Positions 1 to 64,000 of a DNA stretch of 64,000 nt are shown piece after piece (within the stretch, counting starts at the first letter, position 1; each line of letters opens with the position of its first letter). The stretch is from Sporosarcina sp. (GTDB taxonomy: Bacteria; Bacillota; Bacilli; Bacillales_A; Planococcaceae): assembly GCF_029257255.1 (NCBI RefSeq), contig NZ_JARICI010000009.1, positions 1 through 64,000 of the forward strand. Reading direction: 5' to 3'. The notes beneath the pieces were generated by a model. It was not told the DNA's origin, searched no databases, and saw only the letters and a program-made list of their open reading frames with translations. A program made the translations under genes and the position numbers.

Positions 1-1
1 C

Positions 2-154
2 AGCGCCTTGTATTATGAAGAAACTGATCTGGAACAGGCAAAGCACACGATTGATTTAAAGAAAAGAGGTTATTTTGCACACAGGCACGCTCAGAGATAT
101 TTTACATTCATTCACCTCAAAATTCACGTTTCCACAGCGGCAAAAACCATTTAA
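2..154 (+). CDS. C-terminal end of an unidentified gene, 5' part outside window
   Basis: An open frame runs from the window edge to a TAA at 152-154 and gives about 50 residues, beginning SALYYEETDLEQAK. The first half is a plausible helical, charged protein tail. From about residue 25 the frame runs through a repeat end (TTGCACACAGGCAC at 75-88) and then overlaps, in the convergent sense, the 3' end of the YdjM-like gene. The original C-terminus may therefore have been replaced by repeat-derived codons. The protein is not recognised. It could be a real gene end or a chance open frame. Confidence 0.35.
   Translation, partial: SALYYEETDLEQAKHTIDLKKRGYFAHRHAQRYFTFIHLKIHVSTAAKTI
75..88. repeat. 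Class A/B repeat, right end only (fragment)
   Basis: TTGCACACAGGCAC matches the right end of the dispersed palindromic elements found across the first 37 kb. No left arm or core is recognisable before it, so this is a solitary half or a decayed copy. It lies between the open frame at 2-154 and the 3' end of the hydrolase gene. Confidence 0.6.
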
Positions 155-758
155 CACCCCGGCGGTTGACAGGAAGAATCTTCATGTCGGCAATCAGATG
201 GCTGATATAACCGGTAAGCCCGGCGGCAATGAGGCCGTTGACAGGCCACTCTGCATACAGATTCTTTAAAATAAATGCATAAAACACCACGCCGATAATG
301 GAATGCGTGTAGGACCGATGCGGCAAGAAGGAAGCAAATATGATATAGCTGCCCGCAAGCAAAATACCCGGCGATTGCCCGAGGACAAAACCAAGCAGTA
401 GGACCAGGATGCCGCTGATCGTCAGCATATGCCTTTGTGTAATGAGACGCGAGATGATGAGCAGCAGGAAACCGATGGCTCCGTATATGTATATTTCTCG
501 GCCCAATCCTGTTGTTACAGCCTGATAGGCAAGTGTCAGCAGGATGACGATGCCGGCTGTTTCCATGAGCCATTTGCTCACTTTCTTGCTGAGGGTGATG
601 CGGTTGCTGGCAAGCCCGTTCGTGTCAAGATCCGGAACGACGCCTGATATTCCGCCAACTGCGGCGCCGATCAATGCGGTCTGGATGTCCGGCTGCACGG
701 CGTATCCGGCAACGGCACCGGCGGCTGTGCCGATAAGTAGATGTGAAGTGCCTTTCAT
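117..758 (-). CDS. YdjM-like membrane-bound metal-dependent hydrolase
   Basis: The 213-residue protein has the marks of the YdjM/LexA-binding, membrane-bound metal-dependent hydrolase family. These are an N-terminal His (MKGTSHLLIG), a PDLD motif near residue 42, an HRSYTHS motif near residue 146 and SHLIAD near residue 185. The His/Asp residues would bind metal. Several hydrophobic segments lie between them. The substrate is unknown in this family. The start at 758 is preceded by an AGAGAGG-like ribosome site. The gene is monocistronic, and its 3' end converges on a partial repeat. Confidence 0.8.
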   Translation of the reverse strand: MKGTSHLLIGTAAGAVAGYAVQPDIQTALIGAAVGGISGVVPDLDTNGLASNRITLSKKVSKWLMETAGIVILLTLAYQAVTTGLGREIYIYGAIGFLLLIISRLITQRHMLTISGILVLLLGFVLGQSPGILLAGSYIIFASFLPHRSYTHSIIGVVFYAFILKNLYAEWPVNGLIAAGLTGYISHLIADMKILPVNRRGVKWFLPLWKREF

Positions 759-871
759 TATGTAAACCTCTCTGGTTGTCTAGTGTACGGCCGAATGAAG
801 AACGTACATTCGTTCCGTCTTTTCCAGTATAAACGATGTGGCGCGAAATAGAAATGATTCCTTTCGCTAAC

Positions 872-953
872 GGTGCCTGTGCAAGAAACATTCATGATTG
901 TTTGAACAAACATGAATGTTTAAACTTTCACGTTTGTTTCGCACACAGGCACC
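872..953. repeat. Class A palindromic element, full 82 bp form
   Basis: GGTGCCTGTG at the left and CACACAGGCACC at the right form terminal inverted repeats. The core holds AACATTCATG, then its inverted copy CATGAATGTT, then CACGTTTGTTT, so the element can fold into a long, branched hairpin. It sits in the intergenic space between the YdjM-like gene and the TPP riboswitch. No flanking target duplication is obvious. Confidence 0.9.
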
Positions 954-1013
954 CATCTTTTTAAAGTAAGACAAATTCCATCCAATATGTTAATGTAAAA
1001 AAATGAATATTCA

Positions 1014-1112
1014 TCCACTGGAGGTGCTTTTGTAAAGAGCTGAGATTGAAGTGATTGACTTCGGGACTCCTAGAACCTGATCCAGTTCATACTGGCGGAG
1101 GGAAGTGGCACT
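1014..1112 (+). promoter_or_regulatory. TPP riboswitch (THI element)
   Basis: The leader contains the conserved TPP-aptamer blocks CTGAGAT (1039-1045), GAACCTGATCCAGTTCATAC and CTGGCGGAGGGAAGTGG in the right order. The closing helix P1 pairs CCACT (near 1015) with AGTGG (near 1105). It is followed by a terminator hairpin at 1151-1184, so control is probably by premature transcription termination when TPP is bound. The regulated gene is thiO. Confidence 0.95.
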
Positions 1113-1150
1113 GTGACAGTCCATTGTATGTTATAGACTGTACATATGAG

Positions 1151-1184
1151 ATGCTGCTTTCTGTTATGAAAGCGCATTTTTTTA
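1151..1184 (+). terminator. Intrinsic terminator of the TPP riboswitch
   Basis: ATGCTGCTTTC and GAAAGCGCAT pair with one bulged base around a 6-nt loop and are followed by seven T residues. It lies between the aptamer and thiO, as expected for the expression platform. Confidence 0.85.
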
Positions 1185-1248
1185 TTCCCTACAGGCCAGG
1201 ACGGATGTTCATCGACATCAGTTTCTTGAACATGTAGGAGTGAAGACA

Positions 1249-2397
1249 ATGAAGGTATATGATCATATTGTAATTGGTGGAGGCGTAATAGGTTGTTCCA
1301 TTGCCTATCGTCTGGCAGAGGCAGGCTTACGCGTAGCCGTATTTGATGCAGGCAGAGCAGGACAGGCATCTATGGCAGCAGGAGGGATGCTGGGGGCGCA
1401 AAATGAGTTTGAACGGGAAAATCCGTTGTTAGAAATCGCACTGGAAAGCCGGGCGATGTTCCCTCAACTTCGTGATGAATTGCTGTACAGTACGGGTATT
1501 GACATTGAATTACGAACCGCCGGCCTGATCAAAACAGCTGCGACAGAACAGGAATGGAGCGAGTTACGCCAGCAATATCAATTTTTAACCGATAAGGACC
1601 CTTCCATTCAATGGCTTGAACCGGAGGAAGTACCAGAAGTCGAACCTTGTATGACATCCCAAACTGCCGGTGCTATTTTTCTGGAAAAAGACCATCAAGT
1701 AAAAGCACCCCTGCTCGCTGAGGCCTTTTTGAAAGCAGCAATGAATGCCGGTGTCCATGTCTACGAAGAAACAAAGGCTCTTCGCCTGCTCATTCAGCAA
1801 AACCGGGTATTAGGGATTGACACTTCAATCGGTTCGTTTCATGCAACTCAAGTGACGATGGCAGCTGGTGCCTGGAGCAGCCATCTCTTAGCTGACACCA
1901 TTTTTTCCTTGCCCGTCATTCCCGTGAAAGGTGAATGCTTGTCGATTCGATTGGCAGGCCCTGCACCGGTCAAAACGGTTTTTGCGGTAGACGGCTGTTA
2001 TATTGTACCGAAACGAAATAAGGAAATGCTGATCGGCGCAACGTCTATTCCCGGTTCCTTTGATACATCGGTAACGGCTGGCGGCATTCTTTCTTTATTA
2101 CAGAGGGCTTCCCGCCTACTGCCTGTGCTAAGTGACGGAATAATCCACAGGACGTGGGCCGGTGTACGTCCTCAAGCCGCAGACCATCTGCCTGTCATGG
2201 GGTCTCACCCGTTCATCGACAGTCTGCATATATGTACCGGTCATTATCGGAACGGTATTTTGCTCAGTCCCATTACGGGTATTCTGATGAAAAAGTACAT
2301 AACCGGCTGTCAGGAGACGCATAAATTGCTTGCCCCTTTTGCACCAGCACGGTTTTCCGGTTCCTGTGCGGCAAACATTCATGAATGTTTGAACTAA
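1249..2397 (+). CDS. thiO: Glycine oxidase ThiO
   Basis: This FAD-dependent oxidase converts glycine to the imine used to build the thiazole of thiamine. The N-terminus has the dinucleotide-binding GGGVIG motif (about residues 8-13), and the C-terminal part has TGHYRNGILLSP, typical of the ThiO/DAO fold. I chose the ATG at 1249, which has AGGAG 8 nt upstream, over the GTG at 1240. A TPP riboswitch precedes it. Two features are odd. The last 20 or so codons and the TAA lie inside a class A repeat, so the C-terminus is repeat-derived. The usual downstream thiS, thiG and thiF are absent. Activity is therefore uncertain, although the catalytic core is complete. Confidence 0.92.
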   Translation: MKVYDHIVIGGGVIGCSIAYRLAEAGLRVAVFDAGRAGQASMAAGGMLGAQNEFERENPLLEIALESRAMFPQLRDELLYSTGIDIELRTAGLIKTAATEQEWSELRQQYQFLTDKDPSIQWLEPEEVPEVEPCMTSQTAGAIFLEKDHQVKAPLLAEAFLKAAMNAGVHVYEETKALRLLIQQNRVLGIDTSIGSFHATQVTMAAGAWSSHLLADTIFSLPVIPVKGECLSIRLAGPAPVKTVFAVDGCYIVPKRNKEMLIGATSIPGSFDTSVTAGGILSLLQRASRLLPVLSDGIIHRTWAGVRPQAADHLPVMGSHPFIDSLHICTGHYRNGILLSPITGILMKKYITGCQETHKLLAPFAPARFSGSCAANIHECLN

Positions 2398-2440
2398 CAC
2401 GATTGTTTGAACTTTCACGTTTGTTTTGCACACAGGCACC
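2359..2440. repeat. Class A element overlapping the thiO 3' end
   Basis: The left end is GGTTCCTGTGCG, with one change from the consensus, and the right end is CACACAGGCACC. The interior is AACATTCATGAATGTTTG followed by CACGATTGTTTG and CACGTTTGTTTTG. The thiO stop codon (2395-2397) is inside the element, so the copy arrived at, or was captured by, the 3' end of a coding sequence. Confidence 0.88.
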
Positions 2441-2538
2441 ACTCAGGCTCTGGACTCCTAACTAAATGACCATGCAGTTTATCTGCCCTTACCTTTGGAA
2501 AGACTAGGACTAATTTCATTAAAGGCGGTGGGCTCCGT

Positions 2539-3066
2539 ATGACGGAAAAGCATGTGAACTGGGAAAAACGGAAGGAGTTCAGGAAAAAGAATCTTTGGGC
2601 AGGAATTTTATTCGGCCTGGGGTTTGTGGCGTTTATGGATGAGACGGTGTTTCATCAGCTGCTGCACTGGCATAAGTTCTACGATAAATCGACGGTGGCA
2701 ATGGGACTTGTGTCAGACGGGCTGTTCCATGCATTCAGCTGGTTCGCGACGGTGGGCGGCTTGTATTTAGCAGCAGATCTCTACAGACGGAATGCGCTAT
2801 GGCATAAAATATTCTGGGGCGGCAAGCTGGTCGGAGGCGGAGCATTTCAATTATATGACGGGACGATACAGCATAAGGTTTTGAGGATCCATCAAATCCG
2901 CTACGATGTCGATATCGTTCCTTACGATCTCGTGTGGAACGGATCGGCGGTTATCATGATTGCATCGGGTCTTTTGCTGATACATTCTGCGAAGCGGGAT
3001 GCGCGGGGGATCAGGCAGGTGAAGGCAGGTGAAGCCACATGTGGCATGAGTCATTTTTTGTTGTGA
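2539..3066 (+). CDS. DUF2243 family membrane protein
   Basis: The 175-residue protein has four hydrophobic segments and the family-typical stretch LYDGTIQHKVLRIHQIR with PYDLVWNG after it, which marks DUF2243. The function is unknown. Members usually sit beside a caa3-type oxidase assembly (CtaG-like) gene, as here, so a role in copper or heme-copper oxidase biogenesis is a reasonable inference. The 3' end overlaps the start of the CtaG-like gene by 28 nt, which suggests translational coupling. Confidence 0.8.
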   Translation: MTEKHVNWEKRKEFRKKNLWAGILFGLGFVAFMDETVFHQLLHWHKFYDKSTVAMGLVSDGLFHAFSWFATVGGLYLAADLYRRNALWHKIFWGGKLVGGGAFQLYDGTIQHKVLRIHQIRYDVDIVPYDLVWNGSAVIMIASGLLLIHSAKRDARGIRQVKAGEATCGMSHFLL

Positions 3067-3855
3067 CTGATTGGTTGTTGGGGATTCCGGCATTGCTGGC
3101 GATTGCGCTTTATCTATTCAGTGTCTATCGTTCCGACCGGCAGAAGCGTCTTCGGAAATGGCCGCGGATGCGCATCGTTTTCTGGGTATCGGGCACAATT
3201 TTTTTCAGCCAGTGCGCTGGTCGGCCCACTGGCTGTACTGGCGCATGAGAATTTCACTTGGCATATGGCAGGTCATTTATTTGTCGGGATGCTCGGTCCA
3301 CTTTTATTGGCACTCGGTGCTCCGGTGACGCTCTTACTCCGGACACTTCCTGTTCGGCGGGCGCGGCAGGTGAGCCGGTTGCTGAGGAGCCGGATTGCTG
3401 GTTTTTATATTCATCCAGTCACCGCGGCTATGCTGAATATCGGCGGACTTTGGATGCTGTATACGACCGGATTATTTGCCGCGATGCATCATCATCTCTG
3501 GCTGCATATACTCGTCCATGCCCAAGTGTTCGCGGCAGGCTATTTGTTCACGGTTTCCATGCTGGCTATCGATCCGTTATCGCGGCGGTTCAGCTACACC
3601 TATCGGACAATCGTTTTCATTCTGGCGCTGGCAGGTCACGGAATCCTTTCAAAATTTCTCTATGCCTATCCGCCGCACGGGGTACCTGTCGAGGAAGCCC
3701 GTGCAGGTGCCATGTTGATGTATTATGGTGGTGATGCAGTGGATCTGGCGATTATCGTATTGCTGTTCAGGGGATGGTACCTGTCGGCCAATCGCGCGAG
3801 GCAGCAGTTCCGGCGTGAAAGTACTTTAGGGTGCCTGTGCAAGAAACATTCATGA
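3039..3855 (+). pseudogene. CtaG-like cytochrome c oxidase assembly protein, frameshifted
   Basis: Two overlapping frames together give one caa3_CtaG-family membrane protein. The first, from ATG 3039, reads MWHESFFVVTDWLL up to FWVSGTIFF. The second continues from about 3205 with SASALVGPL, HMAGHLFVGMLGPLLLALGAP and later segments. The shift falls at seven consecutive T residues (3199-3205); removing one T restores a continuous protein. The last eight residues (GCLCKKHS) and the TGA come from the class A repeat at 3829-3910. It may be a true frameshift, a homopolymer sequencing error, or transcript slippage at the T run. The family acts in the membrane in assembly of the oxidase copper centre. 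Confidence 0.8.
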
Positions 3856-3910
3856 TTGTTTGAACAAACATGAATGTTTAAACTTTTACGTTTGTTTCGC
3901 ACACAGGCAC
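3829..3910. repeat. Class A element, full 82 bp form, at the ctaG 3' end
   Basis: GGGTGCCTGTGC starts the element and GCACACAGGCAC ends it. The interior is nearly identical to the copy at 872-953 (one C-to-T change in CTTTTACG). It contributes the final codons and stop of the CtaG-like gene. Confidence 0.9.
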
Positions 3911-3924
3911 TGATACGGCCGCAC

Positions 3925-4002
3925 GCAGCTATTCAAGGATTTATGGACGGTGGCTGGGAAAAAATTATAAAGGAGAAACTTCCGTTTTATCTAGGGGGAT
4001 AA
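3925..4002 (+). pseudogene. Possible gene remnant (C-terminal tail)
   Basis: Immediately after the class A repeat an open frame reads AAIQGFMDGGWEKIIKEK to a TAA at 4000-4002. It has no start codon and no ribosome site. It looks like the tail of a protein whose upstream part was lost at the repeat boundary. The family cannot be named from 25 residues. It may also be chance. Confidence 0.3.
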
Positions 4003-4051
4003 TGCGGTGTTTACACAAATCCAATAATAAATAACGGAAAGGAAGATTTAT

Positions 4052-4453
4052 ATGAAGAATGTAAAACCTTTTTTGATGTTCCAGGGCGGTATGGCGGAAG
4101 AAGCCATGAAATTCTACACCACACTAATTGAGGATTCGAAAATCACTCATATTGCAAGATACGGTTCAGAAGGACCAGGCAAGGAAGGTACCGTTATTCA
4201 AGCTGTCTTTTCGTTGAAGGGACAGGAATTCATGTGCATCGACAGCCATATTGATCACGATTTTTCATTCACCCCTTCTTTCTCCATCTATTTGACATGT
4301 GATACGGAAGAGGAAATTGACAAGCTTTACGATGAATTACTGCAAAAAGGTGCTGCACTCATGCCGATCGGTGATTATGGATTCAGCAAAAAATTCGGAT
4401 GGCTGGTGGATCGTTTCGGCATATCCTGGCAGCTGGACTTGCCGAATGAATGA
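4052..4453 (+). CDS. VOC family protein, PhnB-like
   Basis: The 133-residue protein starts MKNVKPFLMFQGGMAEEAMKFY and ends DRFGISWQLDLPNE. Both signatures are typical of PhnB-like members of the vicinal oxygen chelate (glyoxalase) fold. The family is mostly uncharacterised, and no substrate can be assigned. GGAAAGGAAG precedes the ATG. It overlaps the next gene by 8 nt, so the two are probably co-transcribed. Confidence 0.8.
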   Translation: MKNVKPFLMFQGGMAEEAMKFYTTLIEDSKITHIARYGSEGPGKEGTVIQAVFSLKGQEFMCIDSHIDHDFSFTPSFSIYLTCDTEEEIDKLYDELLQKGAALMPIGDYGFSKKFGWLVDRFGISWQLDLPNE

Positions 4454-4817
4454 CAGGAAGACTGTTAGCCAAGAAATCCAAGATCAATCCATTAAGTCTC
4501 TGACGTCGACGTTCGGTAAACTTTCCAATGCTTATAAGAGCATGACGGAAAAAGGCTCAAATACCACACTTGTCACGAAGAGGCGCAGCGCTGTAAAGAT
4601 TGGCTTAGAAAGCCTTGAAAACCTATGGGATGGTGAAGCCTTTAATTATGATGAAGCAGATATCCAAGCTTCTAAAGATATTTTACAAGGGATCTTGCCT
4701 TCCATTGAAAAACAGATAGAAAAAGCAAAAGAAGGAAGTCCTCAAAAAACAGTTAATGAACGGCGTCTGACTGCACTTACATTCGCAATCGAATCTTTGG
4801 CAGACCGCCTAACGTAA
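4446..4817 (+). CDS. Hypothetical helical protein
   Basis: The ATG at 4446 overlaps the stop of the VOC gene and gives 123 residues from MNDRKTVSQEIQDQ to ESLADRLT. The composition is charged and predicted helical, with no membrane segment or known motif. Starting at 4446 rather than at an upstream codon within the VOC gene fits the ATGA-type coupling. I do not recognise the family. Confidence 0.6.
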   Translation: MNDRKTVSQEIQDQSIKSLTSTFGKLSNAYKSMTEKGSNTTLVTKRRSAVKIGLESLENLWDGEAFNYDEADIQASKDILQGILPSIEKQIEKAKEGSPQKTVNERRLTALTFAIESLADRLT

Positions 4818-4835
4818 ATAAATCACGGGGGAAAT

Positions 4836-5450
4836 ATGAAACAGACAACAGAAAGAACAAAGAAAGTAAAAAAAGAGTTCAATCCGAGAAATGCTATTTT
4901 TGTATTCACATCATTTGCTTTCATTTGCGCGGCAATTTTATTTAGTCTAATCGTATATGACGTGCTGACCATTGACAGTTTACTGTCATTCCAGCAGCCT
5001 ATCAAAATGGCACTAAGCATAGTGTGTGCTTCATTGGGTTTGATTGTATTCGGAATACTGTTAACCGTAAGTATCCCTCCGGAAAATATTGATGATACCA
5101 ATAAAGGATTTCAAGACTATTCAATTTTCATGATCTTCAGCTTTATGTTGGTAAGTGCGTTATTTGAGGAGCTGCTGTTTAGAGGGATTGTTCAAAATCT
5201 GATTTTCGTATTTACGGAAAGTGCGTGGATTGCAATTGGTATGACTACTTTGTTATTCCTGGGCTTGCATGTTCAGTATTTCAAAAAGCCTATCATGTTA
5301 TTAAACATCACGGTGCCGAGTTTAGTATTTGGCTGGGTCTACTTCAAAACGAACAATATTTTAGCCCCGTTCTTAGTGCATTTTATCATGAACTTTGGAA
5401 TCACAATGTTATTCAAATACAATATGATTCGTGTTAATCATAAGTCTTGA
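4836..5450 (+). CDS. CPBP family intramembrane glutamic protease
   Basis: The 204-residue membrane protein carries the three CPBP (Abi) motifs in order: EELLFR (about residues 112-117), FLGLH (about 142-146) and HFIMN (about 183-187). These residues form the active site of intramembrane proteases related to Rce1. Some members act in bacteriocin immunity or peptide maturation, but no peptide gene is visible beside this one. GGGGGAAAT precedes the ATG. It lies 18 nt after the hypothetical gene and is probably in the same transcript. Confidence 0.85.
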   Translation: MKQTTERTKKVKKEFNPRNAIFVFTSFAFICAAILFSLIVYDVLTIDSLLSFQQPIKMALSIVCASLGLIVFGILLTVSIPPENIDDTNKGFQDYSIFMIFSFMLVSALFEELLFRGIVQNLIFVFTESAWIAIGMTTLLFLGLHVQYFKKPIMLLNITVPSLVFGWVYFKTNNILAPFLVHFIMNFGITMLFKYNMIRVNHKS

Positions 5451-5507
5451 TTTTTAAGAAGACAGCTTTTTCAAAAAAACTTCTCTTTTTATCATCTAGT
5501 ATTAGAA

Positions 5508-5557
5508 GCGCTGCCTGCACTAGAAACTTTCACGATTGTTTCGTACACAGGCAGCGC
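5508..5557. repeat. Short class A element
   Basis: GCGCTGCCTGCAC at the left and GTACACAGGCAGCGC at the right flank a single core module (AAACTTTCACGATTGTTTC). The ends carry compensating changes: CTGCC at the left matches GGCAG at the right. The stem is therefore conserved although the sequence drifted. It lies between two convergent genes. Confidence 0.75.
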
Positions 5558-5682
5558 CTTTAAAAGAGAAATCAAGATTAACTTAAAGCTCTACTTGCGT
5601 TAGCACACGGTACTTTATATCGATGCTCATTTTTTCTTGAAGTTCATTACATGCTTTTGCATTTTGGTAATAGAAATCCATT

Positions 5683-6897
5683 TTAGTTGTTTGGTGATCC
5701 AGTATCTTTCAACAAAGTGTTATATGTGTTCCAGTAGTCAACCATACTGGAGACAATTACTTTTGCACCGTTTAATAAGGCTTTTTCGTCTATGTCAAAC
5801 TTCGGATGATGATAAGGATATATAAAGCCTTTTTCCTCATTCGCGGAGCCTGTAAAAAAATAGGTTCCCGGTACATTCTGGAGGAAGTAAGAAAAGTCTT
5901 CTGCCCCCATATTCGGCTGCATCTCCTGTATGTTCATAACCGGTAGAACCTCTTTCGATGCGTCCACCAGCAGTTTTGTTATTACCGGATCATTTTTTGT
6001 AGCTGGATAGCCAAACATGTAATCCAATTCATGCGTCGCCCCAAATGCCTGGCAAGTATGGGATGTGATAGTTTTCAGCCATTCGTACATTCCTTGACGT
6101 ACATCTTCATCAAAGGTTCTGATTGTCCCTTTTAGTATCGCTCTCTCGGGAATAACGTTTGCTGCCTCTCCCCCGTGGAACGAACCGATAGACAATACAG
6201 CCGATTTTAGCGGATCCACTTTTCTGCTGGTGATTTGATGCAAATTGCTGATTAACTGGGCACCCAGTGCAATGACATCCACCGTGTCTTGCGGAAACGC
6301 ACCATGTCCGCCAGAACCGATAATTTCAATTGTAAAATCATCGCATGCACCCAGGATAAAATTCTCACTGTACAATAAGTGATCTACAGGAATATAGTTT
6401 TCCATATGTGTAGCAAAAATCACATCCACTCCGTCCAGAGCACCCGCTTCAATCATCGGCTTTGCCCCGCCCGGATCTTCCTCTTCTGCATGCTGATGAA
6501 TAAATACGACATCTCCTGCGATCTCATCTTTCATTGCAACAAGTGCCTTTGAAAGACCTAATGCAATGGCAGTATGAGCGTCATGCCCACACGCGTGCAT
6601 GACGCCTGGATTCATCGATTTATACGGCACATCATTTTCTTCTTGTATAGGAAGCGCGTCAAAATCTGCTCGTACTGCAATGGTCTTTCCGGGATACTTT
6701 CCGCGGAGCGTCGCAACGACACCATGTCCCCCTACATTCCTCTGTACTTCCAACCCTAGATTCTCCTGGTATTCAGCTATTTTCTTTGCCGTGTTTACTT
6801 CTTGAAATGAAAGTTCAGGATACATATGAAAATCACGGCGCAGCTTGATCATTTCTTCATAACCGTCTTCCAGGCGAGTAAATAACTGTTGTTTCAT
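5683..6897 (-). CDS. M20 family amidohydrolase / N-acyl-amino-acid deacylase type
   Basis: The 404-residue protein has the M20D metal and active-site pattern: HACGHDAHT near residue 101, HQHAEEEDPGGA near residue 135, a metal-binding His in THMEN, and a final HHPKF near the C-terminus. Such enzymes remove acyl groups from amino acids or related conjugates. It is the last gene of the opuC-like operon, 15 nt after opuCD. This suggests that the imported osmolyte, or a conjugate of it, is its substrate (inference). It starts MKQQLFTRLEDG with AAAGAGGTGG upstream. Confidence 0.88.
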   Translation of the reverse strand: MKQQLFTRLEDGYEEMIKLRRDFHMYPELSFQEVNTAKKIAEYQENLGLEVQRNVGGHGVVATLRGKYPGKTIAVRADFDALPIQEENDVPYKSMNPGVMHACGHDAHTAIALGLSKALVAMKDEIAGDVVFIHQHAEEEDPGGAKPMIEAGALDGVDVIFATHMENYIPVDHLLYSENFILGACDDFTIEIIGSGGHGAFPQDTVDVIALGAQLISNLHQITSRKVDPLKSAVLSIGSFHGGEAANVIPERAILKGTIRTFDEDVRQGMYEWLKTITSHTCQAFGATHELDYMFGYPATKNDPVITKLLVDASKEVLPVMNIQEMQPNMGAEDFSYFLQNVPGTYFFTGSANEEKGFIYPYHHPKFDIDEKALLNGAKVIVSSMVDYWNTYNTLLKDTGSPNN

Positions 6898-6912
6898 ATC
6901 TAGTCCACCTCT

Positions 6913-7554
6913 TTATGTCGTTCTCTTCTTTGCATACTTTTCAATAAATCCAAGGATATAGTCTGCGATGATCGCCAATAATGCAGCAGGTATAGCGCCT
7001 GCCAAAATCTTTATATCTGATCGCTGAGCAATACCCGAAACAATTTCCTTACCCAGCCCTCCACCGCCAACATAAGGAGCGATGGAAGCTACACCGACCG
7101 CAATAACGGCAGCAACTCTTAGTCCAGCGACTAAAAATGGCAAGGAAAGAGGAATTTGAACTTTAGTCAACAGTTGAAATGAATTCATTCCCACACCTTT
7201 ACCCGCGTCCAACAGGTTTCCATCCACTTCTTGTAAACCCACATATGTATTGCGAATAATGGGAAGTAACGAATAGAAAAACAAGCCAATAATAACCGCG
7301 GTATTCCCTAAACCGAAGTACAGCATAAGGATGGCTAACATCGCCAGACTCGGAACATTCTGCAGAACATTTGCCGTCGACAAAATGACCGGTGCTAAAC
7401 GTTCTACTTTAACAGCAAGAATTGCTAATGGAACCCCGACAACAAACGCTAAGGCAACTCCATACATAACCAATAGAATGTGTTCAACCGTTAAGGATAG
7501 CATTTCAGACTGATTTTCAACTATATACTGCATTAACTCTGTCAGAAACTCCAT
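6913..7554 (-). CDS. opuCD: Glycine betaine/carnitine/choline ABC transporter permease (OpuCD-like)
   Basis: The 213-residue integral membrane protein has five to six hydrophobic segments and the permease EAA-type loop (LDAGKGVGMNSFQLLTKVQIP). It is paralogous to the permease at 8483-9139, matching the two-permease OpuC/OpuB layout. It lies 11 nt downstream of the binding-protein gene in one operon. The exact substrate cannot be told from sequence. Confidence 0.88.
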   Translation of the reverse strand: MEFLTELMQYIVENQSEMLSLTVEHILLVMYGVALAFVVGVPLAILAVKVERLAPVILSTANVLQNVPSLAMLAILMLYFGLGNTAVIIGLFFYSLLPIIRNTYVGLQEVDGNLLDAGKGVGMNSFQLLTKVQIPLSLPFLVAGLRVAAVIAVGVASIAPYVGGGGLGKEIVSGIAQRSDIKILAGAIPAALLAIIADYILGFIEKYAKKRTT

Positions 7555-7565
7555 TTACATTCTCC

Positions 7566-8483
7566 TTATTTCAGTAAACCTTTTTCTACTAAAAAGTTCT
7601 TGGCTACATCTTTCGGTTCTTTCTTTTCGATATCCACTTCATAAATTAACTGCGTCATTTCTTCTTCATTGATCAGATCAATCATTGAATTAATGATATC
7701 CTCTAGTTCAGGATACTCTTTCAACTTATCATTTCTCGCGACAAGCGATGCAGTGGATGGCGGGAAAAATCCTTCATCATCTTCCAACACCTTCAAATTC
7801 AGCTCTTTAATTTCCGGATCTACTGAGTAAGCTGTTATTGCATCAAGTTCGCCAGTTTTTAATCCTTCATACATCAATGAAATTTCCATTCCTACAGCCT
7901 TCTTAAATGAATAGCCGTAATGTTCCTGAAACGCCCGGTAGCCGTCATCACCGCGCTCGATCCATGCGGAGTCAGTGCCAATTGTCAGTTCCGGAGCTAA
8001 TTCGCCCAAGTCGGACATGGTTTCGATATTCTTTTCTTTCGCATAATCATCTGAAATAGCGATGGTATATTTATTTTCAAAGCCTAATGAATCAAACCAT
8101 TTCAAATCAAACTTTTCATTAAATAACTCCTGCGCTTGTGCAAGTGTTTTGTTTGCGTCCGTTGTATGTTCTACTTTGTCATCATCGAAGTGATTGTTGT
8201 ACACTTCACCTGAATACAAAGTAGCCAGATCAAAGTCTCCTTTATCCATCGCGGTAATAATTAACGGACTCGCTTGGATGTTTTCCGTAATATTTACCTC
8301 ATGGTCCGTTTGGTCTTTGACAAGTTCTTTTACCATGTGCGCAATGATTTTAGGATCTGTGTAATCCTGTGTACCCATTTCAAAATATGTACCGCCAGCT
8401 TCTGTTTCTTTATCTTTCCCGCCACATGCCGTCAAAACGAATAAAAGTGCAAGTGTGGAAATTGCAAATAGTAGTTTTCTCAT
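7566..8483 (-). CDS. opuCC: Osmoprotectant-binding lipoprotein (OpuCC-like)
   Basis: The 305-residue protein starts with a lipoprotein signal, MRKLLFAISTLALLFVLTAC, with lipobox LTAC. The mature part resembles the OpuAC/ProX-type binding protein of glycine betaine, carnitine or choline transporters. It would be anchored outside the membrane and deliver substrate to the two permeases. Its ATG overlaps the preceding permease stop (TAATG). The aromatic-cage residues cannot be verified by eye. Confidence 0.88.
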   Translation of the reverse strand: MRKLLFAISTLALLFVLTACGGKDKETEAGGTYFEMGTQDYTDPKIIAHMVKELVKDQTDHEVNITENIQASPLIITAMDKGDFDLATLYSGEVYNNHFDDDKVEHTTDANKTLAQAQELFNEKFDLKWFDSLGFENKYTIAISDDYAKEKNIETMSDLGELAPELTIGTDSAWIERGDDGYRAFQEHYGYSFKKAVGMEISLMYEGLKTGELDAITAYSVDPEIKELNLKVLEDDEGFFPPSTASLVARNDKLKEYPELEDIINSMIDLINEEEMTQLIYEVDIEKKEPKDVAKNFLVEKGLLK

Positions 8484-9139
8484 TAAATTGTCTTCCTCCT
8501 AGTTTTATTTCTAGACTTTTCAATACGGCCAAAAATTAAATCAGTTCCCACCGCTAAAATAATCGCCAAGATCGTTCCTGTAAAAATTAAGTACTTATTA
8601 TTAAATCCAATCCCTGATATGATCAGTCCGCCTAGCCCCCCGGCTCCAATTACGGCAGCCATCGTAACCCAGCTGATAATGTAAACCGACGTCACTCGAA
8701 TACCTGACATAATATAAGGCATCGCCAAAGGAAGTTCGATTTTAACCAAACTTTGAAATGCGCTATAGCCCATTCCTTTTGCTGATTCTACAACACCTGG
8801 ATCAATGGATTTTATGCCTGTATATGTATTGCGCAGTAAAGGGAGGAGCGAGTATAAAAACATGGCCGTAACAGCTGGTTTCATACCAATCCCAAGAATC
8901 GGAATCATAAGCGCCAGCATAGCAATCGTAGGTATCGTCTGGAATACATTGGCGATATTAAATACCAGACCTTTTAAAAAGTTGCTTTTAAAACGGGTTA
9001 ATAAAATAGCCAGGGGAATAGTGATAAGTATCCCTAATAGTAAACTGATCACAGACATAATCAGGTGTTGATAGGTATATTCTAAAATGGATATGTATCT
9101 TTCCTTCCAAAAATCCAGATAATCTACTATGAATCCCAT
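8483..9139 (-). CDS. opuCB: Glycine betaine/carnitine/choline ABC transporter permease (OpuCB-like)
   Basis: The 218-residue membrane protein is homologous to the second permease of the operon and has the same conserved loop (VESAKGMGYSAFQSLVKIELP). It follows the ATPase gene with no gap and precedes the binding protein, the standard OpuC order A-B-C-D. The C-terminus is very basic (RNKTRRKTI). Confidence 0.88.
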   Translation of the reverse strand: MGFIVDYLDFWKERYISILEYTYQHLIMSVISLLLGILITIPLAILLTRFKSNFLKGLVFNIANVFQTIPTIAMLALMIPILGIGMKPAVTAMFLYSLLPLLRNTYTGIKSIDPGVVESAKGMGYSAFQSLVKIELPLAMPYIMSGIRVTSVYIISWVTMAAVIGAGGLGGLIISGIGFNNKYLIFTGTILAIILAVGTDLIFGRIEKSRNKTRRKTI

Positions 9140-10261
9140 TTACATCTCACCGCGTTTCCCATAAAGAGAACGAAACGACTGAATAAAGTTCTTCATATCA
9201 ATCATTCCTAAAAAATTGTTCTCTTGATCAACAACCGGCATGTTTTGCATTTCCTGTTGCTCTAAGTGTTCAAAAATGTCATCTAAAGACTGATCAATCG
9301 ACAACGCCCGAACAGATGGATCTACAGCTTCTTCCAAACGTGTGAAATCCCCGCTCAGTAAAGCCTCCAATGAGAGTTGTCCTACCAATTTATTATTTAC
9401 ATTCACTACAGGATACGTGAAGCTTTTCTGCTCTAGCATTCTTTCGATTACCGATTCTCTTGATTCGGAAAGCCGGATAGCTTGCACCAGCGGATCAATG
9501 AAACTTGAAAGCAAAGGCATCGATTTAGAGTTTTCCAGTCGGTCTTCGCCAATAAACTCTCTGACAAAGTCATTGGCAGGATTCGTCAACAGTTCTGTCG
9601 GAGTTCCCTGCTGCACAATCTCTCCATCTTTCATTAAGATGATTTGATCTGCTATTTTAATTGCTTCATCCATATCATGCGTAACGAAGATGATGGTTTT
9701 TTGAATGTCCTTTTGCAAACGAACTAGTTCATTCTGCAGTTGCTCTCTGCTGATAGGATCCAATGCACTAAACGGTTCATCCATTAATATGGTGGATGGT
9801 TCTGCAGCTAACGCACGAATCACGCCGATTCTCTGCTGCTGCCCCCCGCTCAGTTCAGATGGGTAGCGTTTTTTAAATTGCTCCGGATCTAAATTGACCA
9901 TCTCTAGCAATTCGGTTACCCGCTCGTCTATTTTATTTTTATCCCATTTTAGTAGCCGCGGCACTGTCGCTACGTTGTCGTAGATGTTCATATGCGGAAA
10001 CAGCCCTATACTTTGAATCACATAACCCATTTGCCTACGTAATTCAATTGGATTAAATCCAGCAATATTTTTGCCGTCAATAAAAATTTCGCCTTCTGTA
10101 TGGTCAGTCAAGCGATTTAATAGCCTCATCGTCGTCGTCTTACCGCAACCGCTTGGACCAATTAAGACGTTTATTTTCCCGCTTTCAAACAGCAGATCGA
10201 TGTCTTTCAGTACATGAGACCCATCCTCATATACTTTATTTACTTTTTGCAGTTCTATCAT
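9140..10261 (-). CDS. opuCA: Osmoprotectant ABC transporter ATP-binding protein with CBS domains (OpuCA-like)
   Basis: The nucleotide-binding domain has Walker A GPSGCGKTT, signature LSGGQQQR and Walker B ILMDEPFSALD. A C-terminal pair of CBS domains (from about residue 250) contains YPVVNVNNKLVG and MPVVDQENNFLG. In OpuCA-type ATPases the CBS pair senses ionic strength or nucleotides. I prefer the ATG at 10261 (MIELQKVNKVYEDG), preceded by GAGAGGAA, over the GTG at 10273. It is the first gene of the five-gene operon. No clear promoter could be fixed in 10275-10400. Confidence 0.9.
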   Translation of the reverse strand: MIELQKVNKVYEDGSHVLKDIDLLFESGKINVLIGPSGCGKTTTMRLLNRLTDHTEGEIFIDGKNIAGFNPIELRRQMGYVIQSIGLFPHMNIYDNVATVPRLLKWDKNKIDERVTELLEMVNLDPEQFKKRYPSELSGGQQQRIGVIRALAAEPSTILMDEPFSALDPISREQLQNELVRLQKDIQKTIIFVTHDMDEAIKIADQIILMKDGEIVQQGTPTELLTNPANDFVREFIGEDRLENSKSMPLLSSFIDPLVQAIRLSESRESVIERMLEQKSFTYPVVNVNNKLVGQLSLEALLSGDFTRLEEAVDPSVRALSIDQSLDDIFEHLEQQEMQNMPVVDQENNFLGMIDMKNFIQSFRSLYGKRGEM

Positions 10262-10521
10262 ATTTCCTCTCACTTTCTCGAAGACAAGGTAGTTGTTCCT
10301 ATGTAATTACTTCAGTTTATTTATAGACACTTAGTTATACTAACAGATTTATTGTCTAATTTACAGGAATATTAAGAAAACATGTAAAATTGCCTGTGTA
10401 TAATATGATTTGAAAATTATGTAGAATTGCCCGGCGGACATACACTTTTAAACGATCTATACACAAATCAATTTAAGACATATTTCTGCTATAATAACCT
10501 AAAACAATCAGGAGGCAACCC

Positions 10522-12267
10522 ATGCAACTACTAGCTTTGTTAGAAGATTCATCAGCATTCACACAACTCAAACGCCACTTTAATCGATTCAATCCTTTGA
10601 AGGTATTGGCGGTGGATCAGTTCGAAATTCGTCACTCCAATTTCCTGGCATGGCTATTAGATGCAAAGGGAAACCATCAATTAGGGGACTTTTTCATTCG
10701 GAAGTTATTGACCAAGACATTTTTGAATCCTGCAAATTCTGAGGAAGAAGATAAACTGTCCAACTATGATTTGAAGTCTTTTGTGCGTATGCATTTTCAG
10801 GATTTGGAAGTGTATAAGGAGCTCCAGACGAACAATGGCAAACGTATTGACTTGCTTGCTGTTTCGCCCAGGAATAAGCTAGTGGTTCTCATTGAAAATA
10901 AATTTCATTCGACAGAGTCTGAAGGTCAGCTGGAAGAGTACATAGAGTTCGCGAAAGCAACCTATCCCGCTTATCAAATTGTCCCGATTTTCTTGACGCT
11001 GCAAAATGAAGTGCCAACGCATGAAGATTATTTGATGCTCGGTTACGACGATTTATTGGATGTCTTGGATACCCTGCTGCAGACACAGAAATCGTATATG
11101 AATCAGCAGATCTACGACTTCCTTTGCTACTACAATGAAATCTTAACGGATATATTGGAAGATGATGAGGATCTGAATGAGCTGGCTCTGACCGTCTTCC
11201 GTGATCATCAGGATGCGGTAAAATGTCTGCAAGCATCAGCGAAGAAACCTGTGGATGATCCATATTTATTTGATCTATATTTGGAGAACAGGCAGACCAT
11301 CGACTTCATCATACGAGTTGGAGACAGCTTAATGCTTGAGGCATTCAAGGAATTTGTTCAGACAAAAGAATGGCCGGAACAGTTATCCAATGTCCATTTC
11401 AAACGACCTTCCTTTGTGGAAAGTGACTGGCATGGCGTTTATTCAGCTGAAGATTTGCGGGAGAATTGGTGGCTTAATGAAGGGTTTATTGCTTGGTTCG
11501 AACGGATCGGTGAACGCTTGAAACTAACTGTGGAGGTAGGACCGCTGCATCAGGAAAAGCGCGAGCCATTGCTGCGTTCACTTGAGGCAGCTGGTATTCC
11601 GATACGTCCTTCTGCTTTTGAGGAAGGGAAGAAATACACGAGTATCTATACTTCTTTTATTGAACCAGTAAATTGGGACACGAAAGAAGCGATCCGTTCT
11701 GCAATGGGGGCTTTATACAAAGAACAAAGTTATCAACAGCTGGCGGAACAAATAAAAACTGCTTTAGGTTTATCCACAGTGGATAACTCGCAGAAACCTT
11801 CTTCCCCAGCTGTCGTCATGCAAGATTCTTTTACAGCGTTCATGAAATCCATCGAATGTAAGTCCGCTCATTATGCATCTCATAAAAGAACACCAAATTT
11901 CGTAGAGACTGAATGGACACAACTTGCAGGTAGTTTTCCAGTAACGAAAACATACTGGCTTGGATATCCATTAATTGCATGGTTCGAAAAGACCTCTAAG
12001 GGACTGCGTTTATTTGTGGAAGTAGGCCCCGTGGAACCTCATGCTAAACGAGTGGAGTTACTGAAGACTTTAGAAGCTGAAGGGATAGTAATACGTGCTT
12101 TGGCATTCGAGGAAGGTCGTAAATATACGAAAATCTTCTCTGAGCTGGTTCAGGTTGAGGATTGGAAAGATGCCGTTCGTGTGATGGATTCTATGAAGTC
12201 ACTGTATACCGGCCCAGCGTACCAAGGTTTGAAAAACAAGATTTATCGTGCGGTTAAATCATTATAG
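10522..12267 (+). CDS. PD-(D/E)XK nuclease superfamily protein (PDDEXK_4) with duplicated C-terminal domain
   Basis: The N-terminal part matches the PDDEXK_4 type: EIRHSNFLAWLLD near residue 35, RIDLLAV with D110, and ENK at residues 125-127, which together supply the nuclease-type Asp and Glu-x-Lys. From about residue 285 two copies of one domain follow. Each has a FIAWFE/LIAWFE motif, a VEVGP motif, and AFEEGKKYT/AFEEGRKYT. The second copy ends at the C-terminus (residue 581). AGGAGG lies 8 nt before the ATG. It is a single gene divergent from opuC. A defence or DNA-repair role is possible but not shown. Confidence 0.75.
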   Translation: MQLLALLEDSSAFTQLKRHFNRFNPLKVLAVDQFEIRHSNFLAWLLDAKGNHQLGDFFIRKLLTKTFLNPANSEEEDKLSNYDLKSFVRMHFQDLEVYKELQTNNGKRIDLLAVSPRNKLVVLIENKFHSTESEGQLEEYIEFAKATYPAYQIVPIFLTLQNEVPTHEDYLMLGYDDLLDVLDTLLQTQKSYMNQQIYDFLCYYNEILTDILEDDEDLNELALTVFRDHQDAVKCLQASAKKPVDDPYLFDLYLENRQTIDFIIRVGDSLMLEAFKEFVQTKEWPEQLSNVHFKRPSFVESDWHGVYSAEDLRENWWLNEGFIAWFERIGERLKLTVEVGPLHQEKREPLLRSLEAAGIPIRPSAFEEGKKYTSIYTSFIEPVNWDTKEAIRSAMGALYKEQSYQQLAEQIKTALGLSTVDNSQKPSSPAVVMQDSFTAFMKSIECKSAHYASHKRTPNFVETEWTQLAGSFPVTKTYWLGYPLIAWFEKTSKGLRLFVEVGPVEPHAKRVELLKTLEAEGIVIRALAFEEGRKYTKIFSELVQVEDWKDAVRVMDSMKSLYTGPAYQGLKNKIYRAVKSL

Positions 12268-12278
12268 GCGTTATTGAT

Positions 12279-12324
12279 GGTGCCTGTGCGTAAAACATTC
12301 ATGTTTGTTTCGCACACAGGCACC
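12279..12324. repeat. Short class A element, 46 bp form
   Basis: GGTGCCTGTGCG and CGCACACAGGCACC flank one core module (AAACATTCATGTTTGTTT). It equals the 82 bp copies minus one 36 bp segment. It lies just after the nuclease-like gene and 5 nt before the stop of the convergent membrane protein gene, where it may act as a two-way terminator. Confidence 0.9.
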
Positions 12325-12328
12325 ACTG

Positions 12329-13324
12329 CTATTTTTTCCTGCCTTTCAACTTCTCCGGCTCCTGCTGAACTTCTTTTCCCTTCCTGAGTTTCTTCACAAA
12401 CGCCCATCCGACAAATAAAGAAACCGTGAGCAAGGAGAGATACATAAAAAACTCATAATAAGAAGACGTGTGGACGACGTCAATTAAGGATGTGCCGCGG
12501 ACAAAAATATCGTAGGGGTCCGCGTTGCGGTATGCGATCGGTAGGGTGTCCCCGATCTCGTATTGACCATACGTATTACTCGTCACTTCTCGCATAACCT
12601 GAACGATTTGTCCCGCCTGGTCTCTGAAGGAAACAATCAGCTCATAGAACGATTCTCCACGTCTGGTGTAAGAGATATCCTCTGACATGTCTATAATCAG
12701 TGCTTCCGTCTCTGTTTTACCGAAAGGCAGTACTTTGCGAATCAAATTCATGACGAAACGCCCCGAAATCACCAGAAAGATCAGGCCTATAGCGACTGCA
12801 ATTCGCCAGCCTGTTCTTTTTCCATCTCTCTTTCTTTTGCCTTTCTTTCTTCGTTTGCGCTTCTGTTTCGCCTGCCGTTTGGGAGATTTCTTTTTCTCCA
12901 GACGGTTTATTGTGGGTATGTAAAAGATAATTCCAACGAAGCAGCCGAAAGTAAGGAGAACGAGGAAAAAAATAGCGGTCAGGTGGAAAAAGCTGTCGGC
13001 CACGATATCACGCACTGTGGAAAAGCCAGAAGACCCTGCTGAATATCCGCTGAACGTATCGCCTATTTCGATGTCCTCTATTTGACTTTTGGAAACGCGG
13101 TTGAGGCTGCGCGTACCTTCCCCATCGGGCAATTCCGTCCACACGTAATAGTCAGGAGCCGTGAACAAACCTTTTGCCGCGGTCTTTTCAGCGACGAATG
13201 CATTCGACGGCTCAGTTGAAAACAGGTCGTATTCTTCTATATAAGATGCCGCCAGTGCCCATGTCACCAGACCAAGTAGTAACGTACCAACCGCCACCAA
13301 CGCCAATTCTTTTACAGTTTCCAT
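12329..13324 (-). CDS. DUF3592-like membrane protein
   Basis: The 331-residue protein has membrane segments at about residues 8-27, 113-138 and 172-192 and one near 290-310. A very basic cytoplasmic linker (KKKSPKRQAKQKRKRRKK) follows the second. Between the third and fourth segments lies a beta-rich domain with TYGQYEIGDTLPIAYRNADPYD, typical of DUF3592. The function is unknown. No neighbour suggests a partner. The gene stands alone and its 3' end faces a short class A repeat. Confidence 0.6.
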   Translation of the reverse strand: METVKELALVAVGTLLLGLVTWALAASYIEEYDLFSTEPSNAFVAEKTAAKGLFTAPDYYVWTELPDGEGTRSLNRVSKSQIEDIEIGDTFSGYSAGSSGFSTVRDIVADSFFHLTAIFFLVLLTFGCFVGIIFYIPTINRLEKKKSPKRQAKQKRKRRKKGKRKRDGKRTGWRIAVAIGLIFLVISGRFVMNLIRKVLPFGKTETEALIIDMSEDISYTRRGESFYELIVSFRDQAGQIVQVMREVTSNTYGQYEIGDTLPIAYRNADPYDIFVRGTSLIDVVHTSSYYEFFMYLSLLTVSLFVGWAFVKKLRKGKEVQQEPEKLKGRKK

Positions 13325-13525
13325 ATTTTCACTCCCAATATCATGTCTGACAACACCTTATCGGAAACAGCGACAAATTAACAGATACCAAAATAGCTAG
13401 TTTTCAAAATAGTCTTGGATTACCACAAAATTTTATAGTTAGGATCATCACAAAAAATCCTCTGACCTATGAAGATGGTTGAGGATTTGCAGGAGTTTAT
13501 TCAGGCCGGGATATATTTTTACTGG

Positions 13526-13618
13526 TTATAAACCTAATTCTGCTTTCATATTTCGGATACGCTCTATCGTCAACCCTGTTGCTTTCATCACTGTTTTGAC
13601 ATCTAGGGATCTAACCTC
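13526..13618 (-). pseudogene. Possible remnant of an Rpn-type nuclease C-terminus
   Basis: A 30-residue open tail, SLDVKTVMKATGLTIERIR then NMKAELGL and a stop, has no start. It resembles the C-terminal helix motif (G-x-x-x-x-x-V-x-x-x-TGL) of the intact Rpn protein at 19601-20587. The rest of the stretch 13330-13720 holds no other supportable gene. Assignment from so short a piece is tentative. Confidence 0.3.
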
Positions 13619-13718
13619 TCATCCTTCCAGTGCTTCTTAAGCTTTGCTATCTAACGCAAAATCTATTTTCATGTACAAAAATGAAGTTTCCTTGTTTATT
13701 GAAACCGGACGTTCAAAT

Positions 13719-13780
13719 AAAAAATATCTGGTCAACGCATTCATTCGAAACATTTCCGAATGATGCGTTGACCAGATATC
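13719..13780 (-). terminator. Long-stem terminator after the DD-carboxypeptidase gene
   Basis: ATATCTGGTCAACGCAT followed by TCATTCG pairs with CGAATGA-TGCGTTGACCAGATAT. The stem is about 23 bp with one bulge and an 8-nt loop. On the minus strand it is followed by ATTTTTTATTT. It lies 27 nt past the stop of the gene at 13807-14712. The stem is unusually long for a simple terminator. Confidence 0.75.
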
Positions 13781-13806
13781 TTTAGATGTAAGCAGTATTT
13801 TTCCGT

Positions 13807-14712
13807 TTATTTCTTGCCTGCTTCCGCAAACAATTTTAGCGTATCCTTCCTCTGTGCATAATCCGGATTACTGATGTTTTTCAGAGGCGCACCCATGACG
13901 ATCGTGATATATTCGCGGTCCCCTATCATCCCGAGCGTCGCCCAGCATTGCCCGGCTTCATACGTCGTGCCTGATTTACCACCGATGATTTGAAAACCGT
14001 TTTGATTCGAATTATCCAATGAAGTGAGCACTGTCGATTTCAGCAAAACGCCTTGCGGATGATCCGCAGTGAATGTCGTCTGAAACTCCCTTTTAGTGAA
14101 GATGGCTCTGAAATTGTTGTTGTCGAGTGCATAGTCCACCAGTTTCGCCATGTCGACAGCGGTGGTGAATTGATTTTTATCATGAAGACCTTCGGGATTC
14201 GTAAAATGCGTGTTTTTCATTCCGATTTCGGCTGCTTTGTCGTTCATCATCTTCACAAAGTTTTCCACACTGCCTCCTGCATGGATCGCCAACGAGTTCG
14301 CCGCTTCACCGCCTGAATTCAGGATAGTACCGTACAGAAGATCCCGATAGGTCACGGATTCTCCGCTGTAAAAGCCAGCCATCGAAGCGTTCGCCGCGAC
14401 CATTTCGCGATAGGTGTCTAGATTCACAGGAGCAACCGTAGCCAGATCATCAATATGTTCCAGTGCAACAATCGTTGTCATGATTTTAGTGAGCGATGCC
14501 GGGTATGCTTCTGACTGCGAATTCTTTTCATACGCCACTTTTTCCGTACCCCGTTCAGCCATGTATATAAATTGGCTCGTATATTCATCTTCATCGAAAA
14601 AGTTAAAAAGTTCCTTAAAATTAATGTCTATTTTCCCCTCTGCCTGCAGGAAGAAAAATAATACCACAATTAGGAATACTGCAAACTTCAAAAACCTCAT
14701 CAACCATCTCAT
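13807..14712 (-). CDS. Serine-type D-alanyl-D-alanine carboxypeptidase
   Basis: The 301-residue protein is an S11-type penicillin-binding DD-carboxypeptidase that trims peptidoglycan pentapeptides. An N-terminal hydrophobic segment (about residues 7-23) serves as signal or anchor. The catalytic SxxK is SLTK (about residues 72-75) and the KTG-type box is KSGTT (about 248). The usual SxN triad reads SGG within NSGGEAANSLA, so the Asn is replaced or shifted. No C-terminal amphipathic PBP5-like domain is present. It is monocistronic, with a long-stem terminator downstream. Confidence 0.88.
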   Translation of the reverse strand: MRWLMRFLKFAVFLIVVLFFFLQAEGKIDINFKELFNFFDEDEYTSQFIYMAERGTEKVAYEKNSQSEAYPASLTKIMTTIVALEHIDDLATVAPVNLDTYREMVAANASMAGFYSGESVTYRDLLYGTILNSGGEAANSLAIHAGGSVENFVKMMNDKAAEIGMKNTHFTNPEGLHDKNQFTTAVDMAKLVDYALDNNNFRAIFTKREFQTTFTADHPQGVLLKSTVLTSLDNSNQNGFQIIGGKSGTTYEAGQCWATLGMIGDREYITIVMGAPLKNISNPDYAQRKDTLKLFAEAGKK

Positions 14713-14817
14713 ACCTGATCTACCTTCCCTTACTTCTTTTTCTTCTTATTATAAGTATAGAAGAAATGAATGAAGAAATACGCAGGAAAGGTATGAAGAT
14801 TTTCTTAACAATTAGTA

Positions 14818-14873
14818 TGTCTGCGCCATAAACAATTCAGAATAGTGTTGGAGTTGTGTGCTACACAGGCACC
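14818..14873. repeat. Class B element with decayed left end
   Basis: The core AACAATTCAGAATAGT and right end GTGTGCTACACAGGCACC are intact. The left end reads GTCTGCGCC instead of GGTGCCTGTGCGCC. It is the only class B copy within the class A territory. It lies upstream of the DD-carboxypeptidase gene and downstream of the GNAT gene. Confidence 0.75.
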
Positions 14874-14939
14874 CTATGATAGAAGCGAATGCATCTCTTG
14901 CGCGGTTAAACGTCTGATCACTTAGCTCAGCCTTCCCCC

Positions 14940-15392
14940 TTACAAATCCTGCGACAGCCGGATCATATCTCTGCACTGCATACCGTTTTCAAAAATCCCC
15001 TCTGCATAATGCCTGATGAAAAAGTCTCTGTCGACACCGATTATTCGAAAACCACATTTCTGATAGAGCGCCAGTTGCCCGATACTCGAATTACCCGTCC
15101 CAATCTCCAGCGTTTTATATCCTTTTGACTTCGAATGGGCAATTGCCGCCAGCACTAACCTTTTCCCGATTCCTTCGCCCTGTCTATCTTCTGCAACCGC
15201 AATATTCACAAGCTCCACCGTGCCAGGTCTCGTTGGCAGCAGGACAAATACGCCAATGATTGCTTCACCATCTTCAGCGACAAAACATGTTCCTCTTTTC
15301 ATATAATCATCTACAATATGCCGGGAAGGATCAGCCGATAATAACAATTCATTCGGTGGATTTTCATTTGTATACAACTCTCTTATTTTCAT
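14940..15392 (-). CDS. GNAT family N-acetyltransferase
   Basis: The 150-residue protein has the acetyl-CoA-binding motif A (VAEDRQGEGIGKRL, about residues 70-83) and a terminal YQKCGFRIIGVDRDFF strand typical of GNAT enzymes. The substrate is unknown. Its ATG overlaps the stop of the truncated phosphatase gene upstream, which suggests the two were once an operon. Confidence 0.85.
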   Translation of the reverse strand: MKIRELYTNENPPNELLLSADPSRHIVDDYMKRGTCFVAEDGEAIIGVFVLLPTRPGTVELVNIAVAEDRQGEGIGKRLVLAAIAHSKSKGYKTLEIGTGNSSIGQLALYQKCGFRIIGVDRDFFIRHYAEGIFENGMQCRDMIRLSQDL

Positions 15393-15670
15393 ATCGTTCT
15401 ACCCCACACTCTGCTGACTTCTTTCAAGTCCGTATCTTTAAACAACAACTTATAGATATCCGGCATATCAAGCTCTTTCCAGAACTCAAAATCGTATGTT
15501 TCATCAAAGTAATTCATCATTAGCACCATAACATTGCCGTGCGCTCCTATCACAATGTTCTTACCTTTATATGTTTCCAGCACCTCAAACAGCGCGGGCA
15601 CCGCACGTTTTTGTGCCATAATATTGGATTCCCCGCCTTTCCAGGAAACAGCAGGGTTTTCCCTTGTTAA
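15389..15670 (-). pseudogene. Histidine phosphatase family protein, N-terminally truncated
   Basis: The remaining frame reads ENPAVSWKGGESNIMAQKR, then VIGAHGNVMVLMMNYF and a C-terminal domain. This matches the second half of phosphoglycerate-mutase-like phosphatases, including the late catalytic His in GAHGN. The N-terminal RHGE motif and the first half are missing. The break coincides with the end of a class A repeat at 15671. The apparent start (MNVCYTG) lies inside that repeat. Confidence 0.8.
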
Positions 15671-15752
15671 GGTGCCTGTGTAGCAAACATTCATGAAAGT
15701 TTAAACAAACGTGAATGTTTAAACACTCACGTTTGTTTCACGCACAGGCACC
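15671..15752. repeat. Class A element, full 82 bp form
   Basis: GGTGCCTGTGTAG at the left and CACGCACAGGCACC at the right bracket AACATTCATGAAAGTTTAAAC and its inverted partners. It abuts the truncated histidine phosphatase gene, so insertion or recombination at this element probably removed the 5' half of that gene. Confidence 0.9.
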
Positions 15753-15832
15753 GTTTCAAAGCAACTTTCCCGAACAAAATTCGTTTACATATAAATAATA
15801 GAACTTATTAAATCTGGAAAAGAGGACAAATT

Positions 15833-16312
15833 ATGAGTATGACACGGAAAAGAATCGTGATCTTGTTTATTGTGGTATTACTCGCCTTTGTATTAGTCAG
15901 GGCATTCAAAAAAGATTTATGGAAATCAAATGAAGCGCTGCTGCAACAAGAAGTAGTCAACATTGGAGATTCCCCCGAATCTGTGAATTTAGCCGATGTC
16001 ACCCCGTTTAAATGGGATCTCGTCTATTCTTTTGATCCGTATACATCACTGGATCAAATCTACGAAACTGTCGGATACAAGTGGGACAGAATCAGTGAAA
16101 CAGTGAGCGAAGGTATGGATCAGCTAGTTTTCATGAAGGACGGTAAAGTGGTCTGCTATGTATATGGATATCCTGCGAATAACGGATACGGCATTCATTT
16201 TACGGACGGCAGCCGCACCGGGTCATCGCCTGCTTCCGTACTCCATGCACATGATGATTTAACTTTTCAGGTAGACAGGTCAAATGAGTATTATTATCTG
16301 ATGAAGAACTGA
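15833..16312 (+). CDS. Hypothetical membrane-anchored protein
   Basis: The 159-residue protein has one N-terminal membrane anchor (about residues 8-25, after a basic MSMTRKR) and a predicted extracellular domain from residue 30 to the C-terminus. The soluble part has mixed charge, with FKWDLVYSFDPYTS and an aromatic-rich segment, and no cysteines that suggest a fold. The start at 15833 has AGAGG upstream. I do not recognise the family. It precedes a small membrane protein gene in the same direction. Confidence 0.65.
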   Translation: MSMTRKRIVILFIVVLLAFVLVRAFKKDLWKSNEALLQQEVVNIGDSPESVNLADVTPFKWDLVYSFDPYTSLDQIYETVGYKWDRISETVSEGMDQLVFMKDGKVVCYVYGYPANNGYGIHFTDGSRTGSSPASVLHAHDDLTFQVDRSNEYYYLMKN

Positions 16313-16377
16313 ACGAACGCGCTGTCCATCCATGATATTTTCATGATTGCCCGCCATATATGAAACGAGGTGAAGTT

Positions 16378-16548
16378 ATGGGAGTTTGGTATTTCTTACT
16401 ATTATTTGCAGGTTTATTTCTAGTAGTCTCAGGTATAATGAAAAACAAAAAATGGAGCTTGATCATCCTAGGAGTGGCATGTATTTCATTATCCTGTTTA
16501 TGTTTTCACCGGGAAGTGACGAGATCATTTCAAATCTGTTTAATTTGA
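16378..16548 (+). CDS. Small two-segment membrane protein
   Basis: The ATG at 16378 is preceded by GAGGTGAAG and is preferred over an upstream in-frame ATG at 16360. The 56-residue product has two hydrophobic helices (VWYFLLLFAGLFLVVSG and WSLIILGVACISLSCLC) with a KNKK turn. The function is unknown. It follows the anchored hypothetical protein by 65 nt. Confidence 0.55.
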   Translation: MGVWYFLLLFAGLFLVVSGIMKNKKWSLIILGVACISLSCLCFHREVTRSFQICLI

Positions 16549-16556
16549 ATTAACAA

Positions 16557-16655
16557 GGTGCCTAGATTCATCACAACGCCTGATCATATATATTCGTAAT
16601 TACTCAAACAAACGTGAATGTTCAAACTTTCATGTTTGTTTGGCGCACAGGCACC
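16557..16655. repeat. Degenerate class A element
   Basis: The left end is GGTGCCT and then diverges. The right half, CAAACAAACGTGAATGTTCAAAC to GGCGCACAGGCACC, is well kept. The left core looks replaced by unrelated sequence (about 16565-16603). It lies between the small membrane protein and the antiporter gene. Confidence 0.75.
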
Positions 16656-16759
16656 TCACCTAAGTGATTCCTTTTTATATTCCGTTATAATGGGTATGTA
16701 TGTAACGTGACTTGAAATACTAGGAAGAATACTCGAAGGAAACAGGAGCGAATAAAACA

Positions 16760-17713
16760 ATGGCATATATTTTATTACTTGTAGGATTTGCATTATTGAT
16801 CAAAGGAGCGGACTTTTTCGTTAACGGATCCTCCAATATCGCAAGACTTCTCCGGGTTCCGCCTCTCTTAATCGGCCTGACCATCGTCGCTTTCGGCACC
16901 AGTTCTCCGGAAGCAACAGTCAGTATTATCGCAGCGCTCGAAGGCAGTTCGGGTGTCGCGGTAGGGAACGTGGTCGGCAGCAACATTTTCAACATTACGC
17001 TAGTTGTCGGAATGGCTGCTTTTCTTTACCCGCTGAAAGTGGACAGTGAGACAATCAAAAAACAAATTCCGTTCACGCTACTCGCAAGCGTAGCCTTGCT
17101 GATCCTGATGAGTGACGTAGTGCTGCAGGGATTCGGCAGCAATGTTATTTCACGCGGCGACGGTTTTATTTTCCTGCTGTTCCTGTCCATCTTTATGTAT
17201 TATGTCATTGAGACCGGTCTGAAAAGCCGGAAAGACGCGGAAATTAAGCCACCGGAAACGGATATCAGCTGGGGCAAGAATATTGCCGTCACGCTGCTCG
17301 GGCTGGCTGCCATCATATTCGGCGGGAATCTGGTGGTAACGAACGGCACGGAAATTGCCTATTCTCTCGGCATGAGCGAAACGCTGGTCGGGCTGACGAT
17401 TATCGCGATTGGTACATCACTTCCTGAACTGGTCACTTCTATTACAGCTGCATTGAAAAAAGAAAGTGAAATAGCGCTCGGGAATATTGTGGGGAGTAAT
17501 ATCTTCAATATCTTATTTGTACTAGGCGCCTCGTCAGCCATTTCTCCATTGGCAGTAAGCGGCGAGGTCGTTATTGACGTCATCTTTATGATCATTCTGA
17601 CTGTGTTATTACTGATCTTTTCAAGAACCGGCTTCAAAATCGGAAAGCGCGAAGGACTCGTGCTCGCCGTTTTGTACGTAGTGTATTTGGTTTATATCAT
17701 TTTACGGAATTAA
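16760..17713 (+). CDS. Calcium/sodium antiporter, CaCA superfamily (YrbG type)
   Basis: The 317-residue inner-membrane protein has the two inverted alpha-repeats of cation/calcium exchangers. The first reads GTSSPEATVSIIAAL with VGNVVGSNIFNI; the second reads GTSLPELVTSITAAL with LGNIVGSNIFNI. About ten hydrophobic helices follow the family layout, with a short hydrophilic loop near residue 155. The N-terminal MAYILLLVGFALLIKGADFFV is typical of YrbG. GGAAACAGGAG precedes the ATG. It is a single gene ended by a class A repeat. Confidence 0.92.
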   Translation: MAYILLLVGFALLIKGADFFVNGSSNIARLLRVPPLLIGLTIVAFGTSSPEATVSIIAALEGSSGVAVGNVVGSNIFNITLVVGMAAFLYPLKVDSETIKKQIPFTLLASVALLILMSDVVLQGFGSNVISRGDGFIFLLFLSIFMYYVIETGLKSRKDAEIKPPETDISWGKNIAVTLLGLAAIIFGGNLVVTNGTEIAYSLGMSETLVGLTIIAIGTSLPELVTSITAALKKESEIALGNIVGSNIFNILFVLGASSAISPLAVSGEVVIDVIFMIILTVLLLIFSRTGFKIGKREGLVLAVLYVVYLVYIILRN

Positions 17714-17720
17714 GGGCAGC

Positions 17721-17802
17721 GGTGCCTGTGTGGAAAACATTCATGACTGTTCAAACAAACGTGAATGTTTGAACTTTCACGTTTGTTTGGCACACAGGCA
17801 CC
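17721..17802. repeat. Class A element, full 82 bp form
   Basis: GGTGCCTGTGTGG and GGCACACAGGCACC enclose AACATTCATGACTGTTC, CAAACGTGAATG and CTTTCACGTTTG. It fills the gap between two convergent genes: it starts 8 nt after the antiporter stop and ends 1 nt before the stop of the gene at 17804. A bidirectional terminator role is likely. Confidence 0.92.
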
Positions 17803-17803
17803 C

Positions 17804-19306
17804 TTAATAAAATATCGACCCGCCCATATCCATATAATACGCCTTGCCATTCTCCGCATCGATCATGCGCACATGGCCGTCCGTTTCCGGGAATGATGGC
17901 AGATACGTCAGTTTGTAAAACGTCTTTCCCTCTTCATCGAACTCCATCATCATCTCGAGTTTCATCTTCATCTGCTGCACCAACTTCTCCCTAGCCTGCT
18001 GTTTCGTCAGCACGGGGACAGTTCGCGTGTCTGCCGGCGGAAGTTCTTCTGTCGGTTCCATGGTGGAGGTGATGATCCGACCGGAGTAACGACCGACCGA
18101 GACAAGTACCGTATGACCTTCGACCGGCACACCGTTCAAATGAAACTGGAAAAAGAATTCCTGCGCATCCTCTTCTTCCGATTCATCGGGCCCATCAATC
18201 CACTCTTCGTCCTCATCTGGACATCCTTCTTCATTTAATTCATCCAGCTCGTCCATCAGCTCCTCGACGAACTCCTCCAGTTCCTCCCACTCTTCATCAA
18301 CGTCCGGCTTCACCATCCAGAAATGCTGCGGCGCATCCGGGAACAGTCTGTACAGGTAATCAAGCGCATGCCGCAGAAGTATTTCCCCGTCCAGCTCATC
18401 TTCCTCACCCGTCCACTCTTCGCCGTTACAGACATAGACCGGCCGGTTCGCGCTGTCGTAATGGATCGTGACCATATTCGGTGAATACGCTTCACTGAAG
18501 TCGATTTCATCCGGCGTTTCCAATGAAGGATGCTGCCACTTTTCAACTTGCACTCCATCATCCTGTTGCTCGCCGATCTTCACATGCTGCTCCGCGATGC
18601 CAATCATCCGGCGGAGAGGAGTGTCCGCAGGCAAATGGGCTGGGAGCGGCTCATACTCCCTGCCCTCCGCCACGCTGTCCGGTTCGCTGCCGTCAGCCGG
18701 GATGTCAACCGCCGCTTCCTTCATCGACCACACGAGCCGGTATGTATCATCGCCGTTGCGGAACAATTCCGTATCGGTCTTCTGGATCTCCAGTTAGAAA
18801 TCGGTGCGCTCCATATAAGCTTCTTTCGCTTCTTCCTCTGAAATGACGTGCTCCGGATAGCGCACGTCGGCAGGCCCTTCATCGAAACTGAACTGCACGA
18901 CTTTGCCTGCCGCCGTGATCGTCAGGGAGAAACCGATGCCAGGCAGATCCAGCCCGTAACGCTCGTCCTGTATGCCGTACCCCACCAAATAGGGATCATC
19001 CAGATCAATCACCGACTGCAGCCGGTACGTCTTCAGCCCGTCCGGATGAAATTCACGGATGAACGCCTCCGCGACAGCCGGCATATCCCCCGGCTTGGAT
19101 CCGCTCGTGCCGTATTCATCCGGATCAAGATACTCGAAATGCATCAGGCGGTCTTCGGCATCAACCGTGCAGACCGCAAACGCTTCATCCGCACCTTCTT
19201 CCATTATGTAGAAAGATTCCCCGTTTTCCGAGAAATCGAATTCAGATTCTGTAAAAGTCACATTCATCTCCAGCCAGCCGGCCAGTTGGTTCAGTGTCTT
19301 TCCCAT
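17804..19306 (-). pseudogene. YcdB/YcdC-like protein interrupted by an in-frame TAA
   Basis: Two frames, 19306-18794 and 18766-17804, lie in the same register, separated only by one TAA at 18796-18794. Read through, they give one protein of about 500 residues (YMERTDF, stop, LEIQKTDTELF). It has repeated PepSY-like segments such as SLTITAAGKVVQFSF, VLVSVGRYSGRIITS and RMIDAENGKAYYM, like the YcdB/YcdC repeat domains. There is no signal peptide. A strongly acidic insert lies near the middle of the second half. It is either a recent nonsense mutation, a sequencing error, or translation resumes at an internal start. Confidence 0.65.
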
Positions 19307-19360
19307 GTGATTGCCCCTCTCTAGTTCATGTATTCAGTATAGAGGAAGGGGCACAGTCGT

Positions 19361-19588
19361 TCAAAAATAAGACGGCCTGCATCGAATTTCTCCTGCCGGC
19401 CGTCTTATTTCTTCCGTTTCATTCACTACGATGAACGCCAGATCGTCGTTACCGAACATCTGAAGCACCACGAGCATTGTGTCATCACCGATAGGCAGCT
19501 TATCGAACCCATCATCGTCCGCGATCTCCTCCATCAGCACTTGACTCGGCGGCTGATCCGCACGTTCTAGTTCACCGATTCCATTAGA
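19361..19588 (-). other. Open frame of uncertain coding status
   Basis: A minus-strand frame reads ESNGIGELERADQPPSQ, then a middle part with DDTMLVVLQMFGNDDLAF, and stops at 19361. It looks protein-like in codon use and composition. It has no good start except an internal ATG at about residue 20, and it runs into the terminator stem at 19365-19410. It may be a gene remnant downstream of the Rpn gene. Confidence 0.3.
19365..19410 (-). terminator. Rho-independent terminator hairpin
   Basis: AAATAAGACGGCC pairs perfectly with GGCCGTCTTATTT, 13 bp around a 20-nt loop. The minus strand continues with TTTTTG after the stem. It would end transcription coming from the Rpn gene region before the YcdB-like gene. 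Confidence 0.75.
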
Positions 19589-19600
19589 CTCCCTCTTGCT

Positions 19601-20587
19601 TCAGTTGTGCGTTTCCGCCTGAATCTCCAGCACCTCTTGAAGTTTCAACCCTGTTTCTTCAGCAACCTTTTCCGCCTCAATTCCATTGCTGAGCATGTAA
19701 CGAGCCATTTTCCTCAGAGTTCTTTTCTCTCCTTTCTCTGCTCCTTTCTTTTCTCCTCTTTTCTCTCCTCTTTCTTCCCCCCGAAGCTCCGCCTCCCGAA
19801 CCACGGCTTCTTCATCCAGGATCCGTTTTAGCCTGGATTCATACGCATAGATTTCTTCAGGCGATCTGCTGAGCGACTCCCAGCTTTCGAACGCCTGATG
19901 AAGCGACTCATCTTTCATAGCGATCTCCTCCAGTTCTTTCAAAATATCGTCGTAGATTTCCCCGTTCCGCTGATCGACTATACCAAGTAACAGCAGCCAC
20001 CTCGCCAGCACATCATCCCGAGGATCCAATTTCCCTTCTTTCCAAGCCCGGATCAATTTCGGCATCTCCACAAAATGCATTTCCATCATATCGGTCAGCC
20101 GGAAACGCTTTTCCTGCTCATATAGACAAAAGGTCGTATGGAAACTGTCTGTCTGATGAAACAAATTAAAATTCATCAAATTCACTGTAATGACAGGGTT
20201 CAACTCCCTGTACGCCATCTTCTTCCGCATCTGATTACGGTAGACAGATGCCCAATAAAAAAGGGAGCGCGCCACCATATCATATTGATTATTAAACTGG
20301 ATCTCTACATTGATCCACTCGCCCTTCTCCGTAACGACCAATAAATCCAGGCGTGACTGTTTGTCTTCCGCATATTCTCCGCCTGCTTCCAGATTGGTAA
20401 AAGAAATACCGGTAATTCGGTCCTGTCCCGTCCTTTTCAGCACAGCATTCAAAAACACGATCGTGATTTCCTGGTTCGGTTCATTGCCGAACAGCTGCTT
20501 AAATGCATAATCCACTTTCAAATCCATTAATCGATCTAGAGGGATTCGCTTCACGATCCTTGACGTGATTTCTATGTTCCCTGCCAC
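19601..20587 (-). CDS. Rpn family recombination-promoting nuclease / putative transposase
   Basis: The 328-residue protein has the Rpn/PDDEXK_2 pattern. It starts LMDLKVDYAFKQLFG, then has SRLDLLVVTEKGEWINVEIQ, where the Asp and Glu-x-Gln form the nuclease site, then YWASVYRNQM. The C-terminal third is highly charged, with repeats of GE(K/E)RGEK, followed by a GI-x-x-x-x-VAEETGL helix. Rpn proteins cut DNA and promote RecA-independent recombination. They are often mobile or present in several copies. It is a single gene. A small remnant with a similar tail lies at 13526-13618. Confidence 0.85.
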   Translation of the reverse strand: MAGNIEITSRIVKRIPLDRLMDLKVDYAFKQLFGNEPNQEITIVFLNAVLKRTGQDRITGISFTNLEAGGEYAEDKQSRLDLLVVTEKGEWINVEIQFNNQYDMVARSLFYWASVYRNQMRKKMAYRELNPVITVNLMNFNLFHQTDSFHTTFCLYEQEKRFRLTDMMEMHFVEMPKLIRAWKEGKLDPRDDVLARWLLLLGIVDQRNGEIYDDILKELEEIAMKDESLHQAFESWESLSRSPEEIYAYESRLKRILDEEAVVREAELRGEERGEKRGEKKGAEKGEKRTLRKMARYMLSNGIEAEKVAEETGLKLQEVLEIQAETHN

Positions 20588-20944
20588 CTCTAATTCCTTT
20601 TATTCTACCACCAAAAGAATAAACTGACTATTCTAACGGCATGTTGATCTGATTGTAGGCGGGAAGGCATTCAATCGTCAAAACGATAAAATTGCATGTT
20701 GAATGTCAAAAAGTGCTTAGCTATCAGGCAAGGAATTCATAAAACTTGTTTTTGGTATGGGTTTTAATAGAAAAAATGAAATTTGCACATTTATTTGGGG
20801 GTTTTCGGGCATGCCGGATTATAGTTCGAGCCATTTTACGATTCGGCGGCTACGGTTCTAACGAGTGTCCAGACGAAAGGAGTATGCATTAAATACTGCA
20901 AGCCCAGACAGCCAATGAGGAGGCTTTCCTGAAATTATTGGAGA

Positions 20945-21090
20945 TGAAAAAAGGAAAAAACATTCATTTTTCCTCCAATATATAAAGCTCCCGTCTCCAT
21001 TAAGAGAGGAGAGCTTAGATTCCCGTAGTACCACCCCAGTTGCCACCATACGTGACCGCTTTACAGCCTAATTCCAACATGCTATATTTA
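20945..21090 (-). promoter_or_regulatory. T-box leader remnant (antiterminator and terminator part)
   Basis: On the minus strand the sequence GGGGTGGTACTACGGG (near 21039-21024) matches the T-box antiterminator core (GGGTGGNACCRCGG). It is followed by AAGCTCTCCTCTC and GAGACGGGAGCTT, which can pair as the competing terminator. GGAGG and an ATG follow at about 20972, but the frame closes after ten codons. A clear Stem I with its AGTA motif is not seen upstream. No aminoacyl-tRNA synthetase or amino-acid gene follows, so this is probably an orphan or decayed T-box. Confidence 0.55.
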
Positions 21091-21100
21091 CAGCATCAGT

Positions 21101-21147
21101 ACCCACCACGCCTCTTCACAATGCGGACCACGGTGGGTCATTTTTTA
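21101..21147 (+). terminator. Terminator-like hairpin on the plus strand
   Basis: ACCCACC pairs with GGTGGGT and is followed by CATTTTTTATTT. No plus-strand gene ends here, so it may be part of the folded T-box region on the other strand or a leftover terminator. The stretch 20590-20940 holds no gene I can support. Confidence 0.45.
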
Positions 21148-21160
21148 TTTGGACGAGGAC

Positions 21161-21228
21161 GTGCCTGTGCGTCACACAAATCCAGAACAATTCAGAATAG
21201 TGTCTAATTTGCGCAGCACACAGGCACC
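21161..21228. repeat. Class B element
   Basis: GTGCCTGTGCGTCACACAAA at the left and GCGCAGCACACAGGCACC at the right surround CAGAACAATTCAGAATAGTG. It lies between the T-box remnant and the ArAE gene, about 30 nt before the ATG of the latter. Confidence 0.88.
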
Positions 21229-21258
21229 CGACAGGAAGGAAGAGGAGGAGAAAACCAA

Positions 21259-22275
21259 ATGCGATCGTTTCAATTTCACGGCAGCCGAATAATAAAAACA
21301 GGACTGGCTATATTTTTAACGGCCGTTATCTGCGAGTGGTTTAACTGGCCTCCTGTATTTGCAGTCATCACAGCGATTGTCACGATCGAGCCGACTGTCA
21401 GTGATTCCATCAAAAAAGGGATCGTCCGATTTCCTGCCTCTGCCATCGGTTCTGCATTCGCTGTATTTTTCATCGCACTTTTCGGGAATTCCCCAATCAC
21501 CTATACACTGGCCGCGGTCTGCACGATCCTCGTCTGTTACCGGCTGAAACTTCACGCAGGCCTGCTAGTTGCCACATTGACGGCAGTCGCCATGGTGGAA
21601 GTCATCCACAGCAATTACTTGATCGCATTTTTCATTCGGCTCGGAACGACAACGACGGGATTGCTGGTGTCCACGGCGGTTAACATGCTCGTCTTTCCAC
21701 CCAATTACAGCAAGGCAATCGCGGAGAATATCCAGCGAATCGGCGAGCGGGCCGGCGGAATGCTCGAGCAGACATTCCGGACCATACTGTACGACAGTAA
21801 CGCAAACCACGGGACAGAGCAGGCGATCCTGGATCAGCTCACAAATGAAATCAGAAAGACGGAAACTCTAATCTATTTCCAGCGTGACGAATCGAAACTG
21901 CATCTGTTGGCCGGTGGCAATAAAGAAGCGCTGCACATGGCCGAAAAGCAGTTAGTTTTCCTGCATAAACTGGAATACCACGTCGGCACGCTGCTGCAAA
22001 TGCCCCTGTCCACCATTTCCTGGACGACGGCGGAACGGGATCTTATTATGCAGGCCGTAACCGAACTGGCAGACGACCTGAAATCTTCGAGGGATTATGA
22101 TTCAGTCAAGCATCAGCAGCAACTAAAAAACATCACGGATCTTTTCTGGGAAGACAATGAAGAACTGACGAAAAATAATGAAATCCATCCAACACAATTC
22201 CCTCCCGAGCTAATCATCCTGTATGAACTGGTGGCAATTTATAATTTGGTGGATCAGTTTTATCATGTTGAATAG
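21259..22275 (+). CDS. Aromatic acid exporter family protein (ArAE/FUSC type)
   Basis: The 338-residue protein has an N-terminal membrane domain of about five to six helices (residues 10-145), with TAIVTIEPTVSDSIKKG and NMLVFPPNY, the marks of the aromatic acid exporter/DUF939 family. A soluble helical C-terminal domain follows. Related proteins are thought to export small aromatic acids. The substrate here is unknown. AGGAAGAGGAGG precedes the ATG, and the upstream region carries a class B repeat. Confidence 0.82.
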   Translation: MRSFQFHGSRIIKTGLAIFLTAVICEWFNWPPVFAVITAIVTIEPTVSDSIKKGIVRFPASAIGSAFAVFFIALFGNSPITYTLAAVCTILVCYRLKLHAGLLVATLTAVAMVEVIHSNYLIAFFIRLGTTTTGLLVSTAVNMLVFPPNYSKAIAENIQRIGERAGGMLEQTFRTILYDSNANHGTEQAILDQLTNEIRKTETLIYFQRDESKLHLLAGGNKEALHMAEKQLVFLHKLEYHVGTLLQMPLSTISWTTAERDLIMQAVTELADDLKSSRDYDSVKHQQQLKNITDLFWEDNEELTKNNEIHPTQFPPELIILYELVAIYNLVDQFYHVE

Positions 22276-22289
22276 GTGTCCGGGAAAAT

Positions 22290-22340
22290 GAAAAAACCGC
22301 TTCAAAAAGTCTGGAACCTCGACTTTTCAAAACGGTTCGG
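22290..22340 (-). terminator. Terminator after the PH-domain protein gene
   Basis: AAAACCG with AAAAAGTC pairs with GACTTTT and CGGTT around a small loop. On the minus strand the stem is followed by TTTTTTC. It lies between two convergent genes and probably serves the minus-strand gene, with some effect on the plus strand. Confidence 0.6.
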
Positions 22341-22344
22341 CTGC

Positions 22345-22782
22345 TTAAGAACCCAATAGTTTTGCTTCCACTTCAATACGCGGATTTCGGGATGCTAGCA
22401 TTCTGACAAATTGCGTCTCATTCTTCGGTGAGATTTGGATATCCCGGTATTTCCCATATTCCAACGCCAATCTGTCCACGGACAGCGCGGGCGTCGCCAA
22501 CACGCTCTTCACTTTGCGCACCCTGCGAATGTCTGCAATCAGAACCCGGTACACGAGCGGGCCGTTGCGGATAGTGAGGGTCTCTTCTCCGACATGATAA
22601 GTCGTGCCGAACCAGATCCACAACAGAAATCCTATCAACAGCAAGCCGAACAGCAGCCACAGAACAGACGCCAAATTAAATTTACTCTCAAGCCCGATAC
22701 TCACCGCGATAATCGCCACCGTGATCCAAACTGCCGCAAAGTACACGCCGTCCTTTTTCGATGCGAATAAAATCCTCCTCAC
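22345..22782 (-). CDS. Membrane protein with bacterial PH-like domain
   Basis: The product has two hydrophobic segments near its N-terminus (VYFAAVWITVAIIAVSIG and LLFGLLLIGFLLWIWFG). A C-terminal domain follows with TYHVGEETLTIRNGPLVYRV, IADIRRVRKVKS and KYRDIQISPKNETQFV. The pattern is that of the PH-like domains of YdbT/YxxA-type membrane proteins. A longer frame beginning at 22857 uses an ATG inside a class B repeat. I prefer the GTG at 22782, although its ribosome site (GGGAAGGG) is only moderate. Confidence 0.65.
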   Translation of the reverse strand: MRRILFASKKDGVYFAAVWITVAIIAVSIGLESKFNLASVLWLLFGLLLIGFLLWIWFGTTYHVGEETLTIRNGPLVYRVLIADIRRVRKVKSVLATPALSVDRLALEYGKYRDIQISPKNETQFVRMLASRNPRIEVEAKLLGS

Positions 22783-22798
22783 CCTTCCCTTTTTTCTC

Positions 22799-22866
22799 GT
22801 GCCTGTGCGCCAAACAACTTCAGAACAATTCAGAATAGTTTCCGAATCGTGTGGCACACAGGCACC
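22799..22866. repeat. Class B element
   Basis: GTGCCTGTGCGCCAAACAAC and GTGTGGCACACAGGCACC frame CAGAACAATTCAGAATAGT. The left CAAACAACTT can pair with the right GTGTGG region to extend the hairpin. It lies between the GNAT gene stop (22899) and the PH-protein start. It also offers a false ATG to the downstream gene. Confidence 0.9.
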
Positions 22867-22898
22867 ATTTCAACCACTAAGCAGTCTTGACCACTATT

Positions 22899-23744
22899 TC
22901 AGCCCACCTCAACCACCGCAAAATCCGCAATCTGCACATAACCGATCTCCTGATAGATCTTATTCGCCGTAGCATTTGCTAGGTCCGTAAACAGCACGCA
23001 GAATTCAAACTCCTTCAGTAGTTCAGCGGAGACTTTCGCGACCATTGTCCTGCCGTAGCCTTTCCTGCGCTCATGTCTCGGTGTGAAAACCATCGAAACC
23101 GTCACACCGCACTCAGTCGGACGTGCCTTCTTCATCATTGACACGACTTTTCCTTCATTCTCCCAGACGAACACTTCTTGTCTGCCGATGAATGAGGCAA
23201 CTTCCTCCCGCACCTCGTCCTTCGGAGTAAGCGGCAAGCCAGCTTCTTTCTCGAATAGCATCAGCCATGCAGCGATCTGCAGTACGTCTCTCTTCGTTGC
23301 CACACGCCAGTTCCCTGGACTGTCTTCCAGCTCCGGATTAACCGCATCGAGCCGGTAGACTCCTTCATCAATTTTCACTTCAAACGCGCTGCCCGTTGCC
23401 TTCTTCCACTTCTCTGCGAATGAAATCGCCCATTCCTTTTTGCTGATCACCGAAGGAAACGAGATGGATTGTTCGGCGAGTTGCTGAACCACTTGCTCCA
23501 ATATTTCATCTGCTTTTTCCGTATTGTTGACGATAATATTCAGTGGATAAGGAGGCGTCATCTGCAGTAGCGCGGCCACTTCCCCTTCATCTTCCATGAC
23601 CGCCATGAATGGATTGTCATACTGCCCTGCTTTGATCGCTTCCATTATGCCGTAGAACAGACTGAATGTATCTTCGTGCTTTGTCAGGATTGGCTTTGCT
23701 TTTAGTGAAAATTGCTGTGGATCTGTATACGTTACGAATTCCAT
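22899..23744 (-). CDS. GNAT family N-acetyltransferase (long form)
   Basis: The 281-residue protein has an N-terminal half of unknown fold and a C-terminal GNAT domain with VSMVFTPRHERRKGYGRTM (about residues 215-233) and a final NKIYQEIGYVQIADF. Such two-part GNAT proteins are common in bacilli and lack known substrates. AATGG at the start is preceded by GGAGACAG. Class B repeats flank the gene on both sides, so it is one unit of the cassette-like region. Confidence 0.8.
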   Translation of the reverse strand: MEFVTYTDPQQFSLKAKPILTKHEDTFSLFYGIMEAIKAGQYDNPFMAVMEDEGEVAALLQMTPPYPLNIIVNNTEKADEILEQVVQQLAEQSISFPSVISKKEWAISFAEKWKKATGSAFEVKIDEGVYRLDAVNPELEDSPGNWRVATKRDVLQIAAWLMLFEKEAGLPLTPKDEVREEVASFIGRQEVFVWENEGKVVSMMKKARPTECGVTVSMVFTPRHERRKGYGRTMVAKVSAELLKEFEFCVLFTDLANATANKIYQEIGYVQIADFAVVEVG

Positions 23745-23771
23745 TGATCTGTCTCCAATCTAAATTTTGAT

Positions 23772-23840
23772 GGTGCCTGCGCAGCACGCAAATCGCAAAC
23801 AATTCAGAATAGCTTCCGAATTGTTTGGTACACAGGCACC
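23772..23840. repeat. Class B element
   Basis: GGTGCCTGCGCAGC and GTACACAGGCACC surround CAAACAATTCAGAATAGC. It ends 1 bp before the stop of the next minus-strand gene (23841), so the hairpin directly follows that gene's stop codon. Confidence 0.88.
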
Positions 23841-24050
23841 CTAACTTTTCCGGTTCAATATAAATTCATAGACAACCGCTGCTAGCAGCCCGCTGCCAAA
23901 AACGAGCGGCGGAGAAATCAGAATACGCTCTGACAGAATGTAATAAAAATAATTACACGCAGAAACGAGCATATATGTATAAAAACCAAGTATGGTGGCA
24001 CTTCTCCAGTTGCTCGATTCTTTGTCATTCATCTTCTTGAAAAATTTCAT
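23841..24050 (-). CDS. Small membrane protein of unknown function
   Basis: From the ATG at 24050 the 69-residue product reads MKFFKKMNDKESSNWRS and then two hydrophobic helices (ATILGFYTYMLVSACNYFYYI and PPLVFGSGLLAAVVYEFIL). The longer upstream frame overlaps the neighbouring gene and is not supported. The ribosome site is weak. I do not recognise the family. Confidence 0.5.
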   Translation of the reverse strand: MKFFKKMNDKESSNWRSATILGFYTYMLVSACNYFYYILSERILISPPLVFGSGLLAAVVYEFILNRKS

Positions 24051-24073
24051 GCAGCACCGCTTTCTGTCAGAAT

Positions 24074-24559
24074 TTATTCGGATCTCTGTATGTTCAAACC
24101 TTCCACCGCACAAATCAACTCCCTGTAATACGAGGAGCGAATAGAAAAGCCGCCGAATTCCTCGTGTGTCGTACAACTAAACCATGCAAAGCCATTCTTT
24201 ATGAAAGTCAGATCTTCGGGCAATCCCGGAGCCACCCAATCATATAACGAATGCGCATAGTGTTTTACTAAATTGCATGTTGTCTCATTTATCTCCATAA
24301 CAAAAACTGTAGCCGCAGGACCCTTTGTCATGGTATTCGCCCACGTCTTGGTTTTATAAGATTCCAGAACATAAGGAGCGAACTGAGCCAGTACTTCCTG
24401 GTTGTATGTAAGTTCCTTTCTTGTGATGAAATAGAACTTATCTGAGTAATCGAAAAGGATCTGGATCAACTGCGAATACACTTCGTCCTGCGGATTTTCT
24501 GTTAACTCCCAGTATTCCATCCACTGACCCCCATTTCTGTCTGTAACTCGCACTCTCAT
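24074..24559 (-). CDS. Hypothetical protein
   Basis: The 161-residue protein from the ATG at 24559 (MRVRVTDRNGGQWMEYW) has no signal or membrane segment. A distinctive stretch, EINETTCNLVKHYAHSLYDW, precedes LPEDLTFIKNGFAWFSCTTHEE. The longer frame to 24583 begins within a repeat fragment. I do not recognise the family. The C-terminal part, SSYYRELICAVEGLNIQ, is helical. Confidence 0.6.
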   Translation of the reverse strand: MRVRVTDRNGGQWMEYWELTENPQDEVYSQLIQILFDYSDKFYFITRKELTYNQEVLAQFAPYVLESYKTKTWANTMTKGPAATVFVMEINETTCNLVKHYAHSLYDWVAPGLPEDLTFIKNGFAWFSCTTHEEFGGFSIRSSYYRELICAVEGLNIQRSE

Positions 24560-24562
24560 TAC

Positions 24563-24579
24563 GCGTGCCTGTGTGCCAC
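24563..24579. repeat. Class B element, left end only (fragment)
   Basis: GCGTGCCTGTGTGCCAC matches the left end of class B copies and stops exactly at the stop codon of the gene at 24580-24774. The core and right end are missing. It may be a partial deletion product. Confidence 0.65.
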
Positions 24580-24774
24580 TCAATTCAACATGGTTGCAAC
24601 ATCTTTTTCTATTTCAAAGATCAAAAAGTCATCATCTTCTTCGACAACAACTTTTTCATATTTACACTCTTTGTCAATGATCATTTCAAAGTAGTTCGTT
24701 TCGTTATTCAATTCAAAAACCGGACATTGATCAAACCGGACATCACCAATAAAAATGGCTCTAATTTTTTTCAT
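24580..24774 (-). CDS. Small acidic hypothetical protein
   Basis: The 64-residue product (MKKIRAIFIGDVRFDQ to DVATMLN) is acidic in its second half and lacks a signal. AAGGAG with 7 nt spacing precedes the ATG, which supports it as a real gene. The stop codon borders a repeat fragment. The function is unknown. Confidence 0.55.
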   Translation of the reverse strand: MKKIRAIFIGDVRFDQCPVFELNNETNYFEMIIDKECKYEKVVVEEDDDFLIFEIEKDVATMLN

Positions 24775-24856
24775 TATAATCTCCTTTCAATGTACTTTTA
24801 TTTATTATCGGCTTCCCCAACAATTTGGCCCTGTTTCTAGAACAACCACTATCTAA

Positions 24857-25066
24857 TCACCTGCACTCAAATGAATATTCACTTGTAAGATTATTAAAGA
24901 TTTCGATTGTCTCTTCACCGCCGTTTTCATGACATTGTGAACTCAATGCACTGATTTCCTTCGTATTAAAATAACTGGTACCCGCGATTAAAAGAGAAAC
25001 AACTAGCAATAGTGTAACTCCAATCATTACAACACCTGTAACATATTTATTTTCGGATAAACTCAT
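24857..25066 (-). CDS. Small single-pass membrane protein
   Basis: From the ATG at 25066 the 69-residue product reads MSLSENKYVTG and then one membrane helix (VVMIGVTLLLVVSLLIAG). An extracellular tail follows with two cysteines (SSQCHENGG and YSFEC) that could form a disulfide. GAAAGGGTG lies upstream. The longer frame to 25117 is repeat-derived. The family is unknown. Confidence 0.55.
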   Translation of the reverse strand: MSLSENKYVTGVVMIGVTLLLVVSLLIAGTSYFNTKEISALSSQCHENGGEETIEIFNNLTSEYSFECR

Positions 25067-25087
25067 TTTCAGCACCCTTTCTTTAAA

Positions 25088-25154
25088 GTTCCTGTGTGCC
25101 ACACAAATCAAAAACAATTCAGAATAGCCTTCAAGTTGTGTGGTACACAGGCAC
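25088..25154. repeat. Class B element
   Basis: GTTCCTGTGTGCCACACAAA and GTTGTGTGGTACACAGGCAC flank CAAAAACAATTCAGAATAGC. The left end has T for G at the fourth base of the consensus. It ends 2 bp before the stop of the DUF2200 gene. Confidence 0.88.
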
Positions 25155-25156
25155 TC

Positions 25157-25507
25157 TCACTCCCGCAAAATTTTCTCCATCTTCTTTCCTTTGGCCAGCT
25201 CATCAATCAGCTTATCCAAATAACGAATTTCCTGCATGACGGACTCCTCGATATCTTCCACCCGGACGCCACAGACAACGCCCTTAATCAATTCCCGGGA
25301 CGGATTAAGCTGCGGAGCCTCCGCCAAAAACGTCTCAAAATCTGTCTGCTTTTCCAAATGCACTTCCAGCTCTTCTTCATTATAACCTGTCAGCCAATAA
25401 ATGATTTCATCCACTTCTGCTTTCGTACGCTCTTTCCGCTCCGCCTTCGCCACATAAAGAGGATAGACTTTCGCAAAACTCATCGAATAAATTTTATGTT
25501 TGGTCAT
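25157..25507 (-). CDS. DUF2200 domain-containing protein
   Basis: The 116-residue protein [19 protein letters not shown], with [22 protein letters not shown] and a C-terminal [19 protein letters not shown], matches DUF2200 over its whole length. The function is unknown. The upstream extension to 25570 is repeat sequence. Class B copies stand on both sides, 2 nt after the stop and 34 nt before the ATG, so this gene with one repeat forms the smallest cassette-like unit here. Confidence 0.85.
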
Positions 25508-25540
25508 TGGATACTCAACCTTTCTGCATGAAAAACTCAG

Positions 25541-25607
25541 GTGCCTGTGTACCAGACAACTTCGAAACACTTCAGAATAGTTTCCAAATTGTGTAGCACA
25601 CAGGCAC
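25541..25607. repeat. Class B element
   Basis: GTGCCTGTGTACCAGACAAC and GTGTAGCACACAGGCAC flank CGAAACACTTCAGAATAGT. It separates the DUF2200 gene from the lipoprotein gene at 25632. Confidence 0.88.
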
Positions 25608-25631
25608 GCCTACAATCTGCATATATCTTCT

Positions 25632-26108
25632 TTACTTTGTCACCGCCCGGATCTCTTTTATCGAATCCGTAAAACTCGGTGCAGGATCACTTATCTGATG
25701 TCCTTCTGCAAGCGACACGTAATAATCTTCATTCGATAATTGGTAGTAGTATTGATTTTCCTGCTCTTTTTCAAAATAAATGGTATATTTGTGCTTGGAT
25801 TTCGTCTCCAATTCCCAGCTTCCGCCGAGCTCCATCACAACCGTTGCTGAAATTCTTTGGGCAACGTAGCCTTTTTTATCTTTCAGTAATTCACCGGCAG
25901 AATACGTATTTTTATCATGTTCAATCACTAATAGTTCTTCTTCGTTCATTGTTGTGATCAAGTCGATATTGCCTTCAATCCCTTCACTTTGAATAAGATT
26001 TTCCAACGCCTCATCTTTTGACAGGAAATAGTTTGTTTCGCTGTCTTCACTGCAGGCTGATAAAAATAACGCACTTGCCATCAGTAAAATTATTACAAAT
26101 TTCTTCAT
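25632..26108 (-). CDS. Hypothetical lipoprotein
   Basis: The 158-residue protein starts MKKFVIILLMASALFLSAC, a lipoprotein signal with lipobox LSAC, followed by an acidic linker and a beta-rich domain (KYTIYFEKEQENQYYYQLS). The ATG at 26108 has AAGGTGG upstream and is preferred to upstream ATGs. The function is unknown. Confidence 0.7.
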   Translation of the reverse strand: MKKFVIILLMASALFLSACSEDSETNYFLSKDEALENLIQSEGIEGNIDLITTMNEEELLVIEHDKNTYSAGELLKDKKGYVAQRISATVVMELGGSWELETKSKHKYTIYFEKEQENQYYYQLSNEDYYVSLAEGHQISDPAPSFTDSIKEIRAVTK

Positions 26109-26252
26109 CAAAGTTACCACCTTTTCCATTTCTACATTTGAAACCATGAACAATCATTACATGTTGAATGTCTTTCAGGTATTTAAAGCAGTAAGCCAAG
26201 AAGTATTGTCATGATCCCCATGAGGATCCCACTTCCAATCAACCCCGCTTAC

Positions 26253-26654
26253 TTACTCTGGAATTTCAAAATCAAAATGCTTTCCGGTTTCAGAAGAACA
26301 TTCAGTTAAGTAATATTTCATTCCTCTTTCACTAGTTTTACTTTCCAGATTCTCGCAAGTTCCACTTTCTGTTCCTTTATCAGAACCACCAAATTTATCA
26401 TGTGAATCATCGTGCGTGTAAGTAATACTTTCACCGTTATAATCAAGAGTATCAAAAATCGGATCGCCTTCAATAGTTCTTCGTACAATACGAATTTTAT
26501 CTTCATTTTCATTTTCAACATTTTTGATAAACTCTTCAAGTTTATCTAAGTTACTTGTAATTTCTTCTTGCTCAAATACAATATCGCTATCTTTTACTCG
26601 GTTACAAGCGGTCAAAATAACGGCAAACAATAGTAGAGGAAATACTTTTCTCAA
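26253..26654 (-). CDS. DUF4362 domain-containing lipoprotein
   Basis: From a TTG at 26654 with GAGGAGG upstream, the product MRKVFPLLLFAVILTACNR has lipobox LTAC. The mature domain has DKIRIVRRTIEGDPIFDTL and TSERGMKYYLTECS, as in DUF4362 proteins, which are secreted proteins of unknown role. Longer starts lack a ribosome site. It follows the SAP/DUF6434 gene in the same direction. Confidence 0.75.
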   Translation of the reverse strand: MRKVFPLLLFAVILTACNRVKDSDIVFEQEEITSNLDKLEEFIKNVENENEDKIRIVRRTIEGDPIFDTLDYNGESITYTHDDSHDKFGGSDKGTESGTCENLESKTSERGMKYYLTECSSETGKHFDFEIPE

Positions 26655-26738
26655 TAGCTTTATCCTCCTCAAAAGCGGGAAATTTGTGTATTGCACATGC
26701 ACATACCAGTGATACAGAATAAAGTGTTGCAAATAAAA

Positions 26739-27302
26739 TTATCCATTATATTTATTACTACCCGGTAAAGATTTAACAATATTCCAGGCTTCAATTAAGT
26801 CTTCTCTGTTTTTATTCATGTTTTTGGGATCCGCAAAATAATCTCTGGTAAATTGATTGTATTCAAATTGTGAACCTATTTGTGTTTTATAGGATGGGTC
26901 TTTTTTTCTTTCCTCTTCCTCATACCATGCATCCACAACATCCCGATATGTCTTCCCTACATTTCCCTTAAAATAGTCTTGAATATAGGTTGAGAAATGA
27001 AATTTTGGAATTACAGATTGAAAGAATACCCTAACTACCTGACTACAACGATGGTATTCTGTAATCACCGTATCTAAACGTAACTCTTCCAATTTCATTT
27101 CTTGTGACGAAGGACTTCTTTTCCTCATTGGTTTTTGTGTTTTTCCTGTTTCAAGAAATATAGCAATTCTCTCTGTGATTTCACTTTTAGAACCAGACGC
27201 ACTCATACCATGTTCTCTGCAAAAAATTTGTAATTCTTCTTTCAACCAATAAAAGTCTCTAAATTCATTCGCTTTTAATTCTTTATCTAATTCTGGTCTC
27301 AT
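26739..27302 (-). CDS. SAP-like domain protein with DUF6434-type region
   Basis: The protein from ATG 27302 (GGGGAGGGG upstream) begins MRPELDKELKANEFRDFYW. It has a SAP-like helix pair, LQIFCREHGMSASGSKSEIT (about residues 21-40), that often binds nucleic acid. The rest, with SYKTQIGSQFEYNQFTRDYF, resembles the DUF6434 region. The upstream extension to 27392 (MPVRHTTRKLF) is repeat-derived and rejected. A role in DNA binding is possible but untested. Confidence 0.7.
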   Translation of the reverse strand: MRPELDKELKANEFRDFYWLKEELQIFCREHGMSASGSKSEITERIAIFLETGKTQKPMRKRSPSSQEMKLEELRLDTVITEYHRCSQVVRVFFQSVIPKFHFSTYIQDYFKGNVGKTYRDVVDAWYEEEERKKDPSYKTQIGSQFEYNQFTRDYFADPKNMNKNREDLIEAWNIVKSLPGSNKYNG

Positions 27303-27325
27303 TTTATCCCCTCCCCCTATTCGAA

Positions 27326-27393
27326 GTGCCTGTGCGCCACACAACTTCGAAACAATTCTGAATAATTTACGAGTTGTGTGGCGCACAGGCACC
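27326..27393. repeat. Class B element
   Basis: GTGCCTGTGCGCCACACAAC and GTTGTGTGGCGCACAGGCACC flank CGAAACAATTCTGAATAAT. Left CGCCACACAACTTCG and right CGAGTTGTGTGGCG form a long, almost perfect stem. It ends 1 bp before the stop of the alpha/beta hydrolase gene. Confidence 0.9.
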
Positions 27394-27394
27394 C

Positions 27395-28189
27395 TTACAT
27401 ACTTAAAAAACCCGCCAATACACGATTAAATTCATTGTAGTTGTCAACATTCGAATTATGAGCAGCATCACTTATCACGGCTACCGGATGCCCACTCCGA
27501 GCTGACCACTTATAATTATATTTCTTCACATTCCCTGTATGATCATTCTCCCCAATTACTAATAAAACAGGAAAGGTGAATTCAGCTGTTTTCGTTCTCT
27601 TCAGCAACTCGTTATAGGAGACGTCCATGATGTTGATGATTTCCTTTTTACTAAGTTTAGAAACGGAAGAATACATATTTGCATAAGCATAATCCGTTCT
27701 AGTGGCACCTTTAGAAATGCTTTTGATTAACGTTTTATAAGGAATTAACGACGATAAAAAACTGATTTTGGATAAAATAGCTCTTTCCCATTTCGGGTAA
27801 TAATCATGTCCAAAAGGAGTTGTGTCTATGCCAACAAACCCTTTAACTTTTTCAGGATAACGAATTCCAAACTCCTGACAAACATAGCCTCCTAAAGACT
27901 GACCAATTACAGTAACTTCACTTATATTTTCCAACTCTAATAAAGCATCTAGTACATCAGCTATATTTGAAAGTGTAAAATTTATATAATTACGAGACTC
28001 TCCATGAAGAGGAAGATCTAACATAATAATTTTATATTCGTTACGGAAACATTCGACTTGCTTATCAAACATTGAATGATCAGCAGTCATACCATGTACA
28101 AAAACCAGACATTTTGCATCAGGGCTTTGTTTGCCACCAAACCAATAAGATAAATAGCCACTTTCCGTAAGAATGAATTTCTTCTCCAT
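27395..28189 (-). CDS. Alpha/beta hydrolase
   Basis: The 264-residue protein has an alpha/beta hydrolase fold with the oxyanion HGM (FVHGMTADHSMF, about residue 31) and the nucleophile elbow GQSLGG (Ser about 97). The acid in IGENDHTG and the catalytic His in SDAAHNSNVDN complete the triad. The substrate is unknown. The ATG at 28189 has AAGGAGGG upstream. The gene ends at a class B repeat. Confidence 0.85.
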   Translation of the reverse strand: MEKKFILTESGYLSYWFGGKQSPDAKCLVFVHGMTADHSMFDKQVECFRNEYKIIMLDLPLHGESRNYINFTLSNIADVLDALLELENISEVTVIGQSLGGYVCQEFGIRYPEKVKGFVGIDTTPFGHDYYPKWERAILSKISFLSSLIPYKTLIKSISKGATRTDYAYANMYSSVSKLSKKEIINIMDVSYNELLKRTKTAEFTFPVLLVIGENDHTGNVKKYNYKWSARSGHPVAVISDAAHNSNVDNYNEFNRVLAGFLSM

Positions 28190-28304
28190 TGCTTCTCCCT
28201 CCTTTTCTTCAATTAAAAACGTGGTCTGGTTGTATAGGAAAGGTCGCACTGTCATTTCAACTTACATAACTTTTTGCTGGTAAAGAAATTATATTGCACA
28301 CGTA

Positions 28305-28802
28305 CTATTCAGTAATTTCATAAACCAATTCATCAAATAAAACCTCATTCGTATACAGCAAGAGTGCCCATTCTCCAGCAATCGGAATCTTTACACTGGA
28401 AGGTGCATGTGCATCTGCTCCATTATTCTCTCCTGCCAGATCTATGGTCCAACCTGTTGTCAGGATCTGATGGACAGTACCCGTTTCTCTGTGAAAACCA
28501 ACGACCGTTAGCTGAGTAGCACTAGGATTCTCAATCCCCCAAAGGTGCCACATCCACTTTTGCACGCTTAAACTTGGCTGATCCACACCAATAACACCTG
28601 ATTTATTTTCATTCCCGATCATATTGTCTTGCAGCTTCACGGCTTTTTTATCCCAATCAATTTTCTCGAAATCACTTTCTTTAACAAACTCTGGTGTATC
28701 TTCAGGTAATGTCAATTCGCTTGTAACGTTTTCATTTGTAGAGCAGCCTGCAACTAGAAAAATTATACTCAAGAACACAACTACCATAGATTTCAGCTTC
28801 AA
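28305..28802 (-). CDS. DUF4871 domain-containing lipoprotein
   Basis: The 165-residue protein starts MKLKSMVVVFLSIIFLVAGC (lipobox VAGC). The mature domain has VIGVDQPSLSVQKWMWHLWG, then HRETGTVHQILTTGW and SSVKIPIAGEWALLLY, as in DUF4871 proteins related to YhfM. The function is unknown. It is separated from the hydrolase by about 115 nt. Confidence 0.75.
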   Translation of the reverse strand: MKLKSMVVVFLSIIFLVAGCSTNENVTSELTLPEDTPEFVKESDFEKIDWDKKAVKLQDNMIGNENKSGVIGVDQPSLSVQKWMWHLWGIENPSATQLTVVGFHRETGTVHQILTTGWTIDLAGENNGADAHAPSSVKIPIAGEWALLLYTNEVLFDELVYEITE

Positions 28803-29000
28803 AATCTCTCCCCCTTTAATGAACTTTTAATAAATGAAATCAGGCATTGTATCAGTGTAAAAATTATGGAAAATGAAAGATAGTTAACCACACTGCCTGA
28901 ATAAATAAGCTTTCTTAATTAAAAAATACCAACTCGGCATTACATTACCAATTGAAAACTCACATACTCTCACATCGAATACCTTAAAAAAATGCATGAC

Positions 29001-29016
29001 CTGATTCATGAATCAG
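29001..29016. promoter_or_regulatory. Perfect 16-bp palindrome, operator-like
   Basis: CTGATTCATGAATCAG is a perfect palindrome. A half copy, GACTGATTCATCA, follows about 13 nt later. It lies in the 490-bp space between the DUF4871 gene and the membrane protein at 29292, so a dimeric regulator could bind here. No regulator gene is adjacent. The space otherwise holds the inverted repeat at 29057-29152. Confidence 0.35.
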
Positions 29017-29056
29017 TACAATAATCGGACTGATTCATCACTATGAAATTTAAGAA

Positions 29057-29152
29057 AGAGACCATCTCAAACCCCTTGCTTCTATATACGAAAAAGGAAA
29101 AACAAGGTTTCAAATTTATCTGAATACGGAAGGGGTTTTGAGACTATCTGGT
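29057..29152. repeat. Imperfect inverted repeat, MITE- or IS-end-like
   Basis: GAGACCATCTCAAACCCCTT at the left and AAGGGGTTTTGAGACTATCT at the right are inverted copies with a few differences, with about 50 bp between. The size and arms look like a miniature element or a remnant of transposon ends. It is not related to the class A/B repeats. Confidence 0.4.
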
Positions 29153-29291
29153 GAAATAACTTTTTAATTCACGAGGTTGTCTGGAGTAAGTATCATCATT
29201 GAAAATTTGTGGAGAAGTGATTCGCGGTACACGTATTTATTCAGGTATCGCACTGCAATTTGTTACAAAAACAGTAATGCACTGGTCATTC

Positions 29292-29666
29292 TTAAACGCA
29301 ATCACAGTTATAGAGATAAATATAAGTGGCGACACCAACTATCCCCACCGCAATCATACCAATACCTTTTGCCGTACTTTTATTTTTATCCAACAGTTCC
29401 TCCACCCACACAACACACCAGCCAAAGAAAAATAGACCCATTCCCACATGTTGCAAAAATTTTATTCCAGTAGCTGAAACTGAACCAGTTAGAAATAGCA
29501 GCAACCCAAAAAACAGAGGCGCAATTCCTAAAAAGAATAGAGGACTTTTAATTTCTTTTATCACTTCATGCCGTTTCTCTTCATCCATTTTTCTAACGGC
29601 ACGCCAAGCGAGAAGAATGGGTACAACCCATATCAACACTACATATACAACCTGAATCAGCATCAT
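29292..29666 (-). CDS. Membrane protein of unknown function
   Basis: The 124-residue protein has four hydrophobic helices: one from residue 3 (VVYVVLIWVVPILLAW), one near 45-62, one near 70-90 and one near 103-117. A charged loop, RKMDEEKRHEVIKEIK, follows the first. No motif is recognised. The ribosome site is weak. The gene lies between the inverted repeat and a class B element, with about 210 nt of leader. Confidence 0.55.
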   Translation of the reverse strand: MMLIQVVYVVLIWVVPILLAWRAVRKMDEEKRHEVIKEIKSPLFFLGIAPLFFGLLLFLTGSVSATGIKFLQHVGMGLFFFGWCVVWVEELLDKNKSTAKGIGMIAVGIVGVATYIYLYNCDCV

Positions 29667-29876
29667 ACCAGTACCCCGTTTCCGAAATTATATTGCAATA
29701 AAGTACTATGACATCCACAGTCCTCCGCAAACAGCACCCTCAGCTCCTAGTAGAATAAATAGATAGCAAGCCAAATTTAAACCAAAAATCGTCAGGTTCA
29801 TATTCAAGTATTTTCAATGCAAGTCTCCATTATTTGAAATTCACGCTTATTTTCCATTAAACTACTATGGACTGAT

Positions 29877-29956
29877 GTGCCTGTGCGCAAAACAACTTGA
29901 AAACTATTCAGAATAGTTTTGGATTTGTGTGGCACACAGGCACCTCCACAGGCACC
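29877..29956. repeat. Class B element with duplicated right end
   Basis: GTGCCTGTGCGCAAAACAAC and TGTGTGGCACACAGGCACC flank GAAAACTATTCAGAATAGT. Directly after the right end the terminal sequence is repeated (TCCACAGGCACC at 29945-29956). This short tandem copy may have formed by slippage or a failed transposition event. Confidence 0.85.
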
Positions 29957-29985
29957 TCCAAAGAAATGCGAAAGGAAGATCATTC

Positions 29986-30906
29986 ATGTCACTGAAAAAG
30001 CGCTACGCCAACCTGGATCATGTAAGCAGCGGCAACTCCCTGCCTGATCTCCTACGCTGGCAAAATGAACGCAGAAAAAATCAAAAAGATCTCAGTATGT
30101 TAATAGAACAGGCACCTCACAAAGAAAGTAACCGGCTAATCGCCAATAGAACCGAAGCTTCCATCACATGGATCGGACACTCGACGTTTTTGATTCAAAT
30201 GAACGGGATCAATATGATTACCGATCCAGTGTGGGCGTCCCGCATGCCGATTATGAAACGTTTAACCGAACCTGGCATCAAACTAAACGAACTGCCGGAA
30301 ATTGATATCGTGTTTATTTCGCATGGTCATTATGATCACTTGGATTTCCCCACGCTAAGACGCTTGAAAGGCAAGCCAACCTATTTCGTTCCCGCTGGTT
30401 TGAAAAATGCTTTCAAAAGACGCGGCTATAAAAAAGTAGTGGAAGCTGAATGGTACGATTCCTTCCTGCTTGATGATCTGACATTCACCTTCGTACCCGC
30501 ACAGCACTGGACGAAGCGGACGCTGACAGATACGAACACTTCGCATTGGGGCGGCTGGATCATCGAAAGCAAGGAACATTCCGTCTATTTTGTCGGTGAC
30601 ACAGGTTACTTCCGCGGATTTCAAGAGATTGCTGCGAAATTCACTATCCAAACTGTGCTGATGCCCATTGGAGCTTACGAACCCGATTGGTTCATGAAAG
30701 TGGACCATATTAATCCGGAAGATGCTGTGAAAGCTTTCCTTGAACTAAGTGGAAAGACATTTATTCCGATGCATTACGGTGCCTATCATTTGGCTGACGA
30801 CACCGGCCCGGAAGCGATTGAACGACTGGATATAGAGTGGAACAGACGACAGCTGGATCCATCCCAATTAAAGAAAATGCTTATTGGGGAGACGTACTGG
30901 CTGTGA
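29986..30906 (+). CDS. MBL fold metallo-hydrolase (UlaG/NAPE-PLD-like)
   Basis: The 306-residue protein has the metallo-beta-lactamase motif SHGHYDHLD (about residues 109-117), a second His in FVPAQHWTKR, an Asp in FVGDTGYF, and a late metal His in PMHYGAYHLADD. The pattern resembles NAPE-phospholipase D-like and UlaG-like hydrolases. The substrate is unknown. The ATG at 29986 follows AAAGGAAG. An apparent earlier start at 29929 lies in the class B repeat. The 3' end overlaps the convergent lipoprotein gene by 26 nt. Confidence 0.88.
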   Translation: MSLKKRYANLDHVSSGNSLPDLLRWQNERRKNQKDLSMLIEQAPHKESNRLIANRTEASITWIGHSTFLIQMNGINMITDPVWASRMPIMKRLTEPGIKLNELPEIDIVFISHGHYDHLDFPTLRRLKGKPTYFVPAGLKNAFKRRGYKKVVEAEWYDSFLLDDLTFTFVPAQHWTKRTLTDTNTSHWGGWIIESKEHSVYFVGDTGYFRGFQEIAAKFTIQTVLMPIGAYEPDWFMKVDHINPEDAVKAFLELSGKTFIPMHYGAYHLADDTGPEAIERLDIEWNRRQLDPSQLKKMLIGETYWL

Positions 30907-31615
30907 TGTACTCACGGACCGTCTGCAGCATCTTTTCCTGCATTTGCTCGTCATTCTGTTCTCTGTCAATCGAGTATCCTATGTGATAAATATGTCCTTC
31001 ATAATAAGCGTAGAATTCATTGGCAGCGGTCCCTACAACCTCTATGCCTTTATCCGTTTCTTCATAATACCGATACAATAACGCACTGTCGGTCGTGAGG
31101 ATTTGCTGGTAGATAGACAGATCTTCCGTTAACTGTTCCTTTTTAATTACGTTGCCAACAGAGTCCACTTTGTCCGTAATATCATACGATTCAAGCGGGT
31201 TTTTATCGGCTTCTGTTACAGAAATAATAAAAAAGTCATCGGACTGTCCATACTCATCTTCACTAAAGTAGCTTACCTGCACTTGATTTCTCACTTTACC
31301 ATTCTGATCTTTGGACGTGACCAGATAGACTTTCTGCACATCAGCTCGGAATGGCAGCTTAGTCGGGTCAATCGTTTTTACAGCGGTTTTCATTTTTTCG
31401 GATAGTGACGGATCGGATTCAATAATCGGAATCGGTTTATAGAATTTGACGTGCTCTCTTTCATCCAGATGGTCGAAGGGTTTAAAATACTCGCTGAATG
31501 TCACGCCGTCGCCTTTCACTTTAACAAGATCTGATGGGTCGGTTGAGCAGCCGACTACTAAACTGCTTACAAATACTAGTGAGAAAAACCAGCCTGCTAT
31601 TCTTTTCATTGTCAT
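30881..31615 (-). CDS. Hypothetical lipoprotein
   Basis: The 244-residue protein starts MTMKRIAGWFFSLVFVSSLV with lipobox VVGC. The mature part is beta-rich and charged, with KVRNQVQVSYFSEDEYGQSD and an internal LYRYYEETDKG. The ATG at 31615 is preceded by AAAGGGGAG. The function is unknown. The 3' end overlaps the MBL gene on the other strand. Confidence 0.7.
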   Translation of the reverse strand: MTMKRIAGWFFSLVFVSSLVVGCSTDPSDLVKVKGDGVTFSEYFKPFDHLDEREHVKFYKPIPIIESDPSLSEKMKTAVKTIDPTKLPFRADVQKVYLVTSKDQNGKVRNQVQVSYFSEDEYGQSDDFFIISVTEADKNPLESYDITDKVDSVGNVIKKEQLTEDLSIYQQILTTDSALLYRYYEETDKGIEVVGTAANEFYAYYEGHIYHIGYSIDREQNDEQMQEKMLQTVREYITASTSPQ

Positions 31616-31637
31616 CCGTAACTCCCCTTTATTCTAA

Positions 31638-31925
31638 TTACAAAGCTTTTCTATACCTGACAGCAAACGGCGCCAACATGGAACCGATAAGTACAATAAA
31701 ACATGCACCCGCCAGTATCAACGCATATTGTGGATTATCTGAGAATGAACTCCCAAAAAGCACCGCCGGAAACATGGTCATTGAAACAAAAGTCAACCGG
31801 CCAAGCGGGGTGATTTTATGCAATGTCCCGCACTCACTGCATGCTATCGGCGTATAATTTCGCCACAGAGAAGTGAAAGTCGTCTTCCAGTCAAACTGCT
31901 TACCGCAGTTCTCACACTTTTTCAA
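31638..31925 (-). CDS. TIGR04104-like zinc-ribbon membrane protein
   Basis: The 95-residue protein begins MKKCENCGKQFDWKTTF, with a second pair in PIACSECGTLHKI, so four cysteines form a zinc ribbon. Two membrane helices follow (VSMTMFPAVLFGSSF and YALILAGACFIVLIGSML). The start is a TTG with GAGGTGG upstream. The role is unknown. It lies 22 nt upstream of the lipoprotein gene and is likely co-transcribed with it. Confidence 0.65.
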   Translation of the reverse strand: MKKCENCGKQFDWKTTFTSLWRNYTPIACSECGTLHKITPLGRLTFVSMTMFPAVLFGSSFSDNPQYALILAGACFIVLIGSMLAPFAVRYRKAL

Positions 31926-32032
31926 AATAAAGCCACCTCACATTGTTGTATACTTCCACTTGAGGAACAGGAAATCTTTTCCTCTATGATAAGCTAAAAT
32001 GAAGTACTTTGCTACGATAAGATGATTTTCAA

Positions 32033-32299
32033 TTAGGACAGCTGGTATCTGATGTTGTCCATTTCTTCTTTCGTGGCATAATCATAATCAAAATTTCCAA
32101 GTCCCGCCTGCTGTGGCAGTTTGAGCAGCTCGAATTCGTCCATGATCGATTTGCGGTCTGCAGCAGACAAGCTGCCGCCTTTCCCGCAAATGCTGGATGT
32201 CTGCTGCGGGACGGTGTTCTGGATAAACAGCTCATACTCACCGATCCATTCACGTTTTGAACCTCTGTCCTCAGAGTTCGACGTATAAAGCTCCGCCAC
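32033..32299 (-). pseudogene. Unassigned C-terminal gene fragment
   Basis: A frame of about 88 residues (AELYTSNSEDRGSKREW to NIRYQLS) has natural-looking composition. The only possible start is a GTG crowded against GGAG. The frame starts right after the terminator of the 2HCT operon, without a promoter. I read it as the tail of a lost gene. The family is not recognised. Confidence 0.4.
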
Positions 32300-32308
32300 C
32301 TCCAGACA

Positions 32309-32349
32309 TAAAAAACAGCAGCATCAACCACTAAAGGTTCATACTGCTG
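32309..32349 (-). terminator. Terminator of the 2-hydroxycarboxylate operon
   Basis: CAGCAGCATCAACC pairs with GGTTCATACTGCTG (one mismatch), and the minus strand continues with TTTTTTATG. It lies about 13 nt after the stop of the transporter gene, the last gene of its operon. Confidence 0.85.
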
Positions 32350-32361
32350 TCTGTTCGTCTA

Positions 32362-33672
32362 TTATACGAAGATATTGACCAGTAAACTAGCGAGCAGGAT
32401 AATCAAGGCACCGCCGAGTCTGGATGAAATCTGGGCAAACGGCATAAGCTCCATGCGTTTGGCTGCAGAAAGAACAGCTACGTCACCTGTTCCACCCATA
32501 TTGGCCATACAAAGACCTGCTGTGATCGCTGCTTCAATCGGGTAGAAACCGACAAGTTTGCCGACCAGACCCGCACCGATAATGGCACCTAGAACTACAC
32601 CCATTACGATCACTACATATTGGATACTCAGAGCAGAAAGAATTGCACCTAAGTCTGTGTAAACTACCCCAACCCCAATCAATAGAGCAAGCGTAAAGTT
32701 CTTTGCAACAAATTGATACCACTGACTTGCACTTTCTTCAATGAAAGCAGGCAATAGATTGGTTGCTTTCACGATCGCTACAGTCAGAATCATAATAGCA
32801 TATGGATGAATCGGTATGAACTGACCAAGAATAGTACCAACCATATAGAAGGAAGCCGCTACGAGCAGTCCAACACCCATCTTGCCGAAATCCGCTTTCA
32901 ACACCGGTTGTTCATAAGTGAATCCTTTAATCAGTTGCCCGTTGCCTGTAAGACTTGGAAACTTTTTGCCCAAGACATTCAAGCCTGCTGCTAAAATAAT
33001 CGCGAACACGTTACCAAGTGCAAGAGCAGGGATTAACAATGACATGTAATAACTGGTATCTTTCCCAAGCAGCTCAGAATACACTTCCGCCATAGGCACA
33101 GCTCCCGCTCCGAGACCTCCACCCATAATTGGCAGTGTCATAACGAGTACTGAATCCTGGATAGAAAATCCGACAATTTTCCCGACAATAGCCGCCAAGA
33201 CAATAGCTCCCACAATTCCCGCAAGCAACGGAAACGCATAGCGCAGACCCGCCTGCAGAAGCACTTTTGAATTCATTCCTAAAATACTGCCTGTAATCAA
33301 TGCAGCAATATAAAAATTCAGGAAGTCGCCAGCTTTCATAAACTCTGTAATGCTTTCAACGGTACCGGCAGGCATTAAGCCCGAGTAGACCAGATAAGAC
33401 GAACCGAAAATCGCGACAATTGCGCCTCCTCCAAGGAACGTCTTAATAATTGGCGTATGATCGCCGATAAAGCCGAGCAGCTCACCGAGTACAATCATGA
33501 TCAGCAAAGCACCGATCAATCCCGGCGGCAGAACGCCCATATACATACTTACGATCGCAATGGCCGAAAAGCCTAAGAACCAGCCGATCGGTAAATTAAA
33601 AATCGTGATCTTGCGTGACAATAATGGATTGTCATTATAATCCATGGTTGTTTTATTCTCATCAATCGCCAT
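32362..33672 (-). CDS. 2-hydroxycarboxylate transporter (2HCT family)
   Basis: The 436-residue membrane protein has the two conserved GGxG reentrant motifs of the 2HCT family (LPIMGGGLGAGAVP and ANMGGTGDVAVL) and about ten hydrophobic helices. Members carry malate, citrate or citramalate-like substrates, usually with Na+ or H+. I start at ATG 33672 (AGGGGG upstream); it overlaps the stop of the CitE-type gene. It is the last gene of a three-gene operon and supplies the substrate for the other two. Confidence 0.9.
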   Translation of the reverse strand: MAIDENKTTMDYNDNPLLSRKITIFNLPIGWFLGFSAIAIVSMYMGVLPPGLIGALLIMIVLGELLGFIGDHTPIIKTFLGGGAIVAIFGSSYLVYSGLMPAGTVESITEFMKAGDFLNFYIAALITGSILGMNSKVLLQAGLRYAFPLLAGIVGAIVLAAIVGKIVGFSIQDSVLVMTLPIMGGGLGAGAVPMAEVYSELLGKDTSYYMSLLIPALALGNVFAIILAAGLNVLGKKFPSLTGNGQLIKGFTYEQPVLKADFGKMGVGLLVAASFYMVGTILGQFIPIHPYAIMILTVAIVKATNLLPAFIEESASQWYQFVAKNFTLALLIGVGVVYTDLGAILSALSIQYVVIVMGVVLGAIIGAGLVGKLVGFYPIEAAITAGLCMANMGGTGDVAVLSAAKRMELMPFAQISSRLGGALIILLASLLVNIFV

Positions 33673-34535
33673 CAGTTTTCCCCCTGTTGTTTCGAATCCA
33701 GCATCTCTGCTAGTTCGCAAATCTGTCTTGCCCGCTTGATGATCGGCTCATCGACCATCTTGCCGTTTAATTGGAACACCGCAGCGCCGTGTTCTTCTAC
33801 ATATGCCATGATTTCTGCAGCTTGATCCTTCTCAGCCTGGGTCGGCTGAAAGATTGCGTTGATGCAGTCGACTTGCATCGGATGAATGGCCAGCTTACCG
33901 CCGAAACCAAGTCCCTTCACCATCAAAGCCTCTTTTTCAAGTCCTTCCGTATCTCTGAAATCAACGAAAACCGTATCAATCGGTTTCTCCAGTTCAGCAG
34001 CACGGGAAGCCAGGACAATTCTGGAACGTGCATACAATAATTCCGTTCCTTCCGCCGTCAGCGTGGCTCCGATATCTAAACCGAAATCTACAGAACCGAA
34101 CGCCAGACGCTTCACACGATCAGAAGAACTTCCTATTTCAAAGGCATTCTGCACACCAAGTGCTGTTTCAAGCAAAGGCAGAATCCCAACATTCGCCGGT
34201 ACCCCCAATGAATTCAGTAATAAGTCCAGCGCTACAACATCTGTATTACGATTCGTCTTGGGCAGCATGATTGCTGTAAGTGTATCCGCTTTCAGATTTG
34301 CTATAGCGTGGATATCTTCTAAAAAGTATGGTGTTTCCATGGAATTGACGCGCACAATCACAGACTTTGCAGTCGCTGAGAGAGCGTTGCATACTCTCTC
34401 CCGTGCGTCCGCTTTCTGATCGGGTGCCACGGCGTCCTCCAAATCATAAATGATGACATCGGCAGGCAACTGCTCTGCTTTGGCAATCACTTTTTCATTA
34501 TTTCCTGGAACAAATAGAAATGATCGTACTAACAT
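33672..34535 (-). CDS. CitE/HpcH-type CoA-ester lyase
   Basis: The 287-residue protein begins MLVRSFLFVPGNNEKVIAKA and has IIYDLEDAVAPDQK, the metal-binding region of CitE-like malyl-CoA, citramalyl-CoA or citryl-CoA lyases. It also has FGSVDFGLDIG and GFGGKLAIHPMQV near the C-terminus. It cleaves a 3-hydroxyacyl-type CoA ester to acetyl-CoA and an oxoacid. No citrate lyase alpha and gamma subunits are present, so free CoA-ester cleavage is more likely than a citrate lyase complex. It is 12 nt downstream of the CoA-transferase. Confidence 0.88.
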   Translation of the reverse strand: MLVRSFLFVPGNNEKVIAKAEQLPADVIIYDLEDAVAPDQKADARERVCNALSATAKSVIVRVNSMETPYFLEDIHAIANLKADTLTAIMLPKTNRNTDVVALDLLLNSLGVPANVGILPLLETALGVQNAFEIGSSSDRVKRLAFGSVDFGLDIGATLTAEGTELLYARSRIVLASRAAELEKPIDTVFVDFRDTEGLEKEALMVKGLGFGGKLAIHPMQVDCINAIFQPTQAEKDQAAEIMAYVEEHGAAVFQLNGKMVDEPIIKRARQICELAEMLDSKQQGEN

Positions 34536-34547
34536 CGTCAGCCCTCC

Positions 34548-35726
34548 TCAGATTGTGTTCGTGTCCTTACATTTTTGAATGAATTCTTCATCAAAATCAA
34601 ATTCGCGCAAGATGCTGTCTGTATGTTCCCCGACCGACGGAATCGCTTCCATCACAGGTTCAAAATCTTCAAATGTCGCAGGTGGCAGCAATGCTTGAAT
34701 CATGCCGTTCGGCGTTGCCACGTCACGCCAGCGGTTACGGGCCTTCAACTGCGGATGCTGAACGAATTCTTCAACCGAATTTAATCGCGCATTGGCAATC
34801 TTTGTTTTTTCCAGCAGCTCGATTAATTCATCTGCAGTGTAGGCAGCGAAACCTTCTTCAATGATTTGCTTCAGTTCTTCTTTATTTTCCACACGGGCTG
34901 AATTGGTCTTATACTTTTCATCCGTAATCAGATCCGGGCGCTTCATAACTGTTTCTGAGAATGAAGCCCATTCGCGGTCATTCTGTATGGAGAAGAAGAC
35001 AAACTTTTCGTCGTTCGCAGGGAATGGTCCGTACGGGAAGATTGTTGCGTGACTTGCTCCCGATCTGGCCGGTTCTGTGCCTCCGTAATGTGAATAGTAA
35101 AGCGGATAGCCCATCCACTCCCCAAGTGCTTCAAGCATAGACACTTCAAATACAGAACCTTTGCCTGTCCGGCTGCGCTGAATGATTGCTGTCAAAATTC
35201 CTGTATACGCATACATTCCAGCCGCAATATCCGCTACAGACATGCCGGCTTTCGATGGTGTATCTTCTGTTCCCGTGATTGACACAAGTCCTGCTTCACA
35301 TTGAATCAGCAGATCGTACGCTTTCTTATCGACATACGGCCCGTAAGAACCATAGCCTGAAATGCCGCAAACAACCAGTTTTTCGTATTTCTCTTTCAAC
35401 AACTGCGGGCTGAAACCTAAACGATCAACTGCACCCGGCGCTAAATTCTGTATGAAAACATCTGCTTCTGATAAAAGCTTGTGTAGGATTTCTTTTCCTT
35501 CATCACTCTTCAAGTTCAGTGTCAAAGATTCTTTTGATCTATTGATCCAGACAAAGTGACTGGACATGCCGTCAACTGTCGTATCGTAGTGTCGTGCAAA
35601 ATCGCCGCTGACTGGGCGTTCTATTTTAATGACTCTGGCACCGAGATCTGCCAGCTGTCTAGTAGCAAACGGAGCTGCAACAGCCTGTTCCAATGAAACA
35701 ACTGTAATTCCCTCAAGTGGTAACAT
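34548..35726 (-). CDS. CaiB/BaiF family III CoA-transferase
   Basis: The 392-residue protein starts LPLEGITVVSLEQAVAAPFA and has the family III features ARVIKIERPVSGDFAR and a likely catalytic Asp in KKAYDLLIQCEAGLVS. It moves CoA from a donor such as succinyl-CoA or acetyl-CoA to a carboxylic acid. As the first gene of the operon with a CoA-ester lyase and a 2-hydroxycarboxylate transporter, it probably activates malate or citramalate (inference). Confidence 0.88.
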   Translation of the reverse strand: MLPLEGITVVSLEQAVAAPFATRQLADLGARVIKIERPVSGDFARHYDTTVDGMSSHFVWINRSKESLTLNLKSDEGKEILHKLLSEADVFIQNLAPGAVDRLGFSPQLLKEKYEKLVVCGISGYGSYGPYVDKKAYDLLIQCEAGLVSITGTEDTPSKAGMSVADIAAGMYAYTGILTAIIQRSRTGKGSVFEVSMLEALGEWMGYPLYYSHYGGTEPARSGASHATIFPYGPFPANDEKFVFFSIQNDREWASFSETVMKRPDLITDEKYKTNSARVENKEELKQIIEEGFAAYTADELIELLEKTKIANARLNSVEEFVQHPQLKARNRWRDVATPNGMIQALLPPATFEDFEPVMEAIPSVGEHTDSILREFDFDEEFIQKCKDTNTI

Positions 35727-35750
35727 GGATTCTTCCTCCTTTGGATTCTG

Positions 35751-35768
35751 GATACAGAATACTGTATC
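35751..35768. promoter_or_regulatory. GntR-type operator palindrome
   Basis: GATACAG and CTGTATC are perfect inverted arms around AATA. The site sits just downstream of the -10 box of the minus-strand operon, where a bound GntR regulator would block transcription. The divergent gntR gene starts about 110 bp away, and the site is the best candidate for its target. Confidence 0.65.
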
Positions 35769-35771
35769 AAT

Positions 35772-35798
35772 ATTATAGTGACTTTTTTAAGTTGTCAA
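35772..35798 (-). promoter_or_regulatory. Promoter of the CoA-transferase operon
   Basis: On the minus strand TTGACA (35798-35793) and TATAAT (35777-35772) lie 15 bp apart; a register using TAATAT gives 17 bp. Both boxes are near consensus. The palindromic operator overlaps the predicted start of transcription. Confidence 0.65.
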
Positions 35799-35875
35799 TC
35801 TATTTTTCTTTGTTGTAGAATTTCCTTAAAGAATCGATATAATGGAGAGAATAGACGAATGGAGTGCATGTCCAA

Positions 35876-36508
35876 ATGAAACCGATTGCCAAACTATCCA
35901 CGAGGGATCAAGTCATCGCGACTTTGCGGAAAGCGATCTTTAACGGTGACTTAAAAGACGGGGAAGAATTAATTCAGGAAGATATCGCTACTAAACTAAA
36001 TGTCTCTAGAATGCCCGTCCGCGAAGCCTTCTACGCTCTCGAGCGCGAAGGTCTCCTGACGACTAATCAAAAACGTCGGGTCACTGTTAAAGGAATTACC
36101 CATAAAGATATCGAAGATCACTACGACATCCGCGCCATGCTCGAAGGCGAAGCATCGGCAAGAGCAAGCCAAAAAGACTTCGACAAGGACGAGCTCCGCG
36201 AAGTACAGCAGGATATTGAAACAGCTGTAGCTGAAGGTCAAACAAAAGATTATATCATCGCCAACGAGCATTTCCACCGCATCATCTGGAAAGCTTCCGA
36301 CAGCGAACGCCTACAGTCCTTCCTTGACCAAATGTGGAACGGCCTGCCCCCTCACCTCGCCGAGATGCTCGGGGAACAGATGAATAAATCCATGCAGGAG
36401 CACAAACTAATTGTCGACGCAATACTTTCCGGCAATGCAGACAAAGCAAGAGAAGCAACAGAAAATCATATCCGACGGAGCATGAGAGACTTCCTGGAAA
36501 ACTATTGA
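35876..36508 (+). CDS. GntR family transcriptional regulator (FCD type)
   Basis: The 210-residue protein has an N-terminal winged helix (STRDQVIATLRKAIFNGDL, then LNVSRMPVREAFYALEREGL). A helical C-terminal FCD domain follows, with HYDIRAMLEGEASARAS and the metal/ligand His residues in NEHFHRIIW and QEHKLIVDAI. I choose the ATG at 35876 with GGAG upstream. It probably represses the divergent CoA-transferase operon and releases it on binding a carboxylate effector. Confidence 0.9.
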   Translation: MKPIAKLSTRDQVIATLRKAIFNGDLKDGEELIQEDIATKLNVSRMPVREAFYALEREGLLTTNQKRRVTVKGITHKDIEDHYDIRAMLEGEASARASQKDFDKDELREVQQDIETAVAEGQTKDYIIANEHFHRIIWKASDSERLQSFLDQMWNGLPPHLAEMLGEQMNKSMQEHKLIVDAILSGNADKAREATENHIRRSMRDFLENY

Positions 36509-36510
36509 AT

Positions 36511-36603
36511 GGTTCCTTGAGTGGTGCCCTGAGTGGTGCCTGTGCGCCACACAATTCCAAAAGAATTCAGAATAATTTCTAAGTTGTTTCGTACACAGGC
36601 ACC
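36511..36603. repeat. Class B element with extra left-end sequence
   Basis: The element proper is 36535-36603: GGTGCCTGTGCGCCACACAA and GTTTCGTACACAGGCACC flank CAAAAGAATTCAGAATAAT. Before it lie GGTTCC and GAGTGGTGCCCTGAGTGGTGCC, that is, short tandem copies of the left tip. It is the last member of the family in the window. Confidence 0.85.
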
Positions 36604-36624
36604 ACAAAAGAGAGGCGGTTTCAG

Positions 36625-37038
36625 ATGATTAAATTGCGCGGCCATCATATATTCTGCTTACTTGGCTATCGCGGAATGGGCTACTCGGAAGAATACGTGG
36701 AGAATATGACGAAGGTCCACACGATTTTGCGCGAACAGCCCGACACGATGATCCAAGTCATCCAGGGGACCGACGATCTGTGCGCCAAATTCCCTGACGA
36801 CCAGCCTTATCACTGCGAAGACAAAGGGATCTACGTACGTGATTCAGAAATATTGAAGAAGCTTGGCCTGACTTACAGCGATGTGCTGCCATGGCGCGAA
36901 GTGGAGCGACGGATCCGGACGCACGTTGTGCCGGAGGATATTGCGGTTGTGTGTAAAACTTGTTCCTGGCGGGATTATGGAGTTTGTGAAGAGGGCATTG
37001 GGCTGGTTAGGGAGTTGAAGGGTTTGAGGGAAGTTTGA
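36625..37038 (+). CDS. DUF1284 domain-containing protein
   Basis: The 137-residue protein MIKLRGHHIFCLLGYRGMGY has the DUF1284 N-terminal His pair and later cysteines (DDLCAKFPD, PYHCEDKG, CKTCSWRDYGVC) suited to bind iron-sulfur or zinc. The function is unknown. AGAGAGGCGG precedes the ATG. The gene is transcribed with gntR but separated from it by the class B repeat. Confidence 0.85.
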   Translation: MIKLRGHHIFCLLGYRGMGYSEEYVENMTKVHTILREQPDTMIQVIQGTDDLCAKFPDDQPYHCEDKGIYVRDSEILKKLGLTYSDVLPWREVERRIRTHVVPEDIAVVCKTCSWRDYGVCEEGIGLVRELKGLREV

Positions 37039-37065
37039 ACAGATTTCTTATGATATTCACCCCAA

Positions 37066-37110
37066 GAAAAAATAGCAGTACAGACCTTGGCTGGCCCGGA
37101 CTGCTATTTC
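37066..37110 (-). terminator. Terminator of the rbs-deoC operon
   Basis: AATAGCAGT pairs with ACTGCTATT around a loop of about 20 nt. On the minus strand the stem is followed by TTTTTTC. It lies just after the deoC stop codon. Confidence 0.75.
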
Positions 37111-37118
37111 ATATCAAT

Positions 37119-37793
37119 TCAATAGTTTTGTGAACCTGATGTGTTATTCATAATAGCCACACCATTACTCGTACCTATTCTTGAAACACCTAGCTTCTTA
37201 TATGTTTCAAATTGCTTTAACGTCCGTACACCTCCCGAAGCCTTAACCTTGATTTTATCGCCAGAGTACTTGTCCATGATCTGCACAGCTTCCTCCGTAG
37301 CGCCGCCTGAACCAAAGCCTGTGGATGTTTTTATGAAATCCAACTCTGTATCTTTGGCCATTGTAGAAAGCTTTATGATCTCATCAGAAGTTAAATAACA
37401 TATTTCAAATATACACTTTAAAACTATATTAGGATATTTCCTTTTCAGAGCTGCCATCTCGTTCATTTCATCTTCCACTAAATCAAAATCCTGATTTTTC
37501 ACAGCACTAATGTTTAAGACGTAGTCTATTTCTTGGGCTCCATCCGCTATCGCTCGTTCTGCTTCGAATTTCTTCACGTCTACTCTATTGGCTCCTAAAG
37601 GAAAGCCAATCACTGTACAGACATTCACTTCTGTCTCTTTTAATTGTTCCGTACAGAGTGTTACATATACTGGATTGACACAAACAGCCGCAAAATGATA
37701 CTCAGTAGCTTCTCGACATAGTTTCTCAACCTGTTCTTTGGTCGCCTCAGCCTTTAATAATGTATGGTCGATATATTCATTTACTACTGTCAT
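37119..37793 (-). CDS. deoC: Deoxyribose-phosphate aldolase
   Basis: The 224-residue class I aldolase splits 2-deoxyribose 5-phosphate into glyceraldehyde 3-phosphate and acetaldehyde. It has EYIDHTLLKAEATKEQVEKL at the start, VCTVIGFPLGA, the DFIKTSTGFG Schiff-base lysine motif (about residue 150) and VKASGGVRT. It is the last gene of the ribose operon, next to rbsK with 1 nt between. Its presence suggests the operon also handles deoxyribose or nucleoside sugars. Confidence 0.95.
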   Translation of the reverse strand: MTVVNEYIDHTLLKAEATKEQVEKLCREATEYHFAAVCVNPVYVTLCTEQLKETEVNVCTVIGFPLGANRVDVKKFEAERAIADGAQEIDYVLNISAVKNQDFDLVEDEMNEMAALKRKYPNIVLKCIFEICYLTSDEIIKLSTMAKDTELDFIKTSTGFGSGGATEEAVQIMDKYSGDKIKVKASGGVRTLKQFETYKKLGVSRIGTSNGVAIMNNTSGSQNY

Positions 37794-37794
37794 T

Positions 37795-38724
37795 TTAGTC
37801 GACTCCGTTCTGATTTAAAAATTGTTCTACTTCCTCTTTGGTCGGCATTGCAGGTGCGGTTCCCCATTTAGTTACACAAAGAGCCGCTACTGCACTGGCA
37901 TAACGAATTGAGTCCTTCAGCGAAATACCTGCGGCTAAACTATGTGCTAGCCCACCACTAAATGCATCTCCTGCACCAGTAGTATCCACTGCCTCAACAC
38001 TGAAAGATGGAACGAACGCTCCCGTTCCCTCCCCTGCGTAGTAGTACACTCCTTGCTTCCCCATTGTGATGATTACAGTCGGAATGCCTAATTCAGCTAT
38101 TTTCTTGGCTGCCTTTTCAGCTGACTCCTCGTCTATAACAGTAATACCGCTCAGCTCCGAGGCTTCAATTTCATTGGGAGTGATATACGTTACTTGCTTC
38201 AGCAATTCAAAAGGAAATTCACGGTAAGGAGCCGGATTTAAAATTAACGGTACATCATGCTTAGTTGCCAGCTCGATAACAGTTTGAATTGCTTCCATAC
38301 TAGTTTCATATTGAACCAAGGCAATATCTGCACTTTCAAACTTTTCTTCCATTGAATAAACATCATCTTTTGTGATTTTCCCGCAAGCTCCAAGCGCAAC
38401 CGCAATACAATTTTCACTAAACTGGTCCACAATGATTTGTGCTGTCCCAGTAATTTCGTCTGGATCTTGTGTAATGTAATCAATATTCATGCCTTCGTTC
38501 TTAAAATGTTTCAACGCTTGCTCCGCAAACAAATCTGTCCCTAACTTTGTCATGTACGTTACATTTGAACCGCTACGCGCGGCAGCAGTAGCTTGATTTG
38601 CACCTTTTCCGCCCGGCCCCATCTTAAAAGGTCCACCAAGAACCGTCTCTCCTGGTTTCGGTAAATTAGGTGTAAGAGTCATTAAGTCTGTTACATAACT
38701 ACCAATCACAAGTACATTTGTCAT
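37795..38724 (-). CDS. rbsK: Ribokinase
   Basis: This PfkB-family sugar kinase phosphorylates ribose. It has the N-terminal GGPFKMGPGGKGANQA motif and the C-terminal DTTGAGDAFSGG catalytic motif (Asp about residue 255). The ATG at 38724 (MTNVLVIGSYV) is preceded by AAAGGTGAG and preferred to the upstream frame. It is 10 nt downstream of rbsB. Confidence 0.92.
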   Translation of the reverse strand: MTNVLVIGSYVTDLMTLTPNLPKPGETVLGGPFKMGPGGKGANQATAAARSGSNVTYMTKLGTDLFAEQALKHFKNEGMNIDYITQDPDEITGTAQIIVDQFSENCIAVALGACGKITKDDVYSMEEKFESADIALVQYETSMEAIQTVIELATKHDVPLILNPAPYREFPFELLKQVTYITPNEIEASELSGITVIDEESAEKAAKKIAELGIPTVIITMGKQGVYYYAGEGTGAFVPSFSVEAVDTTGAGDAFSGGLAHSLAAGISLKDSIRYASAVAALCVTKWGTAPAMPTKEEVEQFLNQNGVD

Positions 38725-38734
38725 ATTCTCACCT

Positions 38735-39694
38735 TTACTTTGTTTTGATTGTATCCACATTGTCGGGTGTAACCAAGTTAGAGTCCAAGATCACTTCCTT
38801 TTCTACTTGTTCTCCAGCTGCGATTTTAATAGCTGTATCAATTGCTTCTTTTCCTAAGAAGAATGGAGGTTCAGCAATCGTAGCATTCATTTTACCGGCT
38901 CTGATAGCGTCTAAGGATGGATCAATTGCATCACAACCAATCAACACAATCTCATCCACTCGTCCCGCTGCCTCAATTGCTGCTAAAGCTCCTAACGCCA
39001 TTTCATCATTTGCAGCATATACTCCATCAATCTCTTTATTAGCCTGAAGAATATCTTCCATTACTTTCATTGCGTCACCTCTATCAAAGTTCGCTGATTG
39101 ACGTGCAATGACGTGAAATTCTGGTGTTCCATCCACAATTTCATTGAAGCCTTCACTTCGGAGCTGCCCGACATTTGTTCCAAGTATCCCTTGTATTTCC
39201 ACTATATTACCCTTTCCCTCTAGTGTTTCCTTCAAGAAATCCCCTGCTAGATTACCTGATTTAATAGCATCAAATCCGATGTGCGTCACTACTTCTCCGC
39301 CATTGGATTGACGATCCACTGTAAATACAGGAATTCCAGTTTCATTTGCTTTTTTCACCGCTTGAGCAATAGCATCACTGTCAGCTGGGTCAATAACTAA
39401 AATATCAATATTTTGTTGAAGTAAGTTTTCAATATCAGATAATTGTTTACCTGGATCATTTTGAGCATCTGTTACAATCAAGTCAACATCCTGTTCTTTC
39501 GCTTGTGTTTCTGCTCCTTCTTTCACGGCTACAAAGAATGGATTATTTAGCGTGTTCATGGCCAGCCCTACTTTTAACTTATCATTAGGCGCTTTTTCTT
39601 TTCCCCCTGTACTCGACGAGTCATCATCCATACTGCAACCAACTAATAGTACCATCATTACTACAACGGTCAGTAAACTTACTATCTTTTTCAT
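38735..39694 (-). CDS. rbsB: Ribose ABC transporter substrate-binding lipoprotein
   Basis: The 319-residue protein has a lipoprotein signal with lipobox LVGC (MKKIVSLLTVVVMMVLLVGC). The mature periplasmic-binding fold includes LKVGLAMNTLNNPFFVAVKE and DGVYAANDEMALGALAAIEA, typical of RbsB. It delivers ribose to RbsC and RbsA. It is fourth of the transport genes in an rbsD-A-C-B order. Confidence 0.93.
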   Translation of the reverse strand: MKKIVSLLTVVVMMVLLVGCSMDDDSSSTGGKEKAPNDKLKVGLAMNTLNNPFFVAVKEGAETQAKEQDVDLIVTDAQNDPGKQLSDIENLLQQNIDILVIDPADSDAIAQAVKKANETGIPVFTVDRQSNGGEVVTHIGFDAIKSGNLAGDFLKETLEGKGNIVEIQGILGTNVGQLRSEGFNEIVDGTPEFHVIARQSANFDRGDAMKVMEDILQANKEIDGVYAANDEMALGALAAIEAAGRVDEIVLIGCDAIDPSLDAIRAGKMNATIAEPPFFLGKEAIDTAIKIAAGEQVEKEVILDSNLVTPDNVDTIKTK

Positions 39695-39706
39695 GGTCTT
39701 CTCCCC

Positions 39707-40699
39707 TTATGAGCGTTTTAGTTTAGAGAATCTGCTGTCGATTAAAACAGCAATCAAAATAACAAGTCCTTTTGCTATGTTCTGATAAAACGGTGAAACG
39801 TTCATTAAGTTTAATAAATTATCAAGCACTCCCATTATTAGAGCACCAATTAATGTACCAATGACGCCTCCTTTTCCTCCCGCTAAACTTGTACCACCAA
39901 TAATTACTGCAGCAATCGCATCCAATTCAATACCCGTACCTGCTGTTGGCTGTGCCGACATTAGTCTTGATGTATAAATCATTGCTGACACTGCTGATAG
40001 ATAACCTGCAATACCGAAGACAGCTACTTTAATGCTGCGTACTTGAATCCCTGCAAGTCTAGCAGCTTCTTCATTACCACCAATTGCGTAAATATATCTG
40101 CCAAAGCTTGTATATTTCAGTACCCAAAACATCACGCCTATAACGACAAACATGATGATGATTGGGACTGGGATGCCAAATATCTTTCCGCCTCCAATAA
40201 AACGGTACGCTTCATTATTAACTACAAGCGGATATCCTTTTGTATAAACTAACGTCATGCCCCTAGCTATAACCATAATAGCGAGAGTAGCGATAAAGGA
40301 GGGAACGCCGAAATTCGAAACAATGACACCATTAATTAATCCAAATAATAAACCCACTGCAGTAGAAGCAACGAGGGCTACCCATAAAGGCAATCCGGCC
40401 GTCAACACACCTGCTAAAATCGCACCTGAAAAAGCCATGACAGCCCCTACTGATAAATCGATTCCTGCAATTAAAATAACCAACGTCATGCCGGTAGCGA
40501 TAATTGCAATAATCGAAACTTGTCTCAGTACGTTCATAATATTGCTTGTTGTGAAAAATGCATCTGATAAGAATCCGGCAAAAATGCATAGAACGAGAAA
40601 GATTAATACCACCCGATATTTCTCTAAAAAGTTTATCCAATCTATCTTGTTCTTTACTTTTTCAGGTTCTTGTTTACTAACGGATACAACCTTAGACAT
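39707..40699 (-). CDS. rbsC: Ribose ABC transporter permease
   Basis: The 330-residue membrane protein has eight to ten hydrophobic segments and the family motifs LIAGIDLSVGAVMAFSGA and AAVIIGGTSLAGGKGG, as in RbsC. I start at ATG 40699 (MSKVVSVSKQE), which overlaps the rbsA stop by 8 nt, instead of the longer frame. Confidence 0.93.
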   Translation of the reverse strand: MSKVVSVSKQEPEKVKNKIDWINFLEKYRVVLIFLVLCIFAGFLSDAFFTTSNIMNVLRQVSIIAIIATGMTLVILIAGIDLSVGAVMAFSGAILAGVLTAGLPLWVALVASTAVGLLFGLINGVIVSNFGVPSFIATLAIMVIARGMTLVYTKGYPLVVNNEAYRFIGGGKIFGIPVPIIIMFVVIGVMFWVLKYTSFGRYIYAIGGNEEAARLAGIQVRSIKVAVFGIAGYLSAVSAMIYTSRLMSAQPTAGTGIELDAIAAVIIGGTSLAGGKGGVIGTLIGALIMGVLDNLLNLMNVSPFYQNIAKGLVILIAVLIDSRFSKLKRS

Positions 40700-42188
40700 G
40701 TATTTCCCCTCCTGCTGCATACTGGAATATTTTCTCTTGGTTAAAGTCTTCTTTTTCCAATTCGGCTGCAATAGCGCCTTCGTTCATGACCAACATGCGA
40801 TGACTAAGACCTAATAACTCAGGCATATCAGAAGAAATAAGAATAACTGCAATCCCTTGCTCTGCAAGACTACACATAATTTGATAAATCTCAGCTTTTG
40901 CACCGATATCAATTCCTCTTGTCGGTTCATTTAAAATCAAAACATCTGGTTCCATTTGAAGCCACTTTCCTAGAACTACTTTTTGTTGGTTTCCCCCGCT
41001 TAGCGTTCCAACTTCAACTGAGGAATGGTGAACTTTAATCTTTAGATCCTTTATCCACCGATCCACAATTTTCTCTTTCTTTCTTTTTTGCAACACACCA
41101 AACGAGGATATTTTTCTGTACGATGGGAGCAATAAATTTTCATAAACAGACATCCCTAAAACTAGTCCTTCATCTTTTCGGTCGTCCGTGACTAACGCTA
41201 AACCTGCGTCAATCGCTTCGCGGGGTTGAGTTACTTTTTTTCCTCCCACCTTTACTGTTCCCTGCATATCTGGATAAAGTCCAAATAATGCCTTTGAAAG
41301 AGGCGTTTTACCAGAGCCCATTAATCCAGCGACTCCCAGGATTTCCCCCTTTTTCACAGAGAAATTTATATCAACTAAGCGATCCTTCACGGATAAGTTT
41401 TCTACAACTAACGCCAATTCATCTTGTGACTTGTTTGGCACAGGAAATAAGTCTGTTAACTCTCTCCCCACCATCATAGTAACCATTTGATGTCGATCTA
41501 TATCTTGTAGCAATTCGCTACCTACGTACTTTCCATCACGTAAAACAGATATTCGATCCGCTACTTTTTCCACCTCTTCAAGACGATGTGTAATGAAAAT
41601 AACACCAAAACCTTGGCTTCTTAAACCTCTTATTATATGTAGCAGCTTCTCAGTCTCTTCTTCATTCAAAGTTGCCGTGGGCTCATCCATAATAATAATA
41701 TTGGATTCAAATGAGAGCGCTTTCGCAATTTCCACCAATTGTTGCTCTGCAATGGATAAGCTAGAGAGTAACGCATTTGGTGATAAGGAATAAAGTCCAA
41801 CCTTTTCCAACCACTGCTCCGTATCACTTCTTAAACGCTTACGGTCAATAACACCTGTCGTAAACCTTGGTTCTCTGCCTAAAAATATATTTTCCGCAAC
41901 ACTCATATGAGGCACTAAATTAAATTCTTGATAGATAATACTGATCCCTAATTCTTGTGAATGTTTCGGCCCATTAATTGATACCTCTTGACCATTAATT
42001 TTGATTTTCCCCTCACTAGGTTGATGAACTCCCGCCAAGACTTTCATCAAAGTGGATTTACCGGCTCCATTTTCACCCAGTAGTGCTAAGATTTCTGAGC
42101 GATTCACATGAATGGATACATCGTCAAGTGCCTTAACACCGGGAAACTCCTTTGTTATACCTATCATTTCTAAAGCTTTCGATCCCAT
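40692..42188 (-). CDS. rbsA: Ribose ABC transporter ATP-binding protein
   Basis: The 498-residue protein contains two ATP-binding cassettes. The first has GENGAGKSTL, LSIAEQQLVEIAKAL and IMDEPTATL. The second has the degenerate GLMGSGKTPLSK, LSGGNQQKVVLGKW and ILNEPTRGID. This double-cassette layout is standard for RbsA-type sugar ATPases. It overlaps rbsC and follows rbsD by about 20 nt. Confidence 0.95.
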   Translation of the reverse strand: MGSKALEMIGITKEFPGVKALDDVSIHVNRSEILALLGENGAGKSTLMKVLAGVHQPSEGKIKINGQEVSINGPKHSQELGISIIYQEFNLVPHMSVAENIFLGREPRFTTGVIDRKRLRSDTEQWLEKVGLYSLSPNALLSSLSIAEQQLVEIAKALSFESNIIIMDEPTATLNEEETEKLLHIIRGLRSQGFGVIFITHRLEEVEKVADRISVLRDGKYVGSELLQDIDRHQMVTMMVGRELTDLFPVPNKSQDELALVVENLSVKDRLVDINFSVKKGEILGVAGLMGSGKTPLSKALFGLYPDMQGTVKVGGKKVTQPREAIDAGLALVTDDRKDEGLVLGMSVYENLLLPSYRKISSFGVLQKRKKEKIVDRWIKDLKIKVHHSSVEVGTLSGGNQQKVVLGKWLQMEPDVLILNEPTRGIDIGAKAEIYQIMCSLAEQGIAVILISSDMPELLGLSHRMLVMNEGAIAAELEKEDFNQEKIFQYAAGGEIHV

Positions 42189-42208
42189 ACTTACACCTCC
42201 TATCGTTA

Positions 42209-42607
42209 TCAGTAAGCGACACCGGCCACTAGGATTACGTTGGCGTAAGGTGTGAATTCTCCAGATCGTATTGCACCACGGGCATTTTTCGTTTGCTCCT
42301 TAAATTGCGCGTGAGGCACATATTCAACTAGAGTGTCAGGAAACCGTCTAATGATTTCATCATGCATTGCGGAACTAACAGCTTTGACTTCTTCCGCCAA
42401 GATAATTTTCTCTACGATTAGATCAGCTGACACCGTGTCCAGAACATCAAGGAATCTTGGAAAGCCTTCTTTTAAGGCAAGGTCAATTCGATGTGGCAGC
42501 CCTATGGGAATCGGCAATCCTGCATCCGTCACTACGATGGTATCCGTATGCCCTGTTTCAGTAAGTAATTGATTAATAATCGGATGTAAAATAACCCCTT
42601 TTCTCAT
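42209..42607 (-). CDS. rbsD: D-ribose pyranase
   Basis: The 132-residue protein interconverts ribose pyranose and furanose forms. It begins MRKGVILHPIINQLLTETGH and has VTDAGLPIPIG and the C-terminal FTPYANVILVAGVAY. The ATG at 42607 has GAAGGGG upstream and is preferred to the ATG at 42616. It is the second gene of the operon. Confidence 0.94.
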   Translation of the reverse strand: MRKGVILHPIINQLLTETGHTDTIVVTDAGLPIPIGLPHRIDLALKEGFPRFLDVLDTVSADLIVEKIILAEEVKAVSSAMHDEIIRRFPDTLVEYVPHAQFKEQTKNARGAIRSGEFTPYANVILVAGVAY

Positions 42608-42629
42608 TCTAAACAACCCCTTCTATTAT

Positions 42630-43655
42630 TTAGTCATCTTTAGCCACACGGCAGGATTCTCTAATTATTAACTCTGGAGTTAATAAGTAATTCCTCGGTG
42701 AGAAGGTTTCATTGCTTTGAATCCGTTCATGCAATAATTGAAATGCCAATTCACCTAAAGTATTCATCGGTCTTGAAACAACGGATAGTTTTGGTTTTGT
42801 GAATGTTGCAATCTCAATATCATCAAAGCCTATGAATGCTAGTTCTTCTCCTAGTTCCCATTCCGAATCCTGCAGTGCTTTCATACATCCAATAGACATT
42901 AAGTTATTTGATGAAAATACAGCAGTTGGTTTTGCATCAAGCTGACTCAATGAAAGTGTCGCAGCGTAACCGCCCTCTTCCGAGAAACTGCCTTGAACAA
43001 CAAACTCCTCATTAAGCGGAATATCATAGTCTGCAAGTGCTTTCATATAACCTGCATAACGATCTCTTCCAGGTGTTGTATTTAACGGCCCGCAAATAAT
43101 CGCAATCTCTCTATGCCCTTGTAAAATTAAACGTTTGACTGCCTGATAGGCCCCATCAATGTTATCGATTAAAACCGTGTCAAACTCAAATTGGTTGATA
43201 CTTCGATCTAGCGCAACAACAGGAATCCCTTGGTCCTGTAATATTTGAAACTGCTCTCCGTTTTCATCTGCAGTCGTAATGACTATACCGTCCACTCCTC
43301 TTTCTACTAACATGTTTATAATTTCTTTTTCCACAATAGGAGATTCACTCGTATTACTTAACATGGTGTAATAACCTTTTTTTCTAGCCTGCTGTTCAAT
43401 TCCAGAGACCACCTTTGGGAAAAACGGGTTGCTGATATCAGGTATGATGATCCCAATCATTTTTGTTTCTTTTTTCTTCATGCTTCTTGCAACAGCACTT
43501 CGAACATATCCTAATTCCTTAATCGCATTCAAAATTCGTTTCTCTGTAACTTCCCGAACACCACTTTGATTATTGATTACTCTAGAGACAGTGGCTATTG
43601 AAACATCCGCATGCTTTGCCACGTCTTGAATAGTTGGTTTTGAATCACTTTTCAT
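42630..43655 (-). CDS. rbsR: LacI family regulator of the ribose operon
   Basis: The 341-residue protein has a LacI helix-turn-helix (TIQDVAKHADVSIATVSRV, about residues 8-26) and the hinge helix (VARSMKKKETKMIG). A sugar-binding domain follows with IPDISNPFFPKVVSG and TAVFSSNNLMSIGCM. It is the first gene of the operon and probably represses it until ribose is bound. Two identical palindromes upstream are likely operators. Confidence 0.93.
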   Translation of the reverse strand: MKSDSKPTIQDVAKHADVSIATVSRVINNQSGVREVTEKRILNAIKELGYVRSAVARSMKKKETKMIGIIIPDISNPFFPKVVSGIEQQARKKGYYTMLSNTSESPIVEKEIINMLVERGVDGIVITTADENGEQFQILQDQGIPVVALDRSINQFEFDTVLIDNIDGAYQAVKRLILQGHREIAIICGPLNTTPGRDRYAGYMKALADYDIPLNEEFVVQGSFSEEGGYAATLSLSQLDAKPTAVFSSNNLMSIGCMKALQDSEWELGEELAFIGFDDIEIATFTKPKLSVVSRPMNTLGELAFQLLHERIQSNETFSPRNYLLTPELIIRESCRVAKDD

Positions 43656-43683
43656 ATAATACAGCTCCCACTACACTCAAATG

Positions 43684-43776
43684 TAAACGTTTAGATTCTT
43701 ATTAAGAATATTTTCAAAAATTATGTACTATATAGTAGCCAAATCAACCTTTTAAATACCTAAATGTAAACGTTTA
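43684..43776. promoter_or_regulatory. Twin LacI-type operators upstream of rbsR, with promoter between
   Basis: AAATGTAAACGTTTAGAT occurs twice in the same orientation; the perfect palindrome TAAACGTTTA is at 43684-43693 and 43767-43776, 83 bp apart centre to centre. The spacing is close to eight helical turns, so a tetramer or dimers could loop the DNA. Between them the minus strand has a possible promoter, TTGATT with CATAAT 16 bp away. The sites also partly fit the CcpA cre consensus, so catabolite control is possible. Confidence 0.7.
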
Positions 43777-43942
43777 GATTTATTTCCACTTATCTTAACA
43801 CCATATTTAAATATTCACAATACTTTTTCTCTTAACCCTACTTAGTCTCTACTCGTCTACTCTATATGTACTAGAAACACTTTATACTTTATTTTTATTG
43901 GCTTTTTTAAAGTAAAAGTCGATATAGCACATTTTCCTACAG

Positions 43943-44020
43943 ATGATCAGGTATCGCCGGTCCCCCTATATAGAAGAGTTATATGAAGAAGCTGTCAGAT
44001 ACCTGAAGACAAAGTTATAG
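43943..44020 (+). pseudogene. Possible short gene remnant
   Basis: The frame MIRYRRSPYIEELYEEAVRY ends at TAG 44018-44020. A plus-strand terminator follows at 44058-44090, so it may be the end of a former gene. There is no ribosome site, and the family is unknown. The rest of 43800-43940 is AT-rich and has no supported feature. Confidence 0.3.
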
Positions 44021-44057
44021 AATTTCATGATTCAGAATTATCTACCATATAATTCTG

Positions 44058-44090
44058 GGTACTTCCGCCAAGCTAAGAAGTACCTTTTTT
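44058..44090 (+). terminator. Plus-strand terminator after a vestigial frame
   Basis: GGTACTTC pairs with GAAGTACC across an 11-nt loop and is followed by six T residues. No intact plus-strand gene ends here. Confidence 0.75.
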
Positions 44091-44102
44091 CATTCAGAAA
44101 AA

Positions 44103-44132
44103 GAAAAAACAGGCTGTATATAACCAGCCTGC
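44103..44132 (-). terminator. Terminator of the SLH protein gene
   Basis: AGGCTG and CAGCCT form the stem, with an 8-nt loop and GTTTTTTC after it on the minus strand. It lies 13 nt past the SLH gene stop. Confidence 0.7.
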
Positions 44133-44145
44133 ATTTTCGTTTTAT

Positions 44146-45384
44146 TTATTCAACCATCCCATTAGCAGAATGGACTGCCGCACTCTCACGGCCTTTATCT
44201 GTTTCTACCGTAAATTTATAGACGGTGTATGTGTACGGTTTTTTTGTGAAATAATCCGTACCTTTTGCTGACTGTTGAGATACATATGAGACATTGACGT
44301 AACGGGCACCATAGCTCATATAAGACTCTGTTAGAATTTTTTTGGCTTCCTCGGACGTCAATTGGAAATTCTTAGTTCCGACCGTTTTATACGTATAGCC
44401 GTCGAGCTTCCACTTGCCTGACTTTTTCTTAAAAGTATAATCAACAAATCCACCTTGTGCCAAACCGTCCCAAAGCTCTATCGTCTGGACATGCAGTGTT
44501 TCAGGTGTTGGCTGCTTGAAATCGAAACGGATATTCGGTTCAAAATAAAGCGTCGGGAACAGGAATGAATCACACTCTGTGCAGACGTTTGGATAATATT
44601 CTTTCAGAAGATCATCTGTGAATTCCTTTGTCGCGAATGAAAGCAATTTGGGACGGATCTTATTAAACGATTGTTTTTTACTCTTTCCTTCAACTAGAGC
44701 CATTTCAATCTGGTGCGGAAGACGGTTAGACAGGTCCCATGCTTTATCTTTCGTTACCGCTGTTGTGTTCGGACGTGATTGAACCGACTTGATTGAGCGA
44801 TTCAAAAACTCTGCATAATGTGCACGCGTTACTGGTGCATTAGGCAGATACTTCCCCTTGTCCCCTTTTGCTACACCGCTTGAATACAGCGCATTCGCAT
44901 GTGTATATCCCCAGTGACTGCTGTATACATCTTCAAATGCACGCTGAGTCGTCATGTTAAATTCAAACGCCAGATCCAGTACTTTCGCCATCTGAATCCG
45001 TGTAATTGGCGCATCCGGATTAAACTTGCCGTTTGATCCGCTCACAATCCCCGCCTGCGATAACTTCATGATCGGTGTGTAATACGGATGATTTTTCGGC
45101 ACATCCGAATAAACTGCTTTGGAAGCCGGATTTTTCAGCTTCAGTGCTTCATTCAATAGTTTCGCCACGTGCTTGCGGCTGATCTTTTCATTCGGGCGGA
45201 ATGTCCCGTCTGGATAGCCGTTGATATAGCCTGCCTTTTGCATCGACTGGATAGCTTCATAGTTCGGATGACTCTTCCGTACATCTTTGAATTCTTTGGC
45301 AGACACTTGATTGGACTCTGCAGTAACGAAGGATAATAGCAATAACAAGGCTGTCCATACTGCGATCTGTACAGTTTTCTTCAT
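44146..45384 (-). CDS. SLH domain surface protein
   Basis: The 412-residue protein has a signal peptide (MKKTVQIAVWTALLLLLSFV then AES). Three SLH repeats follow: KEFKDVRKSHPNYEAIQSM with GYPDGTFRPNEKI, a second with GIVSGSNGKFNPDAPITR, and a third with GVAKGDKGKYLPNAPVTR. These bind pyruvylated secondary cell wall polymer. The C-terminal half (about residues 215-412) is a domain I do not recognise, with a CTECDSFLFPTLYF segment. The start at 45384 has GAGGAGGG upstream. Confidence 0.88.
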   Translation of the reverse strand: MKKTVQIAVWTALLLLLSFVTAESNQVSAKEFKDVRKSHPNYEAIQSMQKAGYINGYPDGTFRPNEKISRKHVAKLLNEALKLKNPASKAVYSDVPKNHPYYTPIMKLSQAGIVSGSNGKFNPDAPITRIQMAKVLDLAFEFNMTTQRAFEDVYSSHWGYTHANALYSSGVAKGDKGKYLPNAPVTRAHYAEFLNRSIKSVQSRPNTTAVTKDKAWDLSNRLPHQIEMALVEGKSKKQSFNKIRPKLLSFATKEFTDDLLKEYYPNVCTECDSFLFPTLYFEPNIRFDFKQPTPETLHVQTIELWDGLAQGGFVDYTFKKKSGKWKLDGYTYKTVGTKNFQLTSEEAKKILTESYMSYGARYVNVSYVSQQSAKGTDYFTKKPYTYTVYKFTVETDKGRESAAVHSANGMVE

Positions 45385-45463
45385 ATTTTCCCTCCTCATA
45401 ATGTTTGGCTATACTATATAAATTGAATTTTAAAACCTACATTTCGGAGGTTATCTAGTACCG

Positions 45464-45546
45464 TTGATTTCCGTTCCAGGCGGACGCGTTCAGGAGGGCC
45501 CGCGGCGGGCTGATCCCAGAGTCGCCGCCTTGCACTCCAATCAACT
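45464..45546. repeat. Second dispersed repeat, longer copy
   Basis: TTGATTTCCGTTCCAGGCGG at the left and CACTCCAATCAACT at the right bracket a GC-rich middle unlike the surrounding AT-rich sequence. A shorter copy with the same ends is at 56229-56271. Such elements are common in bacilli (known to me as a general pattern). The rest of 45400-45690 has no gene. Confidence 0.6.
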
Positions 45547-45696
45547 GAGTAGGTCTGACATAGTACCCCTTTTTATATAAAAAGTTTAATTCAACTTACA
45601 CTAGTTGCCACTATTTTAGCAATTTATGGAACAAATGTATATAGGTCAATAGGTGAGTTCAGAATCTTCTACCATCAATTGAAACAGCGGATGTCA

Positions 45697-47271
45697 CTAT
45701 CCTTCCACATCCCGCTTGCGATATTGATGCAAACCTAATAGTAATAAGACTGCAGCTGTGACAAACAATCCGCCTGAAGCCAGCCAATTCATTTCCTCAA
45801 TCGGAAGTTTAGAAACATAGCCGAAGGGAGACAGTTTTTCCATCCAGTCAGGCAGCTGAAACAGACCGCCTAAATAAAGCGTTATAAAGCTGTAAAGCAG
45901 ATATATCCAGACAAAGCCGGTTGCTTTTTGAGAGATGCCGATTAGACATACACTGATGGCAATCATGACCGCAACTGCCGGAAAATGAACCAAGCTAGCC
46001 GTGATTACGGTGTCAAAAGTGAACGGTTTTTCCATAACAGCCGCACTTCCCCCCCAAAGACCGACCGCAGCAAGCGTCAGCATGACGAATGCGTTGACCG
46101 CTGCCAGCACTGCAAATGAAGCCATCAGCTTGATTCGTGAAACTGCTCTTCCCAGCAATAAATCCAAACGGGACTTCCGTTCTTCCGCAGCGAGTTTATG
46201 CATCGCAAGCAGTGCCGGTATCGTACTGATGAAAGCAAGCACCGCCATCAGCATCGGCAGAAATTGAGCAGCCAATGAGCTGTCAGAGTCGCTAATGAGC
46301 ATATTCGAAAGCAGTTCATTTCCTTCAAAAAACGATTCCAGATCCCCAAGAATCGAACCATATGACAAGCCTAGAACCAGCATGCCCACCGCCCAGGAAA
46401 TAAACACAGTCCGCTGCAATCTCCACGCCAGTCCGAACGGGTTCTGCAGGAAAACGGAGGCATGCGCACGCCCTTTTCGTGACGGCAAAAAGCCCGAACC
46501 CAAATCCCGTTTGTCATGCAGTATAAAAGCAGTTCCTGCGAGCAGCAGACTTCCAATCACGAGCAACAGCACCGCCCAGCCGTCATTGTCGCTGTATGGT
46601 TGAACAGACGTCAGCCATCCGAACGGAGTAAACCATGCCAGACCCATTGCCTGCAGCAAATAAGCGGCAATCATCACTGCAAATGAAAGCCCCGCCGCTC
46701 CCCGCCCACTCTCGGACAACTGCGCACAAACCGCCGTAACTCCTGCAAAAAATAACCCCACAGCTCCAAGCGCGGTACCGTACCAAATTGATCCCCATAC
46801 ATCCATACTTTCTAATGAAAGACTTGAAAGTCCTGTACTAACGAGCACTGCCAGCAGTACATTCATTCCGAACAGCACCATCATTGCGGCCATCAATTGA
46901 GATCCACGGTCAACAGGCAAAGCGCGCAGCAATTCCGTCTGTCCTTCCTCTTCTTCCGCACGTGTATGACGGACCATCAATAAAATATTCATCACCGCAA
47001 CAGCAACACCTGTAAACAGCAGCATCTGATGCGACACCATCGCGCCGAGTGTATAATCATCCAGATTTCCCGGTCCGACGAGCGCCGTCATGGCGGGATT
47101 TCGCATCGTTTCTGCCATCACGTCACGACCTTGCTGCGTCGGATACAATTCAGCAAATGAAACCGGTACAAGCAGTGTCATCACCGTTATCCCTAAAAGC
47201 CACCACAAAAAACGCATCCGGTCCTGCCTCAAAATGAAGCGGGATAAGCGCAGGCTGCCTTTTACCGCCAT
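45697..47271 (-). CDS. ABC-2 type exporter permease
   Basis: The 524-residue integral membrane protein has about twelve hydrophobic segments in two similar halves. A cytoplasmic loop, RHTRAEEEEGQTELLRALPV, lies near residue 108, as in polyketide-antibiotic/multidrug exporter permeases. It is directly coupled to the ATP-binding protein gene upstream (stop and start overlap). The substrate is unknown. Confidence 0.82.
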   Translation of the reverse strand: MAVKGSLRLSRFILRQDRMRFLWWLLGITVMTLLVPVSFAELYPTQQGRDVMAETMRNPAMTALVGPGNLDDYTLGAMVSHQMLLFTGVAVAVMNILLMVRHTRAEEEEGQTELLRALPVDRGSQLMAAMMVLFGMNVLLAVLVSTGLSSLSLESMDVWGSIWYGTALGAVGLFFAGVTAVCAQLSESGRGAAGLSFAVMIAAYLLQAMGLAWFTPFGWLTSVQPYSDNDGWAVLLLVIGSLLLAGTAFILHDKRDLGSGFLPSRKGRAHASVFLQNPFGLAWRLQRTVFISWAVGMLVLGLSYGSILGDLESFFEGNELLSNMLISDSDSSLAAQFLPMLMAVLAFISTIPALLAMHKLAAEERKSRLDLLLGRAVSRIKLMASFAVLAAVNAFVMLTLAAVGLWGGSAAVMEKPFTFDTVITASLVHFPAVAVMIAISVCLIGISQKATGFVWIYLLYSFITLYLGGLFQLPDWMEKLSPFGYVSKLPIEEMNWLASGGLFVTAAVLLLLGLHQYRKRDVEG

Positions 47272-48182
47272 CAGCGTTCCCCACTTTCCGCGGAAACTTC
47301 ATTCTGCGTGTCGTAATGCCGCATAAATAAGTCTTCCAACGTCGGCGGCGCACTCTCCAACTTCAAAATGCCGTACTCACTTAACTTCCGCATTGTCGGA
47401 TCCAGTTCCTCCGAATCCAAATGAAAAGTCCAGCCGTTGTCCGTCTGCTCTGCGTCATGCACACCTTCCCAAGTTGCAAGCGAAACTAACGGCTCTCTTG
47501 TCTCAACATTCAAGTGTGTGCGGGTCAAATGCCGAAGCTCACTTAATGTGCCGCATTCAATCAAACGGCCCTGCCGAATAATGCCGACACGATCACACAA
47601 CTTCTCGACTTCTGATAAAATATGACTCGACAACAGGACACTCTTGCCCTGCGCCTTCACTTCCGCCACGCACTGTTGAAAGACCTGCTCCATCAGCGGA
47701 TCCAGACCGGAAGTCGGTTCATCCAGCAAAAACAGCTCTGCATCTGATGCAAATGCCGCCACCAGCGCCACTTTCTGCCGGTTTCCTTTTGAATAGGTCC
47801 GGCACTTCTTCGTCGGATCCAGCTGAAAACGTACAAGCAATTCATCACGGCGCTGTTTATTGGCCTGCCCCTGAAGACCCGCAAATAAATCGAGCACTTC
47901 ACCGCCCGTCAGCTGCGGCCACAGATTCACATCCCCCGGCACATAAGCAATCCGGCGATGGATCTCCACCGCATCCCTCCATACATCTTTACCGAAAATG
48001 GTCGCGTTGCCGTTAGTCGCACGCAGCATCCCGAGCAGCACCCGGATCGCCGTCGACTTACCCGCCCCGTTCGGACCAATGAAACCAAACACTTCCCCGG
48101 GTTTCACCTCCAGATTCAGTCCATCCAATGCATGATGCCTACCGAAGACTTTTGTCAGTCCCTTTATCTCGATCACATTCAC
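47271..48182 (-). CDS. ABC exporter ATP-binding protein
   Basis: The 303-residue protein has Walker A GPNGAGKST, a signature region TYSKGNRQKVALVAAF, and Walker B ELFLLDEPTSGLDPL. A C-terminal extension of about 90 residues is typical of CcmA/DrrA-type subunits. The best start is GTG 48182, with GGAGG 8 nt upstream. It pairs with the permease at 45697-47271. Confidence 0.9.
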   Translation of the reverse strand: MNVIEIKGLTKVFGRHHALDGLNLEVKPGEVFGFIGPNGAGKSTAIRVLLGMLRATNGNATIFGKDVWRDAVEIHRRIAYVPGDVNLWPQLTGGEVLDLFAGLQGQANKQRRDELLVRFQLDPTKKCRTYSKGNRQKVALVAAFASDAELFLLDEPTSGLDPLMEQVFQQCVAEVKAQGKSVLLSSHILSEVEKLCDRVGIIRQGRLIECGTLSELRHLTRTHLNVETREPLVSLATWEGVHDAEQTDNGWTFHLDSEELDPTMRKLSEYGILKLESAPPTLEDLFMRHYDTQNEVSAESGER

Positions 48183-48346
48183 CCGCATTCCCTCCTTCAC
48201 TTTAAGTCTGAGTTATTTGTTAACTTCAGTTTAGCATATTGCGAGAACAGCAGCGTATGTCCAAACGAATCTCAACTTTCGCGCGTTTCCTCAAATACAT
48301 CTGCTATGATGAAAGGAAACATATTGGAAGAAAGGATGAATGATTC

Positions 48347-49120
48347 ATGCCTCAACGGATTATTGATCAGCTGGATCTCACAGGCTCCCCTCTTGAGAAG
48401 ATCAGTCAAGTACAGACACTGTTCGCGCGGCTATTCGAGTTCGAAAATCTGGATGTCCTGCTGAACAATGAAGAGCCGATTACGGAAGAATTTTTGCTGG
48501 ATAAAATGGTGAAACGGGGACGCGGCGGCGTGTGCTATGAACTCAACGGCCTGCTGCATATTGTGTTGAGGGAATTAGGATTTGACGTTTCATTTGCCGC
48601 TGCCACCGTAGCAGACGCAAATGGATGGATTCTGGACCGCACGCATACGGTGAATTTTTTCGACTATAAAGGAACGCTCCATTTATTGGACAGCGGTTCC
48701 GGCAACAATCTGTCGATGGCCCCGATCGCACTGGATGGTGAAGTGGTCAGTTCCCCTGCCGACAGTTACCGGCTGCGGACAGAGAAAACCGACCGTGGCT
48801 CAATCGTCTGTGAACGTAAAACCGAGGACGGATGGGCGCTGCGTTATGCGTTCGAGCCAGACACAGTCGGATGGGATGATTTGAACCGTATTAAAAAACT
48901 GATTCATACACATCCGGATTCCCCATTCAACAAAACGCTGCTGGTCGCGAAAACCCTGGAAGACGGCACATTCTCCATCAACGAAGAGCGCTTCAACCGC
49001 AAATGGACTGATGGCAGAATTGAGACGGTACGATTTTCGGAAACTGCAGAAATGCTGGAGCATATACGGCTTCATGCCGCACCTGCTGTTTATGAGGCTG
49101 CCAAGACTATCTATCTGTGA
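48347..49120 (+). CDS. Arylamine N-acetyltransferase
   Basis: The 257-residue NAT has the catalytic Cys in GRGGVCYELNGL (about residue 66), the His in DRTHTVNFF and the Asp in LLDSGSG. It transfers acetyl from acetyl-CoA to arylamines. AGAAAGG precedes the ATG. It is a single gene with a terminator downstream. Confidence 0.92.
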   Translation: MPQRIIDQLDLTGSPLEKISQVQTLFARLFEFENLDVLLNNEEPITEEFLLDKMVKRGRGGVCYELNGLLHIVLRELGFDVSFAAATVADANGWILDRTHTVNFFDYKGTLHLLDSGSGNNLSMAPIALDGEVVSSPADSYRLRTEKTDRGSIVCERKTEDGWALRYAFEPDTVGWDDLNRIKKLIHTHPDSPFNKTLLVAKTLEDGTFSINEERFNRKWTDGRIETVRFSETAEMLEHIRLHAAPAVYEAAKTIYL

Positions 49121-49138
49121 CTCACATATTTGATGCTG

Positions 49139-49187
49139 GAGGTTTATGGCACGTAAACGCCGCCTATAAACCTCTGTTGTCTTTTTT
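49139..49187 (+). terminator. Terminator of the NAT gene
   Basis: GAGGTTTAT pairs with ATAAACCTC; after an 8-nt gap six T residues follow. It lies between the NAT gene and the tetR operator. Confidence 0.55.
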
Positions 49188-49204
49188 AATTTCCCATGTT
49201 ATCA

Positions 49205-49226
49205 TGCAAGTAACCACTTACATGCA
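49205..49226. promoter_or_regulatory. TetR operator 1
   Basis: TGCAAGTAACCACTTACATG followed by CA is an imperfect palindrome with arms TGCAxGTAA and TTACxTGCA. It lies 18 bp before tetR. A similar site precedes the exporter gene, so it is probably an autoregulatory operator. Confidence 0.7.
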
Positions 49227-49243
49227 TAGGGAGGTGTCTGATC

Positions 49244-49825
49244 ATGACAACACGTAATACATCCGAACGTATTTTGGATGCGGCAGTCCGCTTAATTAGT
49301 GAAAAAGGATATGCTTCCGCCACGACACGCTCGATAGCTGAACTTGCCGAGGTCAATGAAGTCACTGTTTTTCGGCATTTCGGAAACAAACGAGGCATTC
49401 TGAAAGCGATTGTTGACCAGTTTTCCTACATACCTGTTTTCCAGGATGTTCTGAAGTTTGATCTGCACTACGAACTGGAGAAAGACCTGCTTCATTTTTC
49501 GATGAAATACTTCGAGTCCATGCTACCCATCAAAGAGTTAGTACTCATCGCCTTTAAAGAAGCAGGTACATTCCCTGAAATTGACGAAGAACTGGCCCGG
49601 GTACCCCGCTCACTCAAAGAGCATCTGGTTCAATATTTTATTGAAATGAAAAACAGAGGAAAAACGACCGGCTTGAACGAAGAGGAAGTGGCACTTTCAT
49701 TCATTGCCTTGAATTTCGGTCACTTCATTTCCCATGTCCGGCTGGGAACAAACGTGTCAAATGCAGATATTCACAGTATATTGACCACCAGCGTCTCCAT
49801 TTTTTCTAGGGGCTTAACTCCCTAG
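49244..49825 (+). CDS. TetR family transcriptional regulator
   Basis: The 193-residue protein has an N-terminal TetR helix-turn-helix (SERILDAAVRLISEKGYASA, then TRSIAELAEVNEVTVFRHFG) and a helical ligand-binding domain. GGGAGGTG precedes the ATG. It precedes the exporter gene, and both have the same operator, so it likely represses both until an inducer binds. A hairpin, CTAGGGG with CTCCCTAG, overlaps its stop codon. Confidence 0.9.
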   Translation: MTTRNTSERILDAAVRLISEKGYASATTRSIAELAEVNEVTVFRHFGNKRGILKAIVDQFSYIPVFQDVLKFDLHYELEKDLLHFSMKYFESMLPIKELVLIAFKEAGTFPEIDEELARVPRSLKEHLVQYFIEMKNRGKTTGLNEEEVALSFIALNFGHFISHVRLGTNVSNADIHSILTTSVSIFSRGLTP

Positions 49826-49843
49826 AAAAAAATTTACCTATTA

Positions 49844-49865
49844 TGCAAGTAAGTACTTACATACT
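49844..49865. promoter_or_regulatory. TetR operator 2
   Basis: TGCAAGTAAGTACTTACATA contains the perfect 12-bp palindrome GTAAGTACTTAC. It lies 17 bp before the exporter start codon. It shares TGCAAGTAA and CTTACAT with operator 1. Confidence 0.7.
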
Positions 49866-49881
49866 AAAGGAGGTTAAAAAA

Positions 49882-51063
49882 ATGAATGCTTTAAAAAAAC
49901 TTTTACAGGTGAAACAAACGTATTTGGGGATTTCCGCCGCTATTTTATTCCAAGTAATTTTCTTCTCTGTCTGGCTGACGGCCTATCATGGCGTAGAAGA
50001 GCGTACAGAAAACCTGTCCATCGCTTTGGTGAATGAAGATATACAGGCAACAAAACTAACATCACAACTGACTGAATCAGTGCCTTTTCCAATTAAGGAA
50101 TATAGCGGATTCGAACAGGCTGCCGAAGATCTGAACAAGCGCACCGTCCATATGATCATTCACATTCCTGCAGATTTTTCCGCCTCTCTCCAATCAGGAG
50201 AAACACCTTCTGCAGCGTATTGGATCAACCAAGCAAACGCCTCTTCCACCAAAACCATGATGCAGCAAGTCGCACAGGAAGTAAGCAGGGAGCTGAATCA
50301 CCAACTTTTCTCTCTGCAGAAAACAGCGGTAACTGACGGGATTACACAAGCTGCAAGACGGCTTCCGCTTGATCCCCCCTTTGCCGCATTGATTGAAGAG
50401 GAGATCACAGCTGCTGTCGGCTTCCTTCATTCCGAACCAATGGAAACAGTGGTTCATAAAACAAATGATGTGAAGGAATTCTCCGCAAATCTTATACCGT
50501 TAATGGTCATCATCAGCTCATTCGCCGGCGCAATGGTCATGATTATGCAAATAAATGAAGCAGCTGCTTCCATTCAGTCAGGCTGCCCGAAATGGAGCTT
50601 GTTCTTCGGCAGGCAGATCATTAATCTGGCGGTAGCACTGCTGCTGCCCCTGCTGACCATCAGCCTGATGAAACTATTCGGCATCGACGGACAGGAATCA
50701 TTCGGAATGATCTATCTGTTTCAAAGCATGCTGTTTCTCAGTTTCCTGACATTCGCGCAAGTTTTCGTTTTTTTATTCGGCGATCTGGGGATGGTCTTCA
50801 ATATTCTTGCTCTGTCGCTGCAGCTCGTGACTTCAGGGGTACTCGTTTCCCGTGAATTATTAGCAGAAGGCTACCGAAAGATGGCTGTTTTCCTGCCCGC
50901 CACATACGGCGCAGACGGTTATTTCGCCATCGTATTCGGAGGTACTGAAGAAGCTGTAGCAGAAAACTTATGGCCGCTGCTGATCATCACTCTGACAGCA
51001 TTCAGCCTGGCTGTAGTTGCGGTGGCTTTTAAAAAGAATCATTCGATTACGGAAAAACTATAA
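49882..51063 (+). CDS. YhgE/Pip-like ABC-2 type membrane protein
   Basis: The 393-residue protein has one N-terminal membrane helix (YLGISAAILFQVIFFSVWL) and a large extracellular loop of about 190 residues. Five C-terminal helices follow, with IPLMVIISSFAGAMVMIMQI. This is the layout of YhgE/Pip and related DUF3533 proteins, which are linked to export or phage infection. The start at ATG 49882 has AAAGGAGG upstream. It is regulated together with the TetR gene. Confidence 0.78.
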   Translation: MNALKKLLQVKQTYLGISAAILFQVIFFSVWLTAYHGVEERTENLSIALVNEDIQATKLTSQLTESVPFPIKEYSGFEQAAEDLNKRTVHMIIHIPADFSASLQSGETPSAAYWINQANASSTKTMMQQVAQEVSRELNHQLFSLQKTAVTDGITQAARRLPLDPPFAALIEEEITAAVGFLHSEPMETVVHKTNDVKEFSANLIPLMVIISSFAGAMVMIMQINEAAASIQSGCPKWSLFFGRQIINLAVALLLPLLTISLMKLFGIDGQESFGMIYLFQSMLFLSFLTFAQVFVFLFGDLGMVFNILALSLQLVTSGVLVSRELLAEGYRKMAVFLPATYGADGYFAIVFGGTEEAVAENLWPLLIITLTAFSLAVVAVAFKKNHSITEKL

Positions 51064-51066
51064 AGC

Positions 51067-51101
51067 AAAAAACACGGCCGCGTTTATTCCGCAGCCGTGT
51101 C
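51067..51101. terminator. Bidirectional terminator between the exporter and Dph6-type genes
   Basis: ACACGGC pairs with GCCGTGT around a 15-nt loop. A run of A residues precedes it and CTTTTC follows. It overlaps the stop of the minus-strand gene and follows the plus-strand stop by a few bases. Confidence 0.7.
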
Positions 51102-51758
51102 TTTTCCCAATGCACATCTTAAAAATACATACCCATCTTTTTCAATTGTCTCGCCCATCACGACAGGAATCCGTTCCTTAAAAATCGGCCCATCCACAAC
51201 GACCGTATGGAACTCGCCCGATTCCCCACAGCTGTCGATATGAAGCGCTTCGAGTTCATCCATTAATTCGACCGTAAAGCGCCGTCCAATAAATTCAGCC
51301 GGCATCATCTTTGTGTTGACTACGACAATATACGCTTCGAAGCCTTCCGCAATGAACTCCTCCAACAGCTTGCGCCGAGGCTCTTCCCATAAAGGATGCA
51401 CTGCCTCTATACCGACTTTCGCACACATCGACTGCACCCAAAGCAAATGGTCTTCTAGATCGATATCTCCGAAAACAGCCTGCGGAATTCCATGTGCTTT
51501 GCACACACGCATGGCATCTATGAACTGTGTCTCATAACCCGCCCAGTCTGCTTTTCGGATCATTAACGGGACGCCGATTTCCTGGGCCTGCGCCTGAACA
51601 ATTTCTAGCGGCAGCGCATGTGATTTGGAATGACTCTGGTCTTTCTCGAACATCGTCCACAACATAGCCGGCGTATTGCCGGCTTTTATCGCTCTGTAAG
51701 CAGCAAGCGCAGAATCTTTTCCACCGCTCCAGGATGAGACGAACTTTCCCCCGCTCAT
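51084..51758 (-). CDS. Dph6-related ATP pyrophosphatase
   Basis: The 224-residue protein has the PP-loop SSWSGGKDSALAAY (about residues 8-21), the alpha-hydrolase fold segment QAVFGDIDLEDHLLWVQ, and CGESGEFHTVVVDGPIF, all conserved in diphthine-ammonia-ligase-like proteins. Bacterial members have no diphthamide and their substrate is unknown. The start is at ATG 51758. It overlaps the GNAT gene upstream by 4 nt, which suggests coupling. Confidence 0.85.
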   Translation of the reverse strand: MSGGKFVSSWSGGKDSALAAYRAIKAGNTPAMLWTMFEKDQSHSKSHALPLEIVQAQAQEIGVPLMIRKADWAGYETQFIDAMRVCKAHGIPQAVFGDIDLEDHLLWVQSMCAKVGIEAVHPLWEEPRRKLLEEFIAEGFEAYIVVVNTKMMPAEFIGRRFTVELMDELEALHIDSCGESGEFHTVVVDGPIFKERIPVVMGETIEKDGYVFLRCALGKDTAAE

Positions 51759-52747
51759 TGTCCGTCCGCCCATGCGATTCGGGCATCTACCGTGCGCGCC
51801 ATACGAATCATATAGCAGCGGAATCCGAGCTTCGGCCAGAAATAAGATGCCAGATGGTTAGCTGTATACCAGTCTGTCATGATGTATTCATAGCCCGCTT
51901 TTTTCATTTGCGTGAAGCTGTGATTGGCAATCGATTTCCCGATTCCCTGTCCGCGCATGTCGATATTCGTTGCTGCCTGGATGAGCGCCGCTGCTTTACC
52001 CGGCGTCGTCATCGCATGTCTGTCATCTGCAGGCGTATACAGATGAAACGCAACAGGCACGCCGTCCTGCTCTGCCACCCAGCTTTTCGTTCCTTCTTTG
52101 CCTTGGTATGACTTCATCACAGAACGCTCATGATTCAGCGCTTCCTGTGTAATCGGCCTCCACGCAGGTGCTTTTGCCTGATGCATGCTGTTCCATGACG
52201 CCATATGATCAAGCATCGACTGCTCTTCAGCCGCCAATTCCTTCATCGTCACAAGACTGTTCTCACCCGGCTGCGCCCGATAACTTTCCAATGAAAGTGC
52301 CGCAAAACGCTTCTCGAAATGAAACGACTGCTCGAGAAGCTCAAATATTAATTCATCATGGCCGACCGGAACATCCACCACATGCTCGAAATATCCGTTG
52401 CGGACCCATTCCGCTCCTGCCTCGGTATACATCAGACGCGCCAACCGCGGATGCTCGTCCTCATGAATAACGAACGACGGATAGCCAATATACACCGTAC
52501 GGCCCCGCGTCGCGTCTTCACGATATTCATACAGCAGATACCCGATGACCTCATCGTCACGAAGCGTCACAAGTCCGCTTGCATAAGGCTTGGCCATCTC
52601 CTCCCGCAAATGTTCTTCTGCTTGATCCTGCTCTTCAAACCGTTCCTGCAAAAACGGAAAACGCTGACGTTCATCCTGGTGTCTCGCCGCAAGCAGCGAC
52701 GCCATCTGCGGTATGTATTGATCTTCAAATTGAACAAAACGAATCAA
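51755..52747 (-). CDS. GNAT family N-acetyltransferase (double-domain)
   Basis: The 330-residue protein has a GNAT-like domain in each half. The C-terminal one has the motif A sequence IDMRGQGIGKSIANHSF and YFWPKLGFRCYMIRM. The start is TTG 52747 with AGGAGGGG upstream, instead of the ATG at 52768. The substrate is unknown. It overlaps the Dph6-type gene by 4 nt. Confidence 0.8.
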   Translation of the reverse strand: MIRFVQFEDQYIPQMASLLAARHQDERQRFPFLQERFEEQDQAEEHLREEMAKPYASGLVTLRDDEVIGYLLYEYREDATRGRTVYIGYPSFVIHEDEHPRLARLMYTEAGAEWVRNGYFEHVVDVPVGHDELIFELLEQSFHFEKRFAALSLESYRAQPGENSLVTMKELAAEEQSMLDHMASWNSMHQAKAPAWRPITQEALNHERSVMKSYQGKEGTKSWVAEQDGVPVAFHLYTPADDRHAMTTPGKAAALIQAATNIDMRGQGIGKSIANHSFTQMKKAGYEYIMTDWYTANHLASYFWPKLGFRCYMIRMARTVDARIAWADGQ

Positions 52748-52860
52748 CCGAATCCCCTCCTGCTTCATTGTAAGTAAATTATATCATACCCCTCTTTATT
52801 TCCAATGAAACGAACGGACCTTCTCGTTATTGCTCCTATGGTATGATGGTTGCGGAAGAA

Positions 52861-52898
52861 AGAGGTTCGAAAAATCCCTCTCAAAAAAAACTAGGAGT
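52861..52898 (+). promoter_or_regulatory. preQ1-I riboswitch
   Basis: AGAGGTTC, an A-rich loop, CCCTCT, eight A residues and ACTAGGAG match the small class I preQ1 aptamer, with P1 pairing AGAGG to CCTCT. The tail includes the ribosome site of queC, so binding of preQ1 would hide it and stop translation. It ends 9 nt before the start codon. Confidence 0.85.
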
Positions 52899-52906
52899 GA
52901 ATACGT

Positions 52907-53560
52907 ATGAAACAAGAAAAAGCAGTCGTCGTTTTCAGCGGTGGCCAAGACAGCACCACTTGCCTATTTTGGGCATTGAAACAATTTAAGGAAGTCGCAA
53001 CCGTGACATTTGATTACGGCCAACGTCATCATGCAGAAATCGAATGCGCACGCCAGATTGCAGAAGAACTGGGTGTTTCATTCAAAGTTTTGGACATGAC
53101 GTTGATCAATCAACTATCCGCAAATGCGTTAACGCGGGACAATATAGAAATTACAGAAGAAGCTGGCGGCATGCCGTCTACATTCGTTCCAGGACGCAAT
53201 CATCTGTTCTTTTCATTCGCGGCCGTCTACGCGCAGGCAATTGGAGCACGCCATCTAGTAACAGGTGTCAGCGAAACGGATTTCAGTGGGTACCCCGATT
53301 GCCGTGATACATTTGTCAAATCATTAAATGTGACATTGAATTTAGCGATGGACGCAGAATTTGTCACCCATACCCCATTGATGTGGCTGGATAAAGCAGG
53401 CGTCTGGGAATTGTCCGACCAACTCGATGCGTTTGATTTCATTCAGCAGCGCACACTGACTTGCTATAACGGTATCCAGGCTGAAGGTTGCGGGGTATGT
53501 CCAGCTTGTAAGCTAAGGAGTCAGGGATTAGAAGAGTATTTGAAGAGACGAATGGTATAA
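52907..53560 (+). CDS. queC: 7-cyano-7-deazaguanine synthase
   Basis: This 217-residue enzyme makes preQ0 from CDG in the queuosine pathway. It has the PP-loop [15 protein letters not shown], the GRNHLF motif and a zinc site [10 protein letters not shown] near the C-terminus. A preQ1-I riboswitch overlaps its ribosome site. queD, queE and queF, which often follow, are absent; the next gene is on the other strand. Confidence 0.96.
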
Positions 53561-53574
53561 GATGCTTGATGGAT

Positions 53575-53604
53575 TGGCGCTCGAGAAACTTCTCGGGCGC
53601 CATT
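53575..53604 (+). terminator. Terminator of queC
   Basis: GGCGCTCGAGAA and TTCTCGGGCGCC form an almost perfect stem followed by ATTTAAAAAAG. The T run is short, so termination may be partial. Confidence 0.55.
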
Positions 53605-53625
53605 TAAAAAAGGGAGCGATATCGT

Positions 53626-54054
53626 TCATCCCTCCTTTTTTTGGATGAAATTTTCAAACCACTCCTTGATTTCTTCTAAGGTTGTCCTTAAGGTAATCCC
53701 CAGACCTGAATCCGTTCCCATATAAGAATTAATATATCCTGCGTCCATGAAGACACTGAAAAAGTAGGTATCTGGTTCATGTTCATATCGTTCATAAGAG
53801 AATGAGACACCAGGTGACAGCGCACTGAGATTTCCTGATGCTTCTTCGCCAATTTCATTCAGCTGCACAAGTAATGTCTCGATATCCTCATTCAACCAGA
53901 CAAAGTTGTGGCCATATTCTAGAAACCCATACGAAAACGTCAATCTAAATTCAATTTCAAACAAAGTTCCTTCAGGTTCACCAAGTGCAAAGACTTCATG
54001 AACAACAGCTGTTTCGCTGAATTCATGAGAACAATCTTTCAGTACGTGTTTCAT
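53626..54054 (-). CDS. Hypothetical acidic protein
   Basis: The 142-residue protein is soluble and acidic, from MKHVLKDCSHEFSETAVV to ENFIQKKEG. Its beta-rich middle reads EIEFRLTFSYGFLEYG and the C-terminus is helical. TGGAAG lies near the start. There is no signal peptide or known motif. It lies downstream of the lipoprotein gene but after its terminator. Confidence 0.55.
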   Translation of the reverse strand: MKHVLKDCSHEFSETAVVHEVFALGEPEGTLFEIEFRLTFSYGFLEYGHNFVWLNEDIETLLVQLNEIGEEASGNLSALSPGVSFSYERYEHEPDTYFFSVFMDAGYINSYMGTDSGLGITLRTTLEEIKEWFENFIQKKEG

Positions 54055-54077
54055 TGGAAGTCAGCTCCATTCCTAAT

Positions 54078-54117
54078 TTAAAACTGCAGACCCACTCACT
54101 TGAGCAGATCTGCAGTA
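54078..54117 (-). terminator. Terminator of the PCYCGC lipoprotein gene
   Basis: AACTGCAGAC pairs with GATCTGCAGT (bulged), and the minus strand continues with TTTTAAATT. It lies 14 nt past the lipoprotein stop. Confidence 0.55.
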
Positions 54118-54130
54118 TATATTTCTTCTA

Positions 54131-54655
54131 TTAAGCAGGCATTGGTGTATCTGTCGGCTTCGCATAGCCGCCCTGGCCGTACTCCGTATCAATTGCATCA
54201 CGGATTTCCTTCATAGACTTGCCATCCTGCTTCATTTGCACGGATTTCACAGCAATCTCTAGACAAACTTGGCAACGTGTGCCGTGGTCGTCCCAGACAA
54301 CTGAGCCGTCTTCGCGCACTTCATCAAGGAAGCAGTTCATGTTGCTCTCGTGGCCCGCACTTTCGCCGCAGCCGCAATAGCATGGCATGTACTGAAGAAC
54401 TTCCGTCGCCTTGCCCGCCACCTGATAGACCAGACGCATATCTTCCGGCTTATCATCTAAGAAAGATGGCAAAACATCAGCAGACGCAGTGATTTCCTGC
54501 AAGTCACCGTTTGCCAAATGCTCGATGTGTCCATGCTCGGTTTCAGCCCGAACATCTGACTGATCCGATTCAGCCGGCTTCTCTATTGCGCCGTTTCCGC
54601 ATGCTGCAAGCGCCAATGTCAGCGCAGCCAGTCCTGCAAGGTATTTCTTTTTCAT
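54131..54655 (-). CDS. PCYCGC motif lipoprotein
   Basis: The 174-residue protein starts MKKKYLAGLAALTLALAACG (lipobox LAAC) and contains MPCYCGCGESAGHESN, then NCFL and CQVC. This set of cysteines defines the PCYCGC motif family of bacilli. The cysteines suggest metal binding or redox activity on the outer face of the membrane. The function is unknown. It is monocistronic. Confidence 0.85.
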   Translation of the reverse strand: MKKKYLAGLAALTLALAACGNGAIEKPAESDQSDVRAETEHGHIEHLANGDLQEITASADVLPSFLDDKPEDMRLVYQVAGKATEVLQYMPCYCGCGESAGHESNMNCFLDEVREDGSVVWDDHGTRCQVCLEIAVKSVQMKQDGKSMKEIRDAIDTEYGQGGYAKPTDTPMPA

Positions 54656-54739
54656 GTATATTCTAGCTCCTTTTGTATAGACGTAATGTCTTCAGTATAC
54701 AAGGTCGGCACGGGAAACGAGCGTACAATTTCGTGACAA

Positions 54740-56125
54740 TTAGTTATTGCCTGTCATCTTGCTTGGATCGACATATTCGTCAAACTGCTCTTCTGTCAAT
54801 AAACCGGTAGAAAGTGCTGCTTCTTTCAGCGTAGTGCCTTCTTTATGTGCTTTCTTCGCGATTTTAGCCGCGTTTTCATAGCCGATATACGGGTTCAAAG
54901 CTGTTACGAGCATCAAGGAATTTTTCACCTTGTTGTCGATTTCTTCACGGTTCGGTTCAATTCCGACTGCACAATTATCATTGAAGCTGATCATGCCGTC
55001 TGCAAGCAATTTCGCAGATTGCAAGAAGTTATAGATGATAACCGGCTTGAAGACGTTCAACTCAAAGTTCCCCTGGCTTGCTGCGAAGCCGATTGTCGTG
55101 TCGTTACCCATGACTTGCGCAACGACCATCGTCAATGCTTCACTCTGCGTAGGGTTCACTTTACCCGGCATGATGGAACTGCCCGGTTCGTTTTCCGGAA
55201 TCGTAATTTCGCCGATACCTGAACGGGGACCACTCGCCAACCAGCGCACGTCATTCGCTACTTTCATCAAATCGGCAGCCAATGCTTTCAACGCGCCGTG
55301 AGTGTAGACAACTTCATCATAACTCGTTAATGCATGGAACTTATTTTCAGCAGACGTGAATTCAATGCCGACAGATTTCGAAATCACTTCCGCCACTTTC
55401 TCGCCGAATCCAGCAGGTGCGTTCAGTCCTGTACCGACTGCTGTACCACCAATTGCCAGTTCCTTCATTGACTGGACGCTAGTTTCCAACATACCGCGCG
55501 TCTTCTCTAGCATTTTGTGCCAGCCGCTGATTTCCTGTCCAAGCGTCAATGGCGTCGCGTCCTGCAAGTGCGTACGGCCAATTTTGATAATGTCCATGAA
55601 GTCTTCGGATTTCTGATGCAATGTCTCTTTTAACTTATCGATTGCCGGTAATACCTCGCGCTCGATTGCGATGACACCCGCCACGTGAAGTGCTGTCGGG
55701 AATGTGTCGTTGGAGCTTTGGGATTTATTGACGTCATCGTTCGGGTGCAGGCGGTCTTCCTCGCCCCACTCCTCAAGCAATTGGTTGCCGCGGTTAGCCA
55801 GTACTTCGTTCATATTCATGTTGGACTGCGTGCCGCTTCCTGTCTGCCAGACGACTAACGGGAAATGCTCGTCCCATTTGCCTTCGATAACTTCTTCTGC
55901 TGCTGCTTTGATTGCTTTCATTTTGGCTTCGGATAAGTTGCCGAATGAATGGCTTGCGATGGCAGCCGATTTTTTCAGATGGGCAAATGCCTGGATGACA
56001 CCGAGCGGTATTCTTTCGCCGCCGATCTTGAAGTTCTGCTTGCTGCGCTGTGTCTGCGCACCCCACAGTTTGTCTGCAGGTACTTTAATTTCACCAAATG
56101 TGTCATGCTCAATACGATATTCCAT
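54740..56125 (-). CDS. fumC: Fumarate hydratase class II
   Basis: The 461-residue enzyme interconverts fumarate and malate in the citric acid cycle. It has [11 protein letters not shown] and the signature [11 protein letters not shown] near residue 317. The start at ATG 56125 ([15 protein letters not shown]) has GAGGTGG upstream and is preferred to an upstream ATG. It is a single gene. Confidence 0.96.
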
Positions 56126-56224
56126 TATTCCATCCACCTCTCGAAATTGTAATCAGGCTCTCACTCTATCATGCCCTATTTAGTCGGAAATTTGAATTAA
56201 AAAGGATTGGGTGTTGAGGTTTAT

Positions 56225-56276
56225 CGCCATTGATTTCCGTTCCAGGCGGAAGCTTTCCACTCCAATCAACTTGGCA
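56225..56276. repeat. Second dispersed repeat, short copy
   Basis: TTGATTTCCGTTCCAGGCGG followed by AAGCTTT and CACTCCAATCAACT matches the ends of the element at 45464-45546, with most of the GC-rich middle missing. It lies in the gap between fumC and the efflux gene. Confidence 0.6.
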
Positions 56277-56333
56277 TCCAATAAACTAACTAAAATTGTG
56301 CAGTAAATATAACATCTTTAAAGATCACTAAAC

Positions 56334-57551
56334 CTATAAAGCCTGCGTACGAAACGCTTTTCTGACGACAGTGAAATAAATAATCAGTGCACTGGTGCTG
56401 CAGGTCAAAATGGTGATGCCCATTGGCCAGGCGGAGAAGTCTCCCGCTAGGCCCACTAGTGGTGAAACTGTTGCGCCGCCTATGAACGGTAGTAGTCCTA
56501 GGAATGCAGCTGCGCTTCCTGCTGATTTACCCTGGCTTTGCATAGCTAAGGAAAATCCAGATGTGGAGACCATTCCGACGCTTGAGACGACGAAGAATAA
56601 GGCAGTGGCCATTAGCGTTAGCGGCCATTCATTCCAGACGGCCAGTACTAGAAGGATGCTTCCTGCGAATGAAATCATGACGCCTGTGCGCAGGAACTTC
56701 ACTTCGTGGATCTTGCCAGCGAGACGTCCCGTAATTTGAGCAGCAATGATGATACCTACACCGTTGAGGGCGAAGAACAGCGAGAATTGCTGCGGTGATA
56801 CGCCATAGATGTTTTGCAGGACGAACGGTGATCCTGCGATATACGCGAACATGCTCGACATGATGAAGCCTTGTGTCAACGCGATGCCCATGAACCATTT
56901 GTCTTTCAGCAGGCCGCCGAATGTTTTGACGACAGCGAGCATTCCGCCTTCTGCACGTTGTTCAACCGGTAAGGTGTCAGGTAAAAATAGAGAAGTGGCG
57001 AGAAACATCACTAAGCCGATTCCTCCTAAAATGAAGAACACCACTTGCCACGATGCGAAGCTCAATACCACGCCGCCAGCAATCGGCGCCATGATCGGTG
57101 CTGCCCCATTGACGATCGACAACATCGCCATGAATTTTGTTAATTCGTTTCCTATGTACAAATCCCTCGCACACGCCCGCGCGATAACAATACCCGCAGC
57201 ACCTGTCATACCTTGAATGAAGCGCAGCAAGACGAATGCCCAGATGTTCACCGTAAACGCACACATAACGGAAGCGGCCGCATAGACGACTAGCGTGATG
57301 ACGAGCGGTTTCCGCCTTCCATAAATATCACTCAACGGGCCGAATACAAGCTGCCCTACGCCCAATCCGATCAGGCACGCCGTCAGGCTTAATTGGACGA
57401 GCGAAGCCGATACATTCATATCTTCCGCGACAATCGGCAATCCAGGCAGATACATATCCATCGACAGCGGACCGAATGCCGTCAGCGAACCCAGTAGCAG
57501 CACGAGCCATACTGTCGGCAACGGAACTTTTCTTTGAAGCTGATTATCCAT
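56334..57551 (-). CDS. Bcr/CflA family multidrug efflux MFS transporter
   Basis: The 405-residue protein has twelve hydrophobic helices. The Bcr/CflA marks are GPLSMDMYLPGLP near the start and the MFS loop GPLSDIYGRRKPL (about residues 73-85), with ARACARDL in helix 5. It exports drugs using the proton gradient. The substrate is unknown. It is a single gene downstream of the chrA gene. Confidence 0.88.
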   Translation of the reverse strand: MDNQLQRKVPLPTVWLVLLLGSLTAFGPLSMDMYLPGLPIVAEDMNVSASLVQLSLTACLIGLGVGQLVFGPLSDIYGRRKPLVITLVVYAAASVMCAFTVNIWAFVLLRFIQGMTGAAGIVIARACARDLYIGNELTKFMAMLSIVNGAAPIMAPIAGGVVLSFASWQVVFFILGGIGLVMFLATSLFLPDTLPVEQRAEGGMLAVVKTFGGLLKDKWFMGIALTQGFIMSSMFAYIAGSPFVLQNIYGVSPQQFSLFFALNGVGIIIAAQITGRLAGKIHEVKFLRTGVMISFAGSILLVLAVWNEWPLTLMATALFFVVSSVGMVSTSGFSLAMQSQGKSAGSAAAFLGLLPFIGGATVSPLVGLAGDFSAWPMGITILTCSTSALIIYFTVVRKAFRTQAL

Positions 57552-57623
57552 TAGACAAAACCCTTTTCTCAGTTAGAATTCATTCAGTATACCAAAGAAG
57601 CAGCCCTTCTGTTAGGCTGCCTA

Positions 57624-58793
57624 CTACACTATTACTACTAACATTCCGCCTGCAGCACCTGTCAGCACGACAATCCACGGAGGCACCTTCCAAAAAGCCA
57701 GCATACTGAATAATACGGCGGCCAGTGCAAAATCAGCCGGTTTTCCAATCGAACTTGTCCAAATCGGATTATATAATGCAGCCAATAAAATCCCGATCAC
57801 CGCTGCATTGACACCCATCACAGCACCTTTGACACGTGGACGGCTGCGCAACAGATCCCAGAAAGGCAGAGCGCCTACAATTAGCAGGAATGCCGGCAAA
57901 AATATCGCCGCAGTCGCAAATAAACCGCCCTGCCAGCCATTCATCACCGCACCCAAATAGGCAGCGAACGTGAACAACGGACCTGGAACCGCCTGTGCCG
58001 CTCCGTATCCCGCCAAGAATGCTTCATCACTGATCCAGCCCATGGGCACCAATTCCTGCTCCAATAAAGGAAGCACTACATGCCCACCTCCAAATACCAG
58101 TGCACCGGCCCTATAAAAACTATCAAACACCGCTACCCAGTATGAGCCTGTCCATTCGCGGAGAATCGGCAAAATAGCTAAGAGTCCGAAAAACAATGTC
58201 AGGAAAAACACGCCCGTTTTTTTAGACAAAGGAAATTTCGATTGACTACTCTCACTGCCCTTCTCGACAGACCGAAACAGCAAAAGCCCCGCAACACCCG
58301 CCAAGAAAATAATCGTGACTTGCGTAAATGCTGTCTGCCATAAAAGAGCAGCAACAAGCGCAAGTAACGCAATGGCTTTCCGTTTAGTATCCGGCGTCAA
58401 ATTCTTCGCCATGCCAAGAATTGCATGCGCAACGACAGCGACGGCCACAATCTTCAATCCATGCAGCCAGCCTGTACCGCTGATATCTGAACCAATAAAA
58501 AGCATTGCGAATACAATCAGAGCCAGAACAGAAGGCAAAGTAAATCCGATAAATGAAATGAGTCCGCCTAACACACCAGCCCGTGCTATTCCTACGCCGA
58601 TGCCGACCTGACTGCTTGCAGGTCCCGGCAAAAATTGCGCCAGAGCCACTAAATCCGCATAACTTTTTTCATCCATCCATTTGCGCCTGCGCACATACTC
58701 TTCATGGAAATAACCTAAATGAGCAGTCGGCCCGCCAAATGAAGTCAACCCGAGTTTTGTTGAGACAATTAATATCTCAAGTAATCGTTTCAT
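57624..58793 (-). CDS. chrA: Chromate transporter ChrA
   Basis: The 389-residue protein has two CHR domains. The first has LGLTSFGGPTAHLGYFHEEY and ALAQFLPGPASSQVG; the second has GALVFGGGHVVLPLLEQEL and GYGAAQAVPGPLF. The family exports chromate or related oxyanions. The start at ATG 58793 is preceded by GGAGAGGAG. The longer frame upstream is not supported. Confidence 0.9.
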   Translation of the reverse strand: MKRLLEILIVSTKLGLTSFGGPTAHLGYFHEEYVRRRKWMDEKSYADLVALAQFLPGPASSQVGIGVGIARAGVLGGLISFIGFTLPSVLALIVFAMLFIGSDISGTGWLHGLKIVAVAVVAHAILGMAKNLTPDTKRKAIALLALVAALLWQTAFTQVTIIFLAGVAGLLLFRSVEKGSESSQSKFPLSKKTGVFFLTLFFGLLAILPILREWTGSYWVAVFDSFYRAGALVFGGGHVVLPLLEQELVPMGWISDEAFLAGYGAAQAVPGPLFTFAAYLGAVMNGWQGGLFATAAIFLPAFLLIVGALPFWDLLRSRPRVKGAVMGVNAAVIGILLAALYNPIWTSSIGKPADFALAAVLFSMLAFWKVPPWIVVLTGAAGGMLVVIV

Positions 58794-58892
58794 CTTGAAC
58801 TCCTCTCCAGCTTTATTTCCCCCTATCATCTCATCTCGGAAACAATATTCAATAAACTTACAGAATCTTTGCATGAACGTAATAATCACTTA

Positions 58893-58935
58893 CAGAAAAA
58901 AACCAAGAATCCCTATAAAACTAAGGGACTCTTGG
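58893..58935 (-). terminator. Terminator of the MacB-like ABC operon
   Basis: CCAAGAATCCCT pairs with AGGGACTCTTGG, and the minus strand continues with seven T residues. It lies 6 nt past the permease stop. Confidence 0.85.
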
Positions 58936-58941
58936 CTTCTC

Positions 58942-60249
58942 TTATAACTCGCGTCGCAACGCATCAATCACATCGATTTTCGTAGCCTTCCTGGCCGGTC
59001 TCCATCCCGAAACAACGGCGACTGTCAGACTGATGGCCGAGGCAATAACAATCAGCTGCCACGGAATGATAGAAAACGTAACATTCAAATCGGCAAAATC
59101 CTCTTCTCCCATTGCTGCGCCAACAATAATTGGCAATAGCCAATTAGAAACAAAGCTGACCGCATAGGAAATGATAAGCGCTAAAACAGTCCCAACAATC
59201 CCGATCCACGCGCTTTCCATCAGGAACAAACGCTGAATCAGCTTTGGCTGTGCTCCAATTGCCTTCATAACACCAATTTCACGTGTACGTTCTGTTACGG
59301 CCATGGTCATCGTGTTAAAGATTCCAATGGAAGAGATTAAGATTGCAATCGTCCCGACAAATACCAAGCCCGCTTTCAACGCCAAGAAAAATACGTCCAC
59401 GCGTTCCAATTCTTCCGAGATGGAATAGACATTGTATCCATCGTCTTTCAATTGATTCGTGACTGTTTTGACGTTTTCCAGTTCGTCTGCGTAAACATAC
59501 AGCATACTAGAGAGCAGCGGATTGTTCTCCAAGTCCTCCACATGCTTCTGATAGATTTTCTCCAGTTTAGGAATCAGCGTCGCATCCGCGTAAATTTTAT
59601 TGTCCACCAGCCAGTCTTTTGACGGCTTTTCCGCAATGCCGACAATCGTCAATTCCGTTTGCTCCTCATACATGTCTCCAGTGTCGTAATCACCAAGCTG
59701 ATAAACAAACTTTTCCCCGATTAAATTTCCATCGTACGAAGGAATCTCGAGCTCTTCCTGTGAATCTGCCGGCCTCGATTCCATTATCTTGTCCGCAGCC
59801 TGCTGATCAATTAAACTTTCAGCAAATCCGCTGCCCACTACCACTTCATCAGCTGTTTCTGGCAGTCTTCCTTCCTCCAAAGCGAAGCCAACTTTTGCTT
59901 CTTCATTGAAATCGGTCACAAGCAAATTCCCGTATGTTGAATATTGACCAAGCGACTCCTGCTGCGGCGCATTGATATTCTGACGTACAACCACCGCTTT
60001 GACGTGGTCGATGTCTTTCATTCCCTCAGCTTTATTAACATCGAGATCTCCAGAATACACTTCAATTTGTGTAACCAGTCGATTGTCCAGAATTTCGCTG
60101 CGCAGCGTATCGTGAATTCCAAAGCCGACGCTTGCCAGTACAATTAGGAATGCAGTTCCCATTGTTGCCGCAAGGACCGTCATGAAGACACGTAATTTAT
60201 TCTTCTTAATATGCTGCCGAATAAAATCGATCTGATCTTTAAACTGCAT
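58942..60249 (-). CDS. FtsX/MacB-like ABC transporter permease
   Basis: The 435-residue protein has an N-terminal helix (VFMTVLAATMGTAFLIVLAS), a large extracellular domain of about 240 residues and three C-terminal helices. The TERTREIGVMKAIGA loop is typical of MacB/FtsX permeases. The start is ATG 60249, overlapping the ATPase stop. Such pairs act in export or resistance to antimicrobial peptides; the substrate is not known. Confidence 0.88.
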   Translation of the reverse strand: MQFKDQIDFIRQHIKKNKLRVFMTVLAATMGTAFLIVLASVGFGIHDTLRSEILDNRLVTQIEVYSGDLDVNKAEGMKDIDHVKAVVVRQNINAPQQESLGQYSTYGNLLVTDFNEEAKVGFALEEGRLPETADEVVVGSGFAESLIDQQAADKIMESRPADSQEELEIPSYDGNLIGEKFVYQLGDYDTGDMYEEQTELTIVGIAEKPSKDWLVDNKIYADATLIPKLEKIYQKHVEDLENNPLLSSMLYVYADELENVKTVTNQLKDDGYNVYSISEELERVDVFFLALKAGLVFVGTIAILISSIGIFNTMTMAVTERTREIGVMKAIGAQPKLIQRLFLMESAWIGIVGTVLALIISYAVSFVSNWLLPIIVGAAMGEEDFADLNVTFSIIPWQLIVIASAISLTVAVVSGWRPARKATKIDVIDALRREL

Positions 60250-60937
60250 GGATCGCACCTTCTTCCGCCAAATTACCGTCGTGCATTCGGTATATCCGAT
60301 TCGCCCTGTGTGCGACTTCATCGTCATGCGTGATAATGACAAACGTGATGCCAAGTGTTTTGTTAAGCGTTTGAATCAGCTGCAGTACTTCTTGTTCCGT
60401 TTCCGAATCCAGACTGCCCGTCGGTTCATCTGCGAAAATAATCGGCGGGTCTGTTATGAGCGCTCGTGCGATACTGACGCGTTGTTGCTGACCTCCTGAT
60501 AATTCATTCGGATAATGATCCTGCACCGCATTCAAACCAACCTCCATCATCAGCTTATTGACCTTATCTTTACGCTGATGATGATTCATTCCCTTTAACT
60601 TCAGTGGCAATTCCACATTCTCGAATGCCGTCAGACCAGGCATGAGCTGGAAATTTTGAAAAATGAAACCGAAGTTCTCTAGACGGAACTGTGCACTTTG
60701 CTGTTCCGTAAATGCTGAAGTCACCGTATCCTTCACTCGTATCTTCCCGCTATCCGGCTTTAAAAACCCGGCTAATATATGAAGTAATGTCGATTTCCCA
60801 GAGCCACTCCGGCCGACAATGGACACAATTTCCCCTTGCTGAACCGAGAATGAAACGCGTTTCAACACAGGCACATTGGTTTCTTTACCTTTTCTTCCAA
60901 TTAAAAATGAATGGTTTATATTTTCAACTGTAATCAA
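60239..60937 (-). CDS. MacB-like ABC transporter ATP-binding protein
   Basis: The 232-residue protein has Walker [10 protein letters not shown], the Q-loop [21 protein letters not shown], signature [14 protein letters not shown] and Walker [13 protein letters not shown]. The start is TTG 60937 with GGGAGG upstream. It forms a complex with the permease at 58942-60249 and overlaps it by 11 nt. Confidence 0.9.
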
Positions 60938-61179
60938 TACTTTTCCTCCCACTACTGTATTAACTTCAGTATACAAATGCCATCTTAAGGAACCCTAAGG
61001 ATGTTTCTTAAGATTTTATGAAGTTAATACGCAAAAACCATCAAATTTCTACAAGATTCCCTATCTTTTTATACAAACATTTTGGTATGATGTATGAATC
61101 CCGTACGCTGAGGTGTATCTAGGGGAAACAGTTGAATGAAAAGACACTATCCATTCCAACAATAGATGGAGGAAAATAT

Positions 61180-61800
61180 ATGCTAAGCCCAAGAAAACCT
61201 GATCCGTTTTTCACTGCTTTATTGGACATTGCCAAGCACGTGCAGGAATCGTTGCACTATGCAGATGATTTCAAAGTAGAAACAGTGGCAGACCTGAAGG
61301 AAATCAGCATCAAAATGAAAGCCTATGAGACTTCAGGCGATCGGCTCATTCATGAATTAATCACCAAACTGAACACATCATTCATGACACCGATTGAACG
61401 GGAAGATATTTTACAGTTGGCCATAAAAATGGACGATATATTGGATGGAATCGAGCATTTCATTGGGAATCTGGAGATGTTTTCTTTCATTGAAATAGAC
61501 GAATACATGCGAAAGTTCATGGCGAACATCGTCAAGAGTACGGATGAAATTGTTAAGGCGATGGAGTTGTTAACGAATAAGAAGCTTGTGGAAATGCGTA
61601 CACATGCCGTACAAATTAAAGAGTACGAACGAATTTGCGACGAAGTACTGCGGACATCCATTAAGCAATTGTTCATTCGGGAAAAAGACCCGATCCGAAT
61701 CATTCAGCTGAAGGATCTATACGAATTACTCGAAGATACCGCAGATTATTGTCAAGACGTTGCCAATACAATCGAAACAATCATAATGCGTAACGCGTAA
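61180..61800 (+). CDS. DUF47 family PhoU-like protein
   Basis: The 206-residue helical protein MLSPRKPDPFFTALLDIAKH belongs to the DUF47 (PhoU-like, YkaA) family. Conserved features are THELIT-type and DDILDGIEHF helices with metal-binding acidic residues. It pairs with a PiT phosphate transporter 13 nt downstream, as in many bacilli, and likely controls it. The ATG at 61180 has GGAGG upstream; an earlier start at 61132 lacks one. Confidence 0.88.
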   Translation: MLSPRKPDPFFTALLDIAKHVQESLHYADDFKVETVADLKEISIKMKAYETSGDRLIHELITKLNTSFMTPIEREDILQLAIKMDDILDGIEHFIGNLEMFSFIEIDEYMRKFMANIVKSTDEIVKAMELLTNKKLVEMRTHAVQIKEYERICDEVLRTSIKQLFIREKDPIRIIQLKDLYELLEDTADYCQDVANTIETIIMRNA

Positions 61801-61813
61801 GGAGTAACAGCTG

Positions 61814-62812
61814 ATGGAAACGATTCTCATACTCACCATTCTCGTTGTCGTGTTTGCCCTGGCATTCGACTTCATCAATGGTTTTCACGACACAGCCAAT
61901 GCCATCGCTACGTCTGTCTCGACGCGTGCATTAAAACCACGGACAGCGATTATGATGGCGGCCACGATGAACTTTATCGGGGCACTGACTTTTACAGGCG
62001 TTGCTAAAACAATCACAAAAGACATCGTCGATCCCTTTTTATTAGAAAATGGTTCATTGGTCATTTTGGCCGCTCTCGTTTCTGCAATTATCTGGAACTT
62101 GGTGACATGGTATTTCGGTATTCCTTCGAGTTCGTCACATGCATTGATAGGCTCCATCGCCGGCGCCGCCATTGCTGCAGCGGGATTCGGCATTCTGAAC
62201 TATAGTGGTTTCATCAAGATTATCCAGGCACTTTTGATTTCTCCAGTCATTGCGCTAGTCGGCGGTTTCATCGTCATGACGATTTTAAAGAACGTTCTGA
62301 AAAACCGAAATCTCTTCAAAGCGAATAAACGCATCCGCTATATGCAGATCGGGACAGCGGCGATCCAGTCGTTCACGCACGGTACGAATGACGCGCAAAA
62401 GGCTATGGGTATTATTACGATGGCGCTTATCGCTGCTGAATTGCAGACTACTGATGATATTCAGTTGTGGGTGCGGATTGCAGCGGCTACTGCGATGGGA
62501 ATCGGAACTTCAATCGGAGGCTATAAAATTATTAAGACAGTTGGCGGCAAGATCATGAAGATTCGACCAATTCACGGCATTGCGGCAGACTTGAATTCCG
62601 CTACCATCATTTTCGGTGCCACACTGCTCCACCTGCCTGTCAGCACGACGCACGTTATCTCTTCATCCATTATGGGTGTGGGGTCAGCACAGCGTTTGAA
62701 AGGCGTGAAATGGGGAGTCGCGAAGACTATCGTTTTGACATGGGTGATCACAATGCCAATATCTGCCATTATTGCAGCAATCGTCTATAAGGCGCTGGCT
62801 TTATTTGTGTAA
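61814..62812 (+). CDS. pit: PiT family inorganic phosphate transporter
   Basis: The 332-residue membrane protein has the two inverted PiT signatures, DFINGFHDTANAIATSVST near residue 18 and FTHGTNDAQKAMGIITMAL near residue 192, and about ten helices. It imports phosphate with a cation. It follows the PhoU-like gene in the same operon. Confidence 0.93.
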   Translation: METILILTILVVVFALAFDFINGFHDTANAIATSVSTRALKPRTAIMMAATMNFIGALTFTGVAKTITKDIVDPFLLENGSLVILAALVSAIIWNLVTWYFGIPSSSSHALIGSIAGAAIAAAGFGILNYSGFIKIIQALLISPVIALVGGFIVMTILKNVLKNRNLFKANKRIRYMQIGTAAIQSFTHGTNDAQKAMGIITMALIAAELQTTDDIQLWVRIAAATAMGIGTSIGGYKIIKTVGGKIMKIRPIHGIAADLNSATIIFGATLLHLPVSTTHVISSSIMGVGSAQRLKGVKWGVAKTIVLTWVITMPISAIIAAIVYKALALFV

Positions 62813-62824
62813 CAATTTTTCAAC

Positions 62825-62853
62825 TTGCAATCTCTGCCAATAGTTGTTATGAT
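62825..62853 (+). promoter_or_regulatory. Promoter of the cold shock gene
   Basis: TTGCAA (62825-62830) and TATGAT (62848-62853) are 17 bp apart. The following leader of about 110 nt is long, as is usual for cold-shock mRNAs that are regulated by their 5' UTR structure. Confidence 0.6.
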
Positions 62854-62971
62854 AAAGGAGAATTATTTTTGTTCGACGCAAGGTCCGACGATTTCATCTC
62901 GACCGTTTTCAAGAATTGAGCAAGGATAGTAATACAATGTGTACACAACCGTACACGAGGAGGAAACAAAC

Positions 62972-63172
62972 ATGGAACAAGGTAAAGTAAAATGGTTTAA
63001 CGCAGAAAAAGGTTATGGCTTCATCGAACGTGAAGATGGCGACGATGTATTCGTACACTTCTCCGCTATCCAAGGCGACGGATTCAAAACTCTTGAAGAA
63101 GGTCAAGACGTGTCTTTCGAAATCGAGCAAGGACAACGCGGACTTCAAGCAACTAACGTTACAAAAAACTAA
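62972..63172 (+). CDS. Cold shock protein
   Basis: The 66-residue protein [20 protein letters not shown] has the RNP1 (KGYGFIE) and RNP2 (VFVHF) motifs of the CspA family and acts as an RNA chaperone. The ATG at 62972 has GAGGAGG upstream and is preferred to an in-frame upstream ATG in the leader. It is a single gene with a terminator. Confidence 0.95.
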
Positions 63173-63183
63173 TTTAACCTTAC

Positions 63184-63214
63184 AAACCACTTCCTTTTAG
63201 GAAGTGGTTTTTTT
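63184..63214 (+). terminator. Terminator of the cold shock gene
   Basis: AAACCACTTCC and GGAAGTGGTTT form an 11-bp perfect stem around a 4-nt loop, followed by a run of T residues. The stretch 63215-63470 has no gene; it contains three loosely spaced copies of CAACGAACC. Confidence 0.9.
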
Positions 63215-63478
63215 ATGCGCTCAAATAAACAGTTTAGATGTCCGATTACCTGCACCAAACTATCCCCCTGCCGCGCCAATAACGGAATTCAACGAACCAA
63301 CCACCGCTTACAACGCACCTTTCACTGTCAGCAACGAACCAAACAGCTCGATCAACGAACCAAAACAGCTTCTGAACGCACATTTCCTTTCTATTCCTGC
63401 AAGACTTTCACACTATTCTTCGTTATGATAGAGACATATCTCAATTAAAAAAGCCCGCTTAAGACAGGAGGAAACCCC

Positions 63479-64000
63479 TTGCACAACTTCGCAAAATTTG
63501 TGACGCGTTCATATAAATGGATTCTCGCGTTTTGGATGTTATTATTCAGCGTCATGACCTACTTCGCCATCCAGCTGCCCGGCCTGCTCGCAGGTGACGG
63601 ATTCCGCGTAGATGGTGAGCATGAACAAGTCATGAAGATTGTCTCAGAGGATTTTGATTTGCCCGCAGAGACACTATTTTTAGTATTTGATGGCAAATCC
63701 GACAATGAAATCAAATCTACCCTTTCCGAACTGGACTCTCTCGGAATTGCGTCAGAGATTGTGTCACCGCTGAATGAAAAAGATCAGTACACGGACGGCC
63801 TATCCTATGCGATGCTGCAGTTCAGCGAAGAACCGGAAGATATGCCGCAAGTGGTAGACGATATCCGGGAATCATTCGAAGGTGAAAAAGGCATTGTACT
63901 GACAGGCGGGGGCGCTTTCGAGCATGACATTAATAAAGCGAGCCAGCGCGACCTGATGACGGCGGAAGCCATCGGTCTGCCGATTGCAATTGTCGTGTTG
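63479..64000 (+). CDS. MMPL family transporter, 5' part
   Basis: From a TTG at 63479 with AGGAGG upstream, the frame gives 174 residues to the window end. An N-terminal membrane helix (WILAFWMLLFSVMTYFAIQL) is followed by a long extracellular domain with TLFLVFDGKSDNEIKSTL. ALTG-like sequence and then DLMTAEAIGLPIAIVVL start the second helix. This is the layout of MMPL/YdfJ-type RND transporters. The rest lies beyond the window. Confidence 0.82.
   Translation, partial: MHNFAKFVTRSYKWILAFWMLLFSVMTYFAIQLPGLLAGDGFRVDGEHEQVMKIVSEDFDLPAETLFLVFDGKSDNEIKSTLSELDSLGIASEIVSPLNEKDQYTDGLSYAMLQFSEEPEDMPQVVDDIRESFEGEKGIVLTGGGAFEHDINKASQRDLMTAEAIGLPIAIVVL

Follow-up and report, generated by a model that had tools for sequence, protein, structure and literature searches.

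Palindromic elements of the window

The window, by which is meant the whole stretch of 64,000 nucleotides analysed here from a Sporosarcina genome (G000), contains a family of palindromic elements found at multiple intergenic loci. In each element, a core separates a foot, GGTGCCTGTGYG in this window, from its inverted copy. With up to two mismatches allowed, this foot was found 40 times in the window versus 5.2 times expected, and the largest number obtained in 100 shuffles was 11. Reading of the foot matches gave the same 17 recognisable copies and two fragments as a previous sequence-only reading of this DNA, and the frequency of the ends is far above that expected at random. The whole genome holds 17 exact two-ended copies. 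All the elements of the window are given below on the plus strand.

Eight of the 17 copies belong to class A, in which the core is made of 18-bp units in series. This produces a length ladder of 26+18n, represented by 44, 80 and 98 bp in G000 and by 62 bp chiefly in its relatives. Five class A copies contain three units. The copy at 872..953 is 99% identical to the one at 3830..3911, within which a CtaG-like ORF (Pfam) terminates, and the upstream FAD-oxidoreductase ORF (ORF list and Pfam) likewise ends within the copy at 2359..2440. The other two lie at 15671..15752 and, between convergent ORFs, at 17721..17802; in genome G013, a class A-like element is likewise found at the 3' end of a Na/Ca exchanger gene. 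The copies at 5508..5557 and 12279..12324 have a single unit. The last class A copy, at 16574..16655, has a decayed left end and an orthologue in S. cascadiensis (C8:72972-73051). By eye, the flanks of class A elements in the related species described below are A-rich on the left and CTTATTT-like on the right.

The nine remaining copies belong to class B, the core of which grows in 11-bp steps. They comprise a right half at 14830..14873, a copy of the 67-bp type at 21160..21228, and copies at 22798..22866, 23772..23840, 25087..25155, 25540..25608, 27325..27393, 29876..29944 and 36535..36603. The copy at 29876 is followed by an extra right foot (29945-29956) and its orientation is ambiguous. 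The two one-ended fragments are a right foot alone at the start of the contig (75..89) and a left foot followed by the beginning of a class B core (24564..24590).

Both cores are found genus-wide with other feet, namely GTACCTGTG, GTRCCAGGTCC, GTGACAGTCAC and GTGCCAGGCAC. The cores are modular and are combined with different feet across Sporosarcina, a property which, together with the predominant co-orientation of the copies and their location at the borders of reordered gene segments, goes beyond the sequence-only reading. These two modular cores grow in steps of 18 and 11 bp; BIME-2 shows a comparable modular expansion. BOX elements of Streptococcus pneumoniae also have conserved ends and a variable number of internal modules, but differ from the Sporosarcina elements in sequence, size and RAYT linkage. 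None of the elements matched Rfam at the gathering score. No target-site duplication, a trait of DDE-type MITEs, was seen by eye in the flanks, and no clean empty site retaining both flanks was found.

A RAYT-like gene with matching terminal repeats

The sequence-only reading had seen no transposase for these elements in the window, had likened them to REP/BIME-type or MITE-type elements moved in trans, and had proposed looking for a Y1 transposase (RAYT), an IS or an integrase with matching ends. A Pfam scan of 27 window ORFs agrees with the first point, since the sole transposase-like ORF is an unrelated PD-(D/E)XK protein. Both Y1_Tnp matches of G000 lie outside the window, and the search for a RAYT was successful: on contig C50 (68055-68885), a RAYT-like Y1/HUH ORF (PF01797, 53.1 bits) is located between two facing half class-B repeats of about 40 bp each. 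Its best NCBIfam match is REP_Tyr_transpos with 74.2 bits, versus 59.7 bits for the other G000 copy and a cut-off of 80. No sequence relative of this protein was found in the PDB at E <=1.

This arrangement recurs in the genus. Of 43 distinct RAYT-like ORFs (a count from which four repeat loci and two extra-genus ORFs are left out), 14 lie between foot-type repeats when judged by their best inverted repeat, and the other 29 have no recognised bracket of this type. The foot of the bracketed RAYT clearly matches that of the elements of the same genome in 12 of these 14 cases (G000, G028, G052, G001, G018, G019, G024, G030, G055, G027, G054 and G060). The match is partial in the other two, being limited to one end in G029 and to a minority of the elements in G035. 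The G035 RAYT is flanked by a class B half on its left and by two class A units on its right, which ties the A and B cores together. Reversed control patterns gave no match in any genome scanned for elements. Elements are also present in three genomes devoid of a Y1_Tnp match (G007, G010 and G016), and the RAYT itself is positioned outside the element-rich zone.

A small transposase-like enzyme, the gene of which lies in another part of the genome, has probably spread these elements. The proposed likeness to REP/BIME elements moved in trans by a RAYT is supported by the bracketed gene and by the matching feet of the relatives, but not in its strict sense, as the GTAG tag of REPs is absent and half an element remains unfolded: the single half located on the left of the G000 RAYT gave z-scores of +1.05 and +0.10 on its two strands.

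Matches outside the genus were also considered. In plasmids, the window's first 24 kb matched solely over 48-50 bp that belong to no element, and neither core was seen by eye in any of 20 viral-contig loci. Among the matches listed for GTGCCTGTG palindromes (115 loci), 22 are from Sporosarcina and the other 93, inspected by eye, have neither core. Eight genomes of other taxa, six of them with a match, contain 15 Y1 loci; stray GTGCCTG 7-mers occur at two of them and a flanking element of that kind at none, and the idea of a cross-phylum foot was therefore dropped.

Folding and covariation

Three of the 17 copies were folded as single-stranded DNA, and all of them were more stable than 200 shuffles, with z-scores from -5.3 to -12.0. 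The copy at 12279 gave -5.3, that at 872 gave -6.1 and -6.3, and the near-perfect hairpin at 27325 gave -11.3 and -12.0. The sequence-only reading had attributed long hairpins to the whole family and compensating changes to its ends. Its example at 5508-5557 was confirmed, both feet being changed in a compensating manner (GCTGCCTG...CAGGCAGC).

Full-length pairing of class B was judged on 35 elements by five measures against shuffles, three of which support it: 80.8% of the cells are paired (72.6% in shuffles), 122 cells are changed on both sides (67 in shuffles) and the covariation score is 0.282 (0.143 in shuffles). The two measures that count pairs or types give no support (18 versus 16.9, and 39 versus 41.7). 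Covariation peaks in the feet. Several pairs within the core are for the most part unpaired. For class A, pairing of the variable triplets was not above that of shuffles in 28 two-unit and 14 three-unit elements, four-unit elements being left out. Hairpins formed unit by unit did not exceed shuffles either, and three-unit elements fell below them. On these tests, the hairpin claim is well supported for the feet and fairly for class B, but not for the class A core.

Gene order and orientation of the copies

In five related Sporosarcina species (G030, G018, G055, G024 and G106), 33 of 36 exact copies are located within a single zone of the chromosome, the flanks of which are largely collinear. 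Genes of this zone have moved in 32 of 187 shared-gene comparisons, against 12 of 862 outside, and all 32 moved-gene comparisons inside the zone retain orientation. Over 20 ordered genome pairs, and counting only genes with an orthologue in the compared genome, 130 of 362 adjacencies are lost inside the zone versus 46 of 1716 outside. Broken adjacencies fall preferentially at elements: among zone gaps of at least 100 bp, 27 of 47 with an element are lost, against 25 of 116 without. Pooled p-values overstate this evidence because the comparisons overlap among five related genomes; taken singly, two of seven genome pairs gave p<0.05 in the gap test. Two joints of the type X-E-Y versus X-E-gene(s)-E-Y were found, and two inverted genes occur at the zone edge of G106. 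In this group of species, the elements tend to mark sites of gene-order change without inversion. Where two species both carry an element at a given gene end, the two copies resemble each other hardly more than random pairs do (0.145 and 0.143 versus 0.159).

The comparison of the window with S. cascadiensis, based on alignments of at least 200 bp and 65% identity, reveals a weaker form of this pattern. Another alignment step of the analysis was limited to matches of at least 250 bp. In S. cascadiensis, the segments of the copies at 22798 and 23772 each have a class B element at their right end, and the segment of the copy at 12279 has one at its left end, the right foot of which is damaged. 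Only three of the 24 block ends on contig C8 of that species have a detected element no further than 60 bp away, and some others, inspected by eye, carry decayed or minimal ones. A strict synteny between the window and the zone of the G030 clade was rejected, as only the left-edge gene has a good match on contig C65, and further zone genes match contig C81 instead.

The copies are mostly co-oriented. In length classes with at least five elements, this holds in the clade zone for 21 of 22 62-mers and 28 of 29 67-mers. All five three-unit class A copies of the window share one orientation, as do 10 of 11 class B 67-mers on C65; scored with the clade profile, eight of these 11 are in the common orientation and one is clearly reversed. 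The few 44- and 56-mers are of mixed orientation. A coupling of insertion to the strand was considered through GC skew, which fits nine of 12 three-unit class A elements of G000 (contigs C65, C89, C70 and C82) and fails for three (C45 and C81). The wider class B test across genomes, from which scores between -2 and 2 were omitted, is a draw (38 versus 32), and strand-coupled insertion is not claimed.

Relation to known systems

The half element unfolded on its own and the missing GTAG tag make the TIRtron/TIRYT system the closest known kind. In this system, a RAYT-like gene is flanked by long terminal inverted repeats that bear no relation to GTAG REPs (PMC3733652), and the repeat families are moderately abundant, many of them as dimers or clusters (Di Nocera et al. 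2013, PMC3733652). The Sporosarcina RAYT is likewise flanked by inverted repeats which are also dispersed and dimeric. In the accessible part of that report, GGGGWSAS is shared by some of the published TIRs and is not stated as a requirement; the feet found here are instead GTGCCTGTG, GTACCTGTG, GTRCCAGGTCC, GTGACAGTCAC and GTGCCAGGCAC. Neither these feet, nor the 18- and 11-bp ladders, the switching of feet within a genus or the link with gene order are named in that same part.

As far as the accessible text of Quentin et al. (2018, PMC6006769) goes, 20 of 26 published TIRYTs belong to TnpAY1 subclass 2.1, reported to have no REP-like neighbours. The present RAYT has the NHYH-type HUH motif and the Y...NP motif of this subclass; compared by motif description, the latter reads YIHRNP here versus YIELNP or Y[IV]HLNP there. 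REPINs and BIMEs with their proteobacterial RAYTs are similar in that an inverted, RAYT-linked repeat pair forms a non-autonomous intergenic element, judging from the available portions of PMC3116915, PMC2817692 and PMC8049555. They differ from the Sporosarcina elements, whose feet lack GTAG/GTGG, whose single repeat is unfolded and whose copies are, in the clade, concentrated in one zone. A literature search of titles and abstract openings, with subscription journals largely outside its scope, returned no paper describing these repeats.

A possible mechanism for gene reshuffling

Half elements flank the RAYT, and the foot, which varies between genomes, matches the RAYT repeats. The elements are probably non-autonomous offshoots of the terminal repeats of the RAYT-like gene and possibly act as joints for gene shuffling. 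Each would consist of the terminal repeat (a foot and a partial core) of a RAYT-like Y1/HUH gene, present twice in inverted arrangement. The enzyme would recognise the foot on single-stranded DNA, and the element would be inserted or copied beside a short target on its left, leaving no recognisable duplication of that target. The many co-oriented copies between accessory genes could then serve as joints, a gene or short operon being excised and rejoined beside another copy (X-E-Y to X-E-g-E-Y), with either the HUH enzyme or ordinary recombination between the direct repeats as the agent. Both the position and the orientation of this RAYT-linked repeat family link it to gene reshuffling, and the genus allows a test by strain comparison.

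The most serious alternative, somewhat less than evenly probable, is that the elements are passive markers. RAYT-type elements would insert where they are tolerated, between accessory genes in a hypervariable zone, and the shuffling would be due to other processes such as gene gain and loss or transformation. The intergenic setting agrees with this explanation, as do the 18 adjacencies retained across an element, the richness of the zone in gains and losses, the several joints without any element and the low proportion of block ends near an element in S. cascadiensis. It accounts poorly for the excess of broken gaps with an element, for the lack of any inversion among the 32 moved-gene comparisons, and for the two joints where a segment was inserted at, or along with, an element.

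Homologous recombination between co-oriented repeats of 62-98 bp, which would move gene circles while the RAYT merely makes the repeats, is a rather doubtful alternative. Direct repeats would generate both the co-orientation and the uninverted moved genes observed, and copies of the same genome can be near-identical, such as those at 872 and 3830. Random elements of equal length from different clade genomes differ, however, by 16% on average, and copies of one genome, if equally diverged, would be poor substrates for RecA pairing.

A tentative extension of the favoured mechanism, no more probable than homologous recombination, is a RAYT-driven counterpart of integrons, in which the co-oriented palindromes made by a domesticated HUH transposase would delimit an accessory zone of the chromosome, where single genes or short operons lying between two sites would be cut out and reinserted uninverted at others. 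Integrons and CALINs, the latter sometimes integrase-free, have co-oriented palindromic sites between accessory genes and a cassette-like insertion, and their attC R boxes read RYYYAAC / GTTRRRY. The co-oriented 62- and 67-mers resemble these sites; the zone differs by its lack of an integrase match, by genes on both strands (11 plus and 21 minus in G030) and by an HUH enzyme that bears the repeats. If true, this would give RAYTs, the exact function of which is stated as unknown in the accessible part of PMC8049555, a job in the reshuffling of gene cassettes.

A regulatory or nucleoid function, for which the elements would be retained as bidirectional terminators or as arrays that bind proteins, is improbable. 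The strong hairpins, the regular 18-bp units, the class A flanks of the clade and the location of some copies between convergent ORFs (5508, 12279 and 17721) would suit such a role, but other copies lie between divergent ORFs (872, 15671 and 21160) and the feet vary from one species to another and match the RAYT repeats. An integron-like site-specific system proper, in which attC-like hairpins would be the substrate of a tyrosine recombinase, is very improbable despite the palindromic, co-oriented sites among accessory genes and the cassette-like joints, as Phage_integrase (PF00589) is absent from the zone of all five species and from G000 contigs C65, C81 and C45, zone genes are on both strands, and the RAYT carries the same repeats. 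The pairs of feet and RAYTs constitute a natural series for studying how an enzyme of this type recognises its repeat.

Architecture and fold of the elements

The seventeen copies and two fragments claimed for the window by the sequence-only reading were borne out when the foot matches were read individually. The window forms the first 64 kb of contig C65 in a genome of 3.27 Mb and 90 contigs, which belongs to Sporosarcina sp., and all the window elements follow one plan: foot, core and inverted foot. Class A cores are built from 18-bp units of the form AAACxxxCRTGxxxGTTT placed in series, and class A lengths obey 26+18n, with 44, 80 and 98 bp in this genome; the 62-bp form common among relatives is represented here by a degenerate form only. 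Class B measures 67 bp here, with 55/56-bp forms in relatives that are one 11-bp step shorter, and one 45-bp form. Foot-foot forms without a core, of about 25 bp, are also present in S. cascadiensis. One-ended partial copies directly adjoin an element at L001:10150-10250, L004:4794-4915, L004:15866-15989 and L007:12494-12617, and look as if one end had been repeatedly added at a single site.

Strong hairpins were obtained from all three whole elements folded, and none from the single half element folded. Over 35 class B elements, full-length pairing reached 80.8% of cells vs 72.6% in shuffles, and 122 cells were changed on both sides, compared with 67.1 in shuffles and 12-47 when the partner was slid. 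Covariation was strongest in the feet, several core pairs being mostly unpaired; neither the covarying pairs (18 vs 16.9) nor the pair types (39 vs 41.7) of these 35 elements rose above shuffles.

Distribution of feet and cores

Of 101 genomes, 12 contain the exact pattern of two feet separated by 34 to 64 bases; all 12 belong to the 61 genus members, the 40 other genomes contain none, and the reversed control gave no match. With any foot allowed, two-unit class A cores were detected in 26 of 68 Sporosarcina genomes, against 0 for the control. In these 68, the foot GTACCTGTG occurs in 19, GTRCCAGGTCC in 10, and GTGACAGTCAC with related feet in 12; class A units are also found between feet of the GGTGACAGTCACC and GGTGCCAGGCACC type.

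Another repeat family that likewise ends in GTGCCTGTG, many of its copies palindromic, occupies at least 12 loci of a Phycisphaeraceae MAG (among the matches listed, L026, L029, L034, L045, L066, L085, L091, L098, L099, L115, L119 and L123). No GTGCCTG was found near the three Y1 matches of this MAG.

A RAYT-like enzyme and its repeats

Most likely, a RAYT-like transposase recognises the foot in the way TnpAREP recognises REP, and spreads its own terminal repeat, in dimeric form, through intergenic DNA. Y1_Tnp (PF01797) matches, counted with IS200-type ones included, occur in 28 of 37 genus genomes and 18 of 24 further ones. Both matches of the Sporosarcina sp. genome lie on contig C50, outside the window. 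The one at 68295-68630 sits between two facing half class B elements, with three more halves within 13 kb. The protein carries the motifs NHYH and YIHRNP and scores 74.2 bits against NCBIfam REP_Tyr_transpos, slightly below the cut-off of 80. Around this gene (L008, G000:C50:55000-70000), single half class B repeats cluster, some adjoining terminator-like hairpins.

The feet of the elements and the repeats of the enzyme match. Of 43 distinct RAYT-like ORFs found across the genus, 14 are bracketed by foot-type repeats, as judged by reading the best inverted repeat proposed by a script, and elements sharing the bracketed enzyme's foot are clear in 12 of these 14 genomes and partial in two (one end in G029, few in G035). 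All six genomes with a GTRCCAGGTCC-foot RAYT fall among the ten having such elements, these being kin rather than six independent cases. G035 links the two cores: one flank of its RAYT is a class B half, and the opposite flank consists of two class A units. Two results count against the RAYT explanation: a recognised bracket is missing for 29 of the 43 ORFs, and G007, G010 and G016 contain elements with no Y1 match.

The system functions like a TIRtron whose dimers are REPIN-like, a placement that draws on parts of PMC3733652, PMC6006769 and PMC8049555. A term search of PMC6006769 gave no hit for Firmicutes, Bacilli or Sporosarcina, nor for gene order or cassette. Identity as REP is contradicted by both defining features tested. 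In another genus of the class, a RAYT-like ORF (L200, G071) has inverted repeats on either side that contain GGGGTCAG, in agreement with GGGGWSAS, the motif published for TIRtrons.

Gene order in the element-rich zone

In five genomes of a related clade (G030, G018, G055, G024 and G106), 33 of 36 exact two-ended copies lie in one chromosomal stretch per genome; the copies were pooled from three pattern scans with different feet, of which the one for the window's own foot covered only the first four genomes. The three others lie at 0.33 Mb in G030, on contig C1 in G055 and at 2.80 Mb in G106. With one mismatch allowed per foot, 15 elements were located between 1.020 and 1.074 Mb of G030 (235 kb read). 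The flanks on both sides of this zone are largely collinear, and orthologue order is changed inside: 130 of 362 adjacencies are lost in the zone vs 46 of 1716 outside (20 ordered genome pairs). For direct neighbours with gaps of at least 100 bp, 27 of 47 gaps with an element were broken vs 25 of 116 without. Taken singly, the pairs G030-G055 and G030-G024 alone gave p<0.05; four others pointed in the same direction, and G018-G106 had no break at all.

Over the ten unordered pairs, a gene had moved in 32 of 187 shared-gene comparisons inside the zone, keeping its orientation in all 32, vs 12 of 862 outside, all 12 in G106 pairs; two genes are inverted at the G106 zone edge. The elements are mostly co-oriented for 62-mers (21/22) and 67-mers (28/29), and mixed for the few 44-mers (3 to 2) and 56-mers (3 to 3), counts that include some single elements inherited by several species. 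On the basis of position and orientation, we infer that the elements double as joints for moving genes, with a putative part for the enzyme. Ordinary recombination between direct repeats may move the genes instead.

Two joints differ between G024 and G055. At the first, where a probable transporter operon ends, the flanks X and Y enclose a single element E in G024; G055 has X-E1-g-E2-Y there, and its E1 differs by 4% from E. The extra DNA starts directly after the last GGTACC of E1 and closes with another GGTACC before Y; gene g occupies other positions in G018 and G030. At the second joint, X-E-Y in G055 corresponds to X-E1-abc-E2-Y in G024, whose E2 differs by 3% from E and where about 40 bp of the X end are absent. 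The three-gene block abc is located at other positions in G030 and G055; the G030 copy is bordered on its left by a decayed element whose left flank, TATAACGG, matches that in G024. TATAAC occurs also in X of G030 at this joint.

Counting against the joint role, elements standing at corresponding gene ends show no clear excess of similarity over random ones, and the joints of several gene gains and losses in the zone carry no element. The elements may thus far equally have no causal role in gene movement, and a replication-strand test of the elements gave no decision either way.

Comparison of the window with S. cascadiensis

The window shares 12 DNA blocks with contig C8 of S. cascadiensis, 11 in the same orientation, where they follow the order 1, 2, 10, 3 (inverted), 5, 6, 4, 8, 7, 9, 11, 12. 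An element lies within 60 bp of 12 of 24 block ends in the window and 3 of 24 in S. cascadiensis, weak evidence alone because intergenic DNA diverges fast. By eye, other or decayed forms stand at some remaining ends in S. cascadiensis: left of block 5 a class B element stands in place of class A, right of block 1 a foot-foot form takes the position of a three-unit A, and another foot-foot form lies left of block 12. The three-unit class A elements of the window agree in orientation (5/5); class B elements of its contig agree in 10 of 11 by mutual comparison, and in only 8 of 11 when scored against the profile of the clade.

The element at 872 is followed by an FAD-oxidoreductase ORF that terminates within the next element, at 2359, and homology to this gene stops in G047 beside the foot-like GGTGCCAGGTGCCC. 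A TPP riboswitch (1010-1120) precedes this FAD-dependent oxidoreductase gene (1240-2397), two class A elements enclosing the pair. A PD-(D/E)XK family transposase (PF12784) is encoded at 19601-20587, within an element-rich stretch. An abiF RNA match (21102-21138; 38 bits, cut-off 37) ends shortly before the class B element at 21160, and the 48-50 bp around it match two Exiguobacterium plasmids at 96-98% identity. A PreQ1 riboswitch (52856-52900) and a cspA thermoregulator (62841-63214) were also matched.
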